Shown here: positions 1 to 64,000 of the stretch, piece after piece
Layout: every line of letters begins with the position of its first letter
Position numbering within the stretch: the first letter of the stretch is position 1
Source of the DNA: Hirudinaria manillensis
Lineage: Eukaryota; Annelida; Clitellata; Hirudinida; Hirudinidae
NCBI GenBank assembly: GCA_034509925.1
Contig: CM067536.1
Location: forward strand, 3,334,501 to 3,398,500
Length of the DNA stretch: 64,000 nucleotides
Direction: 5' to 3'
Made by a program: the position numbers and the translations under genes
Notes under the pieces: model-generated
Databases searched by the model: none
Seen by the model: only the letters and a program-made list of their open reading frames with translations
Told to the model about the DNA's origin: nothing

Positions 1-1083
1 TCATCGCTGGGAGTTAAAGGGAAAATAGGAGGGAATGAATACAATATGGTGATAGACACAGGGGCATCTGCATCCATTATCCAACCAAAGTTAGCAGAAA
101 GCAGTAAAATAACCATAGCCGAAAATTACAAGCTAAAAACAGCCACAGGGGAATTAGTGCCAGTCCAGGGAACCACAGCTATTACAGTAGATTTAGGAGG
201 CAGGTCATTCAAACAAGAATTCATGATAGCCAATATCACAGATGAATGTATACTGGGATTGGATTTCATGCGACGTTACGGAATTTCCATTGACATGAAA
301 GGCGGCATCCTTCAACAAGGAACGATGGAGATTCCTCTACACTACGGAGGTACAGAAGTCAAAGACACGTTTGTAAAAGTATTACAAAACGAGACCATCC
401 CGGCACAGTCGGAAAGCTTAATTTGGGGCGGGCTAGAAGGCGACTATACAAAATTTGGTATAGGAGCAGTCGAAGATCAATCGGGCATTGGCCAAGGACT
501 ACTAATAGGACGAGCACTAGTCAGGCTAAACACCGGCAGAGTTCCACTGAGGGTAATGAATCTATCTGACCAGAAGCAACAGATCAAAGCAGGAACACCT
601 ATCGCACTTTGCAGGAACCTAGAACGCATATTAACATTAGATGGAAGTGGAAATAAGCATATCAAAAGGGATACCATATCTAAACCATTGATGGACAATC
701 TCCTGAAAGATTTAAACAAAACCCTACAAAAAGAAGATTATCAACAAGCGGAAAAACTGCTTAGCGAATTTCAGGATATAATGGCTGAACAAGACAGCCC
801 TTTGGGTAGAACTAACCTCGTGCAACATCAAATAAATACGGCCGGTGCTAAACCCATTCGACAAAACCCCCGTCCACTTCCTTTAGCTACAAGAGCAAAC
901 GCCAAGGAAATGATAAAAGAAATGCAAGACCAAGGGGTTATTGAACCGTCAAATAGCCCCTGGAGCTCACCACTGGTACTCGTTAAGAAAAAAGATGGAT
1001 CACTTCGTTTTTGTGTCGACTATAGAAAGCTGAACGAAATGACACTTAAGGACAGCTACCCCTTACCTAGAATCGATGATACT
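1..1083 (+). pseudogene. gypsy A pol fragment: aspartic protease and N-terminal reverse transcriptase
   Basis: The frame is open from the window edge. The retropepsin motif DTGAS is encoded at about 55-69, followed downstream by the LGLDF-type flap-region segment. The start of reverse transcriptase follows, including the [20 protein letters not shown] region and the YPLPRIDDT segment, where the reading frame runs into the inserted LTR at 1084. Compared with the intact copy, differences are mostly single substitutions, so the decay is recent. The product would have been part of a Gag-Pol polyprotein: the protease cleaves it and the reverse transcriptase copies the genomic RNA in virus-like particles. 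Confidence 0.9.
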
Positions 1084-1377
1084 GTAATAACCCAGGGTCC
1101 TCAAACTAATTATAGAAGGTCAGGTTTATTGAAAGTTGTCAGATGGCTTGGAAGATGTAAAATGCTTAATTGATTAAGTCTTGAAATCTGCTGTTTCTAT
1201 TACTCTCGCTCTACTTTCCGATACAAATCCATTTGTCAAGGTACATAACCAAAGAGTCTGAATAGCACCAATTAATTCTCAAATTATATTGCCACTAAAT
1301 TTAATTAATTATTAAATTAATTAATCGGCAATATAATTTTAATTATTCTTCAATTTATTGGATCTAGGGATCCAAAA
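1084..1377 (-). repeat. LTR (3' LTR of SAP element copy 1)
   Basis: It begins TGTAATAACCC on the + strand and ends GGATCCAAAA; other copies end GGATCCAACA. An internal inverted repeat, arms AAATTATATTGCC at 1281-1293 and its complement at 1327-1339, encloses an AT-only loop and is kept in the other LTRs of this family. Confidence 0.85.
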
Positions 1378-2382
1378 CCGCCCCCTCCTTAAATCTGTTC
1401 GTCCCGAACAGACATCTATTCCCATTTTCATTTTTACTCTCGGAATAGGATCCGATCTTCCAACAATCTCATGGCTGCAAATCCCAGATCCATTTGCTTT
1501 GTCATCTTCTGGGATTTCTGTCTCCTCCCTTTTACTTCTGCGTCCCGCAAGTTTCAGCCGCGGAACATCGCCATTTCTATGCACGCTCTCCTGCTCCACG
1601 ATGTCGCCAGATCCCAGACTCTCCTCAGGATCACCTGCTCCACTTTCCATGCTAGGCACTCTCCTGAAATCCCGAGCACTCCCTTCTGTTATTTCCAATG
1701 GAGCCGAAACATCCGCTGGTAAATCCATGGGCTGTTCTGTAGACTCTACTTGTTCCACCATCAAATCCGTGCGCTCCACGTGACTCATCAGTAATTCCTC
1801 CGGCTGCACCAATAACTCCACATGATCCACCGGCAAACCTACGGGCTCCTCCGAAAGCTCCACTTGCTCCACTAACACCTCCGTGAGCTCCCCGAGCCCT
1901 GCCGACGACTCGACCTGATCTGGTAACTCTATGGGCTCTAACGTCGAGTTCTCTAAGTCTGCCATCACGCACAGAGTTTCTGGAGACACGCACGCACTGT
2001 GGTCGGGTGTGTCTTCTAATGACTCCATCCCAATGCTGCCAGAAACGGTACTTGGAACATCAGAACTCTTCTCAGTAGAGTTTCCACCAGAAACCAAAGA
2101 GACATCCTGACATGGAACCGCTGTGTTTTCCAAATTGCCCCTAATACTCCTCCTCCACTCCCTAAAATCCTCTGTGCACTTTCTCAGAAGATCACGAAAT
2201 TCTTCCTTTTTTTTATCGGATGGATTCTCAAATTCGTATTCCTCCGGGTCATGGCCATTCTCTGTCAGCCATGCCCCAAGTCGCTCCCGTATCTCAGCTT
2301 TCGTGCCTTTCCAATCCAGGCCACGATCTCTCAATTCCTGTCTCAATCGAGGCACGTACAATTCATCCAAGTACTTCGGCAT
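1339..2382 (-). CDS. SAP-domain protein with internal repeats, non-autonomous LTR element ORF (347 aa)
   Basis: The N-terminal 40 residues form a SAP helix-extension-helix (LRQELRDRGLDWKGTKAEIR, followed by a RL..WL end), a DNA-binding fold. The same domain starts the Gag of the intact gypsy copy (31425), so the ORF is probably a gag derivative that lost capsid, zinc knuckle and pol. From about residue 170 to 235 it is built of degenerate 15-20 residue repeats rich in E, V, L and P around the motif VEQVE.TEQPMDLP. The C-terminal part is basic and ends inside the LTR: the reading frame passes through the polypurine tract and stops at 1339. There is no transmembrane or catalytic motif. Function is unknown; binding element DNA or a partner Gag is an inference. 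Confidence 0.7.
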   Translation of the reverse strand: MPKYLDELYVPRLRQELRDRGLDWKGTKAEIRERLGAWLTENGHDPEEYEFENPSDKKKEEFRDLLRKCTEDFREWRRSIRGNLENTAVPCQDVSLVSGGNSTEKSSDVPSTVSGSIGMESLEDTPDHSACVSPETLCVMADLENSTLEPIELPDQVESSAGLGELTEVLVEQVELSEEPVGLPVDHVELLVQPEELLMSHVERTDLMVEQVESTEQPMDLPADVSAPLEITEGSARDFRRVPSMESGAGDPEESLGSGDIVEQESVHRNGDVPRLKLAGRRSKREETEIPEDDKANGSGICSHEIVGRSDPIPRVKMKMGIDVCSGRTDLRRGRFWIPRSNKLKNN

Positions 2383-2463
2383 CCTTCACTTTTCAACTAA
2401 ACAAGCTTCTACCTTAGTTACTTTTGGACACCCTTTAACTCTAAATCCCACTCCTGACACCAA

Positions 2464-2633
2464 TGTAATAACCCAGGGTCCTCAAACTAATTATAGAAGG
2501 TCAGGTTTATTGAAAGTTGTCAGATGGCTTGGAAGATGTAAAATGCTTAATTGATTAAGTCTTGAAATCTGCTGTTTCTATTACTCTCGCTCTACTTTCC
2601 GAGGTAAATCCATTTGTCAAGGTACATAACCAA
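2464..2633 (-). repeat. Truncated 5' LTR of SAP element copy 1
   Basis: It is nearly identical to the first 170 bp of the LTR at 1084 and then breaks off at ATAACCAA. After this, gypsy sequence GGAGAAC resumes, which matches 34188 in the intact gypsy. Confidence 0.85.
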
Positions 2634-4805
2634 GGAGAACATTTAGACAACCTCCGAGAAGTATTTAGTAGGATTAGAGAGGCAGGCATGAAACTGAGTC
2701 CAAAGAAATGCTCACTCTTTAAAAAAGAAGTCAAATACCTTGGCCATATCGTGTCTTCTGAAGGTGTTAGTACAGATCCAGATAAAGTCGAGGTAGTAAA
2801 AAATTGGCCTGTACCCAAAAATATCCAAGAACTTCAAAGCTTCTTAGGACTTTGTACCTATTACAGACGATTTATTGCCAACTTTTCAAACATCGCAAAA
2901 AGCCTTCATGAGCTTACTGTAAAAGGCAAGCCATTTATCTGGAACGACAGCTGTGAGAAAGCATTTGATAATCTGAAAGCAGCTATGATAACGGCACCGA
3001 TCCTGGCATATCCTATTCCCGGATTACCTTTTATCCTCGATACAGATGCCAGTAACTGTGGAATCGGGTCAGTTCTTTCCCAGCAGGTTGGAAACGAAGA
3101 AAAAGTTCTAGCATTTTATAGCCGTTCACTGTCCAAAGCGGAAAGAAACTATTGCGTAACCAGGAGAGAATTATTAGCAGCAGTAGAATCCATGAAACAT
3201 TTCCAGAAATATCTTTTGGGCCAGCCGTTTTTGCTAAGAACGGATCACGCCTCTCTGAGGTGGCTGTTAAACTTTAAAAACCCAGAAGGTCAGATGGCGA
3301 GGTGGATTGAAAAACTACAGGGTTTTCAGTTCAATATTGAACACAGGAGAGGTCAAATACACAACAACGCTGATGCGCTATCACGACGTCCTTGTCAACT
3401 TAACTGCAGACACTGCAACAACGCAGAGAAAAAACATTAGACCGAAGAATGTCGACAAATTCGTATCACGGCTCCCGAACCCTGGACAGAAAGCGGGTTA
3501 CGAGATCTACAATTAAGAGACGAAGCACTTGCACCCATACTACAGTGGATGGAGGCCGGGGTGAAACCAGGTTGGCAACAGATAGCGGAGCACGGAGAAG
3601 TTACTAAGTCCTATTGGGCACAGTGGGATTCCTTGAGAATTAGTAATGGACTCCTACATAGGAAGTGGGAAACAGAGGATGGCACCGACTATCACCTTCA
3701 AATAGTACTTCCGAGATCTTGCGTCTCTGAGGTGTTACAAGAATTCCATAACGGAACCTCAGGTGGACACTTAGGAGTGAATAAAACCATCAGGAAGGTG
3801 AGGGAGAGGTTTTACTGGTTGCACTACAAACAAGACGTTGAGGAGTGGTGTAGAAATTGCAAGAATTGCGCAACCAGTAAAGGTCCTCAAAAGAAGACTA
3901 AAGGTCTAATGCAACCTTATAATGTGGGAGTACCTTTTGAAAGAATAGCTTTGGATATTGCAGGACCATTCCCTGCATCAAAGAAAGGAAATCGGTACAT
4001 ATTAGTGATCAGCGATTACTTCACCAAATGGACCGAAGCGTTTGCACTGCCAAATCAGGAGGCGGAAAATGTAGCTGATGCTCTCGTAAATAATTGGATT
4101 AGTCGATTCGGGGTGCCATTAGAGTTACATTCGGACCAAGGAAGGAATTTCGAGTCGAAAATATTTCAAGAGCTATGCGAAAACCTTGGAATCCATAAGA
4201 CAAGAACCACTGCATTGCATCCGCAATCGGACGGTATGGTCGAGAGATTTAACAGGACCATGGAACAGTATTTGTCAAAAATGGTAAGTGAACAGCAAGA
4301 TGACTGGGACAGATACCTACCACTTTTCCTTATGGCCTACCGGACAGCCGTGCATAAAACGACAGGAATCAGTCCATCGAAAATGACATTCGGGAGGGAG
4401 ATTCGTCTTCCTGCCGATATGATGTTCGGAAGAGCAGAGGAACCTAAGTCGGCATGTGACTACGTTTCAAGCCTAAGAAATACATTGGCCGATACACACC
4501 AGGTTGCCCGGAAAAATATTAGTGTTAATAGCGATCAAGCCAAAGCGAGATACGATAGGCAAGCCAATGATATAAGCTTTAAAGAAAATGAACTAGTCTG
4601 GCTATACAACCCCCAACGAAAAAAAGGGAAGTCGCCAAAGTTACAAAAAGATTGGGAAGGACCATACCGAATCATAAAGAAAATAAACGACGTGGTATAC
4701 CGCATACAGAAATCAGCAAGGACTAGAATGAAAGTGGTCCACAGCAATCGATTAGCAAAATATCACGGCGAGACAGAACAGCCTGTTCGGGACGAACAGA
4801 TTTAG
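2634..4805 (+). pseudogene. gypsy A pol remainder: RT thumb, RNase H, integrase
   Basis: The frame resumes after the nested insertion, just past the deleted YLDD region of the catalytic palm. The RNase H segment with DTDASN lies at about 3039-3056. A CAGGAA to CATTAG change relative to the intact copy creates a stop at about 3437-3439. The integrase follows, with its HHCC zinc module (about 3740-3880), the DDE catalytic core (LDIAGPFP, HSDQGRNFE) and the C-terminal WEGPYRI (GPY/F) motif. The reading frame ends with PVRDEQI at 4805 just before the polypurine tract. No function is expected because the RT catalytic region is gone. Confidence 0.9.
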
Positions 4806-4907
4806 GGGGAGGGCAATGTTGGATCCCTGACACTAATTAATTAATTAAATAATTAATTAGTGTCAGGGATCCAACATTGCCCTCCCCCTAAATCTGTTCG
4901 TCCCGAA
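4786..4907. repeat. 57-bp perfect inverted repeat at the pol/LTR junction
   Basis: Left arm 4786-4842 and right arm 4851-4907 are exact reverse complements, separated by AATTAAAT. The arms contain the end of the pol ORF, the polypurine tract and the first 26 bp of the LTR. None of the other gypsy LTRs in the window has this structure. Confidence 0.95.
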
Positions 4908-5122
4908 TTAAATAATTAATTAATTAACTAAATAAATAATTAATTAAGTTTAGTTAATATTCAGAATCTTTTATTTCGAAGTCGAATCTAGCGATTCGAG
5001 TCATTAGGCAGTTCCGATCAAGACAAGCAATCGACCAGATCTCCTAAACATCTTTGCCACTAGTTTATTCCAATAAAGATATACTTACGTTAAATAATTC
5101 ATCAGACCCCTAGGTTACAACA
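4817..5122 (+). repeat. 3' LTR of gypsy A, enlarged by a foldback
   Basis: The LTR runs from TGTTGGATCC to GGTTACAACA. It is 306 bp against 222 bp in the intact copy. The extra length is a partial inverted copy of its own start and of the upstream polypurine region. Confidence 0.85.
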
Positions 5123-5291
5123 ATATAATGTCTTTATTTAATTAAAGCCTATTTAGCATCGTTAAGGGTATCATAGTCTTCCGGCACAAATTACTGAACG
5201 ATTCTACAAAGGAGTGTAATTGCATATTTTTTAATATTTGGATCTATTTTTACTGCGTTTTTTGATAATAATATTACCATTTGCTTACAAG
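5123..5291. other. Intron remnant of G1, duplicated at about 25420
   Basis: From about 5139 to 5256 the sequence is identical by eye to intron sequence of G3 beginning near 25425. The gypsy A insertion therefore landed in an intron of a WSC/EGF gene. Confidence 0.8.
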
Positions 5292-7112
5292 TACTCGTGG
5301 GAGTGTTTTTGCGGAAATAGTTTTGGGAAATATGGAAGAAGCACAGAATGCAAATCGACTTGTGCAGGGGATACATCACACATTTGTGGAGGTCATTTTG
5401 CAAACAGCGTTTATGCAGGTACTTGTCATTTCATTGCTACAATGTCTGTCTAAGGACAGATTGCGATGCTCAGGTTTTAGCTAAATTTTGCTGACACTAG
5501 TCATATTTATTCTAATTGTTGCTACAATGCAGATAATTTCATTACCTACGAGGTATTTTTAGATGACTTTATTTTGCAGCAAAAAAACTAGAAATACACA
5601 ATAAAACGTGAAAATTGTGTATTAATATTGCCTGCAATGAGAATATACTTAATTTGCAACTAGTTCCCACACAAATTCATACTGATTTAGGCCGGAGAAC
5701 ACTAGAAAAACTGAGATTCTTCTCATAGGGACCACATAGTTTCAATGTATTTTGATGAATTTTGTTCTACTCTGAGGACCACCTGATCAAATGAACAAAA
5801 GAGAAAGAAATAACAGTCAGATAACGATCCATCTTTAAATATTTTGTTTATACTCATCTGGACATTCCAAATTAAACATTTGCTCTTCTGATTCTAATTC
5901 ATTAACTCCATGGTTCAATTGGAACTTTAATGATCTTCTGCCAAACCCGCTATTAACGTTACCTTGCGTCACTCTGATGATTATACTTAATTTGCAAATA
6001 GTTCCCACACAAATTCATACTGATTTAGGCCGGAGAGCCAGCGGGACATTAGAAAAACTGAGATTCTTTTCTTAGGGATTATTTATAGGCATTTGTTCAG
6101 AGTTTCAACGTATTTTGATGAATTTTCTTCTACCTTGAAGGCCACCTGATCCAACTAACAAAATAGAAAGAAATAACATTCAGATAACGATCCATATTTA
6201 AATATTTTGCATAATCTCGTCTGGACATTCCAAATTAAATATTTTCTCTTCTGATTCTAATTCATTAACTCCATGGTCCACTTCAATTGGAACTTTAATG
6301 ATCTTCTACCAAACCCGCTATTAACGTTACCGTGCGTCACTCTGGTGATTATGGAACTATGCGTAGAAAATGCAGTAAATTCTCGCCTAGAAATTGTTTT
6401 GAGCACTCACTATTTAAGACATAATTTGTTTATAATTATGCCCGAGATATAGCCCGCGCACTCTCTTTTGAATCGCAATTTTTTTTAAATTATCCGGTCA
6501 TTATACGAAAATTGTAATAAATAAAATTTTTAGCAAACACATTCGATCGTAGTTTAGATTATGGTGCAAAATGCCCAATTTTAGCCCTTTTCGCAGGCAG
6601 TGGGTGAGGGCGAGGAATTGATGTCATTCAGGGTGCTCTGCAAATAAAATGATTGATTGTATGTGTACATTATTTCTTATATTATGGTGCTCCAATATCT
6701 ATTTATTTTAATCTCTTTCTAGCTAACCATTTTCCTGGTTTGATGATGTATTCTTCCGATATATTTCATTGCATATCGGAATCGGACACACATCATTTCT
6801 GTGCGCATGGTCCATGTAATCAAGGATGGAAGGGAAGTAGATGTCATCACAGAGGTTTATATGTATTTATTTGTTTATTTATTAAATAATTAATTTATTT
6901 ATGCATCAAACCGAATTTATATCGAATTTGTTTGTTCATTGGCGCATTTTACCGATCCTTAATTGCTGTTTACAAATCTCAAGATTGTTCATACAAGAAT
7001 GGACAATGTGAAGACCAAAAATGCGTTCTAAGTAAAATAAACGGTCAATTCATCACTGAATGTGTATGTCAAGAAGGCTTTCGAAGTAAATCTGTTTATG
7101 AAAAGTGCCAAG
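5292..7112 (+). pseudogene. G1: WSC/EGF receptor gene, 3-exon remnant
   Basis: Three exons match the family. 5292-5418 is the second half of a WSC domain (CFCG, then two Cys pairs, then the SVYAG end), with donor GTACTT. 6723-6854 is an EGF-like module of the form FPGL..YSSDIFHC...GPCNQGWKGSRC. 6984-7112 is an EGF module, DCSYKNGQCEDQKC to YEKC. The phases (0 to 1, 1 to 1, 1 to 1) match genes D and E. The signal peptide and first WSC exons are absent: gypsy A lies immediately upstream and the window starts inside it, so they may exist farther left. No transmembrane exon follows before G2 begins at 8599, so it is probably a non-functional remnant. WSC domains are putative carbohydrate-binding modules. 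Confidence 0.75.
5640..6350. repeat. Tandem duplication inside G1 intron
   Basis: Two copies of a roughly 345-bp unit lie head to tail (about 5640-5985 and 5986-6350). Each begins near ATACTTAATTTGCAA and includes GATTTAGGCCGGAGA. The equivalent G3 intron (about 26050-26440) has a single copy. Confidence 0.85.
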
Positions 7113-7166
7113 GTGAATAAATACTTTATATAAATAGATAATAATAAATAAAAATAATATGCATAA

Positions 7167-7415
7167 GTGCGTAACATAAGCCCAAATTATTATAAAAATT
7201 ATTATTATAAAAAAATTATTGCTCGTGAAAACTTTGACTTGAGCAATGTCCTTGCCTTATTATTTCACATAAAAGATGAGAAGAAAATCAAACATTCAGA
7301 TGATTCTGTTCAAAACTTTACTGAAACATTCTCTGACCTACACATAAGCCCAATTTCAACTGATGATAATATTTATTTAGCTGAGAATTGTGTTTTTTAC
7401 ATTTGTAATTCTTAA
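7167..7415 (+). other. Unassigned 82-codon open frame in a duplicated block
   Basis: The frame has no recognisable motif. The same block occurs at 37954-38193, with the reading frame kept open and only a few changes. The surrounding duplicated block spans about 7150-8100 and 37955-38843. The region lies downstream of the G1 and G3 EGF exons and could be an exon, an old transposon fragment or a chance ORF. I do not recognise the protein. Confidence 0.3.
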
Positions 7416-8598
7416 TGACAAATAGGTGTTCATTTACGTCAAGAATTGTTAGCTTCGTTCGCACAAAATTACTTGGTTTCAATTTTATTAATTTTTCTTT
7501 CACGAGACTCCAATGATTGCCTACGAGATGTTTGCGCTGAAAAAATATCTGCATTGACACATTTGGATCATACTTATGTCGAACATCAAGCAAAGTAAAT
7601 TTTTATTGAACTGTGAATTAATTTTGTGATATCGAAATGCTTTCTAAATAATTATAATATTCTTAGCCGTAATTAGAAGGCGATCAACGGTCAATCAAGT
7701 CAAATACTCTCTGCAAATCCAGAAAATTTTGTTTTATGCTATTCAAGGTTCAATGGGATTCAAATATTTAAAATATTTCTTGTAATTTAATTAAGAAAAC
7801 ATATAGTACTTTATAATTAAGTGCTATTTCTAATCAATGAAATGGAATTACTGGTAGGAGAAAGTTGCCACGATGACAATAAGTCCTTAATTAATGAAAC
7901 AAATATATAATATTGTAATAACTAATAAATGAGCAATATGTTGGGTTTTAAACCATCCGTTCATCTCATCATAGGAAAACATTTTATAAATTTTCGATTT
8001 AGTAAGTATTTTCCACAAATTTCAAATATCAAAATCTCATACTAGACGCTGTCGCGTTAGGCAACCATCTAATATTTATAAAATGTTTTAACTATCCTGA
8101 GTGAAAGTAGAGTGATCCATATTCGATCAAATATCCATCAAAATAGAGGAAAGTTTGAAGCTTGTTTCTGATGGAGACAAAATATGAAAGCAGTCTTTTG
8201 TTTTGATGTTACCAGCGGTAAACCAATAAAACATTAGGGTTTCGCTTGTCACAAATACAATTATATATGTATATGCAAACATATGTATACGAATATATAC
8301 AAATGCAATTACCTTTATCAATTTGGATGAGGTATTCTAATAAAACAAATTGCATTATTAGACGAGTCTTGATTTTTCGCTCGACAGGATCTCGGTAAAC
8401 TTCCGCATTCATTGAGCTTATCTCGAAATATTGTTCAATACTGTTCAAATTTTGCCTGCATGATTATTTTTTTATGAATTGCAATTTATTGCGGGTTTAG
8501 AGAAAACAAATTTAAAACTGAGGATTAACTATGACGGTCATCGTTTAATATTAATGCCATTAATCAGGACAAAAACAGATAAGTTTACTGTCAACAAT
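7416..8598. other. Non-coding, AT-rich; 3' part of duplicated block and G2 upstream region
   Basis: Up to about 8100 it is the duplicate of 38195-38843. From there to 8598 I see no coding exon; this stretch precedes the G2 start codon and should hold its promoter. Confidence 0.6.
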
Positions 8599-8830
8599 AT
8601 GGCTGCCTGTCACGCAATAATAGCTTTAGTAATTCTTTGTATGGCACACGTCGTGACGGGAGGTGGGTCTTTATGTTCCTCTGCGATGCTATTTCCGGAA
8701 CTGAACCTCAGCTGAAAAGTTTTTATTTTATTAATATAGCAGGAGTCGTTATTGGTGAGAAACTCTATGTCGGATGTTTCAGGTGGTTCCGGTCTAGATC
8801 CTACGACGCACGGACGTCGGATAAATGTAT

Positions 8831-9129
8831 TGTAATAACCCGGGGTCCTCAAACTAATTATAGAAGGTCAGGTTTATTGAAAGTTGTCAGATGGCTTGGA
8901 AGATGTACAATGCTCGTATGTCTAAGTCTTGAAATCTGCTGTTTTTATTACTCTCGCTCTGTTTTCCGAGATAAATCCATTTGTCGAGGTACATAACCAA
9001 AGAGTCTGAATAGTACCAATTAATTAATTATAAAATTATATTGCCACTAAATTTAATTAATTACTAAATTAATTAATCGGCAATATAATTTTAATTATTC
9101 TTCAATTTACTGGATCCAGGGATCCAACA
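8831..9129 (-). repeat. 3' LTR of SAP element copy 2
   Basis: 299 bp, TGTAATAACCC to GGATCCAACA on the + strand, with the internal inverted repeat around GGCAATATAATTT. Confidence 0.9.
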
Positions 9130-9417
9130 CTGCCTCCTCCTTAAATCTGTTCGTCCCGAACAGACATCTATTCCCATTTTCATTTTTACTCTCGGAATAG
9201 GATCCGATCTTCCAACAATCTCATGGCTGCAAATCCCAGATCCATTTGCTTTGTCATCTTCTGGGATTTCTGTTTCCTCCCTTTTACTTCTGCGTCCCGC
9301 AAGTTTCAGCCGTGGGACATCGCCATTTCCATGCACACTCTCCTGCTCCGCGATGTCGCCAGATCTCAGACTCTCTTCAGGGTCACCTGCTCCACTTTCA
9401 ATGCTAGGCACTCTCCC

Positions 9418-10248
9418 TTAATCCCGAGCACTCCCTTCTGTTATCTTCAATGGAGACGAAACATCCGCTGGTAAATCCATGGCCTCTCCCGAAGACTTCA
9501 TTTGTTCCAGTACTAACTCCGTGTGTTCTACTGGTAACTCTATGTGCTTCATCAGTAACTCCTCGGACTGCACTAAGAACTCCACAGGCTCTGCTGGTAA
9601 ATCCATGGACTGTTCTGAAGACTCTACTTGTTCCACCATCAACTTCGTGTGCTTCACTTGCTCCACTAACACCTCCGTGAGCTCTCTGAGCCCTGCTAAC
9701 GTCTCGACTTGAACTGGTGACTCTATGGGCTCCAACGGCGGGTCCTCTGAGTCCGCCATCACGCACAGCGTTTCTGGAGACACGCACGCACTGTGTTCGG
9801 ATGTGTCTTCTAATGACTCCATCCCAATGCCGCCAGAAACTGTACCTGGAACAACGGACATGATTTGTTCTTCGTTGGTAACATTTTTGCTGAGTTCCTC
9901 TCCTTGTTCTTCGCAAGATGGAAGCACCACTTTGCTCTCCTCAAAAGAACCAACAGGACTCTTCTTGGTAGAGTTTTCACCCGAAACCAGCGAGACATCC
10001 TGACACGGAACCGCTGTGTTTTCCAAATGGAAACCCCTAATACACTCCCTCAACTCCTCTCCTAACGTTCTCAGAAACTTACTATATCGAGACTCGAATT
10101 CGTATTCCTCCGGGTCATGGCCATTCTCTATCAGCCATGCCCCAAGTCGCTCTCGTATCTCAGCTTTCGTGCCTTTGCAATCTAGGCCACGATCTCTCAA
10201 TTCTTGTCTCAATCGAGGCACGTACAATTCATCCAAGTACCGCGGCAT
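9418..10248 (-). CDS. SAP-domain repeat protein of element copy 2 (276 aa, C-terminus cut by a stop)
   Basis: It starts MPRYLDELYVPRLRQELRDR (SAP domain, about residues 5-40). The acidic repeat region is at about 165-265 with units around MVEQVESSEQSMDLPAE. A TAA at 9418-9420 ends the frame. The C-terminal 106 codons seen in the longer copies continue in the same orientation at 9091-9411, starting VPSIESGAGDPEES, so a single stop separates two conserved halves. The arrangement of repeats differs from copies 1 and 4. Function unknown; the SAP fold suggests nucleic-acid binding. Confidence 0.65.
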   Translation of the reverse strand: MPRYLDELYVPRLRQELRDRGLDCKGTKAEIRERLGAWLIENGHDPEEYEFESRYSKFLRTLGEELRECIRGFHLENTAVPCQDVSLVSGENSTKKSPVGSFEESKVVLPSCEEQGEELSKNVTNEEQIMSVVPGTVSGGIGMESLEDTSEHSACVSPETLCVMADSEDPPLEPIESPVQVETLAGLRELTEVLVEQVKHTKLMVEQVESSEQSMDLPAEPVEFLVQSEELLMKHIELPVEHTELVLEQMKSSGEAMDLPADVSSPLKITEGSARD

Positions 10249-10310
10249 CCTTTACTTTTCAACTAAACAAGCTTCTACCTTAGTTACTCTTGGATACCCC
10301 TTAACTCTAA

Positions 10311-10328
10311 ATCCCACTCCTGACACCA
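10311..10328 (-). promoter_or_regulatory. Primer-binding site, tRNA-Leu type
   Basis: On the minus strand it reads TGGTGTCAGGAGTGGGAT. This is the exact complement of the conserved 3' end of animal tRNA-Leu(CAG) including CCA. The intact gypsy copy uses the same site. Confidence 0.85.
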
Positions 10329-10329
10329 A

Positions 10330-10629
10330 TGTAATAACCCGGGGGTCCTCAAACTAATTATAGAAGGTCAGGTTTATTGAAAGTTGTCAGATGGCTTGGA
10401 AGATGTACAATGCTCGAATGTTTAAGTCTTGAAATCTGCTGTTTCTATTACTCTCGCTCTGTTTTCCGAGATAAATCCATTTGTCGAGGTACATAACCAA
10501 AGAGTCTGAATAGTACCAATTAATTAATTATAAAATTATATTGCCACTAAATTTAATTAATTACTAAATTAATTAATCGGCAATATAATTTTAATTATTC
10601 TTCAATTTTCTGGATCCAGGGATGCAACA
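10330..10629 (-). repeat. 5' LTR of SAP element copy 2
   Basis: 300 bp, beginning at TGTAATAACCC and ending GGATGCAACA on the + strand; followed by the GTAT duplication. Confidence 0.9.
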
Positions 10630-10924
10630 GTATTATATCCTGTCAAACTAATGCTTACTACTTCGCTGCTATTAAGGTAATACGCTGTGATTGTTTTATA
10701 AGTTAAATTGCGAAAAATATTATTTAATGACATTATTTATTTGTTCTAATGTTGTAGAGTTTTTTTATTAATATTTGAAATATTTGACGCTCAAAATTTG
10801 AAAAATAGAAATGAAATTTAATGTAACTTTCATAGTTATCCCCAAAAATGCGAGGTCGCACTTCAAATTATGAGATTAATTTTTGCTCGTTTAATTATTT
10901 ACGATGGCAGTTTGCATTCATTTT

Positions 10925-13620
10925 ATTTACATTTATTTATCTAATATTTTACGTGCTCAATGTAATCCCGAAGGGATGTAAAGGCACGGCGTCAAGAGCT
11001 CACAAATTTGCAGTCTATGAAATATAAAATAAAAAATAAAATAAGATAAGGTTAAAATAAAAGTGAGTGAACAGAATGGAATAAAACAAAATAATAGATA
11101 CAGGGAAAAAAGACAAACTATAGATTAAAGAACTAATGATATGAGATCGCATATAAATGGGTTTTCAGTCCGGATTTGAAGGTTTCTGACGACTGAGCCA
11201 GACGAATGTTCGGAGGAAGCAGGTTCCATATCACAGCAGCGGCGACATAGAAGGCCCGATCAACCTGCCTGACACTGCGAGACCGTGGAACGACCAGGGT
11301 CCTACTCTCTGATGAGCGGAGTGATGCCATAGGGGCATCATCAAGTTTGGAGTTGCCGTAGATATGAATGTCATCGGCATACTGGTGACTGAAGAGTTTA
11401 TGTTTGGAGATGATGCTTTCAATGTCAGCCACGTATAGTATGAACAATATTGCTCCTAGGACTGATCCCTGGGGAACGCCCGATTGCTCAAGATGGATGG
11501 CACTAACAGATTGTGACGACACTATTGTCTCATGTCGTTCTTACAAATAATTTCTGAACCACTGCAGTGCATTGTGACGAACTCCAAATGTTTCATCCAA
11601 CCTGGCGATGAGGATGTCATGGTCAACGGTGTCAAAGGCCGCTGACATGTCCAGCAGAAGGAGGAGGGAGACCTGACCTGCATCGAGTGCCATGCGTATG
11701 TCAGACACAACCTTCAATACAGCGGTCTCAGTGGAGTGATGCGGTCAATAGACAGACTGTGTGCTGGGAAAGAGCGTATTGCTGTAGAGGTAGAACAGGA
11801 GGCGTCTAAGTACGAGTCGTTCGAGAAGCTTTTAAATGACGCTTAGATTCGATATTGGGCGGTACGATGAAGGTACTTGCAGGTCGAGGGTGGGCTTCTT
11901 AAGTATGGGCTGAACTAGTGCCATCTTGAAGGAGTGGGGAATTTGGCCCAGGAAAAAGGATTTGTTGAACAGGTGAACGACGAATTGAGCAAGAACATGC
12001 GAGACCTTCTTCAGCAACCAAGTGGGTATTGGATCAAGTCCTGACTGCTTGTGGGGGAGGGAGTTGATGAGCTCCTGGATCTCGTCTATGGAGGTTGGCT
12101 GAAATTGCTGCAACTCCGAACCTGTGACACAGGGAAGGAAGTGAGATGGCGGAGCATCGCTCGTGGCTGAGCGGATGGCAATCAGTTTTCCATCAAGGTA
12201 CTCGCGGTAGACTGGAGGGACCGGAGCAGCCAATCTGCTAGTGACGCTGCCTAGACCAGTAGCATCTCCGATGAGCTTCCATCTTCTGGCAGGATGGCGC
12301 ACCTCTGCTATGCGCCTGGCATAGTAGTTTCGACGCTTTTGATGTAGCAGAGCAGCATACGAGCGGGCACAAGCCCTGATGATGTCAGTGCTGGCGCGCC
12401 GTCTTCTGAGTCGAGTCAGGTGTGATCTCACTCTCATGACCTCAGCATCAAACCATGGCTGTTTGTATTTGTAGAAGCATGGAGTCGATAGGGGGAGGGA
12501 CCTCTCAACCACCTCATTGAGAGTGTCATAGTAAAGATCAGCCAGGCGATCAATATCCATGGAGGTCCACGTCTCTGGGTTGGTCAAAGGAGAGGTGCTG
12601 AGAAGTCGTTCGAAGAGAGGCATGTCATAATTCCTCCAGAGCCTGACCCTATTTGCATCTGGTATGTGACGAGGGACTGAGGACGAAGTCATCCATATTA
12701 GAAGTTTGTGGTCAGAAAGACCACTTTCCAACTTCTCGACCGCCGTAACAGGTAAGCCATCATCGTCCCTCTCAAGGACAATGTCCAGGGTTCCACCGCA
12801 GTCATGGGTGGGTCCGGCAACAATCTGACTGAGGCCGAAAGATGAAATAAGATTAGTGAAGACCAGGCTGTTCGAATTATCAGTCTTTTCGAGGTGAATA
12901 TTTGTGTCTCCAGTAACAAACAGTGTTGGGGAGCCAATGACAAAACGACGTAGTAGCTCCGAGAGTTCTGAGAAAAAGAGAGTCTCTAAGTTTCCAGTCC
13001 TGTGTATTGTCAATAGGTTTATGTGTTTGGCGTCTTTGTTTATGTGGTTGGCAAGAGATTCGAAGGTAGTTGGGTTGAAACAGAGGTTTTGCTGCTGCAG
13101 TTTTAATGAAGGGGAGGCTAGTACAGCTAGACCACCATGGTTTGTATTCAGGGACCTCTGGGCAGGGCCTACACGAGGTCTCGGGCGATCAATGACCGAG
13201 TAGCCTCGAGTTCGTAGTTGATTAATTGCCAAGGAACCTTCATCATGCCAAGTCTCAATCGCCGACAGCACATTGACTTTGCCAGCAGCCATAATATCCG
13301 AAAGGGGATCAAACTTTTTCCTTATCGATCGGATGTTCAGACATCCCATTCTAAGAGTAACGTTCTGGTCTTTCATAATCAGTGTTTGGCGAGGGGGCGA
13401 GGGGATGCGTGGAAGCCAGTTCTTCGGTCGCCAGATCCGGAGGTGGAACAATGACTTTCGTATAGCTCTGTCAAGACGTTTCCTTCCGTACTTCAGATTG
13501 AGAAGTTGTGTGCGATCATACGTCTTCATTTGCGCATATCAAGAGGTCTGAGAAGGACACATGAAGTAGGCTGAGGTTCAGCAAGCTGTTGGCCGAGAAG
13601 AAATGTAAATACAACGAAGG
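10925..13620 (-). mobile_element. CR1/L2-like non-LTR retrotransposon, defective
   Basis: The element is in reverse orientation in an intron of G2. Its 5' region lies near 13620. The 3' end near 10925-10990 carries CCTTTACATCCCTTCGGG on the minus strand, followed by an A/T-rich tail. It has an AP-type endonuclease followed by reverse transcriptase. An in-frame stop and frame breaks in the RT, and a deletion after the YADD motif, make it inactive. The G2 intron on the left resembles the G3 intron at about 24240-24410, which locates the insertion. Confidence 0.85.
11133..13529 (-). pseudogene. LINE ORF2-like: endonuclease and reverse transcriptase
   Basis: The first frame (13529-11832, 565 codons) carries an exonuclease-endonuclease-phosphatase domain. 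Visible motifs are LRMGCLNIRS near residue 60, SAIETWHDE, VTGDTNIHLE and SGLSDHKLL, the last being the catalytic SDH. RT starts around residue 480 (SGLDPIPTWLLKK, SSYRPISNLS). Frame shifts follow, then the palm motif AAFDTVDHD, a TAA stop in FRNYL, SGVPQGSVLG and YADD (about 11345-11370). Sequence then jumps to the C-terminal tail ending at 11133, with roughly 150-170 residues of thumb and connection missing. It resembles the CR1/L2/Crack part of the LINE tree. Confidence 0.85.
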
Positions 13621-14126
13621 TCCGGATAACGCGAGCCCATGTAAGTGAAAGTGGTATATTTCGAAAGCTCCCAATGAGACGAGTAGAAATATATCTAATT
13701 TGTAATAAGTAAAAGTCCGCTACACTCGCAAAACCGGCTTAAGTGCACACGCAAAAACAACCCGCCAACACGCACAAGGCGCAGGAACTGCACAGAATTT
13801 ATTAAAAATATTACGCAAGGTTATAATCATTGCGGAAATTCTCTAGGTAATGATAGAGTTGCCACAAAGGATTTCCAAACGCCAAATCATTACTCCGTTT
13901 ATGCTGGTATCGTTCGTCGTTTTTATTTCTAGTAATAATTTTATTATTATTATCATCATATATATTTTTATGGTTATTGTTATATCTTAAATTACTCGCT
14001 ATATAATTAAGGACTACTTCGGGAATTGGAGATACTAAGCTGTTTTATTACTGAAATCATACTAGCTCCCAAAGACTCTGAATATTATCGTAATAAACTT
14101 TAAGTAATGATAAATTCTTATAATAT

Positions 14127-14640
14127 TGTTGGATCACTGGATCCAGATAAGTATTAAATAATTAAATTATATTGCTAATTAATTATTAAATAAATAAACT
14201 AATTAATTAACGTCCAGAGTACTAGTCAGAGGCTTGTACTTGGATGAGTTGTACATGCCTCGATTGAGACAAGAATTGAGAGATCAAGGCCTGGATTGGA
14301 AAGGCACGAAAGCTGAGATACGGGGCATGGCTGACAGAGAATGGCCATAACCCGGAGGAATACGAATTTGAAGATCCATTTTTATAAAGAAATGGATAAA
14401 TTTCGTGATTTGACGAAAAAGACCAGAGAGGAGTGGAAGGGGAATATTAGGGGCATTTTGGAAGACACAGCGGTTCCATATCAGGATGCCTCGTTGGTTT
14501 CGGTTGAAAACTCTACCGAGAAGAGTTCTGAAGATTCTTTTGAGGAGGGCAAAGAGATACTTCCATGTTTCGCGGAACTAGGAGAGGAACTCTGCAAAAA
14601 GGGTCCCACTAAAGAACAAATCATATTTGGTTTTGGCATT
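14127..14640 (+). mobile_element. SAP-ORF LTR element, copy 3 (fragment, + strand)
   Basis: It starts TGTTGGATCACTGGATCCAG after the flank ATAT. About 85 bp of LTR remain and join by deletion directly to the start of the SAP ORF (about 14237), which reads LDELYMPRLRQELRDQGLDW in pieces. A deletion in the GAWL region shifts the frame before NGHNPEEYEFE at about 14346-14378. The DTAVPYQDASLVS segment follows, and the homology fades near 14640. Confidence 0.75.
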
Positions 14641-15476
14641 GCGTCTTCTTGGGAATGTTCCTCTAGCATCTACTTGCCTCTGTCGAATGGCCAATACCAT
14701 TCCCTCTGTCTTACTGACTTCTCAATTGGTCCTTCCTTATCACCAGCATGCCTCTTCCTTCTTGGGACTTCCATTGAAGTGGCAAATCTGACTTGACGAT
14801 ATTCATTAAATCTTCTTCACAGGTTAATCCTCCTTCCGGATTGATGTCCATCCAACACAGTGCTGTTCTACTTGAAAGACAGGCTTTCAAATAGTTGGGA
14901 TGCACTGGCCACTGTATCTCACTTCCTTTACAAATGATGTCATCAAATAGTTTAGGAGGCAAGCAAATGTTTTTTTTTACAACTGAAAATAATATTTACG
15001 AAATTATCAAATTTTATTTGCATTCTCTTGATAACAGTTATATTAATGATGATACTGATGATTTTAGAAAATGTTTTGGTTAAATAATTAGTAAAATACA
15101 AAATAGGATGGCTAACAAAGAGGTACCTTTGATAGCATTGTTTTCAAAAAATACTTTGGGAAAATTGACAGCAGCATTTTGTAGCAGAAGATCTCTCATG
15201 CTTTTAACTGGATTGTTGATGATATGCTGCTGATATTAAGTAATTAACATGTTAAGGCAATAATTCTTCTCTTCTTGGGACTTCTACTGTTTCTCCTCCT
15301 ATCATCATATTTGTCGGATCTGCATGTGTCATGGCTTCCCTGCCTCGAATTACTCCTCTATCGTTTGTAAAAACTTTTTGACCTTGATCCTCTACCATCA
15401 CTTGGAGAAGGGGAGTGAGATGGAGTACATGAATTTAACCTCCTTCGTTTGCCCCCATGATTACTGATTGAATCGC
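14641..15476. other. Unassigned sequence inside the Mag-like element
   Basis: Only short minus-strand frames occur (for example 14711-14962, 83 codons). They give no motif I recognise. It is probably the rearranged interior of the surrounding LTR element. Confidence 0.4.
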
Positions 15477-15920
15477 CTAGTTCCTGGTCTGTGTAAGATC
15501 TCCTTGATTTACAACTGGATCAGTATCAACTGATTTCCCTGGTTCATCCTGGAGCTCGTTCACTCTCTTAACAGGATCAGCATTAATCCCTTCCTCTTCC
15601 TCCTTCCACACATCGCAGTGGACAGGAGTAATTGCCACCAATCTTCGCTGACCTTGCACATCATGGCTTCTTCTTGGGCCTCGCCCACCACATCAAGTGG
15701 AGCATCCTTACATCTTTCTTCCTCCTTCCATGTATCGCAATGGACAGGGGTAGGTGCAGTCACGGTATCTCTGCTGAACATATTGAATATTGTCAGCCAT
15801 CGTTCTTGATCTCTTTGCTCCTTTTTTTTCGCGCTCTTGTTTCTCCCTCTGCTCTTTTCCTTCCTGGTAGTACAGGAACATCATGAACATCTCTTGGCTA
15901 CCGATAGTTCTTGAGCGTTA
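15477..15920 (-). pseudogene. Gag-like fragment of the Mag-like element
   Basis: In element sense a short Gag start (MSNAQELSVAK) at the primer site breaks frame after about 13 codons. It continues as a coiled-coil-like basic/acidic segment (FMMFLYYQEGKEQREKQERE), then two copies of a motif PVHCD.WKEEE about 40 residues apart in different frames. A third frame carries the stretch ending DLTQTRN. The order fits a Gag N-terminus, but no nucleocapsid zinc knuckle is seen. It is broken by frameshifts. Confidence 0.45.
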
Positions 15921-16689
15921 GACATCCTCGTCGCAAATGTTGTATCATAAATTACTTGCTATATAATTAAGGACATCAAATCCATTTGTTTGCTAGCACA
16001 TTTGATGTTCTTAAATACCTTTTTTTTAAAATCTCAAGATTGTGCAATCAACAATGGAAATTGCGGGAACCATCAATGCGTTGAAAGTGAAATCAACGGC
16101 CAACTGGCCACTGAATGTCTATGTGGACAAGGCTTTAGAAGTTCATCTGTTTTTGAAGCATGCCGAGGTGAAATGACAAATGCTTAATGAATAATTCAGT
16201 GCATAACTACGTATACATGTACATATAGTCATAAGACTAACGAGTACATAGATGCTGGAAACTCCTCCTCGGAGCTTTCCGACAGGGATCATCAGAGAAG
16301 GTCCCCCATCTTCGAACGTTTCGGCCCTTTGAAACCCCTGACGTTCTCCGGGGGTGGGCCGCATCCGGTGATCAGCCGGATGTCCCTGTCGGTTTCCATT
16401 GTGCGGAATCAAAAGCTTAGGCTTTGGAAGGCTCTCATTGGCCTCCTTATGCCATCACGTGCCAGACTGGAGCGACTACTGAAAGCTCTCGTTGGCTTCT
16501 TTCGTCGCAGCACTCAGTCGCTGAAGCGACGCCACCTAGCCCCTACGACTCTCAGTGGCCTTCTTTCAGTCATCCCTGCCGCCCAACAGTATCGATTTGG
16601 GCTTTAAATTTTCTTTGCAGCGGCGCGCGGTAACAGACATTTCCGTCACCGGCTCCGCGCCTCTCGGGCGATGAATTACTTCGGTGGAT

Positions 16690-19600
16690 TTATTCTGACC
16701 GGAGATCGGCGGCCTTCTCCGGTCCTTTCGCTGTGGCATCCGAAGATGTTTCCTTGCCTCTCATTTGCCAGATCCAGAACGAAGCTGCCTCCGCCGCTTC
16801 AGACATCTTTGTCATCGTCTTCGTTCCTTCTCGGCTAGATAGGCCTATTTTCGCGAGGAATGCGTAAGTCGACTTGCCGACTATGCCCCTTGCGCCAACT
16901 TCTATTGGGAAGAGGTCAACTCTGAACCCTTTCGCTTCCAGGTCCACCGCCAGATCTGCATACTTTTCCGCTTTCAGCGCATTGCTACATTGCATTCTGT
17001 CCTCCCATGGGACCGTCAACTCCACCAAAATGATGGCATCCGACGACGGAGACATCAACACCATATCGGGCCTCTTGCCACTCTCAATCAACACCTGGGG
17101 ATAGTGCCTCATTCCTTCTAAGTCGGCTGCGACTGTCCAATCGTTTGCCTCTGCAAGGATGTCCTTTCTTGGCGTTTTACATCGCTTTCTGCAGAGGTGT
17201 GCGTGGCCCTCCCGCAGGAAGTAAATCTTCCGCTGCTTGGAGATTGCGCGCGAGTTTGCTCTGGTTACTGCTGCTTTGGTGGCCTCACACACTTCTCGAA
17301 GGACCGGATTGTGTCGCCACGTATACCGATCATGGGCAAGGGCGTATGTGCAATTGCTGAGCACATGATGCAATGTCGGCTCCGTCGCAGAGTCTACATT
17401 TGGCGTCTTCTACTAACTCCCAACTCCTTAAATTGTCCTTGGAAGGCAACTGATCATAAATCGATCTTACCGCAAAGGCCAGCCGGAGCGGGGACAACTT
17501 CCATAAATCGCTCCAGGTAAGGGACCGTTGGATCACATCCTCCCAAGTTGTCCACTTACCCTGTTGTGCTAACTGTACGGCCTTTGTGACTCGATCTTGT
17601 TCCTCTTTCTGCCTCCTCTCCTGGCCAATCATCGCACCTCTAGTCGATGAGCTGGCCTGGGACCATTTTTGGAAGTGGTTCCATCCCACTGCGTGACGGT
17701 CTGTCTGGATAGGACCTCTTACTTCTTCGAACATCAGTACATTTACTGACTCGTCGATCTCTTTCTGCTCTCGGAACTTCTTTCCAGATCTGAGCAGTGG
17801 ATTAACTTCGCGGATCCTGTTGACCGCGGAGTTATTGAGCATCCACTGCGTTCGGATTTTGGAGAGTTTGTAATCCTCCACGATGGACCTAAGTGGCAAT
17901 CTAAGGCTCGCGCTCCTGCTGTAGAGGGCAACCGACGACAATGCTGGAGGTAAACCCAGCCATGTCCTGGTGTGCCGATTGATTTTCCTCTCTAACCCTT
18001 CGACCGCCGATAGACCAATCTCATAGATGGTCAAAGGCCAAAGCAGGAGCACAAACTGCAAAAGCCACACTTTGAAACGACCCTGGAGCGGCGCCGCCTC
18101 GATCGCTTGCAGCCCCTTATTGGTTTGCGTGACTATGGCGTTCTTCATGCTCTTGTCGGTGAGCGAGTCGTCAAACATCCTTCCTAGGCTCTTCACAGGC
18201 TCCTCAGATACTGTGGGGATTCGTTGACCCGCCACCTCGAAGAACGCGTCCCTGCAAATTTTCCCTCTAACCAAAGAGAGACTCCTGGACTTCGCAGGTT
18301 TGAAGGCCATACGACACCATCCTAGCAAGTCGTCCAGCTTGTCCAGGGTTTCCTGAACGATTCGCTTCCTATTCATAATCAGGGTGGTGTCGTCCATGAA
18401 TGCCTTTATTGGAGGCATGTACACACCCTTACCAATGTGCGCCTCTGGAATGTCGGACCCAACTGCCTTCAGTAGGATCTGCATCGCCAGTACGAACAGG
18501 GTCGGAGAGATCGCACACCCCATGGCTATCCCGACCTGCAGAGGAACCCATTTCGTCGTGTACGCTTGGGTGGAGAAACCCGTTAAAATATTCCTGGAGG
18601 ATATGGATAACGGGCTGAGGCACATGGTGTGCCTCCAACGTCTTCCACAGGAGTTGATGCGGCACCGACCCATATGCGTTTGCTAGATCCAGCCACACTA
18701 CGTACAGACTCAACCGGCCCCTCCTGGCCCTCTGGATCGCATCCCATATCATGGAGGTGTGTTCGATGCAACCAGGTACACCTGGAACTCCTCCCTTTTG
18801 GACAGATATGTCAACGTACTGGTTAGCCATCACAAACTCTGTGAGCCTCGATGCCATTATGGAGAAGAATATCTTCCCCTCTACATTCAGCAGTGATATG
18901 GGTCTGAATTGATTCAGATCCCTGGAGTCTTTCTCCTTTGGAATATAGATGCCCTCTGCCTTTTTCCATTCATCGTGGATCGTGGCGGAAGACCACGCCC
19001 CTTCGACGATGGAATACAGCAGATATAGTGTCTTGGGGCATCTCTTGTACAGGAGATATGGAACTCCATTGGGTCCTGGCGCTGAGCGGTTTCTCGCTTT
19101 TCTAACGACTCTTCTCACCTCCTCGAGCGAAGGAGACGCCATACAAAAGGGGCTGACTGGCAGCGGCACCGCCGGAATGTCCAGCCTCACCTGAAGAGCT
19201 TCGTGTTGGAGTAGGTCACTATAGGTTCTGACTAAGTGTTCCTCCAGTTTTTCTTGCTCAACAGTAAGCACACCCGATTTTGGAGGATCTAACAGCGATC
19301 TCCCATACTTATAGGGATCGCTGGGGAAGCTTCTCATAGCTTTCCTCCTCTCGTATTTCCTCTTCCGCGCTCTTTCAGCTCCGCGGTTAATGTCGCGCTG
19401 TCGCCTGGATTCATACACCTTCTGAGGTTCCTTTGCAGGGATGACCCCAAACTTTCCGACACATTTGTCGTAAATGAAGTCGCTGAAGGACTTCACTGAT
19501 CCATCCTTCAGGACTTTCTTCAGCCCTCGCTTCAGCTCCTCATCCAGTTCTGACCAGCTTTCCTTATCGCTTCTTCGAGGGAACCTGATCCTAGCTCTCG

Positions 19601-20030
19601 GGGGGTCTTGTCCTGGGCATGAGACTCGGTGTGACTCCGGTCTGGTGTCGTCCGGCGTTTATATCTACCCGCACCTTCGCGGTAGTACGCTGTCTCTGTG
19701 CCTTGCACCCGCAAGGAACCCGGTCGCGAACGTTCTTCCGCACACGCATCTGCTACCCGACATGCCATTGTCCAGGGCGTTAGTCGTACTCGGAAGTCTG
19801 TTGGTAGCCAGGTCAAGCCTTGAGTGCATTGATGGTATGTCATTCTCCCCCTCCTTTCGGCTGGGACCATGGGGGCATATATCGTAGTCCGGTGAAGTAG
19901 CGGTCGTTTTATCGCGCGGGTCGCTAGCCCAATCGCGACCTCGTCTTTCCGAGACGTCACCTGTCTTTCCAGGTCGCCACCAGGTTCTCCTGGTTGTCCC
20001 TCGGTTTATTCCCGAGTGCCAAATGGCCAT
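16690..20030 (-). pseudogene. R2-type LINE ORF: zinc finger, RT, RLE endonuclease (frameshifted)
   Basis: In order from the 5' side (right): at 20030-19530 a poorly framed N-terminus includes a CVCGRTF..GF..ARH stretch resembling a C2H2 finger. The RT is at 19496-18429 (RSAPGPNGVPYLLYKRCPK, FRPISLLNVEGKIF, WLDLANAYGSVPH). In the next frame (18673-17330) come GIAMGCAISPTLF and the catalytic FMDD. The CRLC...HHVLSNC zinc knuckle spans a frameshift near 17380. Frame 17373-16690 carries RPDMVLMS...LVELTVPWEDR...KAEKY, the restriction-like endonuclease core. At least three frame breaks make it inactive. The product would nick target DNA and prime reverse transcription there. Confidence 0.8.
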
Positions 20031-20040
20031 TGCCGTGGTA

Positions 20041-20112
20041 TGGATGCTGGAAACTCCTCTTCGGAGCTTTCCGACAGGGATCCTCAGAGAAGGTCCCCCA
20101 TCTTCGAACGTT
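20041..20112 (-). repeat. 5' copy of the 70-bp terminal repeat
   Basis: It matches 16251-16320 and 43860-43934 (reverse complement) with few changes. It contains a strong hairpin, AAGCTCC and GGAGTTT around a 5-base loop, on the element-sense strand. Confidence 0.85.
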
Positions 20113-20314
20113 TAAATAATAAATAACAAATACAAGTAACAAGTTACAAATAAGATAATGATAGCGAAGCAACTGAAAGTAACAAACTTTAGAGATTGTG
20201 AGTTCTATGAAGTCGATTCTGTTCTTAATGATCACCAAGTGTGGTGAACAGTCTTTGATAACTTTAATAAACTAGTAATTATTATTAATTAATTGGTAAT
20301 TATTATTATTATAA

Positions 20315-22915
20315 GCAATTTTTTTGTTATACATACAATCAGTATTTTATAGCAATGTGGACTCTCTGTCAAATAAATTTTGTGAACTAGAATTTACTGT
20401 AAATTCATTGGTGGCAGTTCCGGATCTTATAATCTTGACAGAAACCAATCCAAAAAGTTTCAAGTATCCTTGTCAACTGTCAGAGTTCCAGTTGGGGGGT
20501 TTTCAGATGGTATCTTCAGGCTTTGCAGCAAAAGGTAAAAGGGGAATACTGTTTTACTACAGGGAAGATTTGTCTATTTCCGAAGTTGGTCTTGATTCTG
20601 AATTTGAAGAGTTTTTATGTTTGAGGCTGTTTACACCCGGATCAGTTTTGAATGTGCTTGTAGTATAGGAGTCCTAACTGTGATTCAATAAACAATGAAT
20701 ACTTCATGCTGTTGTTAGAAGATTTTTTCCTACAAAAAGGAAGGCATCTTCTGTTGGGGGATTTTAATTTGCCACACATCAATTGGATCAATTACTCCTG
20801 CTTGGGGAAAGAAGAAGGTTTAGAGTATTTATTTTTGGAGTTCCTCAGTAATAAACATTTGCTACAGCACATCATTGAACCAACTAGAAGAAGATTGAAA
20901 GAGATTCCTCATGTTTTGGATCTAGTTATCACAGATAGGGAACTGATTTATGACATAATCCATGGTCCACCTTTGGGAAGTAGTGACCATGATGTCATAA
21001 GGTTCAAGATTTGTCTGGATAATGGCTCAGTTAGGGAGGTCCGGAAAAATTTCTATTATGAATTGGCCAATTATGATGATATGAGGTCCTCCATTGCTGG
21101 GATTTTTGAGAGCCATCCACCATCAGAGGTTTCAACCGAGACAGACTGGTTTTTTTCAGGGATTCATTGATCTCAGCAACCAAGCAGCACGTACCACAGA
21201 AAACAGCCAAGAAAAAAATTCTATTTCAAAATGACGGAGGAATTGAAAGAGTTGATCAATAGGAAACATCAGCTGTGGAGGAAATTATACAAACACGGAG
21301 AGGAGGTGAAGATAGAATTCAATACACAATCTCAGTAGACACAAATCATCTGGTCCTGATGGAATTCATCCCAGAATTTTGTGGGAGACAAGATATGTCA
21401 TCTCAGAATACTTGTCCAGGATATTTGAGGGATCCTTGCAGACAGCAACGGTGTTTGAGGATTGGAGAATGGGAACTGTGGTCCCGATACATAAGAAGGG
21501 TTACAAAAATGATGCCAGAAATTAAAGACCAGTTGCCCTAACATCCGTATGTTGTAAGATCCTATCATCTATTATAAAGGATCACATAATGGAATACTTT
21601 TTGAAATACAATCTGTTCTGTCCGGCCCAGTTTGGCTTTGTACCTGGTCGATCATCTACACTGCAGCTTTTGAGATTTTTGGATATTGTTACTAATGCAA
21701 TTGACCGAGGCTCGGAAATAGATGTGGTCTACACAGATTTGGAGAAAGCATTTGATAAAATTCCACATGGAAAACTTTTGTTCAAGCTAAAGAGATACGG
21801 AGTCCACACGGGGCTGATTCAGTGGATAGAAAATTACTTGACGCAGAGATCGTTCAGAGTAGTGGTGAATGGAGTCCTCTCAGAAAAATATCCGATTACC
21901 AGCGGAGTACCACAGGGCAGTGTCCTTGGTCCGGTCCTCTTCATAGTTTATATAAATGATATATACGAGGTCTGCAACAATATGCTTTTGTTTGCTGACG
22001 ATGCCAAATTGTACAGAACGTTGACCCCAGATGATGGCCAGTTGATGCAACATGATCTTGGCAGGGTCATGAGATGGTACAATGAATGGGGACTGAAGGT
22101 TAACTATGATAAATGCAGTTGTATGAAATTTGGCACAAAAAAAAGAGGACCACGAATACACCATAATGGACACAGATGGAGCCACTTATCCAATTCCTAA
22201 CGTGGACAAGATTTCAGATCTGGGCATTATATTGGATGCAAACCTTAACTTCAGGGATCACGTCCTGCAGAAGGTCAACAGGGCTAACCAGATGCTAGGA
22301 ATCATTTACAGAAACTTCAAACATCTGTCAGAAAATGTTTTGGTCCTAGTTTACAAAGCCTTGGTGAGGCCTCACTTGGAGTATGCGATACAGGTTTGGA
22401 GTCCACACAGAAAAGGCCAAATAGATACTTTAGAAAGGGTGCAACACCGGTTCACCCTAATGTGCAAAACTTGCAGGAATTTAGTTTATGAAGAGAGATT
22501 GAAAAAACTGGGGCTGCCATCGCTGGTATTTAGAAGAAAAAGGGCCGATTTGATCTTATTATTTAATATCATCAAAGGATCTGCACAGAATGCATGGGGC
22601 CCTAGACTCATGCTATGTCCAGATGAGAGGACAAGAGGTCACGACTGAAAGCTGGCAACAGGAGTGGCACATAAAGACTTGAGAAAATTTTTCTTTAGCG
22701 ACAGAGTCATGGAGAGTTGGAACAAGCTTCCTTAGGAAGTTATCGAAGCAAAGAATATTGAAATATTCAAAATTTTACTAGATGACCACTTCGGAGATTG
22801 TAAATATTTGATTAGTTAGAGAGCGATGTACATAGTTTGTTAGTTTTTGTTGAAAGTTTTATGTTTTTGTTCAGGCGAGGGGTTCGCCCGTGCCTTATGT
22901 AATAATAATAATAAT
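20315..22915 (+). mobile_element. CR1-like non-LTR retrotransposon, defective
   Basis: It has an endonuclease followed by reverse transcriptase, and a 3' end GGCGAGGGGTTCGCCCGTGC followed by a TAA/AAT microsatellite tail (22900-22915) as in CR1-type elements. The 5' part of the endonuclease is truncated. Frame breaks occur near 20670, 21170, 21540 and 22140, and stops are present. Confidence 0.88.
20324..22648 (+). pseudogene. CR1-like endonuclease/RT ORF (broken)
   Basis: Endonuclease pieces are ILTETNPKSF near 20430, LLLGDFNLPHINW at about 20750 and LGSSDHDVIRF at about 20980 (catalytic SDH). RT pieces are AQFGFVPGRSSTLQLLRFLD (21619-21678), DLEKAFDKIPH (about 21740), TSGVPQGSVLGPVLF (about 21896) and FADDAKLY (about 21990). 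A frameshift near 22140 leads into the C-terminal part ISDLGIILDANLNF...HLEYAIQVWSP. A further stop near 22648 precedes the FFFSDRVMESWNKLP tail. The protein would reverse transcribe its own RNA at nicked DNA. Confidence 0.88.
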
Positions 22916-22929
22916 TTAATAAATTTACA

Positions 22930-23886
22930 AAGAATATATGCATTGGTTGAATGAATCTTAATATACAGGAAATTAAATCAGTCCCAAAATATTTATGTCT
23001 AAATGTCATCTTTTTTTAAAGATTTAGTTTTGATAATTTAGTTAATAATACATGCTAACTAATAATACTTAATAGCCTTTGTTGATGACCCATATTGATA
23101 CATTAATAATAAATGAATTACATAATTAATAGGTAGATTTTTCGATTTCTGGTAATTGAGCCAATTTATATTATATTAATTATTTTAATCAATTTATTAA
23201 ATTAATTATTATATGTTAAATGTTTGTCATTAAAGATAAGGTATCTCCAGTTCACTAAGTTCATCAAGTTCATTGGGAATGATAAAGGATGAAGATTAAT
23301 CGAAACTACAAATATTTAAATTTAAAAATAAAATATATGAAATATTTTCCATAAAAACTTTAAAATTGGACAAACCAATATTTGAGCGATATAGCTTCAA
23401 TTATTCATCATTTTGTTGGTAACAAAAGTTTAAATTTATGACAGACGAGCTTATTTTAATAACACCTGTTTAAAACCTACGTTAAAATGTTTGGCATTAA
23501 AGATAAGATATATTAAGTTCACTAAGTTCATCAAGTTCATCAATTTTAATTTATGACAGACGAGCTTATTTTAATAACCTCTGTTTGAAACCTACGTTAA
23601 AACAATTATAAATGAAAATAGTAATGCATTTCATAATAATAAAATTAAATCAAATCTATAGACTTTTAATTCAGTCATTAAAAATTTGCAATAGATTCCT
23701 GAATTCTGCAAATGAAGTTTAATTCTCCGAAATTATTTATATTATTTTGTCGAAGAGAATAAAAATAATTAATTTATCTCATATCTATTTTATAGCACAG
23801 GCTTATCTCTATTGCCATTTAATGTCACACAAAAACTGATAGTTCAAAGTAGTTAAAAGGCCAAAGTAGAAGTTCGTCGACAAAAT
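22930..23886. other. Non-coding AT-rich sequence upstream of G3, with short tandem duplications
   Basis: Segments containing CATTAAAGATAAG...CACTAAGTTCATCAAG (about 23227 and 23494) and TTATGACAGACGAGCTTATT (about 23437 and 23551) occur twice each. I see no coding exon before the G3 start codon at 23887. Confidence 0.6.
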
Positions 23887-26800
23887 ATGGTTGCGATAAT
23901 AGTAATAACTTTAGCTTCCCTTTGCATGGCTCAGGTCGTCACGGGAGGTGAGTCTTTGTGTTGTTCTGCGATGCTATCATTGACAGCTCTTCCATAATTT
24001 ATTGCCGGAGTATTGAAAAAATTTTATTTCATTGATATAGCGGGGACCTATATTGGTGAGAAAATATTTGTCGGGTGTTACAGAAAGTTCAGAGGGATAT
24101 TATACACTGCAAATACGTTGAATACATGTATTAAGATGTGTGTAAAGGATACTTATTTCCTTGCTGCGATCAAGGTAAGCATTATCAGCTAATTTCTGAA
24201 AATGAATTAATAATGTCTTAATCGATTAATTAATAACATGATGCTCAAAATAAAAGGATTCAAATAAAATTTATTACATCTCTCATAGGAGACCTCCAAA
24301 GTGAGTTGGTATCGCAACTTATGAAATTAATTACTTGTTTAATTGTTTGTGATGGCAATAGCCATTCATTTTCATAATTAATTATTCATTTATATATTAA
24401 TTAAATATTTCTTTATAAAATATTATTAATTAATTAATTACAATTTATTAATTAAATGTAATGTATTAATTAAATAAAATAAATGTAATTTATTAATTAA
24501 ATTAACTAAATATAATTTATTAATTAACTTAATTAAATATAATTTATTAATTAAATAAAATAAATATAATTATTAATTAAATTAATTAAATATAATTTAT
24601 TAGTTGCGTAAACATTCATTTTAATTAACATCCTTAAAATTTCGTTAGAACACTACGGAATGCTATTGCGGAGTATCAATACTCTATCATAGATTTCCAA
24701 CAGATGAATGCCGAGAGAGAGATCACTATGCTGTCTATACCGGTGAGTATAGTTATTGTTATTAAGTTATTATTATTATAAACATGATTATCATCATCAT
24801 TGTTGAGTCTTTATTGAAAACTCATGTTATACAAAACAAATAAATAAATACAAACCCAAACAGAAACTAAATTCGCCACGTAAGACAATGTCTCAAATTC
24901 TCGAAACTTGACCGAACTGCCATATTTAACTCGCTCGTGTCTCAGCTCTTGTCGCGTCACAACCTTCAATCATCATCGTCATCATCACCACTACCACCAT
25001 CATCATCATCATCACCTATATTGAATTTATAATATCATGATTGGCTTTCTGCCACTTTCTCAGTTATCCCGCCATATTATGGATGCTATAGAGATAAGCC
25101 TTCAAGAGCTTTACCATTTGCTGCTACTAATTCAACGACGGGAAAGCGATTAACGAATGAAATGTGTATTGCGATTTGTCAAGCCAAAAATTATCGATAT
25201 GCCGCAACTCAGGTAAATTGCAGACATTATATTTATGAGTAGATTTTATAATATTTTAATTCAAATTTAAATCAATGGTTATTCGAAAAGATTGAAATAA
25301 AGAAAATTAAACAATAGCATATTATATAATTGTATTTATCACACTCGTGACTCAATTTAGTGTAAATGACGATTTTGACAAATAAAAAAATGCTAATGTT
25401 GAAATAATATATATTTTTTTATTTATTTAATTAAAGCCTATTTAGCATCGTTAAGGGTATCATAGTCTTCCGGCACAAATTACTGAACGATTCTACAAAG
25501 GAGTGTAATTGCATATTTTTTAATATTTGGATCTATTTTTACTGCAATATTGTTTTTAGGAAATAGCTGTTTAATTGTTTGCGCGTGAGAGTTGTTATAG
25601 AAATGCTTATTTCTAACTAGAACAAGGGCTTTCAATTTACTTTATAAATATTTTTTGGGGGGAATTTTTTTAAACATTAGCTACGAATAATATTCGCATT
25701 TGTTTTCAAGTTTTCGTGGGCGTGTTTTTGCGGAGATATTCTTGGAATATATGGAGGAAGTACCGGATGCAAGATGACATGTGCAGGGGATAAATCACAG
25801 ATTTGTGGAGGTCCTTACGCAAACAGCGTTTATGCAGGTACTTGTCATTTCATTACTTACAGTGTCTGTCTAAAGACAGATTCCGATGCTCAGGTTTTAG
25901 CTAAATTTTGTTGACACAAGTCATATTTATTCTAATTGTTGCAATAATGCAAATAATTTAATTACCTACGAGGTATTTTTAGATGACTTTATTTTGCAGA
26001 AAAAAAACCAGAAATACATAATAAAACGTGAAAATTATCTATTAATATTGTCTGCAATGAGAATATACTTAATTTGCAAATAGTTCCCACACAAATTCAT
26101 ACTGATTTAGGCCGGAGAGCCAGCAGGACATTAGAAAAACTGAGATTCTTTTCTTAGGGACTATTTATAGGCATTTGTTCAGAGTTTCAACGTATTTTGA
26201 TGAATTTTCTTCTACCTTGAAGGCCACCTGATCCAACTAACAAAATAGAAAGAAATAACATTCAGATAACGATCCATATTTAAATATTTTGCATAATCTC
26301 GTCTGGACATTCCAAATTAAATATTTTCTCTTCTGATTCTAATTCATTAACTCCATGGTTCACTTCAATTGGAACTTTAATGATCTTCTGCCAAACCCGC
26401 TATTAACGTTACCGTGCGTCACTCTCTGATGAATATGGAACTATGCGTAGAAAAATGCAGTAAATTCTCGACGAGAAATTGTTTTGACCACTCACGATTT
26501 AAGACATAATTTGTTTATAATTATGCCCGAGATATAGCCCGCGCGCTCTCTTTTGAACCCCGATTTTTTTTTTTAAAGTAATCAATCATAATTCGAAAAT
26601 TGTAATGAATAAAACTTTTAGCAAACGCATGCGATCGTAGTTTAGATTATGGTGAAAAATGCCAAATTTGAGCCCTTTTCGCGGGCAATGGGTGAGGGCG
26701 AGGAATAGATGACATTCAGGGTGCTCTGCAAATAAAATGATTGATTTTATGTGTACATTATCTCTTATATTATGGTGCTCCAATATCTATTTATTTTAAA

Positions 26801-27205
26801 CTCTTTCTAGCTAACTATTTCCCCGGTTTGACGCTGTATTCTTCCGATATATTTCATTGCGTATCCATTTCGGATAGACATCGTTTCTGTACTAAAGGTC
26901 CATGTAAGCAAGGATGGAAGGGAAGTAGATGTCATCTTAGAGGTTTACATTTATTTATTTGTTTATTTATTAGTTAATTTATTTATTTATTTATGCATCA
27001 AACCGATTATATATCGAATTTGTTTGTACATTGGCTCATTTTATTGTGTCTTAATTGCTATTTACAAATCTCAAGATTGTTCATACAAGAATGGACAATG
27101 TGAAGACCAAAAATGCGTTCAAAATAAAATCAACGGTCAATACATCACTGAATGTGTATGTGAAGAAGGCCTTCGAAGTAAATCTGTTTATGAAAAGTGC
27201 CACAA
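23887..27205 (+). CDS. G3: WSC-WSC-EGF-EGF receptor-like gene, 3' part cut by a Helitron
   Basis: Seven exons join in frame. 23887-23947 is a signal peptide with hydrophobic core IIVITLASLCMA. 24041-24174 plus 24649-24742 form WSC domain 1. 25064-25212 plus 25711-25837 form WSC domain 2 (YYGCYRDKPSR...ECYCG/CFCG-type halves). 26811-26942 is an EGF-like module and 27076-27205 an EGF module. Each WSC is split at a phase-0 intron and modules begin at phase-1 introns, as in genes D and E. The last exon ends CHK then GTAAAT, a donor in a different phase from G1. The Helitron at 27235 starts 30 bp further on. No transmembrane exon was found between the Helitron and gene C. About 275 residues remain: a secreted fragment at best, or a pseudogene in progress. 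Confidence 0.7.
24410..24605. repeat. AT-only minisatellite in G3 intron
   Basis: Repeats of the form AATATAATTTATTAATTAAAT make up almost the entire stretch. Confidence 0.85.
24966..25016. repeat. (ATC)n microsatellite in G3 intron
   Basis: An interrupted run of ATC triplets. Confidence 0.9.
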
Positions 27206-27376
27206 GTAAATAAATACTGTTAATAAATAGATAATCTATCTATATTCTATATAAATAAAAATGCGATGTGTGTTTGTAATGTGCAAATGTTCTCTGAAAG
27301 TACTTAAGCAATTGCTTTGTAATTTTGACACAACATAGTACTCGATTAAAGGAGTGTTAGTATATAGGATTCATAT

Positions 27377-27597
27377 TGTTGTAACCCGGGGTCTGATGAA
27401 TTAATTAACGTAAGGATATCTTTATTGGATTTAACTAATGGCAAATACGGCTGGACGATTTGGTCGATTGCTTGTCCTGACGGAACTGCCTAATGACCCG
27501 AATCGCTAGATACGACTTTGAAATAAAAGATTCTGAATATTAACTAAACTTAATTAATTAATTATTTAATTAATTAATTAATGTCAGGGATCCAACA
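27377..27597 (-). repeat. gypsy B left LTR (reverse)
   Basis: Reverse complement of the 222-bp gypsy LTR, TGTTGTAACCC to GGATCCAACA on the + strand. Confidence 0.9.
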
Positions 27598-27736
27598 TTA
27601 CCCCCTCCTTAAATCTGTTCGTCCCGAACAGGCTGTTCTGTTTCTCCGTGATATTTTGCTAATCGATTGCTGTGGACCACTTTCATTCTAGTCCTTGCTG
27701 ATTTCTGTATGCGGTATACCACGTCGTTTATTTTCT

Positions 27737-29977
27737 TTATGATTCGGTATGGTCCTTCCCAATCTTTTTGTAACTTTGGCGACTTCCCTTTTTTCGTTGG
27801 GGGGTGTATAGCCAGACTAGTTCATTTTCTTTAAAGCTTATATCATTGGCTTGCCTATCGTATCTCGCTTTGGCTTGATCGCTATTAACACTTATATTTT
27901 TCCGGGCAACCTGATGTGTGTCGGCAAGTGTATTTCTTAGGCTTGAAACGTAGTCACATGCCGACTTAGGTTCCTCTGCTCTTCCGAACATCATATCGGC
28001 AGGAAGACGAATCTCCCTCCCGAATGTCATTTTCGACGGACTGATTCCTGTCGTTTTATGCACGGCTGTCCGGTAGGCCATAAGGAAAAGTGGCAAGTAT
28101 CTGTCCCAGTCATCTTGCTGTTCACTTACCATTTTTGACAAATACTGTTCCATGGTCCTGTTAAATCTCTCGACCATACCGTCCGATTGCGGATGTAATG
28201 CAGTGGTTCTTGTCTTATGGATTCCAAGGTTTTCGCATAGCTCTTGAAATATTTTCGACTCGAAATTCCTTCCTTGGTCCGAATGTAACTCTAATGGCAC
28301 CCCGAATCGACTAATCCAATTATTTACGAGAGCATCAGCTACATTTTCCGCCTCCTGATTTGGCAGTGCAAACGCTTCAGTCCATTTGGTGAAATAATCG
28401 CTGATCACTAGTATGTACCGATTTCCCTTCTTTGATGCAGGGAATGGTCCAGCAATATCCAAAGCTATTCTTTCAAATGGTACTCCCACATTATAAGGTT
28501 GCATTAGACCTTTAGTCTTCTTTTGAGGACCTTTACTGGTTGCGCAATTATTGCAATTTCTACACCACTCCTCAACGTCTTGTTTGTAGTGCAACCAGTA
28601 AAACCTCTCCCTCACCTTCCTGATGGTTTTATTCACTCCTAGGTGTCCGCCTGAGGTTCCGTTATGGAATTCTTGTAACACCTCAGAGACGCAAGATCTC
28701 GGGAGTACTATTTGAAGGTGATAGTCGGTGCCATCCTCTGTTTCCCACTTCCTATGTAGGAGTCCATTACTTATTCTCAAGGAATCCCACTGTGCCCAAT
28801 AGGACTTAGTAACTTCTCCGTGCTCCGCTATCTGTTGCCAATCTGGTTTCACCCCGGCCTCCATCCACTGTAGTATGGGTGCAAGTGCTTCGTCTCTTAA
28901 TTGTAGATCTCGTAACCCGCTTTCCGTCCAGGGTTCGGGAGCCGTGATACGAATTTGTCGACATCCTTCGGTTTCCTGTTTTTTCTCTGCGTTGTTGCAG
29001 TGTCTGCAGTTAAGTGGACAAGGACGTCGTGATAGCGCATCAGCGTTGTTGTGTATTTGACCTCTCCTGTGTTCAATATTGAACTGAAAACCCTGTAGTT
29101 TTTCAATCCACCTCGCCATCTGACCTTCTGGGTTTTTAAAGTTTAACAGCCACCTCAGAGAGGCGTGATCCGTTCTTAGCAAAAACGGCTGGCCCAAAAG
29201 ATATTTCTGGAAGTGTTTCATGGATTCTACTGCTGCTAATAATTCTCTCCTGGTCACGCAATAGTTTCTTTCTGCTTTAGACAGTGAACGGCTATAAAAT
29301 GCTAGAACTTTTTCTTCATTTTCAACCTGCTGGGAAAGAACTGCCCCGATTCCACAGTTACTGGCATCTGTATCGAGGATAAAAGGTAATCCGGGAATAG
29401 GATATGCCAGGATCGGTGCCGTTGTCATAGCTTCTTTCAGATTACCAAATGCTTTCTCACAGCTGTCGTTCCAGATAAATGGCTTGCCTTTTACAGTAAG
29501 CTCATGAAGGCTTTTTGCGATGTTTGAAAAGTTGGCAATAAATCGTCTGTAATAGGTACAAAGTCCTAAGAAGCTTTGAAGTTCTTGGATATTTTTGGGT
29601 ACGGGCCAATTTTTCACTACATCGACTTTATCTGGATCTGTACTAACACCTTCAGAAGACACGATATGGCCAAGGTATTTGACTTCTTTTTTAAAGAGTG
29701 AGCATTTCTTTGGACTCAGTTTCATGCCTGCCTCTCTAATCCTACTAAACACTTCTCGGAGGTTGTCTAAATGTTCTCCAAATGTTTTTCCGACAACAAT
29801 TATGTCATCTAAATATACCAGGCATACTTTCCAGTTGAGTCCCCTTAGTATGTGTTCCATTAATCTTTCAAACGTCGCGGGGGCATTGCATAGCCCGAAC
29901 GGCATGACAGTGAATTGCCATAATCCTTCACCTGTCGAGAAGGCCGTTTTTTCTCTGTCGTCAGGATGTAACTCCAC
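27737..29977 (-). pseudogene. gypsy B pol fragment: RT, RNase H, integrase (746-codon frame)
   Basis: The open frame covers the RT palm (LCNAPATFERLM, then VYLDD), the thumb, RNase H (DTDASN), the zinc module and the DDE integrase core. A frameshift near 27800 changes the C-terminal end after VWLYTPQRKKG, so the GPY/F module continues in another frame to about 27630. Upstream RT, protease and Gag are absent, so it cannot be functional. Sequence is close to copy C, so the insertion is recent. Confidence 0.9.
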
Positions 29978-30045
29978 CTGCCAGTAACCACTTTTGAGAT
30001 CTAACGTGGAAAAAATTTTTGATCCCGAGAGAGTGTCTAAAGTAA

Positions 30046-30266
30046 TGTTGGATCCCTGACATTAATTAATTAATTAAATAATTAATTAATTAAGTTTAGT
30101 TAATATTCAGAATCTTTTATTTCAAAGTCGTATCTAGCGATTCGGGTCATTAGGCAGTTCCGTCAGGACAAGCAATCGACCAAATCGTCCAGCCGTATTT
30201 GCCATTAGTTAAATCCAATAAAGATATCCTTACGTTAATTAATTCATCAGACCCCGGGTTACAACA
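30046..30266 (+). repeat. gypsy B right LTR (forward, inverted relative to the left one)
   Basis: TGTTGGATCC to GGTTACAACA; joined on the left directly to RT sequence and on the right to ATAT. Confidence 0.9.
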
Positions 30267-30270
30267 ATAT

Positions 30271-30958
30271 ATATGCCACAACTATATCATGTAAAAATAC
30301 GCTTTTTTCTTAAATCCTGCCATCTTGCCAAAAAAATTAATTTTAAAATTAAATTAATTAAAATAATCAAATTCATTAATTTAATATAATTTAAAATAAA
30401 ATAATCTGATTCTGTATCAATTGAATAACATTGTTCTAAGCAGTTCGAATTTCCTTTTTTACTTCTTCATGAAACGGTTATGTACGAATTACGTACAATT
30501 TTATATAAGTCTAAGCAGTTCGAAATTAACCTAAATAAATCCGTTAAAATAATTTTTAATATTTTTATTTTATTTCTTTATAATCTTCTATATAAATAAA
30601 AATGCAAGTTTGTGTTTGTTTCAAATGAATCTTCTCTGAGAGTTTCTTAACCAATTGCTTTGAAATTTTGGCACAACATAGTACTCGATTAGATGAGTGT
30701 TTTTATATAGGTTTCATATAAATATTATTAAATGATATTAAATTCATCTTTAGTTTCAATAAAACTGATCAAACTAAGCATTGTGAAATAAAAGTCGTTT
30801 TTATCATTTTGAAAATAAATTATGCCAAGGCCAATTGCGAAATCAAAATTGCGGCCGAACTTCTTTGGTTTCACTTGTGCGAAAGTTGTTTAAAGGCAAG
30901 CGAGGATGGTCTCAATAATTTTGTTGAAGGGAACTCAAAAGACCAGTTGAAGGGTCTT
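30271..30958. other. Helitron interior, non-coding, with a second Helitron-like 5' end
   Basis: From about 30584 (TCTTCTATATAAATAAAAATG) about 140 bp resemble the Helitron start at 27235, including CAACATAGTACTCGATTA. It may be a nested Helitron or a duplicated 5' end. No coding region is seen. Confidence 0.6.
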
Positions 30959-31116
30959 ATTTTTTATTTTTATTTTTTTTTGAGTTTATGAGTTTATTGA
31001 ACAAACAGTTATGTACACAAACGAAACAAATGAAACTTAAAATACAAAATAAACTCATAGGGTCAGTCTTAAGGAAGCGCAAGCTTCCGCTAAACAGACT
31101 GGCCCTGGAAATCATA
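30959..31116 (-). mobile_element. Non-LTR 3'-end fragment with A-rich tail
   Basis: On the minus strand a short non-coding body ends in CAATAAACTCATAAACTC followed by A-rich sequence (30959-30980). This is the form of a 5'-truncated retroposon. The parent family is not identified. Confidence 0.5.
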
Positions 31117-31122
31117 ATATAA

Positions 31123-31344
31123 TGTTGGATCCCTGACATTAATTAATTAATTATTTAATTAATTAATTAAGTTTAGTTAATATTCAGAATCTTTTATTTC
31201 GAAGTCGTATCTAGCGATTCGAGTCATTAAGTAGTTCCGATCAGGACAAGCAATCGACCAAATCGTCCAGCCGTATTTACCATTAGTTAAATCCAATAAA
31301 GATATCCTTACGTTAATTAATTCATCAGACCCCGGGTTACAACA
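31123..31344 (+). repeat. 5' LTR of gypsy C
   Basis: TGTTGGATCC to GGTTACAACA, 222 bp, with a TTAATTAA-rich U3 region. Confidence 0.95.
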
Positions 31345-31345
31345 T

Positions 31346-31363
31346 TGGTGTCAGGAGTGGGAT
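31346..31363 (+). promoter_or_regulatory. Primer-binding site, tRNA-Leu
   Basis: TGGTGTCAGGAGTGGGAT is complementary to the 3' end of animal tRNA-Leu(CAG) with CCA. Confidence 0.88.
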
Positions 31364-31424
31364 TTAGCGTCGTAAAGGGATATCGATTCACTAGAGGTAA
31401 AGACAGCGAGTTTCAACGACAGAA

Positions 31425-34400
31425 ATGGGACCTAAGATACTGGACGAGTTGCGCGTTTTCGATTTAAAACGGGAACTAAGAAATCGAGGCCTGGATGCAA
31501 ATGGTCTAAAAGCCGAACTACAAGAACGGCTCGAGAAGTGGCTTTTGGAAAATAATCATGATCCATCAGAGTATGGATTTGAGGATCCGAAAAAGAAAGA
31601 AGGATCTGAAGCCCTTCGGTTAGCTATTAAATCCGATATGGATGCTTTGCGGTCAGATATGAAATGCGACATTGATGATTTGCGGTCGGACATGAAATCC
31701 GATATAGCCAACTTCCAGGTAGCCATGGATGTTTTACGGGAGCAGGTAAAGACAGACGTAGCCAAATTCCAGACATCCATGGATGTTCTGCGGGAAGAGG
31801 TAAGAACTGATGCAGCCAAATTCCAGACATCCATGGAAAAGGTAAAAACTGACGTAGCCAACCTCAGATCATCCAAGGAAATGGCCGACCTTAGTAAGGT
31901 TAAAGCAGAATTAGATGCACTAAAAGAAGAGCAGAAGAGGGAAATAGAGAAGTTTAAGAAGTACAATGAATCAAAAATAGAGACATATGGAAGAGAGAAA
32001 ACAACGAGACCCCCACTATTCGACGGACAAGGGCCATGGGCAGTGTTCAGACATCAGTTTGAAATTGCCGCTGAACGTAACAAGTGGACCGAAGAGGAAA
32101 AAGCAACAGAGCTGATAATGGTACAGCGAGGAAGGGCAGCCGAGCTTTTGCAAACAATGCTACACTGTAAAGCCTATTCAGAAATAGTAGAAGCAATGGA
32201 AAGAAGATTTGGGAATTGCCACATGCTGGAAGTACATAAAAACGAATTAAAAAACCGTACGCAAAAACAGGGCGAATCACTCCAAGAATTAGAAGCTGAC
32301 GTCAGAAGACTCGCATACTTAGCCCACCCAGAACAGTCAACAGATTTCATTGAAAACATTGTAACTGACGCCTTCGTTGATGGGATAAGGGATGCGGAAA
32401 CCAAAATGGCACTAAAAATTCATGGAAAAAAGGCCAGCCATGAAGCATTGGCGTTTGCAATCTCCATTGAAGCGGCAAGAGCCTCAATCCAAAAAAGCTT
32501 GAATGTAAAGAAAGTTGAAGTTCAGGAAGACAAAGACAAGGTGAAAGATAAAGATAAAGACAGAGAAATGATTAAAAAAATAGTCCGACAAGTCAATGAC
32601 CTCAGCAAGCCCCAAAGAAACTTAAGATTCCAGGTGATAGATAGAAGACCAAGGTGCTTCAGGTGTAGCAAGCCTGGCCATTTAGCCCGAGAATGTAGAA
32701 CGACCTTCTCCAAAAACCAGCAGTACTGGAGAGAGCCCTCTAAATCAGAAAAACCTGAAGCTACTAATTTTAAGGGGCGAAGATCGGTTCAGCAAACTCG
32801 AAATGCCCCACTCATCTTTCACGTTACAGCACTAGGGAAAGAATCATCGCTGGGAGTTAAAGGAAAAATAGGAGGGAATGAATACAATATGGTAATAGAC
32901 ACAGGGGCATCTGCATCCATTATCCAACCAAAGTTAGCAGAAAGCAGTAAAATAACCGTAGCCAAAAATTACAAGCTAAAAACAGCCACAGGGGAATTAG
33001 TGCCAGTCCAGGGAACCACAGCCATTACAGTAGATTTAGGAGGCAAGTCATTCAAACAAGAATTCATGATAGCCGATATCACAGATGAATGTATACTGGG
33101 ATTGGATTTCATGCGACGTTACGGAATTTCCATTGACATGAAAGGCGGCATCCTTAAACAAGGAACGATGGAGATTCCTCTACACTATGGGGATACAGAA
33201 GTCAAAGACACGTTCGTAAAAGTATTACAAAACGAGACCATCCCGGCACAGTCGGAAAGCTTAATTTGGGGCGGGCTAGAAGGTGACTATACAAAATTTG
33301 GTATAGGAGCAGTCGAAGATCAATCGGGCATTGGCCAAGGACTACTAATAGGACGAGCACTAGTCAAACTGAACACCGGCAGAGTTCCACTGAGGGTAAT
33401 GAATCTATCTGACCAGGACCGACAGATCAAAGCAGGAACACCTATCGCACTTTGCAGGAACGTGGAACGCATATTAACATTAGATGGAAGTGGAAATAAG
33501 CATATCAAAAGAGATACCATGTCTAAACCATTAATGGACAATCTCCTGAAAGATTTAGACAAAACTCTACAAAAAGAAGATTATCAACAAGCGAAAAATC
33601 TGCTTAGCGAATTTCAGGATATAATGGCTGAACAGGACAGCCCTTTGGGTAGGACTAACCTCGTGCAACATCAAATAAATACGGCCGGTGCTAAACCCAT
33701 TCGACAAAACCCCCGTCCACTTCCTTTAGCTACAAGAGCAAACGCCAAGGAAATGATAAAAGAAATGCAAGACCAAGGGGTTATTGAACCGTCAAATAGC
33801 CCCTGGAGCTCACCGGTGGTACTCGTTAAGAAGAAAGATGGATCACTTCGTTTTTGTGTCGACTATAGAAAGCTGAACGAAATGACACTTAAGGACAGCT
33901 ACCCCTTACCTAGAATCGATGATACTTTAGACACTCTCTCGGGATCAAAAATTTTTTCCACATTAGATCTCAAAAGTGGTTACTGGCAAGTGGAGTTACA
34001 TCCTGACGATAAGGAAAAAACGGCCTTCTCGACAGGTGAAGGATTATGGCAATTCACTGTCATGCCGTTCGGGCTATGCAATGCCCCCGCGACGTTTGAA
34101 AGATTAATGGAACACATACTAAGGGGACTCAACTGGAAAGTATGCCTGGTATATTTGGATGACATAATTGTTGTCGGAAAAACATTTGGAGAACATTTAG
34201 ACAACCTCCGAGAAGTGTTTAGTAGGATTAGAGAGGCAGGCATGAAACTGAGTCCAAAGAAATGCTCACTCTTTAAAAAAGAAGTCAAATACCTTGGCCA
34301 TATCGTGTCTTCTGAAGGTGTTAGTACAGATCCAGATAAAGTCGAGGTAGTAAAAAATTGGCCTGTACCCAAAAATATCCAGGAACTTCAAAGCTTCTTA

Positions 34401-36359
34401 GGACTTTGTACCTATTACAGACGATTTATTGCCAACTTTTCAAACATCGCAAAAAGCCTTCATGAGCTTACTGTAAAAGGCAAACCATTTATCTGGAACG
34501 ACAGCTGTGAGAAAGCATTTGATGATCTGAAAGAAGCTATGACAACGGCACCGATCCTGGCATATCCTATTCCCGGATTACCTTTTATCCTCGATACAGA
34601 TGCCAGTAACTATGGAATCGGGGCAGTTCTTTCCCAGCAAGTTGAAAATGAAGAAAAAGTTCTAGCATTTTATAGCCGTTCACTGTCTAAAGCGGAAAGG
34701 AACTATTGCGTGACCCGGAGAGAATTATTAGCAGCAGTAGAATCCATGAAACATTTCCAGAAATATCTTTTGGGCCAGCCGTTTTTGCTAAGAACGGATC
34801 ACGCCTCTCTGAGGTGGCTGTTAAACTTTAAAAACCCAGAAGGTCAGATGGCGAGGTGGATTGAAAAACTACAGGGTTTTCAGTTCAATATTGAACACGG
34901 GAGAGGTCAAATACACAACAACGCTGATGCGCTATCACGACGTCCTTGTCCACTTAACTGCAGACACTGCAACAACGCAGAGAAAAAACAGGAAACCGAA
35001 GAATGTCGACAAATTCGTATCACGGCTCCCGAACCCTGGACGGAAGGCGGGTTACGAGATCTACAATTAAGAGACGAAGCACTTGCACCCATACTACAGT
35101 GGATGGAGGCCGGGGTGAAACCAGATTGGCAACAGATAGCGGAGCACGGAGAAGTTACTAAGTCCTATTGGGCACAGTGGGATTCCTTGAGAATTAGTAA
35201 TGGACTCCTACATAGGAAGTGGGAAACAGAGGACGGCACCGACTATCACCTTCAAATAGTACTCCCGAGATCTTGCGTCTCTGAGGTGTTACAAGAATTC
35301 CATAACGGAACCTCAGGCGGACACCTAGGAGTGAATAAAACCATCAGGAAGGTGAGGGAGAGGTTTTACTGGTTGCACTACAAACAAGACGTTGAGGAGT
35401 GGTGTAGGAATTGCACTAATTGCGCAACCAGTAAAGGTCCTCAAAAGAAGACTAAAGGTCTAACGCAACCTTATAATGTGGGAGTACCTTTTGAAAGAAT
35501 AGCTTTGGATATTGCCGGACCATTCCCTGCATCAAAGAAGGGAAATCGGTACATATTAGTGATCAGCGATTACTTCACCAAATGGACTGAAGCGTTTGCA
35601 CTTCCAAATCAGGAGGCGGAAAATGTAGCTGATGCTCTCGTAAATAATTGGATTAGTCGATTCGGGGTGCCATTAGAGTTACATTCGGACCAAGGAAGGA
35701 ATTTCGAGTCGAAAATATTTCAAGAGCTATGCGAAAACCTTGGAATCCATAAGACAAGAACCACTGCATTACATCCGCAATCGGACGGTATGGTCGAGAG
35801 ATTTAACAGGACCATGGAACAGTATTTGTCAAAAATGGTAAGTGAACAGCAAGATGACTGGGACAGATACCTGCCGCTTTTCCTTATGGCCTACCGGACA
35901 GCCGTGCATAAAACGACAGGAATCAGTCCATCGAAAATGACATTCGGGAGGGAGATTCGTCTTCCTGCCGATATGATGTTCGGAAGAGCAGAGGAACCCA
36001 AGTCGGCATGTGACTACGTTTCAAGCCTAAGAAATACACTGGCCGATACACACCAGGTTGCCCGGAAAAATATAGGCGTTAATAGCGATCAAGCCAAAGC
36101 GAGATACGATAGGCAAGCCAATGATATAAGCTTTAAAGAAAATGAACTAGTCTGGCTATACAACCCCCAACGAAAAAAAGGGAAGTCGCCAAAGTTACAA
36201 AAAGATTGGGAAGGACCATACCGAATCATAAAGAAAATAAACGACGTGGTATACCGCATACAGAAATCAGCAAGGACTAGAATGAAAGTGGTCCACAGCA
36301 ATCGATTAGCAAAATATCACGGAGAAACAGAACAGCCTGTTCGGGACGAACAGATTTAA
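31425..36359 (+). CDS. Gag-Pol polyprotein of Ty3/gypsy element C (1644 aa)
   Basis: One unbroken frame. A SAP domain lies at about 5-40 (LDELRVFDLKRELRNRGLDA). A coiled-coil region at about 65-190 is made of 17-20 residue repeats around AKFQTSMDVLREE. A Gag capsid-like region spans about 195-380 (RPPLFDGQGPW start). The CCHC knuckle CFRCSKPGHLAREC is at about 412. Retropepsin DTGAS is at 492-496. RT has YLDD at 910-913, and RNase H has DTDASN at about 1057. The integrase zinc module is at about 1290-1340, the DDE core at about 1360-1465, and the GPY/F motif WEGPYRI near 1594. Gag and Pol are fused in one frame without a shift. A SAP domain at the N-terminus of Gag is unusual and may tether the particle or pre-integration complex to DNA (inference). 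The start was chosen as the first ATG after the leader. Confidence 0.95.
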   Translation: MGPKILDELRVFDLKRELRNRGLDANGLKAELQERLEKWLLENNHDPSEYGFEDPKKKEGSEALRLAIKSDMDALRSDMKCDIDDLRSDMKSDIANFQVAMDVLREQVKTDVAKFQTSMDVLREEVRTDAAKFQTSMEKVKTDVANLRSSKEMADLSKVKAELDALKEEQKREIEKFKKYNESKIETYGREKTTRPPLFDGQGPWAVFRHQFEIAAERNKWTEEEKATELIMVQRGRAAELLQTMLHCKAYSEIVEAMERRFGNCHMLEVHKNELKNRTQKQGESLQELEADVRRLAYLAHPEQSTDFIENIVTDAFVDGIRDAETKMALKIHGKKASHEALAFAISIEAARASIQKSLNVKKVEVQEDKDKVKDKDKDREMIKKIVRQVNDLSKPQRNLRFQVIDRRPRCFRCSKPGHLARECRTTFSKNQQYWREPSKSEKPEATNFKGRRSVQQTRNAPLIFHVTALGKESSLGVKGKIGGNEYNMVIDTGASASIIQPKLAESSKITVAKNYKLKTATGELVPVQGTTAITVDLGGKSFKQEFMIADITDECILGLDFMRRYGISIDMKGGILKQGTMEIPLHYGDTEVKDTFVKVLQNETIPAQSESLIWGGLEGDYTKFGIGAVEDQSGIGQGLLIGRALVKLNTGRVPLRVMNLSDQDRQIKAGTPIALCRNVERILTLDGSGNKHIKRDTMSKPLMDNLLKDLDKTLQKEDYQQAKNLLSEFQDIMAEQDSPLGRTNLVQHQINTAGAKPIRQNPRPLPLATRANAKEMIKEMQDQGVIEPSNSPWSSPVVLVKKKDGSLRFCVDYRKLNEMTLKDSYPLPRIDDTLDTLSGSKIFSTLDLKSGYWQVELHPDDKEKTAFSTGEGLWQFTVMPFGLCNAPATFERLMEHILRGLNWKVCLVYLDDIIVVGKTFGEHLDNLREVFSRIREAGMKLSPKKCSLFKKEVKYLGHIVSSEGVSTDPDKVEVVKNWPVPKNIQELQSFLGLCTYYRRFIANFSNIAKSLHELTVKGKPFIWNDSCEKAFDDLKEAMTTAPILAYPIPGLPFILDTDASNYGIGAVLSQQVENEEKVLAFYSRSLSKAERNYCVTRRELLAAVESMKHFQKYLLGQPFLLRTDHASLRWLLNFKNPEGQMARWIEKLQGFQFNIEHGRGQIHNNADALSRRPCPLNCRHCNNAEKKQETEECRQIRITAPEPWTEGGLRDLQLRDEALAPILQWMEAGVKPDWQQIAEHGEVTKSYWAQWDSLRISNGLLHRKWETEDGTDYHLQIVLPRSCVSEVLQEFHNGTSGGHLGVNKTIRKVRERFYWLHYKQDVEEWCRNCTNCATSKGPQKKTKGLTQPYNVGVPFERIALDIAGPFPASKKGNRYILVISDYFTKWTEAFALPNQEAENVADALVNNWISRFGVPLELHSDQGRNFESKIFQELCENLGIHKTRTTALHPQSDGMVERFNRTMEQYLSKMVSEQQDDWDRYLPLFLMAYRTAVHKTTGISPSKMTFGREIRLPADMMFGRAEEPKSACDYVSSLRNTLADTHQVARKNIGVNSDQAKARYDRQANDISFKENELVWLYNPQRKKGKSPKLQKDWEGPYRIIKKINDVVYRIQKSARTRMKVVHSNRLAKYHGETEQPVRDEQI

Positions 36360-36368
36360 GGAGGGGGC
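36337..36368 (+). promoter_or_regulatory. Palindrome plus polypurine tract (plus-strand primer)
   Basis: The perfect inverted repeat CTGTTCGGGACGAACAG (7-bp arms) is followed by ATTT and the purine run AAGGAGGGGGC directly before the 3' LTR. The same order occurs in gypsy A and B and in SAP elements 1 and 2. Confidence 0.85.
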
Positions 36369-36370
36369 AA

Positions 36371-36592
36371 TGTTGGATCCCTGACATTAATTAATTAATT
36401 ATTTATTTAATTAATTAAGTTTAGTTAATATTCAGAATCTTTTATTTCGAAGTCGTATCTAGCGATTCGAGTCATTAAGTAGTTCCGATCAGGACAAGCA
36501 ATCGACCAAATCGTCCAGCCGTATTTACCATTAGTTAAATCCAATAAAGATATCCTTACGTTAATTAATTCATCAGACCCCGGGTTACAACA
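36371..36592 (+). repeat. 3' LTR of gypsy C
   Basis: 222 bp, identical to the 5' LTR except one A/T difference in the TTAATTAA tract. Confidence 0.95.
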
Positions 36593-37119
36593 ATATATAA
36601 ATACAACCATGTAAACTCAAACAGCTCTCACTAGATGAGACTTATACAATTTGTTAAACAATAAAAACAATAATTCAAAAGGACATGAATGTAAACAACT
36701 TAACTCCCTAATTGGATCTGGTATAGAGGTATATAATCTGGGACCGTAACACTGTATAGAAAATAATTTCAAAGTAGATTTATTAAATATAGAGAAAAAT
36801 TGAAAACTATTATAACACAGATACCCTGTGCGAAACCATCAGAGACCAAGGGAAGCAAATAAATGAGGGAATTTAACAAACTCTCCGTCCAATAGCTGGG
36901 AGAAAGTAGAGAAGGAAAAGTTTGTTTTAAAACAAAGTCGAAACTATCATAACTGTATTCGGAAAAGTTCATTGTTCAACAAAATTAACATTTATTAACA
37001 CGAAATCCAAGATTGAAAACAATGATGATAGATAAAGGAAAAAAAAGAATTGGTCTCTAACCACAGTTACAGGATATCATGGATGTTATTTATAAAGAGG
37101 AAGATCGAAGGTAAGTAAC
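36593..37119. other. Helitron interior, non-coding or fully decayed
   Basis: AT-rich sequence upstream of the helicase fragment; no frame with a recognisable motif. Confidence 0.5.
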
Positions 37120-37840
37120 ACAAATGCGAAATGGTTGATCTGACCTCAGGACTAATTTCGTTGCATCATAAATTCTGTAATTTAGTGTCAAAAGAATTGG
37201 TTGAAAAAGTACTTACAAATATTCAAACCAATTATAAGAATCATGATTGGCTGAGGGAACGATCTATTCGTGAGGCCAATAACAAATACGTCGATGAACC
37301 GAACAATACTAATCAATCCAATATTCAAAGCGAGGCAGTCACGTAAAATTACATCCACATTGTTGTGGAAGCAGATGAAGCGGTTAAATATCCAACAGAA
37401 TGTTTGAATTCATTCGATCTGCCAGGGATTCCACCGCAGATACCCAATTGAAATTCGGCGCGCCATGTTGCGAAATTTCAACCAACCAAAGCTTTGCAAT
37501 GGCACGCGGCTTGCAGTACAAACATTAATGAGCAGTAAGTACTAGAAGAAATGATCTTGACAGGACCTATGAAAGGTAAAGATATCCTCATTTCTAGCAT
37601 TCTTATGATATGCCAAATTCAATTTAAGAGATTACAATTCCCAGTTCGATTGGCCTATGCAATCACAATCAACAAAACTCATGGACAATCTTTAGAATTG
37701 TATGGTTTAGACCTACGCACAGACTGCTTCTCGCATGGGTATTACATGTTGAGTTTTCTAGAATCTGGAAACCTGATAATGTCTATATTTTTGCAGAGAA
37801 CGGATCAATTAAAAATACCGTACCCTCAAGCATTGTGAAG
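37120..37840 (+). pseudogene. Helitron helicase (PIF1-like) C-terminal fragment
   Basis: Pieces of a Rep/helicase protein can be read across frames: WLRERSI..ANN.. (near 37250), then after a stop VVEADEAVKYPTECLNSFD (about 37367), LPGIPPQ, and then in 37551-37838 MILTGPMKGKDILI...FKRLQFPVRLAYAITINKTHGQSLE. The last part holds the conserved late helicase motif (TINK..GQSL) and the CFSHG segment typical of Helitron and other PIF1-type helicases. Stops and frameshifts abolish function. The helicase would unwind DNA during rolling-circle transposition; the Rep domain and earlier motifs are not seen. Confidence 0.85.
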
Positions 37841-37953
37841 TTGTAAAAATAAACATCTTGGCGAATATGTGTTAAATTTCTTTCTTTTAAAATTAATCAA
37901 CTTGAGCCACAGCAACGCGTGGTTGAGCACCGTTAGTAATAAATAAAAATAAT

Positions 37954-38193
37954 ATGTTTCTGCGTAACATAAGACCAAATTATTATAAAAAAATTATTGC
38001 TAGTGAAAACTTTGACTTGAGCAATGTCCTTGCCTTATTATTTCACATAAAAGATGAGAAGAAAATCAAACATTCAGATGATTCTGTTCAAAACTTTACT
38101 GAAACATTCTCTGACCTACACATAAGCCCAATTTCAACTGATGATCCTATTTATTTAGCTGAGAATTGTGTTTTTTACATTTGTAATTCTTAA
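37954..38193 (+). other. Second copy of the unassigned duplicated open frame (79 codons)
   Basis: Nearly identical to 7167-7415, in the same position downstream of the EGF exons once the Helitron is removed. No motif recognised. Confidence 0.3.
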
Positions 38194-38961
38194 TGACAAA
38201 TAGGTGTTCATTTACGTCAAGAATTGTTAGCTTCGTTCGCACAAAATTATTTTATTAATTTTTCTATCACGAGACTCCAATGATTGCCTACGAGATGTTT
38301 GCGCTGACACATTTGGATCATACTTATGTCGAACATCAAGCAAAGTAAATTTTTATTGAACTGCTAATTAATTTTGTGATATCGAAATGCTTTCTAAATA
38401 ATTATAATATTCTTAGCCGTAATTAGAAGGCGATCAACGGTCAATCAAGTCAAATACTCTCTGCAAATCCAGAAAATTTTGTTTTATGGTATTCAAGGTT
38501 CAATGGGATTCAAATATTTAAAATATTTCTTGTAATTTAATTAAGAAAACATATATTACTTTATAATTAAGTGCTATTTCTAATCAATGAAATGGAATTA
38601 CTGGTAGGAGAAAGTTGCCACGATGACAATAAGTCCTTAATTAATGAAATAAATATATAATATTGTAATAACTAATAAATGAGCAATATGTTGGGTTTTA
38701 AACCATCCGTTCATCTCATCATAGGAAAACATTTTATAAATTTTCGATTTAGTAAGTATTTTCCACAAATTTCAAATATCAAAATCTCATCCTAGTCGCG
38801 TTAGGCAACCCTCTAATATTTATAAAATGCTTTAACTATCCTGATTCAAATATAATCTCTGATTGTTAATAACGTTAATTTTAATTTTAATTGTGAAATA
38901 CAACCTCGATGCATTGTAGGGATACATGAAACAACTCAATTAACCGAATTTTAGAATGCTT
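38194..38961. other. Duplicated non-coding block
   Basis: Up to about 38843 it matches 7416-8100; beyond that, AT-rich sequence without a gene. Confidence 0.7.
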
Positions 38962-38965
38962 GTAT

Positions 38966-39180
38966 TGTTGGATCCCTGACATTAATCGATTAATTAATGT
39001 TAATTAAGTAATATTCAGAATCTTTTATTCGGAAGACGTGTCTAGCGATTCCAGTATTTAAGTGATTCCGATCGGGACAGCAATTGCAATAGACGAAATC
39101 GTCCAGCCGCATTTGCCATTAGTTAATTCCTATAAAGTTATCCTTACGTTAATTAATTCATCAGATCCCGGGTTACAATA
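38966..39180 (+). mobile_element. Solo LTR of the gypsy family
   Basis: It begins TGTTGGATCC and ends GGTTACAATA, diverged from the other LTRs and 215 bp long. It is flanked on both sides by GTAT (38962-38965 and 39181-39184), so this is a 4-bp target duplication left after LTR-LTR recombination. Confidence 0.85.
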
Positions 39181-39285
39181 GTATATTCCTGGGCGTGGCA
39201 AGCTATGTATTGGATGGCAGTGGCATTAGACCTGAATCGCTAGGGATGTCTCAAGATAGGGGCAGTGGACCCGCGCAACTGACGA

Positions 39286-40524
39286 TCAGAAGTACCTCTC
39301 ATGATACATTTTTACTCTAGGAATAGGATCCAATCTTCCAACAATCTCATGGCTGCAAATCCCAGATCCATTTGCTTTGCCATCTTTTGGGATTTCTGTT
39401 TCCTCCCTTTTGCTTCTGTGTCCCGCAAGTTTCAGTCGCGGAACATTGCCATTTCTATGCTCAACCTCCTGCTCCACCATGCCGCCAGATCTCAGACTCT
39501 CTACAGGATCACCTGCTCCATTTTCCTTGCTAGGCACTCCCCCGAAATCCCGAGCACTCCCTTCTGTTATTTCCAATGGAGCCGAAACATCAGCTGGTAA
39601 ATCCATGGGCTGTTCTGTAGACTCTACTTGTTCCACCATCAACTTCGTGTGCTTCACTGGTAACTCAATGTCCTTCATCGGTGACTCCTCGGGCGGTACT
39701 AATAACTTCGCAGACTCTGTCGGGAAATCCATTGGCTGTTCTGTAGCCTCTACTTGTTCCACCATCAAATCCGTGCGCTCCACCGGCAACTCCACGTGAC
39801 TCATCAGTAACTCCTCGGGCTGCACCAACAACTCCACATGATCCACCGGCAATCCCACAGGCTCCTCCGAAAGTTCCACTTGCTCCACTAAAACCTCCGT
39901 GAGCTCTCTGGGCCCTGCTGACGACTCGACCTGATCTGGTAACTCTATGGGCTCCAACGTCGAGTTCTCTAAGTCTGCCATCAAGCACAGAGTTTCTGGA
40001 GACACGCACGCACTGTGGTTGGATGTGCCTTCTAATGACTCCATCCCAATGCTGCCAGAAACGGTACTTGGAACATCAGAACTCTTCTCAGTAGAGTTTC
40101 CACCAGAAACCAAAGAGGCATCCTGACGCGGAATCGCTGTGTTTTCCAAATCGCCCCTAATAGTCCTCCTAGAGTTCTCTGCAAACTTTCTCCGCCACTT
40201 ACTATATTCGGACTCGAATTCAAAAGAACCAACAGGACTCTTCTCGGTAGAGTTTTCACCCGAAACCAGCGAGACATCCTGACATGGAACCGCTGTGTTT
40301 TCCAAATCGCCCCTAATAATCCTCCTCGAGTCCTCTGCTAACTTTCTCAGAAACTTACTAGATTCGGACTCGAATTCGTATTCCTCCGGGTCATGGCCAT
40401 TCTCTGTCAGCCATGCCCCAAGTCGCTCCCGTATCTCAGCTCTCGTGCCTTTGCAGTCCAGGCCACGATCTCTCAATTCTTGTCTCAATCGAGGCACGTA
40501 CAATTCATCCAAGACCCGCGGCAT
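39286..40524 (-). CDS. SAP-domain repeat protein of element copy 4 (412 aa)
   Basis: This is the longest version of the family ORF. The SAP domain is at about 5-40 (VPRLRQELRDRGLDCKGTRA). A roughly 50-residue unit (LENTAVPCQDVSLVSGENST) is present twice at about 70-140, once in other copies. The acidic repeat region at about 205-325 contains at least three units of MVEQVE.TEQPMD with PE/PV spacers. The basic C-terminal region (KLAGHRSKREETEIPKDGK) follows. The last residues come from foreign sequence because the element is truncated. Repeat number differs between all copies although the N- and C-terminal parts are well kept, which suggests the ends are constrained and the middle acts as a length-tolerant linker. 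Confidence 0.7.
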   Translation of the reverse strand: MPRVLDELYVPRLRQELRDRGLDCKGTRAEIRERLGAWLTENGHDPEEYEFESESSKFLRKLAEDSRRIIRGDLENTAVPCQDVSLVSGENSTEKSPVGSFEFESEYSKWRRKFAENSRRTIRGDLENTAIPRQDASLVSGGNSTEKSSDVPSTVSGSIGMESLEGTSNHSACVSPETLCLMADLENSTLEPIELPDQVESSAGPRELTEVLVEQVELSEEPVGLPVDHVELLVQPEELLMSHVELPVERTDLMVEQVEATEQPMDFPTESAKLLVPPEESPMKDIELPVKHTKLMVEQVESTEQPMDLPADVSAPLEITEGSARDFGGVPSKENGAGDPVESLRSGGMVEQEVEHRNGNVPRLKLAGHRSKREETEIPKDGKANGSGICSHEIVGRLDPIPRVKMYHERYF

Positions 40525-40605
40525 CCTTCACTTTTCAACTTATCAAGCCTCTACCTTAGTTACTCTTGGACACCCTTTAACTCTAAATCCCACTCCTGAC
40601 ACCAA

Positions 40606-40900
40606 TGTAATAACCCGGGGTCCTCAAACTAATTATAGAAGGTCAGGTTTATTGAAAGTTTTTCAGATGCCTTGGAAGATGTAAAATGCTTAATTGATTA
40701 AGCTTTGAAATCTGCTGTTCCTCTAATTCTCGCTGCCTTTCCGAGATAAATCCATTTGTCAAGGTACATAACCAAAGAGTCTGAATAGCACCAATTAATT
40801 CTCAAATTATATTGCCAGTAAATTTAATTAATTATTAAATTAATTAATCGGCAATATAATTTTAATTATTCTTCAATTTATTGGATCTAGGGATCCAACA
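40606..40900 (-). repeat. 5' LTR of SAP element copy 4
   Basis: TGTAATAACCC to GGATCCAACA on the + strand, 295 bp. Confidence 0.88.
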
Positions 40901-40904
40901 GTAT

Positions 40905-41474
40905 CTTCATTAACTTATCTCCCATGATTGGCCAAACAATTATATAATGGCCAATGCAAAGATATGCACCATTGGTAACAAGATGTCTAAAATTTTAAAT
41001 TATTATTCACTGTTCATTATTATATAATTTTAAATTATAATTATTATTATTCGGCTAAATTAATTGATTATTAGAGCGAGAAATGATAATATTAATATTA
41101 AACGGATCAGAAAATTATTTTATATGCTTTGTTTCTTGATATGAAAATTTAATCGAGGTAAAAAACATGATGTCAAGTGTCGCCAATTTAAAAAAAAAAC
41201 GTGTTACCATTATTACTAATTACGTGACCCGATGTGGAATCTCATAAATTATTATCAATCATATCTTTATCTCGTCGATTGGTTCGTCTCAAATTTTTCT
41301 AAATTTTCCCTCCTAAATTCTCAACGTAACAGTGCATGAATGTCAATAAAACGTAATGTCGAACAACCTGGATATAATGTTGCATCTGGATTAGTTATCG
41401 GTAGATTAATACGGCAATAACATTTAAGAGCAAAATAGTGTTTATTCAAGAAAGATTTCCTGGGAAGATTTTGT
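40905..41474. other. 3' flank of gene C, no gene seen
   Basis: AT-rich; contains the gene C polyadenylation signal at its right edge and nothing else recognised. Confidence 0.6.
41441..41446 (-). terminator. Polyadenylation signal of gene C
   Basis: AATAAA on the minus strand, about 30 bp after the gene C stop codon. Confidence 0.6.
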
Positions 41475-44187
41475 TTAGTGAATGTATATTTTAACTTCTG
41501 CCAGGCTAATAGCACCTGATGTGGATTTAACGATAACAAATCTTCCAAATAGCGGATTGGAACATTTGAAGGCAATTAGAGTCTTCGTAGGTATCACACC
41601 CTGATCAGAGACAGTAATACACTTGTGAGAATATTCGAATTGGGGATCTTGAGCATAATCATGTTGGGAGACCAGAACTTCAAAGTTTTTGAGATATCGG
41701 GCATCTGAAAATTGTTTTTATTTAAATAGTCAATCAACTGATGTAATAAATTATAATAACGAGTTTGTACTTGTGTAGTCGTGACTGCTGACTATCGTCA
41801 ATCCTGCCACGTGATAGTTTACACCGAGGTCTGCCTGCCACCATGCGTGCTGCCAGTATTGGTTTGGAACAGCAATAGAAAATGTTTCATCCTTTCCATC
41901 GATTGCATATTCGGCCTGGTGGGAACCGTAAGTTGAACTTTGAATTGCCCTGTGAATAGTACTTTCTCTGCCCGCTGTTTTGTCTCTGATATCTATAAAT
42001 GTTAATTTCATGGCTCTGTAAGGTTTAATATCGCATTCCCCAAAGGTTTACGAAAAGTTAATCATAAAAATATGAAGCATCAAGTAGTTCTTACTTATGG
42101 GATTGTTGTTGCTGCTGTTGCTTGGGTTGTTGGGATGATAAATTTGGCCATTGTTGTAGCAATTAGGGCTGTTTTGGCCATTCCTTACACAGTCATTTAC
42201 ATCATTTCCAGGTGGATTGTTGTTTCCATCGACATAATTTTTAGGAATCCAGTCTCCTCGTTCTGAGTAAATATTCACCTCAGCAATGGAAATTGCGTCA
42301 GGTCTAATTAGTGCACCTGGCTTCCTCTTGATCAAGACGGAACGACCTCTGAATTTCTGGGGGCAGACGATGATTATCTTGTGATTGGCAGGGATGGACA
42401 CGTTGCGATTGCCATGTTCACCGCATTTAACAACATTGTTTTGATTGGAGTCCGATTGCGCTGCTATGCCTACCTCTATTTCTTGCAAATAATCAGAATC
42501 TGTGGAAATCACAATAAATATTAATTTTTATTTTTCATTTAAATGATCATGCTAATTGTGCAATGTACAATCCGCTAATTTTCTTTAAAACTTAATTTAA
42601 AGTCGTCCTTCGAATCTTTATTAATTTATGATATTTATTTATTAATTTATAATATTTATTTACGAGAATTGTATTAAACTCAACTTTTGTCAAGTCATAC
42701 TTTTATAGAATGTTGATTTAAAATTACAACGATGGATATTTTGAAGTGAACATGAAATTAACACGTTTTCTCATCGAGAATTACTATGAAATACCTGGAT
42801 AATTGTGACTGCTTATCAGTTCAACTCCGGCAACATCAACCTCTTGATTGAAATTAATCCTCCACCATCCTATAGTATCTGTTGGATTGTTGGCATCGCA
42901 TCGGACGCATGCAACTGAGTAAGTGTTGAAATTTCCGTCGATAGCAAGACTGGAGTAATGGTTGTTCCACGTTCCAACTTGGGTGGTTGTGGCGCCATTT
43001 AAATTCAGTTTGTTCGCTATTACAATTAGAAATAAATTGAATTTTTTTTTGTAATTGAAGAATTAATTTAAAATGTGAGTACGCTAATTAAATTTTAATG
43101 CTATCGAGTAAAATACTCTTTTGCGTTATCATAAATTATGTTAAATGTTATCATAAACATGGCTGGGTTTACCTCCAGCATTGTCGTCGGTTGCCCTCTA
43201 CAGCAGGAGCGCGAGCCTTAGACTGCCACTTACATGGCGGTGGACCTGGAAGCGAAAGGGTTCAGAGTTGACCTCTTCCCAATAGAAGTTGGCGCAAGGG
43301 GCGTAGTCGGCAAGTCGACTTACGCTTTCCTCCCGAAATTAGGCCTATCTAGCCGAGAAAGAACGAAGACGATGACAAAGATGTCGGAAGCGGCGGAGGC
43401 AGCTTCGTTCTGGATCTGGCAAATGAGAGGCAAGGAAACATCTTCGGATGCCATAGCGAAAGGATCGGAGAAAGCCGCCGATCTCCGGTCAGAATAAATC
43501 CACCAAAGTAGTTCATCGCCCGAGAGGCGCGGAGCCGGTGACGGAAATGTCTGTTACCGAGCGCCGCTGCAAAGAAAATTTAAAGCCCAAGTCGATACTG
43601 TTGGGCGGCAGGGATGACGGAAAGAAGGCCACTGAGAGTCATTGGGGCTAGGTGGCGTCGCTTCAGCGACTGAGTGCAGCGACGAAAGAAGCCAACGAGA
43701 GCTTTCAGTAGTCGCTCCAGTCTGGCACGTGATGGCATAAAGAGGCCAATGAGAGCCTTCCAAAGCCTAAGCTTCGAGTCCGCACAATGGAAACCGACAG
43801 GGACATCCGGCTGATCACCGGATGCGGCCCACCCCCGGAGAACGTCAGGGGTTTCAAAGGGCCGAAACGTTCGAAGATGGGGGACCTTCTCTGAGGATCC
43901 CTGTCGGAAAGCTCCGAGGAGGAGTTTCCAGCATTTAAATGTTAACATAATTAATTTACAAAAATGTTAGTGCATTAAAACTTGAGTACTCTTTAAATAT
44001 TTGGAATAAATTGGTATTTTATGAAATTTATTTAAAACGAATCATTTAGAGTGATTTATAAACGTATTGCATGAGTAGTAACGATTATATCAATTGATAT
44101 GATATTAGACTATTTATTACCTGACGCTACATCAGAGTTCATCCAGAGAAGTATATTTATTATGAAAAATTTCAATATCTGATCCAT
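41475..44187 (-). CDS. Gene C: secreted protein with two fucolectin-type F5/8C domains (381 aa)
   Basis: Five exons: 44187-44121 (signal peptide, hydrophobic FFIINILLW, end DVAS), 43016-42795, 42499-42095, 41992-41771 and 41704-41475. All four introns are phase 1 with GT-AG ends, and the sum is 382 codons including TAA. Domain 1 covers about 23-175: NLNGATTTQVG, then LAIDGNFNTYS, WWRINFNQEVDVAGVELIS, and an FRGRSVLI...ISIAEVNIY end. Domain 2 covers about 240-380 (AIQSSTYGSHQAEYAIDGKD, WWQADLGVNYHVAGLTIVSS, SLAEVKIYIH end). An Asn/Pro-rich linker (about 185-231) joins them. Fucolectin-like F5/8C domains bind fucosylated glycans in fish and invertebrate lectins; binding here is inferred. No transmembrane segment. 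An R2-type LINE fragment lies in intron 1. Exons 2 and 4 are the same length (222 bp), so the domains arose by duplication. Confidence 0.82.
43157..43934 (+). mobile_element. R2-type LINE, 5'-truncated copy with internal deletion, in intron 1 of gene C
   Basis: It begins with a piece matching the reverse complement of about 17872-17968 of the larger copy. It then jumps to the C-terminal endonuclease region (43234-43497: AVDLEAKGFRVDLFPIEVGA to the stop), the GC-rich 3' UTR and the 70-bp terminal repeat. It is flanked by TTAAATGTTATCATAA (43141-43156) and a 15/16 match at 43935-43950, a target-site duplication. Confidence 0.88.
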
Positions 44188-44329
44188 CTTCTCTAAAAAT
44201 AAATTCAATTTTTTTTCTTCGTAATAAAATCTGCAAGGAAAATTGAGTGATGATGTTACAGATGAATAAATAGCAATCATTTGATCCGACGATTTCCTTG
44301 TTTTGCCTTTCGTGTGCAAATCGAACGTC

Positions 44330-44337
44330 TTTATAAA
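44330..44337 (-). promoter_or_regulatory. Possible TATA box of gene C
   Basis: TTTATAAA, about 145 bp upstream of the ATG; a possible 5' UTR intron acceptor (CCTTGCAG) lies between. Confidence 0.3.
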
Positions 44338-44824
44338 CTTTAGGATTGTTTACTTAATATCGTATTTTTAGGGCGAAATAATTACATTTTTCTGCTTACA
44401 AACACCTGTTGTAAGTCGTATAGTGCAATTGAATAGTGTATTTGTTTTAACAAAAATTATGGTTATCAAAAGATTGATAGATTAAACTATCAATTATTAT
44501 AATATAATCCAAGCCAATCGCTCACTCCTTTGATTTTGTTTTCTTTAAATTTTACTATTCCTCATTCATTTTCCTAGATATCATAGATGATTGTTGATTT
44601 TAGCTGATCATCTCAACTTCATGTTTCTCATATGATTTCGCTACTGTAAATAATAAATTAATTATTAATCTGTTCAACTAAATATTTGATCGTAAATATA
44701 TTCGATGAGCTAGGAAGATATGGCTTGAGTAAAGACTACACAGGACGGATCTATTAAAAAAGTACTCTATGTACACAATGCACTCAAAAGACGAACTAAA
44801 TAGAAATAGTATCAGTAAATATCT

Positions 44825-47800
44825 TTAATATCCTTTCTGATGGGATACGGTTTTGGCCATTTCAAAAGGTATCACATACTTGTTTTGTCTTTCTTCTTCC
44901 TCTTGATATTGGAGATTCTTATCTAAAAAAGAACAATTAAATCGCATTTCCGAATTTAAGCTTAACGAAAAATAAAAGTTGTCAATACCTTGAAAACGGC
45001 CAAGTGCAATTATAATGCACATAATAGCAGACGTGACCAAAGTGATCGTCAATTTCTGACCTTTCGACAAAGCTGGATCGCATTAAAAATAAAAAATGCT
45101 TTCAATTTGAAACTAACAACTAACTATCTGTATTCAGCAACAAACTTGCGATTGGCGGAAGGTCCTCTAACGGTTTTGCCATGTTTTTACAAGTACCGGG
45201 ACGATGGAAATCTTTACAAACATCTCCACCGTGAGGGCATTTGAGAAAGTTTAAAAGGCAAGTGTCTGAAACGTTTTTTTTGCAAACTATAATTGTAATC
45301 ACAAGCAAATTATCAAATCGAGTTCACTCGAGTTCACTTGAAATGTCAAAGGAAAATCTGTTGCTTGACCAAAGACCGAAACTTGAAAAAAAAACGCTAG
45401 AAACAAAAATAAATGGAATCATTTTCTGTCAAACCTTCATGACATTCTATGTCCCAAATTAACTTATAACCAATGCGGCATTTGCATTTGTATGATCCAG
45501 GAGTATTTATGCATATAGTTGACTCTGGATCGATACAACCACCTTTCAAACATTCGTCTTCGTCTGAAAACATTCGGGAAGCATTGATAATAAAGTTGGC
45601 ACTAATACTAAAATCGTAACATCTAAATAAAACTGTTCGCCTTCTTCAATGTCGGATGAATTCATATTTGTAGGATAACATCGTCCTTTTGGGCGGTTAA
45701 TCGCGCGACAAAACACTGCTAAACAGATTTCGAATGCGAGCATAAAATAACTTCGAGAGTTTAATAATTCACAAGAATTCTTGCAGATTTAATCTGTAAT
45801 TGTTGGTGGGCGACCTGCTATCTAATGTGAGAGTAAAGGCGATTAAGGTATTGTAACCACTACTTCTAATATGCCCTAACAAGGCTGGAGCTCTGCAAAC
45901 ATGTCACAAATTACTACTTGTAACGCCTTAAACTTCTGCTAAGCCGATTTCATTAGACTCAGCAATGAATTCGGCAAGATTAACATTACTTTTTAATTAA
46001 TTAAAATGATTGAGCTACTGAAAATGAGCTGCAAGATATTCATATGTTAAAATAACATTTTACAGTGTAACTCACCCACACAGACACCAGCATGTGAAAT
46101 GTAACCATCATTGCATAAGCATTTATAAGATCCTTTGCTATTGATACAACTTGATAAATTAGAGTTGCAAGGGTTTTTACTACATTCATCTTTATCTGCA
46201 TATTTATTCATAAAGTCAATTATTCATGACCATTCTTTACTTGGTATTAAATTATGATATTCTTAACTTAAAATTAAAGAAAATCAATTTTAAACCTCTA
46301 CATCCAGAATATATCGAATAACCAAATTTATATCCGAGCTTGCAGAAGCATTCAGAATAGAAATTATTTCCAATTTGAAATTCTTTGCATTCCGATTCCC
46401 TGCATCCGCCATTGTTCGCTGAGCAGTCTTCAACAATTAATTGAAAAATCATAAACATAAAATAGCAAAAAAAAATAAATAAAATAAGTGAAAATCAAAC
46501 TCCTAATATTGCATCTCTTTCCAACCATTCCCTCTTTGCAGAGACCATCATCGCAAAGTCCAGCGTCATTAAGGGGACCAGAAAGGCATTGAAAGATATC
46601 ATCGTAAGATTTCTCCAAACCAGGAATAAAATTGACTTAAATAGTTACTTTATCGTTATTTTTGGTAGAAGTTGATGAAGAGGTTTGAAATTACTCGAAT
46701 AAACTTCAACAACTAGTTCATCGCAAATCTGACCAGAACTGCAATTTGCGGTGCAATCGCCTTTCAGTTGATTGATCAATCCTTCCTTTGCTACCGAACA
46801 TTTGCACACACCAAGCTTTGCAGGAGAATAATTATTAACATCAATTGAACCAAAATTATAGTCGAGCGTTAAAATAAGAGATATGGACCTAGGAAACAAG
46901 AAATAAATAATTAGAACAAAGCAGCTGTGCCAACAGCAATAAGCGTTTATAAGGAAGCACCTCATTAGATTACACGTTTCGGGATTGTATGCATCAAAAC
47001 CTTTCAAATTATTTATAATATTATTTACAGGAAACTGATCATCTTAGAAGAATCGTAAGTATATTAAAAGACGGTTCTGATCGATCAGAAAAATGTAAAT
47101 ATAAATTTAATATAAAATATAAATTTGCTTTTTTCATGTTATCGTTATACCTAGGTATTCAATTCTCTGATGTTTATTAGATATGGTAGCATTTTGTTTT
47201 TAAAAGGTGGTCTTTGGTCACGTGCCAAAAGCATTTAGATGCGTTTCTTTCATCCAAATGTTTGGATTCATACTTGACTATTACAGCCATCCATTGCAAA
47301 ATTAGCTGATTAGGGTTTGTCATCAAGTTGCATTTTATCTTTGAAATTATATGTACCTCGACCGACATGAAACCATATGCTTCCCTTTCACAAGCTAACT
47401 GGCACAAATAAGTCAGACTTTTATTTGGATTGAGTAATCCGCCGGACAAACATCCCCGATAATATGGCAATACTTTAAATGTAAATATTAATATGTACTA
47501 ATAGATACATGTTAATAACTAAATCGTTCATTTCGTATCTTTTCAAAAAGTGCACAATTCTGATGCATTTGTTGACAAAAGGAAAATTTAAGTTACTCGA
47601 ATATACGGCATATAAGTTGATGCCTCCACATGAGTGATTTGAATCACTGCATAAAAGGTCACACTTTGATGAAGACCATCTAGCATCTACGATGTTTCCA
47701 CAGTGACACGTTTCTCTATTCTGAATTTAAAGTATTGCAACACTTAACGTGCCTAATTCTAACTTAACTTAATTCTTAACTAAGCCTAATTCCGGTTAGT

Positions 47801-48387
47801 ATTTTAGTTCACTTACTTTTACGGCAATAAATGGAACCCGATACTTTTTACAGGCAGTCGCGCAACCCAAAAACGATGGAATTTTAAATGTTACCTTTCT
47901 GCTGTCCTTAAATTTATAATAGCACCCAACGAAGATTTCAAAAGGTAAAGCTGTGTAATAAATTATGTATTAGAATTTATAGCTAGCAATTTAAATTGGG
48001 TGTACTTGTACATTCTAATATAAAACACTCGTTACTCGTTATTAGGTAACTCAGACAACTCCCAGATAATAAGCAAATTTCAGCATTTTTAACAATTATA
48101 GATCCAAAGTAATATTCTACTACAATATTTGGCCAACAAAGTTGATTTTCACATTAATATGAAATGCCAAGTTTATTTAAATGCTGTCCGAACATTTAAA
48201 ATAACCCTTTGTTTAACGTAAACCAGCACATTGTGAAATTTCAAACAAATCGAATAGCATATTTTAAAGCAGACACCTTTGCATTTGAAAAATATATCAA
48301 TGTAAATTATGATAATCTACCTCCGATTTGTGAATGGCTCAAAATAAATATAGCTAGAAAAATGACGAACTCTGGCAATTTATTCAT
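44825..48387 (-). CDS. Gene D: WSC-WSC-EGF type I membrane receptor (459 aa)
   Basis: Twelve exons: 48387-48321, 47950-47817, 47720-47597, 47472-47357, 46815-46695, 46635-46501, 46427-46296, 46195-46076, 45563-45435, 45265-45146, 45072-44989 and 44922-44825. All junctions keep frame; total 460 codons including TAA. Domains: signal peptide 1-22; WSC 23-108 (FVGCYYKF...TCHCG) and 109-187 (YYRGCLS...VCKCS); EGF-like 188-232 and 233-276; calcium-binding EGFs 277-316 (DKDEC) and 317-359 (DEDEC); Cys-containing module 360-399; transmembrane 400-427 (ITLVTSAIMCIIIALG). The short charged tail 428-459 holds three Tyr, without a clear ITIM or ITAM. There is no phosphatase domain. Probably a surface protein binding glycans or protein ligands; ligand unknown. 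Confidence 0.82.
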
Positions 48388-49389
48388 ATTTGATTTGCTT
48401 TAGTAAACAATTTTTTGAAATAAAAATTTTTCGGATTTCTAGGATATTCGGTTACTTAAATTTATGAATAGCGCTATGGGAATTTCCATGTTGTGTATTG
48501 TAAAATGACGCAGGGCGTAGTTTGGTTAGAACTTTTAAAGCATGCCTTACACTTCACTTTAAAAGAAATTGTAGAACAATTTATAAATGCATGAATATTC
48601 GTAATAAAAATGTTCTCGATCATTTAAAATTCAGTTAACTCAAAGATATGCAAAATGCAGATAGTGCTGGTAATAATATATTAGCAGAAGGTTTTTTTTT
48701 CTTTTCTTAAAAGTATTCCCTTCAAAAATTTGAACGCAAATTAAGATTAAAGATTAGTTATGGAATTTATTTTTCAATTTGATATAAAATAAGTAATCAA
48801 TTCTATTTTGACAACGTTTTCAAACTATCCGCAGCTACTTCTTCCATATATTTAATGTATTTAATGGACTAATTCACGATTTTGCTTATCAGTTAAAGCA
48901 TCAAAATCAGTTAAGCATCAATCTTGGCTCAGTCTTTATTCACGTCCGAATTAAATTATAATCCTGGAAGAATTCGAGATCAATATTTCATAAATCTGCG
49001 CATTTGTTAGTCAACACTTCTGTTCTAGGAAGGCATAATTTGCTTTCTTTATGAAAATCTTCGAAGTATATTTTGTACGAGCAGTAAACGAGTTTTTCAA
49101 AAAAGTTTATTTATAAATTTCTTGGAAATTCGTCAGCATTTCTCTTAATGAGCAGGAAAGAAATATTTTAATGGAATAATACCAAACAGTGGATAGTGTA
49201 ATACAACTTGCTGACGCTAAGAAATTTAAAATAGTAAAATTTTAAAGTTCATAGTATTTTACCATAGTAAAAATATTTTATAAATCCATAAACTATTCGA
49301 ACACATAAAATTTGACATTTTTCATTGAACATTCGAACAAGTTCAAGGAGAAACTCCGTTCTAAAGTTGGTATCGCATAATAAAGCGAC
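48388..49389. other. Intergenic region between genes D and E
   Basis: Contains the promoter side of gene D and the 3' flank of gene E. AT-rich, no exon or repeat recognised. Confidence 0.6.
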
Positions 49390-52360
49390 TTATTTATTTA
49401 TCTGATCAAGCGATCGTTCACTTCCTTTTCGAGAGCTAGTTCCATCCGTTTCACCGATAACGCTGCCAGTAATACTAAGATTAACTGAGCGCTTCTTGCC
49501 GATTGCTGAGAAAGTCGAATAGAAAGGGCAATAAATCAGGTTTCGTCAAAAATTAAAAACTTTGAATCTACCTTTGATTGCTAAAAAGGATATGCCGCAA
49601 ACAATTAGTCCCACAAATAGGTAGGCGAGTGACTCGACTGATCCTAAGGATACATTTCCTAAAAGAATAATTTAAAATTGAACGTCGTAAAATGTGAAAC
49701 TGTAACGTGGAGCTAATGAAACTAAAATGAAATCGACCAGGTAGTTGGGCTCCCTTGTTACTTAGTTTGTTGGTACTCTTGTTAGACTTCGCTCTTTGAA
49801 GTCGACATCTGAAGAAGCCTTTGACCCTATGGCAATCAGTGTCATTGCAAGTAAAGAGTTGCTTGCTGCAATGCTCTGCAGTGCGAGACAAATCAATTAC
49901 GAAGAAGCTCTTTCAAAAATAACTTTATGTCAATGTTGTCATACCCGTGTCACACTTGGCGACAAAGTGTTTTGGAGCGCAGACGCACATGTACGATTTG
50001 AAGGTGTTGACACAGTTTTCCGTGTTTTCCATGCAAGGATTATCTTCACATTCATCCACGTCTTAAAGAAAAAACATTTTTACGGTGAACGCATTGACAC
50101 ATAAATAATTGCTGTTATAAATAATTGACATCGCATCGTTGCACATCGAGATCTATCGAAACAATAGAGAGATAAAAACATTAATAAAAAAATGTAGATT
50201 CATTTACAAAGTGCTAATCCTCGAGAGCACTTGTTCCAAGCAAGTTGGGTTTCGAACATACATTGCAACAATGCCAATTACCAATTACCATGGTGTGCAT
50301 AGGAATTCTTGCTCAGACGAACAAATAAAAAAAGTTTTATGGTAGACATCTCCGACTAACCCATGCATGTTTCGAACAATGTCAAGCTTTGCGTGAGTCC
50401 CTTTTTACAGAGACATTCCGAAATTTGGGTTCCCCCAAAAGTTGTCGGTGAGCACTGGTGCTCACCACAATCGCCGTTGTTTGAGTTGCAGTCTTTGATG
50501 GAAGTATAAATTGATTTATGTATCGTGAACGATGGGTGGTGATATCGAAGGTGATAAGATGGATAAACCTCTTCGATCGCACCTAGTGCCTTTCCATCCA
50601 GGTTTGCAATGGGCAACTGTACATTCGCCATTGAATGAAACCACTTCGTTATTGCAGTGAAATATATCGGTAAAGCGTTTTTTCAAACCAGGAAAAAAGT
50701 TGACTTGGAAACAAACATTAATTGATGACAAATATTTTCGAGAAAATCTTTGAATCACCAATGAAGTTCTAAAGTACTTGAAAAGACTGGAACCATTCCG
50801 CACGTCATAGAGAGGAGGCAGTCATTAAGACAAGTCCTTGTCAAGTTTGTTCTTTCTTCATAATCTCTTATTGAGCAGGAACAGTGTCGAACCTTCAAAA
50901 TAAATTTCTGCATTTGCAGGTACCTCTTTTGCTAATTATTTGCAACGCTTTCTTATTAGTACATTAGTAAGTAAAGTAAGAAAGAGCTGTTATTCATAGC
51001 ATATTATGCATGGTTATCTTGGTTGTTATTTTTGATTGACCATTACAAAATTACCATTAGCAGAGCATCATTGAAAGCAATTGGTAATATCAAGCAAAGG
51101 TCAAATATTGAAAAGTTGGTTGAGATTGATACAAATGTTCGTGAACAAGCATAATTCATTCAAAATAAGTGAATAAAAAAAGCGTATTTTGAAATAAATA
51201 CTCGTTCACTCAAGGTATTATAACCATGGTCTGTGCAACTTCTATCACATGCATCCGAAACGCCATGAACAAAGCACCCTATGTAAACGGGGACATCTGT
51301 ATTATTAGTAATTAAAAATAATTAGCAATAATTTATAGACAACGATAGGGACTTGAAATCAAAATTAATAATTTCATCACCAATACTAGAAAAAATATTG
51401 TTTATACAACAATCTTTTTATAACGTAAAAAAGCGGAAACACTTTAAAGTTTGATGAATTCGATAAACAATAACTGGAAAACAATGTTCTTTTCTCATAC
51501 AATTTTTTTTTATTAATCTGTTGGGAAATATTGAAAATGTTGACCTGAAAAAACTGAATAAAAACCGACTCCACCGCACATTTCACCACCACTAGCGCAA
51601 GGCAAGTCGCAGTTCGATGTTAACGTCCTTGACTGTGTGATATTTCCGCAATAGCAGGCCATTCCGTCCTGCAAATGAAAACAAGCGTCACCTACTTCGC
51701 GTTCATATTGATTAAATAGTTATGCATTACATATTTATTAAAAACTTGAATCACAATCTAATCTACCCTGATGCCGACAAAATGAATTAATTGACCAGAA
51801 CAAGCATCCAGGCAGAAAGCTGCTGATTGAATGGCCATCGGAGTTTCAGTTAGAATCAAAAAATGTTTAAAACATCCCAAGTAAAGGGGTGCCGCAGGAC
51901 ACAGAACTGACATGTGGAAAAGTTTCAAGAACTTTTTTTATTGAATTGTTTAATTATCAGAAACAAATATGTCCCCATTAAAAAAAATATTTATTAGCTA
52001 GAGCGCCAATTGGATCACAGAATTGCTTCGGTAAAACATTAGCTAAGTGTCGTGTTCACTTCCCTTATCTATCTGCTTTGCAACAGTCTCCCAAAGGGAG
52101 AAAATGATACTCTGTCGAACATAAATGAAACATAAATGCAGTAACAGTTATTTGCAAAAATTATACATAAAGTATGGCTTATTGAAATTTCATAATTCAC
52201 AATTTCAGAAAAATTAAAATTCCCAGACCGATTAAAATTCTCAATTTATTTATTCCTCAGAGTGTTCAAGTATAACGAATTTATTGAATAACAGTCAATG
52301 CTTACATATCGTTTGGTAGTCGGTCAGAAATATGATCGCCATTAATATTACGCGAGGCAT
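49390..52360 (-). CDS. Gene E: WSC-WSC-EGF type I membrane receptor (409 aa)
   Basis: Eleven exons: 52360-52306, 51906-51767, 51668-51545, 51296-51202, 50892-50778, 50703-50569, 50492-50361, 50061-49945, 49875-49762, 49658-49572 and 49505-49390. Total 410 codons with TAA. Signal peptide 1-18; WSC 19-106 (LYLGCFKHF...ACYCG) and 107-176 (VYIGCFVHG...HCSCS); EGF-like 177-221 and 222-265; calcium-binding EGF 266-304 (DVDEC); EGF-like 305-342; transmembrane about 350-368 (LAYLFVGLIVCGISFLA); Ser/Thr/Lys-rich tail 372-409 without Tyr. Exon lengths 124, 135 and 132 equal those of gene D. Two points are less sure: the donor of the WSC2 first-half exon (51202) and the 3' end of exon 9 (49762, or 49777). 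Tails of D and E are unrelated, so the receptors may signal through different partners. Confidence 0.78.
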
Positions 52361-52711
52361 CTCCAATTTTCAAATCTAGTTTTTACATAAACAATTACTT
52401 GCTGATAATATCATGCTTACAAAAGTTACAGTAAATTGGAATCGATGCTAAAAAAGTTAATCATTAAGTATTTAAAGAGTGTTATATTTCGTTACAAGCT
52501 TTATTGCTTGTGTGATTAACTGATTGAAATAAACTTATATTTTCTATGACGTAAATAACGCACATTAAAGAAAAACAAACAATACATAAACATCGAATCT
52601 TTAAAATCTTTAATCTCGTTTCCAAGGCATTTTGGTGAATTTAAAAATCTGATACGAATTATTTAACGGAAAAAAATATTGATGTAATTCTCGTTCTTAA
52701 ACGAATTAATA
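52361..52711. other. Gene E upstream region, no gene seen
   Basis: AT-rich, presumably holds the gene E promoter. Confidence 0.5.
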
Positions 52712-52930
52712 TGAGGCCAGGTTTATTGAAAGAATTCAGTTAATATAACTGGATTATATGAGTTTATATACTCTGCTATCTCTCCGTCTGCTCTCACAGA
52801 CCATTTGTTACCTTAAACTAATGAAAAACTTTAAAACCAAAGTCTATGAATATCATACCTAAAAATTATGAAATTAATTAATCGTAATATAATTGTCTAG
52901 TTATGGTTATAATAAACATACCTGTTCTAA
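52712..52930 (-). repeat. Relic of a SAP-family LTR
   Basis: Pieces in order match the SAP LTR: GGCCAGGTTTATTGAAAG, CTCTCACAGACCATTTGTTA, AACCAAAGTCTATGAATA and ATTAATTAATCGTAATATAA. Heavily mutated; much older than the other copies. Confidence 0.5.
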
Positions 52931-53109
52931 TTATATGTATTCATTATATTTAAAAATATAATTATTTATTAACATTTGTAAAAAGAACATTAATTATTAA
53001 ATAAACAGTATTAAATATATAAATAGAAATTCTTACAACAACAATAATAACGATAAATTGTGCCGTGACGATGTGAAGTTCTAAAGAGCTGATACGAACA
53101 AACACCCTA

Positions 53110-53156
53110 AAGTATGAGAAGAGGAAAATTTGCATAATAATAATAATGCAATAATG

Positions 53157-53194
<38 letters not shown>

Positions 53195-53232
53195 TAATAA
53201 TAATAATAGTAGTAGAAGTAATAATAATAAAT
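53110..53232. repeat. (TAA/ATA)n microsatellite
   Basis: Long interrupted run of ATA/TAA triplets with a short TAG variant block. Confidence 0.95.
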
Positions 53233-54833
53233 TGAAACTATGAGAGGGACTCTTGATTCTTGATTGATGGTGTGATCATTTTGATCACAGCGACTTTTTT
53301 CTGATAAATAAATTGACCAATCTCCAAAAAAATAAATAAACTAAAATAAATAATAATAACATTAATAATGATAATAATTGGTTCAAACAATAGCAATAAT
53401 ATTAACCCTAATGGTGAATCACGCTTTAATTGCACCTTCAAGATCAGCTCTTTCAATGTTCTTCTTAATCAAGTGACTGATCTTTACGTGCTTAAGATGC
53501 AATTACGCAACTCATATAAATTCTTCGCTAAAATGATTTTAATAAATCTTTGTTAATGAGTCCGTAAAACCATTGGATCATGTAGATTAATTTGTGTGTC
53601 CAATAGACAAACAATCCAGTGTAAAACCACTCATAATATTATAACAACAAAAAATATAAAACCTATTACCTCCTGGTTGTGATTCATCCTGTAATACCGA
53701 ATAATATAAGCACAGCATAATTGCTTGACTCGTAAATGAAACAAAAATAAAAGCACGCCAGTCTTGTCTGTTTTCAAATTTGCTTCCACAGATGTGTTAG
53801 CAGAAGCCAACATAATTTAAAACTTTTATGATATATCTCGGCAACTGTTGGTATCAAGATTGGCCAATTGTGGGATACACACATGATATTTAATAATAAT
53901 TCGAGAAAATTCATTAGAGTAAGCTAAATTGGTTAAATTGGCTAAACAATTTTCATTATTTAATTGTTCTAAGTTAGTTTCACAATTTCAATAAACTCTG
54001 ACATATCCTGCAGTGACTTTTTAAAGCAGTATCCTTTTTAATGAACTTCGTATAAAAAGTTAAGTAAATAATTTCCCTTTAAATTAAAATTAAATTAATT
54101 CGACTGACACTTAAATCGATTAATTGTGAGTTAAAAATACTCGTATCAACCACTTATTACTTGTACAGTTAAGATTACATTTCTTCTATATTTGGGACCC
54201 TTGTCAGACCCTCATGACGGAACTTAAATAATGGATTACAGGACTAGCTTGTAGCTCTAAGCCAATGGCGCAACTTTTTATTCCTATTTTTCTTTCTAGC
54301 TATGCCTAAACTAGTGACAAATATTACTAAAAATTACAGCTAAAATCCCGGCATATATTTTTATGGGAAATTTTCGAAAGCTATTATAAACCCTAATAAC
54401 TTCTAAATGAATGTCGTCTTGTACGAGATGTAATAAAGTGAGTGGCTGCTTATTTGGCTTGTAAAACTCCTCAGCTTCAAAATCATTCACGTTCATTCAA
54501 TGTTGAATGAATTCAAGGAATCTTATTATTATCTTGCGACTCGTTTTGCTTAGATCTGACATGAACGACATTATGGTCAGAAATAAATTCTAAACTACAC
54601 AAGGCAATTCACAAAACAACACGATGAATATTTAAAGTTACCAACTCTGAAACTTAAAAAGATGTTTATATTTTGCACATCCTGGTTGAAATAAAATTAC
54701 GATGATGAGCAAATCAACTCTTGCGAGGTTCGATGTGTCGATAATTGCTGTGTTATATGTTGTCTCTTCTTACAAAATAATCGCGCTTTAAAGATATACT
54801 GTCATTCTGCTTCCGTCAGCACTTGCAACAGTT
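53233..54833. other. Intergenic region between genes E and F
   Basis: AT-rich. Short ORFs only, none with a motif or supported splice pattern. The right end should hold the gene F promoter. Confidence 0.55.
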
Positions 54834-57800
54834 ATGGCTGTTATCAATGTCTTACAAGTTACCAGATTTATAACAGTGTTTCTCATAATCAACTTAACTT
54901 TAACTAAAGCGGCCGGCGATATTCTAACGAACAATTTAGCTTTAGGAAAAACGGCTCATCAAAGCTCAAACCATTCATCACTTCCAGGATCCAATGCAGT
55001 TGATGGAAAATATTTTCAGACGTATACGAAATGCGCACATGGCGATGATAAAGCTGGAGGTCCAAATTGGCTGGTTGTTGATTTAGAGGATTCTTATCAC
55101 ATCCATGAGATAATATTAACGCCAAGAAGAGAGACTGATGATACCTCAGAATCTTCAAATCGTAAGAAATTACTGTCTTTATTACGATTTGCTTTTAATC
55201 GCATCCAGTAAGATGTTTAGAAATATTAATTTTTTTCAGAAATAATAAATATTATTTAAAAATATTTTACTTTCACCTCATTCATCCCTTAAATGTTTAA
55301 AACGTTAAAACAACGTTCCGGACAATGTTGATGAATAAATAAATTTATTTTTTTTTTAATAAAGGAGAAACGACTCCTAGGATGCAGTATGTCTACGTTG
55401 GAATAACAAATGAATTTAATATCCATAATCTCACTCCGGTCAGACACAATTATCCGCTCTGTAGACAATGGCCTTATGAAACCGACATTTCTAAAAATTT
55501 ATCGATAACATGCCGACCGAACACACCTCCTGGAAGGTATTTAATCGTTCAACAACCCATCACCGGACCTGGGATGTTGACAATTTGTGAGATTCAAATC
55601 TTTGGCGAGAAATTAAAGCAAGGTTATTAATGTTACTATTATTAACGTTGTTATTATTATTATAAACATTGTTAATATTATTAATATTAACATTGTTATT
55701 ATTATTATTTTATTATTATTATTTTAAATTACCGAATTTGTAATACCTAATATTAATTGATATTCAATCTTTTCTTGCAGACAATGGTGAATGCCTCGAT
55801 GGTTACTATGGAGAGCAGTGCGACAAGCAGTGTAATTGTTTCAAACAAATAGGTTGCTTCAGATCAAATGGGACCTGCCAAAGTGGTTGCGATAAAAACT
55901 GGGAGGGACCGACTTGCAACAGAAGTAAAAACTTCAAGTGCAATCAATTGATAAACCTTGATATTCCAAAGTTTCTTGTTTTTTGTTTTTAATTTTTTTA
56001 ATAATTTAACAAGGACGTGCAGATTATGAAAAGCTTAGAGTAGGATGCTTCCTTTCAAATTTAAATCACAGTGATATCATTTTGACGCCAAGGTACACAA
56101 CGTGTGTTGATCAATGCTCAGGAAATGGATTCAACTTTGCATCAGTTTGGGTATTTGAATGAAATTATAAAATGCATTTATTATTTGAAAATTTATAATT
56201 AAAGTTCAAATTACATATAGTAAAAATAATACAATGATGTCCTGTTAATACATAAGCAAATCTTTACAGCATTATTATTTTTTTTTTAAATTTTTATATA
56301 TTGTTATGTAAACGTAACTGATAATATTCGCAGAATGAAACCTCATGTTATTGCACCAACCACATTGATTGGTCGTCATCAACTGATAATTGCAACGATT
56401 CATGTGCTGAGAATATTTCAGAAGAATGCATCACTTCAAATGGAAATATTTTGTTGTCAGGTTGATATGCCTTTTGACATTAATTCTAAAATTGATCTAA
56501 AAAGCTCTTAAAAATTATCACAAAGTTTTATAATTACGTTTTTAATTGTGTTGTTAGGTACTTAATGTACATCCAATAATCAACTTATTATTATTAATTT
56601 ATTAGCACGAGGAGCAATTTCGAATTCAACATCAAATAGAAAACTATATTAAAAAACATATTAGCAATAATTAAACAGTTCTTTATAAGTGCTAAATTTG
56701 GACATAATCTCTTGCTCTTATTACATACAATTATTATGGATTGTTATTTGGTGTTTGACTGAATTTTATTATATTATGTCGTTATGTTATATAATATTAA
56801 TTAATATCTTAGCTATTTATCGAATTAAATTCAATCATTAGTCTGTCCTAACGGAACTTATGGCTATAATTGCACACTGAGATGCAACTGTTTGAACAAC
56901 GAGAGATGTTGGTATTTAAATGGTTCATGCAATCAAGGATGCAAGTCAGGCTGGATTGGTGATTCATGCAACATCAGAGGCTGGAAATACTTTTGTTTAT
57001 TAATAAATAATATTTTCAAAATTATTAATGTTAAGCATAATTTCCACAAAATATACTTTGTATTTGCCGTTTTAGAGTTTTCGTCGATTTAATTCTTAAT
57101 TAACTTAATGTCAATTAAATCAATGAAGATTGTAAATCAAATAATGGCGACTGTGAAAGTCGCGAAATCTGCAATTCCTCTTCTAATGACATCTCGTCAT
57201 GTACCTGCGACACTGCCATTTACCATCGGAAGCACTTGTGGTTTTCTTGCGAAGGTAGCCTGTTATAATTATACCAAACATTGATTGCAAAACCCATTTG
57301 CTAAAATCATGTCTAAATATTAATAGCGAATTTTTATAAAATAGGCAATTTATTTGAATAATTAAATTACAAACAAAATGAATTGCAGATATAGACGAAT
57401 GCCAAATGAACAACTCTTGCAAACTAGATGAAGTTTGCCAAAATTCCGATGGAGGATATAAATGCATTTCTAAAGGTAATTAAACATCTGTTGTTCCGGG
57501 GAAAATTACCCAAGATTACTTTCCCATGAAAGCAATTTTAAATGAGAAGTGCTGTCGTTGTTATTACAAAAAAGCGGTTAACAAGATTCATGTCCAAATA
57601 TTTTATCCTATTAGCTGTCGGGTTGAATGAAGTCATTTATATTGTGATTGCTCTTGCGACCATTATTATCCTATTGGTCGCGGTTTTATTAATTCTGAAA
57701 TTCAAAAGAAGGTAAATTGATTGATTTCTGCAATTTCATCTGAATAAATATTTAAATTGAAATTATTATTAGGCATAATTTGAATGAGAATTATACGTCG

Positions 57801-60800
57801 AGGGCTAACAGTTCAGGTTTGTCAAACATTTGAATTTCAGGGCTCGGTTTCTTAATTTTCGAAATTATTCTACGTCTTATTAGTTGAATGTTACAATAAA
57901 AATTGCATTATATTTTTACGGGATGAGTACCAACATGCAGAGTATGGCCACAACGATTTTCATAGTGCTAAAATTCCAAGAGCAAAAATAGAAGAAGAAA
58001 TAGGACAATAATAAGATTATTATTAAGCATTGGTCTGGTGCTCACTCACACGATTAAGAATAGTATCTATAAAATGGCAAAATATAAATTTATATACACA
58101 TACTTATATCTTCTATAGATTATGTAGCGTCCTCGAGTAGTGGTATTCGGAACAAAGTTACAGATTTGTACTTGGATGACTTTCCATCTTATGTGGTCGG
58201 GAAGAAACAACTAATCGAAAAAGAGTTCAAAGTAAATGATATTCATACGATTGTACGTTTCTTAATTATCATAAATTGACAGTCAGTGGTCTTCTTTGAA
58301 CGAGAAACTTCGGAATAGAATTTCAACAAAATAACTTATTCATTTATTTATGCTGGAAATGGGCATAATCAATTACTGTCTATACAAATTATTTAAACTA
58401 TATATATTCATTTATTATTATTAACAATAAATTTATTATTTATTATGTTATTTGATTTTTGATTAAATATTACTGTATTGCATGTTACTATGCGTGCATG
58501 TTTCTAAAAAAAATGTTATTTTATTTGCAAAACTCAGGAATTGCCTGTTGTAAAACATCCAGTTGCGTTTGCCCTGAACCAACCAAAATCTCTGAACAGA
58601 TTCAAGAATATCGTTCCTTGTAAGCATCTGCATTTGCTATATTTCAGTGAATTGACTTAACGTTTATCCAAAACATTTATTAAATATGCCAATTATAAAT
58701 GCTAATTGCACTGAAATAGTTTGTGTCTAATGGTTTGTATATTATCAAACAATTTAAATACTAATACATTATTATTTTGATCAGACGATAACAACAGAGT
58801 GGAACTGAAGGCTGTCGATGAAGAAGCTTCAGATTACATCAATGCCAGTTATATCAAAGTATTATTTCATCCTTATGTGATTCGAAATTTAATGGTCCAT
58901 TTTGTACTAAAAGAGTTTTATTCATGTTTTAATTGTATTTTAGAATGTTCTGCCAACAACGCTGATAGCAACTCAAGGTTTGCTTGTCAATGTTACTTGA
59001 AGTCATTGCAAAATTTTGTTCGAAATACTTAAGGTGTAGGAAACTAAGTGAAGCAGACAAATCAGACAATTGCATTACTAGTTCACTGAATAATTGAATA
59101 ACATCTAAGTGGTAGTCCATATATTCCCATATGCAACCAATTCAAAAATTACAATAGGAAAACGAGGTATACATTTGCAAGTTATTCGAGGAAAAGCGCA
59201 AAGATAATCCATCCAGTTTTGGAACCTTCACATTAGAAAGAAATGAATTAAATTTATTAAAAATGACACAATTTTACACTTTTTTTTTTATAAAAACATG
59301 AAATTGATATATTAACATACATTAGGACCGACGCAGGAAAGTGTAGAAAGTTTTTGGAAAATGATTTACCAAGAAAATATCGGAATTATTGTCATGTTGT
59401 GCAATTTTGTGGAAATGTCGAAGGTTAGTCACGGTTTCATATTTTAATGATTTTTAAAAAAGAAATAATTTTTAAAGATATTGAAAATATTCATCTTTCT
59501 CAGCCAAAATGTGCAAAATATTTGCCTGCAGAAGGAAGCGAGTCTTATGGAAATATTACAATAACCAAGTTGAATAGTTGTGATTGGCCTGAGTATAAAG
59601 TCACCCGCCTAATTCTTGAAAAGGTATAACTGATTACATATTACTGTTAACATATGCAATTCCATTAAACTTATAAGTCGATGTATATAACTTAAATAAA
59701 GCCATTTGATTTATAAATCGAATAAAATTGCATTTGCAAATCGATATTACATTGCCATTAAAAACATTTTGAAGGAAGGCAACAAGCACGAGATAACTCA
59801 CCTGCATTACTTAAAATGGCCCGATCACGAAGCTCCGAAATATATTTCCTATTTTTTGGCATTTAATAGACACTTCAGAAATCTTTATGGAAGACAAAAG
59901 TGTGGCGTTGTAGTACATTGCAGGTACTATTTACAAGTTTGTTTTATTGATTTAAAAAAACAACAACAATATGGATTTAAACTTTCTATGGCACTACGAG
60001 GTAAGTCTTATTCGAAAGTGCCCAATGAAAAGAGAAACTACACCATATGAAGTTAAACGGTTTGCGGAATATTCATTGCCGGAACATTGGCAGCGGACAA
60101 TTCATCGCAGGAAAATTCAACGCTTGGAATACTTCGCTAACTTTAATTTTAATAATGTTGCAGTGCTGGAGTTGGCAGGACAGGTTCATTCATAGCTATT
60201 ACCGAACTCGTGACAAGGGCATTGGCTGGACAACCAGTAAATGTTTCCGGATGCGTGAACAAACTCAGAGAAAGTAGAATGAAAATGGTCGAGAAAGAGG
60301 TAACGTCCCATGCTGATTTGGCATTCTGTTTTTTTTTTAAATTGAATAATTAAAAAGGGTTATTTGGAGATTTAGTTTTAAAAATAGAAAAAAATTTTCA
60401 TCAAAAGTATTTGTAATAACCGATTCAAATTAACTTTAAATATTTTTCAAAGAACAATTTTTGTCATAAAATGTAATAATAAATTCTAATAAGTAAATGG
60501 CAAATTCACTTGATGTGAACCATGTTGTTGATCGTACAAATTTTATTTTAGATCCAGTTTGCATTTATTTATGACTGCTTGGCGGTCGAGGCAAATTTGG
60601 GACAAACGAATTTTAATCCACAAGAATTCCAAAAGAAATTTTCGGATAACAAATTTATGAAGAAAATGGAAAACCAGTATCAGGTACGTATTTTAAAATA
60701 TTATTCCAAAAATAATTAAATTAAGTTTTCATCAAATGAAATGCCGAACCAATACTTAAATCTGAATCGATTCCGTGCTTCTTATTGCAGCATTTACAAA

Positions 60801-62335
60801 CGCTTTTAGAAAAAAGACATTTTAAAGAAAGCAATTTCATTGAGGTAAATACCTTTCACGATTCTTATAAATGAATATGAAACGACGAATAAATGAAATG
60901 TGATTCGCTTGAAATTGTAGGTTGTCACCAGTACTAGAAAATTTCATTTGATTCGACAAAAATCCGTTAGTGGATTTTGGTCAGAAATACCTAAAGAATG
61001 TGATCTTGTCATTGTGCTTGGTCAACAAGAGGTGTGTTTTTTTTTTTAAATGCTGGAAGTTAATTCGAATATAAATTGTCCTGAACGCAAAATATTTTCA
61101 TTTAGGAATACTTTCCAGATTGCGACCAATCCATCGATACAGGAAGTTTTGTGATATCATTCGCTGGCGAAGAAACGAACTTGAATGGAAATATTCTCCA
61201 TCTTCAAATGTTTGAGAAAAGCGATTCAGATACTTATGCAAATACCCCAATATACGTTAGTCATGTCAAATAGCATAAAAGTAATACATACGGAATGGCC
61301 GAAAAGTAAAATAGGAGCGGAGAAGTTACGGTGCTGACGTCATTGGCCAACGTATGTTAAAATCACAACTTGCGCGTCCAAAGTGCCCTCTGGGGCATAT
61401 GTATAAATATTATATGTAACTTATCTAAAAGTGGCCTAAAATGACTAGAAAAGCAACAGAAAATCATCATTCTTTTTAGTACATTAACTACAAAATAGAT
61501 TTTTTTACTTCTAATATGTAATTAACTGGCCTTTGCTAACTTTTTTAACTTTTTTTGCTTAGGAAAATAATGAGAATCTGGCAAATCCAGTCATATCCAG
61601 GCAAATCACAGCAATTTTGGTTCAATGGGAAGAAAATGAAGAAACAGAAAATTGTGCCACGTTCATTGAAATATTCAGAATGACGAAACCCAAGTCATTA
61701 ACTTGTCTAATGTTTTCGTAAGTTTGTATTTGAAATAAAATGAATTGGATTTATAAATGTTTATTTACATTGATAAAAGTAAGTTAATCGTTCGATAAAT
61801 TCACTCAACAATTTTAGGATAAAGCGGACCTAAAATTGTTTTTCTATTAGATAATAAAATCGCAATTTATCTTGTTTTGTTTGAAAAAATTTTACTAAAC
61901 ATAGTGACATCTCATAATGAGAATTAATGGTTAACCACTGTTAATGGTTTTGTTTGTCCACGATAAACATCCATTACATTTAATGCTTTACAGCTGCGAA
62001 AAATTAGCTGGGTTTTTCATGACCGCATGCAATGTTTTGGACCAAATGCTATTTAGGGATGAAGTTGCAGTATTTCAAAACTTGCTGGAAATACAGAGCC
62101 AAAGTTTTCGCTACGATCCAACGATGGTGAGTGAATCATATTAAGGGATACTTTTATACCCTATAAATACTTAATTATTTTTAATTTTGATTGAAATTAC
62201 CAACTAATTTCTTTTCGAATTAATGAACGTTTACTTTGATTTTCTTTTTTTTCTCAGGTTGACTATATAAAGCTACACGAATTGGTTATGGAATATCTCA
62301 AGCAAGAAGAGAAGAATAAGTACCTTTTAAACTAA
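54834..62335 (+). CDS. Gene F: receptor-type protein tyrosine phosphatase with discoidin, EGF and WSC ectodomain (1031 aa)
   Basis: Exons 54834-55161, 55365-55622, 55781-55924, 56023-56150, 56334-56460, 56842-56979, 57129-57254, 57389-57475, 57615-57711, 57773-57816, 58119-58231, 58538-58619, 58785-58858, 58944-58977, 59326-59423, 59504-59623, 59775-59923, 60164-60299, 60552-60683, 60791-60844, 60921-61031, 61106-61255, 61563-61717, 61994-62126 and 62258-62335 join in frame to 1032 codons. Signal peptide about 1-25; F5/8C about 27-190 (NLALGKTAHQSS); EGF 196-243; WSC 244-328; EGFs 329-374, 375-416 and 417-445 (DIDEC); transmembrane about 452-472. PTP D1 is about 531-790 with NRFKNI, DYINASYI, WPD 681-683 and HCSAGVGRTG 714-723 (Cys715, Arg721), so catalysis is likely. 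D2 is about 800-1031 with SCEKLAGFF in place of the signature: no P-loop Arg, presumably inactive. The exon 6 donor is GC rather than GT. Confidence 0.85.
57947..58010 (+). other. Possible alternative terminal exon of gene F
   Basis: After acceptor ACATGCAG, a phase-1 frame reads EYGHNDFHSAKIPRAKIEEE and then stops at TAA (58008-58010). There is no usable GT donor. It lies between the transmembrane/juxtamembrane exons and the first phosphatase exons. If used with a downstream poly(A) site it would give a membrane receptor with a short tail and no phosphatase; the main reading skips it. Confidence 0.4.
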
Positions 62336-63740
62336 TTTTATTCAGTTTTTCCAGGGAATGTCGTTTGAGGTCGAAAGATACTTCGTACGAATGACATTGG
62401 TTTATAAATTTACGATATCGGTAGACATATTTATGATATTGATAGAAAAATTTTTGATAATGATAGAAAAATTGCTGATATTGCTAGACAAATTTGTGAT
62501 ATTGGAAGGGATATTTATGATATTGGTATACAAATTTTTCAATATTTCTATTCATACTTCAGCATCTTAGCTGATACGAATAACATTCAATTTTGCAAGA
62601 ACTCAGTCGTAATTACAACAATTCGATCTTGCATGCTTGCTTCAAGTGAATTGCGATGAGACTTTTTTTTTAGAAACTATTACAAGCTAAATTGAAGCTG
62701 GAATAATTTTATTCAGCTTTTATAAAGAATATCATTTGAGGTTTAAAGATGCTTCAAGAGTATGAGAATCGGTTCAAATTGTTTTCAACAATTTCCATCT
62801 CTTCATACTTCAGTATCTTTGGTGACATAATTAATATTCAATTTCAAGATTAGTAATGTTTATTAATGCAGCATCGGTCTTGCATGTGTGCCTTATGTAT
62901 TCAAGTTAATTGTGAAGTCACTATTTTCGAATAGATGTTGACTTTAAAGGATTGTATTTACTTACCACCAAAAAATCGTTTTGAAATAAATAAAAGAATA
63001 AAATAAATAATTTAGAAATTATTATTAAAAATGCTCGTAAATGACTTAATAGTCCTAATTATGCTAAAAAGCTTAACCAAAATTGTGAATTTGTAATAAC
63101 GAAAATGCAACGTTTTTAAGACTCATTGCCCAGATGCTGCCTAGAGTTATGCTAATTTATCCCAATGTGACATTTAGAGCTGAAAACATGAATAAACCGG
63201 TTGAAATGACCATGAATATAATTCAAACATTTGATGTTAAAAAATGAAATTTTAAATTTAAAAATGTTGCACTGAAACGGTTATTTGTTATAAAATTTAG
63301 GAGTTCATGACTCATTCAAATCTAAGAGATGGGCTCTGTTTCAGAATTCGTAATTAATTCGTAAAAAAAAATCATCTCGCTAATATGCTAATATGTTATT
63401 TGAACAATGCAGGCAGTTCAATTACGGAACAATAGTGAACGATTCGTACATCAATGCAAAGATATTTTGAGAAACAAATTTGCATTTATAATTGATTCGT
63501 AATTGATTCATAATTGATCTAAAAGCGTTTAAACGTGAACTCGAATTAAAACCAGTTTGAACTTATTCCTAAAAGTCATTTAAAATTTTGAATATGAGTA
63601 ATACAATATTGTCTTTATAAATCAAAAGTCATTATTCTCAGACTTTATATGCTTATATAAACCAATCATTTGTAGGAACCGGTTTTGTGAGACTTAGGCA
63701 CGTAATCTTAGTTTACGTACAGTCTTAGAGATTTAGAATT
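62336..63740. repeat. Gene F 3' flank: minisatellite and tandem duplication, no gene
   Basis: 62400-62560 is a degenerate ~24-bp tandem repeat around TTGATATTGATAGAAAAATT. A larger unit starting TTTTATTCAG(C/T)TTTT and including TTCATACTTCAG(C/T)ATCTT is present at about 62336-62680 and again at about 62705-62925. Nothing recognised from 62930 to 63640. Confidence 0.65.
63654..63661 (+). promoter_or_regulatory. TATA box of the gene beginning at 63741
   Basis: TATATAAA about 80 bp upstream of the ATG of a signal-peptide exon. Confidence 0.4.
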
Positions 63741-63801
63741 ATGGTTGTCATCTCTCTTGTGATCAGAATTTGTTTTATTTTCTTATTTTGCCCAAGAAAA
63801 G
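63741..63801 (+). CDS. First exon (signal peptide) of another cluster gene, continues beyond the window
   Basis: ATG followed by a strongly hydrophobic stretch (VVISLVIRICFIFLFCP) and a GTAAAT donor. The exon is 61 bp ending in phase 1, the same length and phase as exon 1 of G3 and close to those of G2, C and D. That makes it the likely start of another WSC- or discoidin-type gene. The next exon lies outside the window, so the product is unknown. Confidence 0.5.
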
Positions 63802-64000
63802 GTAAATTTGCTTTTTAATCAATGCACATTTAAATTATTATAAAATTAATCGCTATGGAACAATTATTGAATATAAATGAATGACACAGAATTTTATGTC
63901 GAAGTAAATGTTGATAAGCAAAAATAATGGTTATCAATAATCTACTACCTTTTGCTAATAATTAAATTACTAATAGCATTTGGCCAAGAAATATACTTGG

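Follow-up and report, generated by a model that had tools for sequence, protein, structure and literature searches.

Paired activating and inhibitory receptors are, to our knowledge, known mainly from vertebrate leukocytes; they have Ig or lectin domains, and the inhibitory arm carries an ITIM. Draper, CED-1 and MEGF10 are built of an EMI domain followed by many EGF repeats, and receptor phosphatases of the LAR/PTPRS type have an Ig/FN3 ectodomain. According to the passages of PMC8092387 cited here, Draper is an engulfment receptor with an ITAM: Src42a phosphorylates it, Shark reads it and Corkscrew erases it. Kremen combines kringle, WSC and CUB domains, with a phase 0 intron within the WSC region (PMC3927609, in the passages cited). 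Among the top papers listed in literature searches, with few subscription journals covered, none has a title or abstract opening describing a combination of WSC, F5/8C, EGF and PTP domains; the main text of the Dinobdella leech genome paper (PMC10494388) contains neither "WSC" nor "phosphatase", and the oyster innate-immunity paper (PMC4346834) does not contain "phosphatase".

The window analysed here (the whole stretch of 64,000 nucleotides, C11:3334501-3398500) comes from Hirudinaria manillensis, and the genome searches covered its 23-contig, 148,429,096-base assembly. The mitochondrial contig of this assembly, C23, carries COX1 and then cox2, atp8 and cox3, and reads TGA=W, AGR=S and ATA=M, which is annelid-like; the AGR and ATA readings and the gene order led us to discard a sponge or ctenophore origin. 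We read the locus as part of a multigene family that comprises type I surface receptors together with secreted relatives and that most likely serves the leech in innate recognition or engulfment, and assign this reading a probability of about 0.5. The cluster may be comparable in logic to the writer, reader and eraser set of Draper. Like Draper, CED-1 and MEGF10, the array genes H1-H11 described below have an EGF-type ectodomain, a single membrane segment and an ITAM-like tail, but the leech genes have few EGF repeats, WSC domains, many copies and phosphatase-tailed siblings; no EMI domain appeared in the Pfam scans of C, D, E, F and H4, which places them outside that family. As in the leukocyte paired receptors, the predicted leech genes P2, H8 and H10 are clustered and have near-identical, presumably ligand-binding ends on opposite kinds of tail; they differ in that the ectodomains are not Ig or lectin, and the presumed inhibitory arm has its own phosphatase, not an ITIM. 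Gene F resembles LAR/PTPRS in its membrane segment and catalytic PTP domain (WPD, HCSAGVGRTG, Q loop), and is unlike them in its ectodomain (F5/8C, EGF and WSC-like) and in a C-terminal PTP-like region where Pfam finds no such domain. The WSC fold (E and H4, Pfam) and the phase 0 intron in the WSC region recall Kremen and other WSC proteins, but the leech WSC domains occur alongside EGF modules and either PTP or YxxL tails.

Gene models and damaged relatives in the window

The window contains four complete gene models (C, D, E and F), three relatives that are damaged (G1-G3) and the probable opening exon of another gene (Table 1). The models were predicted from DNA alone, with splice sites picked by eye; the joined exons give one open frame each, with AG/GT at every intron. 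Introns are in phase 1 throughout the ectodomains, with the exception of those splitting WSC domains, which are in phase 0. The preliminary description had proposed a linked cluster of WSC, EGF and discoidin receptors around a phosphatase receptor, with shared intron phases, and both points are borne out by the four in-frame models, their Pfam domains and phases, and the damaged relatives. Its further claim that all the genes use the same exon modules stands for D, E and the G genes, which have WSC-EGF in common, but not for C, which has only F5/8C in common with F. F5/8C and WSC occur together in F and in a gene at C11:2.665 Mb. The cluster as first delimited ended at 63801, the last base of the signal-peptide-like exon; the family HMM scan places WSC, EGF and PTP exons at C11:3398485-3403211, beginning in the last 16 bases of the window, and we take the signal-peptide-like exon as the probable start of this gene, P1 (WSC-EGF-membrane segment-PTP), which runs on beyond the window. 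Transposable elements make up about 41% of the window (manual spans).

Table 1 Features predicted in the window (positions from the first letter of the window).
Feature	Position	Strand	Description	Basis
G1	5298..7591	+	in-window part of damaged WSC-EGF gene	family HMM matches, alignments
G2	8599..16166	+	pseudogene	WSC exon split
G3	23887..38341	+	damaged WSC-EGF gene	family HMM matches, alignments
Gene C	41475..44187	-	secreted; signal peptide and 2x F5/8C, Asn-rich linker between	5 exons in frame, GT/AG; 381 aa
Gene C exons	44187-44121, 43016-42795, 42499-42095, 41992-41771, 41704-41475	-		in-frame model
Gene D	44825..48387	-	signal peptide, 2x WSC, EGF-like modules, membrane segment, short tail	12 exons in frame; 466 aa
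Gene E	49390..52360	-	signal peptide, 2x WSC, EGF-like modules, membrane segment, short tail	11 exons in frame; 417 aa
Gene F	54834..62335	+	F5/8C, EGF, WSC-like, EGFs, membrane segment, PTP, C-terminal region	25 exons in frame; 1039 aa
Gene F, catalytic exons	59775..60299	+	WPDH and HCSAGVGRTG; signature interrupted by phase-2 intron	gene model, alignment
P1, start exon	63741..63801	+	start of next gene, signal-peptide-like	read by eye

Pfam reports F5/8C in two stretches of C (1.9e-14). For WSC (PF01822), E (4e-7) and the array gene H4 (3.3e-20) are above the cut-off, D is just under it (5.7e-6) and F has no reported match; EGF_CA is found in D (9.3e-12) and, under the cut-off, in E (0.0023). 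Aligned over residues 4-304 of D, E is 33% identical to it. The tail of D has YVIP and no YxxL/I, and that of E has no tyrosine.

F has the features of a receptor phosphatase: a signal peptide and one membrane segment, both assigned by eye, and a PTP domain (PF00102, 2.4e-71, Pfam). The WPD, HCX5R, Q-loop and KNRY motifs have recognised roles in PTPs; in F, WPDHEAP, HCSAGVGRTG and the Q loop IQFAFIY are intact, and the KNRY position reads LNRF. In the PDB it matches PTPRS, LAR and PTPRF best. The F5/8C match is under the Pfam cut-off (5.5e-5), and the WSC-like part is suggested by family HMM matches (0.04 and 6e-4) and a phase-0 intron. Pfam finds no second PTP domain past residue 779; the C-terminal region may be a degenerate one, as read by eye from a D2-like order of motifs. 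A few residues at the end of the EGF1 exon are uncertain owing to a weak donor. A possible alternative last exon of F (window 57942-58011, by eye, with a weak acceptor) would give a short tail without phosphatase.

The earlier exons of G1 precede the window by about 1.9-3.1 kb; the intervening intron contains a Gypsy element, and the last EGF exon of G1 is frameshifted. The WSC exon of G2 is in two parts (8757-8831 and 10632-10676), separated by a 1.8-kb insertion of repeat sequence; the halves are separate family-HMM matches, and the copy at C11:3326753 is unbroken. Where pieces of G3 match G1, identity is 87-95%. Gypsy elements (27373-36600) separate the EGF exons of G3, the last of which is degenerate. 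One of these elements, a Gypsy-type LTR retrotransposon (31401-36359, + strand), has a single 1652-aa open frame; adjoining it is a partial inverted copy at 27373-30061, 98% identical. The view of the G-type genes as plain pseudogenes was only partly right: copies at C11:3.592 and 3.607 Mb and on contig C2 look secreted and have open ends. Loci L035 and L036 and the C2 copies apparently end without a membrane segment (last exons by eye).

The wider cluster and its ITAM-like tails

The window is the left part of a receptor-gene cluster of about 0.3 Mb. The EGF1 exon peptide gave 43 matches genome-wide (the weakest with E up to 0.1), 27 of them in C11:3.328-3.623 Mb (294 kb) compared to 0.085 expected if they were even; the remaining matches are on C2 (5, at 4.23-4.28 Mb), at C11:2.626-2.667 (6) and elsewhere (5). 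The family-HMM scan of C11:3.30-3.55 Mb yielded 39 WSCb, 27 WSCa, 22 EGF1, 29 EGF2, 27 EGFca, 9 TM, 6 tail and 4 PTP-catalytic exon matches, counts that include fragments, among them seven weak EGF2-like matches at 3.316-3.318 Mb. These seven (C11:3315723-3318500; LLSACVCKTGLHIES and similar) are spaced at multiples of about 345 bp and form a tandem array. The AGVGRTG pattern occurs 31 times genome-wide (control 0): 10 are on C11 (2.0 expected), and 9 between 1.77 and 3.44 Mb (0.35 expected). F can be tied to the WSC-EGF genes because exon matches at C11:2.665 Mb form the series F5/8C, two WSC, EGF and PTP, in that order. Exon matches across the genome, all lower bounds, number at least 52 for F5/8C, at least 96 for WSC and at least 173 for PTP.

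A same-strand array of D/E-like genes (H1-H11), with short tails at their ends, occupies C11:3.496-3.558 Mb, outside the window. ITAMs have a spacing of 6-12 residues, and the pattern YxxL/I-x(6-12)-YxxL/I is present in 9 of the 11 array tails, compared to 0.12 expected on shuffling; it is found in neither of the window genes D and E, which are without YxxL/I, so that no gene complete within the window has an ITAM-like tail, and this counts against the proposal. Because the 11 tails are related, the shuffling was repeated on five divergent tails: three fit the pattern (0.078 expected), and none of 20,000 shuffles had as many. The second tyrosine is invariant in all nine aligned tails and the spacing is near-constant (x11, but x7 in H6). 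H1 and H2 have a single YxxL/I each, which counts against the proposal too, and a twelfth tail, on the opposite-strand gene g4, also has one. For H1, H2, H3 and H6 the tail exon was chosen by eye from several open frames, a choice that can favour the motif; tblastx matches the H1 with the H2 tail and the H3 with the H8 tail, and leaves H6 unmatched. The H4 model is complete and open over 413 aa, some of its donors being weak, and H11 is in frame without its first exon. All nine matches from the search for close tail homologues fall in C11:3.521-3.568 Mb, and in two of them the matched stretch is interrupted by stops. What appears to be new here is the occurrence of ITAM-like pairs on D/E-like tails while neighbours with similar ectodomains carry phosphatase exons.

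SH2-SH2-PTP exon order was found at C13:7.99 Mb and C8:5.85 Mb, and SH2 exons adjoin tyrosine kinase exons, which fits a usable phosphotyrosine machinery. Among the matches listed (130 of 913 candidates scored), no Shark/Syk-type kinase was identified among the tyrosine-kinase matches, and none of these lies within the cluster, so that pairing with a receptor tyrosine kinase there was discarded. Kinase-domain matches form tandem arrays at C6:8645724-8695013 and C11:8124678-8139827.

Phosphatase-tailed siblings and selection

In P1, P2 and P3, PTP exons come after WSC-EGF exons; for P3 this holds provided that the 5.8-kb gap separating two of its EGF exons is a single intron. P2 is 79-92% identical in DNA to H8 and H10 from WSC to EGF1 (84-92% in the WSC part, where the introns are alike as well), and 73-79% at EGF2/EGFca; no match was found at the membrane segment or tail (E 1e-5). 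Synonymous differences between P2 and H10 are 5 in the three WSC exons, 7 in EGF1 and 20.2 in EGF2 plus EGFca; for P2 and H8 the counts are 10, 5 and, in EGF2, 11.1. The three genes form a clade with 99% bootstrap, most backbone nodes being weak (14-50%). The identity pattern fits gene conversion or partial duplication. The exons are mosaic (P2 and H7 agree at 94% in the EGF1 exon and at only 73-74% in the WSC exons), and the pairing is therefore limited to the WSC tip of one three-gene set. Within this set the genes are clustered, with like, presumably ligand-binding ends and opposite tails: a like WSC part with an unmatched membrane segment and tail, as predicted for P2, H8 and H10, is the sequence signature of paired receptors. 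Of the four phosphatase members, F and P3 keep WPD and the signature, P2 reads WKD, and P1 reads WMD with SDGVGRAG.

The exons of the cluster are under constraint, looser outside the phosphatase exon than within it. Exon-wise dN/dS (Nei-Gojobori counts; exons from C11:3.398 Mb onward only; stretches below 80% of the median length or with stops dropped; only pairs with pS <0.55 pooled) was 0.27-0.56 in the ectodomain, membrane and tail exons and 0.11 in the PTP catalytic exon (3 pairs). Close pairs gave 0.20-0.45 for the ectodomain and 0.33-0.57 for the tail (2 pairs), and C compared to its tandem copy 0.18. Positive selection was not found on average in cluster exons and close pairs, dN/dS being well below 1, and these values give no support for rapid amino-acid diversification.

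Interpretation of the receptor family

The family combines WSC-WSC-EGF ectodomains with four predicted endings: secreted, a short tail without YxxL (D and E), a tail with one or two YxxL/I, and a tyrosine phosphatase. One predicted phosphatase receptor and two predicted YxxL receptors have nearly the same WSC tips. Similar outer parts with differing inner ends suggest push-pull sensing. A recognition-receptor family with opposing arms is the best fit to these data because of the four output types, the clustering, and the tips common to phosphatase and YxxL tails; the wider cluster favours it further because it adds ITAM-like and phosphatase tails on similar ectodomains. The immune role of the cluster, like its ligand, the phosphorylation and the opposition of the two arms, is what we infer from these sequences. 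The WSC/F5/8C end would be the part that binds a ligand, which might be a glycan or the surface of a cell or microbe; phosphorylation of the YxxL/I pairs by a Src-type kinase would recruit SH2 proteins; and siblings with the same ligand-binding tip and a phosphatase tail would take the phosphate off, so that the ratio of YxxL to phosphatase forms would set a threshold. The secreted C- and G-type proteins could be opsonins or decoys, F an active phosphatase member with a diverged ectodomain, and D and E decoys or adhesion forms. We propose, tentatively, a more specific possibility: an annelid paired-receptor complex with an inhibitory arm that has its own tyrosine phosphatase, an activating arm with ITAM-like tails, WSC tips kept alike by gene conversion, and secreted versions, as a writer/eraser system independent of vertebrate paired receptors. 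If this is true, the paired-receptor principle evolved more than once, and a receptor phosphatase can itself be the inhibitory partner. Leeches can be handled, their haemocytes can be collected and several genomes exist, which makes the idea directly testable.

The YxxL/I motifs could instead be AP-2 endocytic sorting signals (YxxPhi); in that case the array genes would encode receptors for scavenging or uptake, and the phosphatase genes would put the same ectodomain to a separate use. Such signals are common, and the single motifs of H1 and H2 agree with this rather unlikely alternative; against it stand the pairing of the motifs in 9 of 11 tails, with spacing that is nearly constant (x11; x7 in H6), and the linkage to phosphatase receptors with WSC tips in common, neither of which is decisive. 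Similarly improbable is the view that receptor phosphatases and adhesion receptors of development or epithelium have expanded in tandem, with loose selection, duplication driven by transposons, and no immune role. It is consistent with dN/dS below 1 throughout, with the transposable elements that fill about 41% of the window, and with the action of receptor phosphatases such as LAR in neural development, leech included; the concentration of the expansion in a single cluster, the likeness of WSC tips across opposite tails and the presence of several secreted or truncated forms seem to us, as a matter of judgement, atypical of conserved developmental receptors.

The preliminary description had seen in the layout the mark of an innate immune or allorecognition complex. 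Module shuffling, tandem duplication, pseudogenes and divergent tails were indeed found, but the allorecognition part drew no support. In favour of a complex for allorecognition or gamete self-recognition, the layout here, with receptors that are linked, duplicated and in part broken and have ITAM-like tails, recalls the Hydractinia Alr genes; such a complex is very unlikely, as the host is most likely a solitary leech and amino-acid change is not in excess (dN/dS 0.27-0.56 outside the PTP exon).

Elsewhere in the assembly, many WSC exon matches are found in a dense cluster at C12:0.54-1.41 Mb and many PTP exon matches at C4:10.30-10.46 Mb. At C9:3026446-3027786 there is a COX1 copy with a score equal to that of the mitochondrial contig C23; it either entered the nuclear genome very recently or is an artefact of the assembly.
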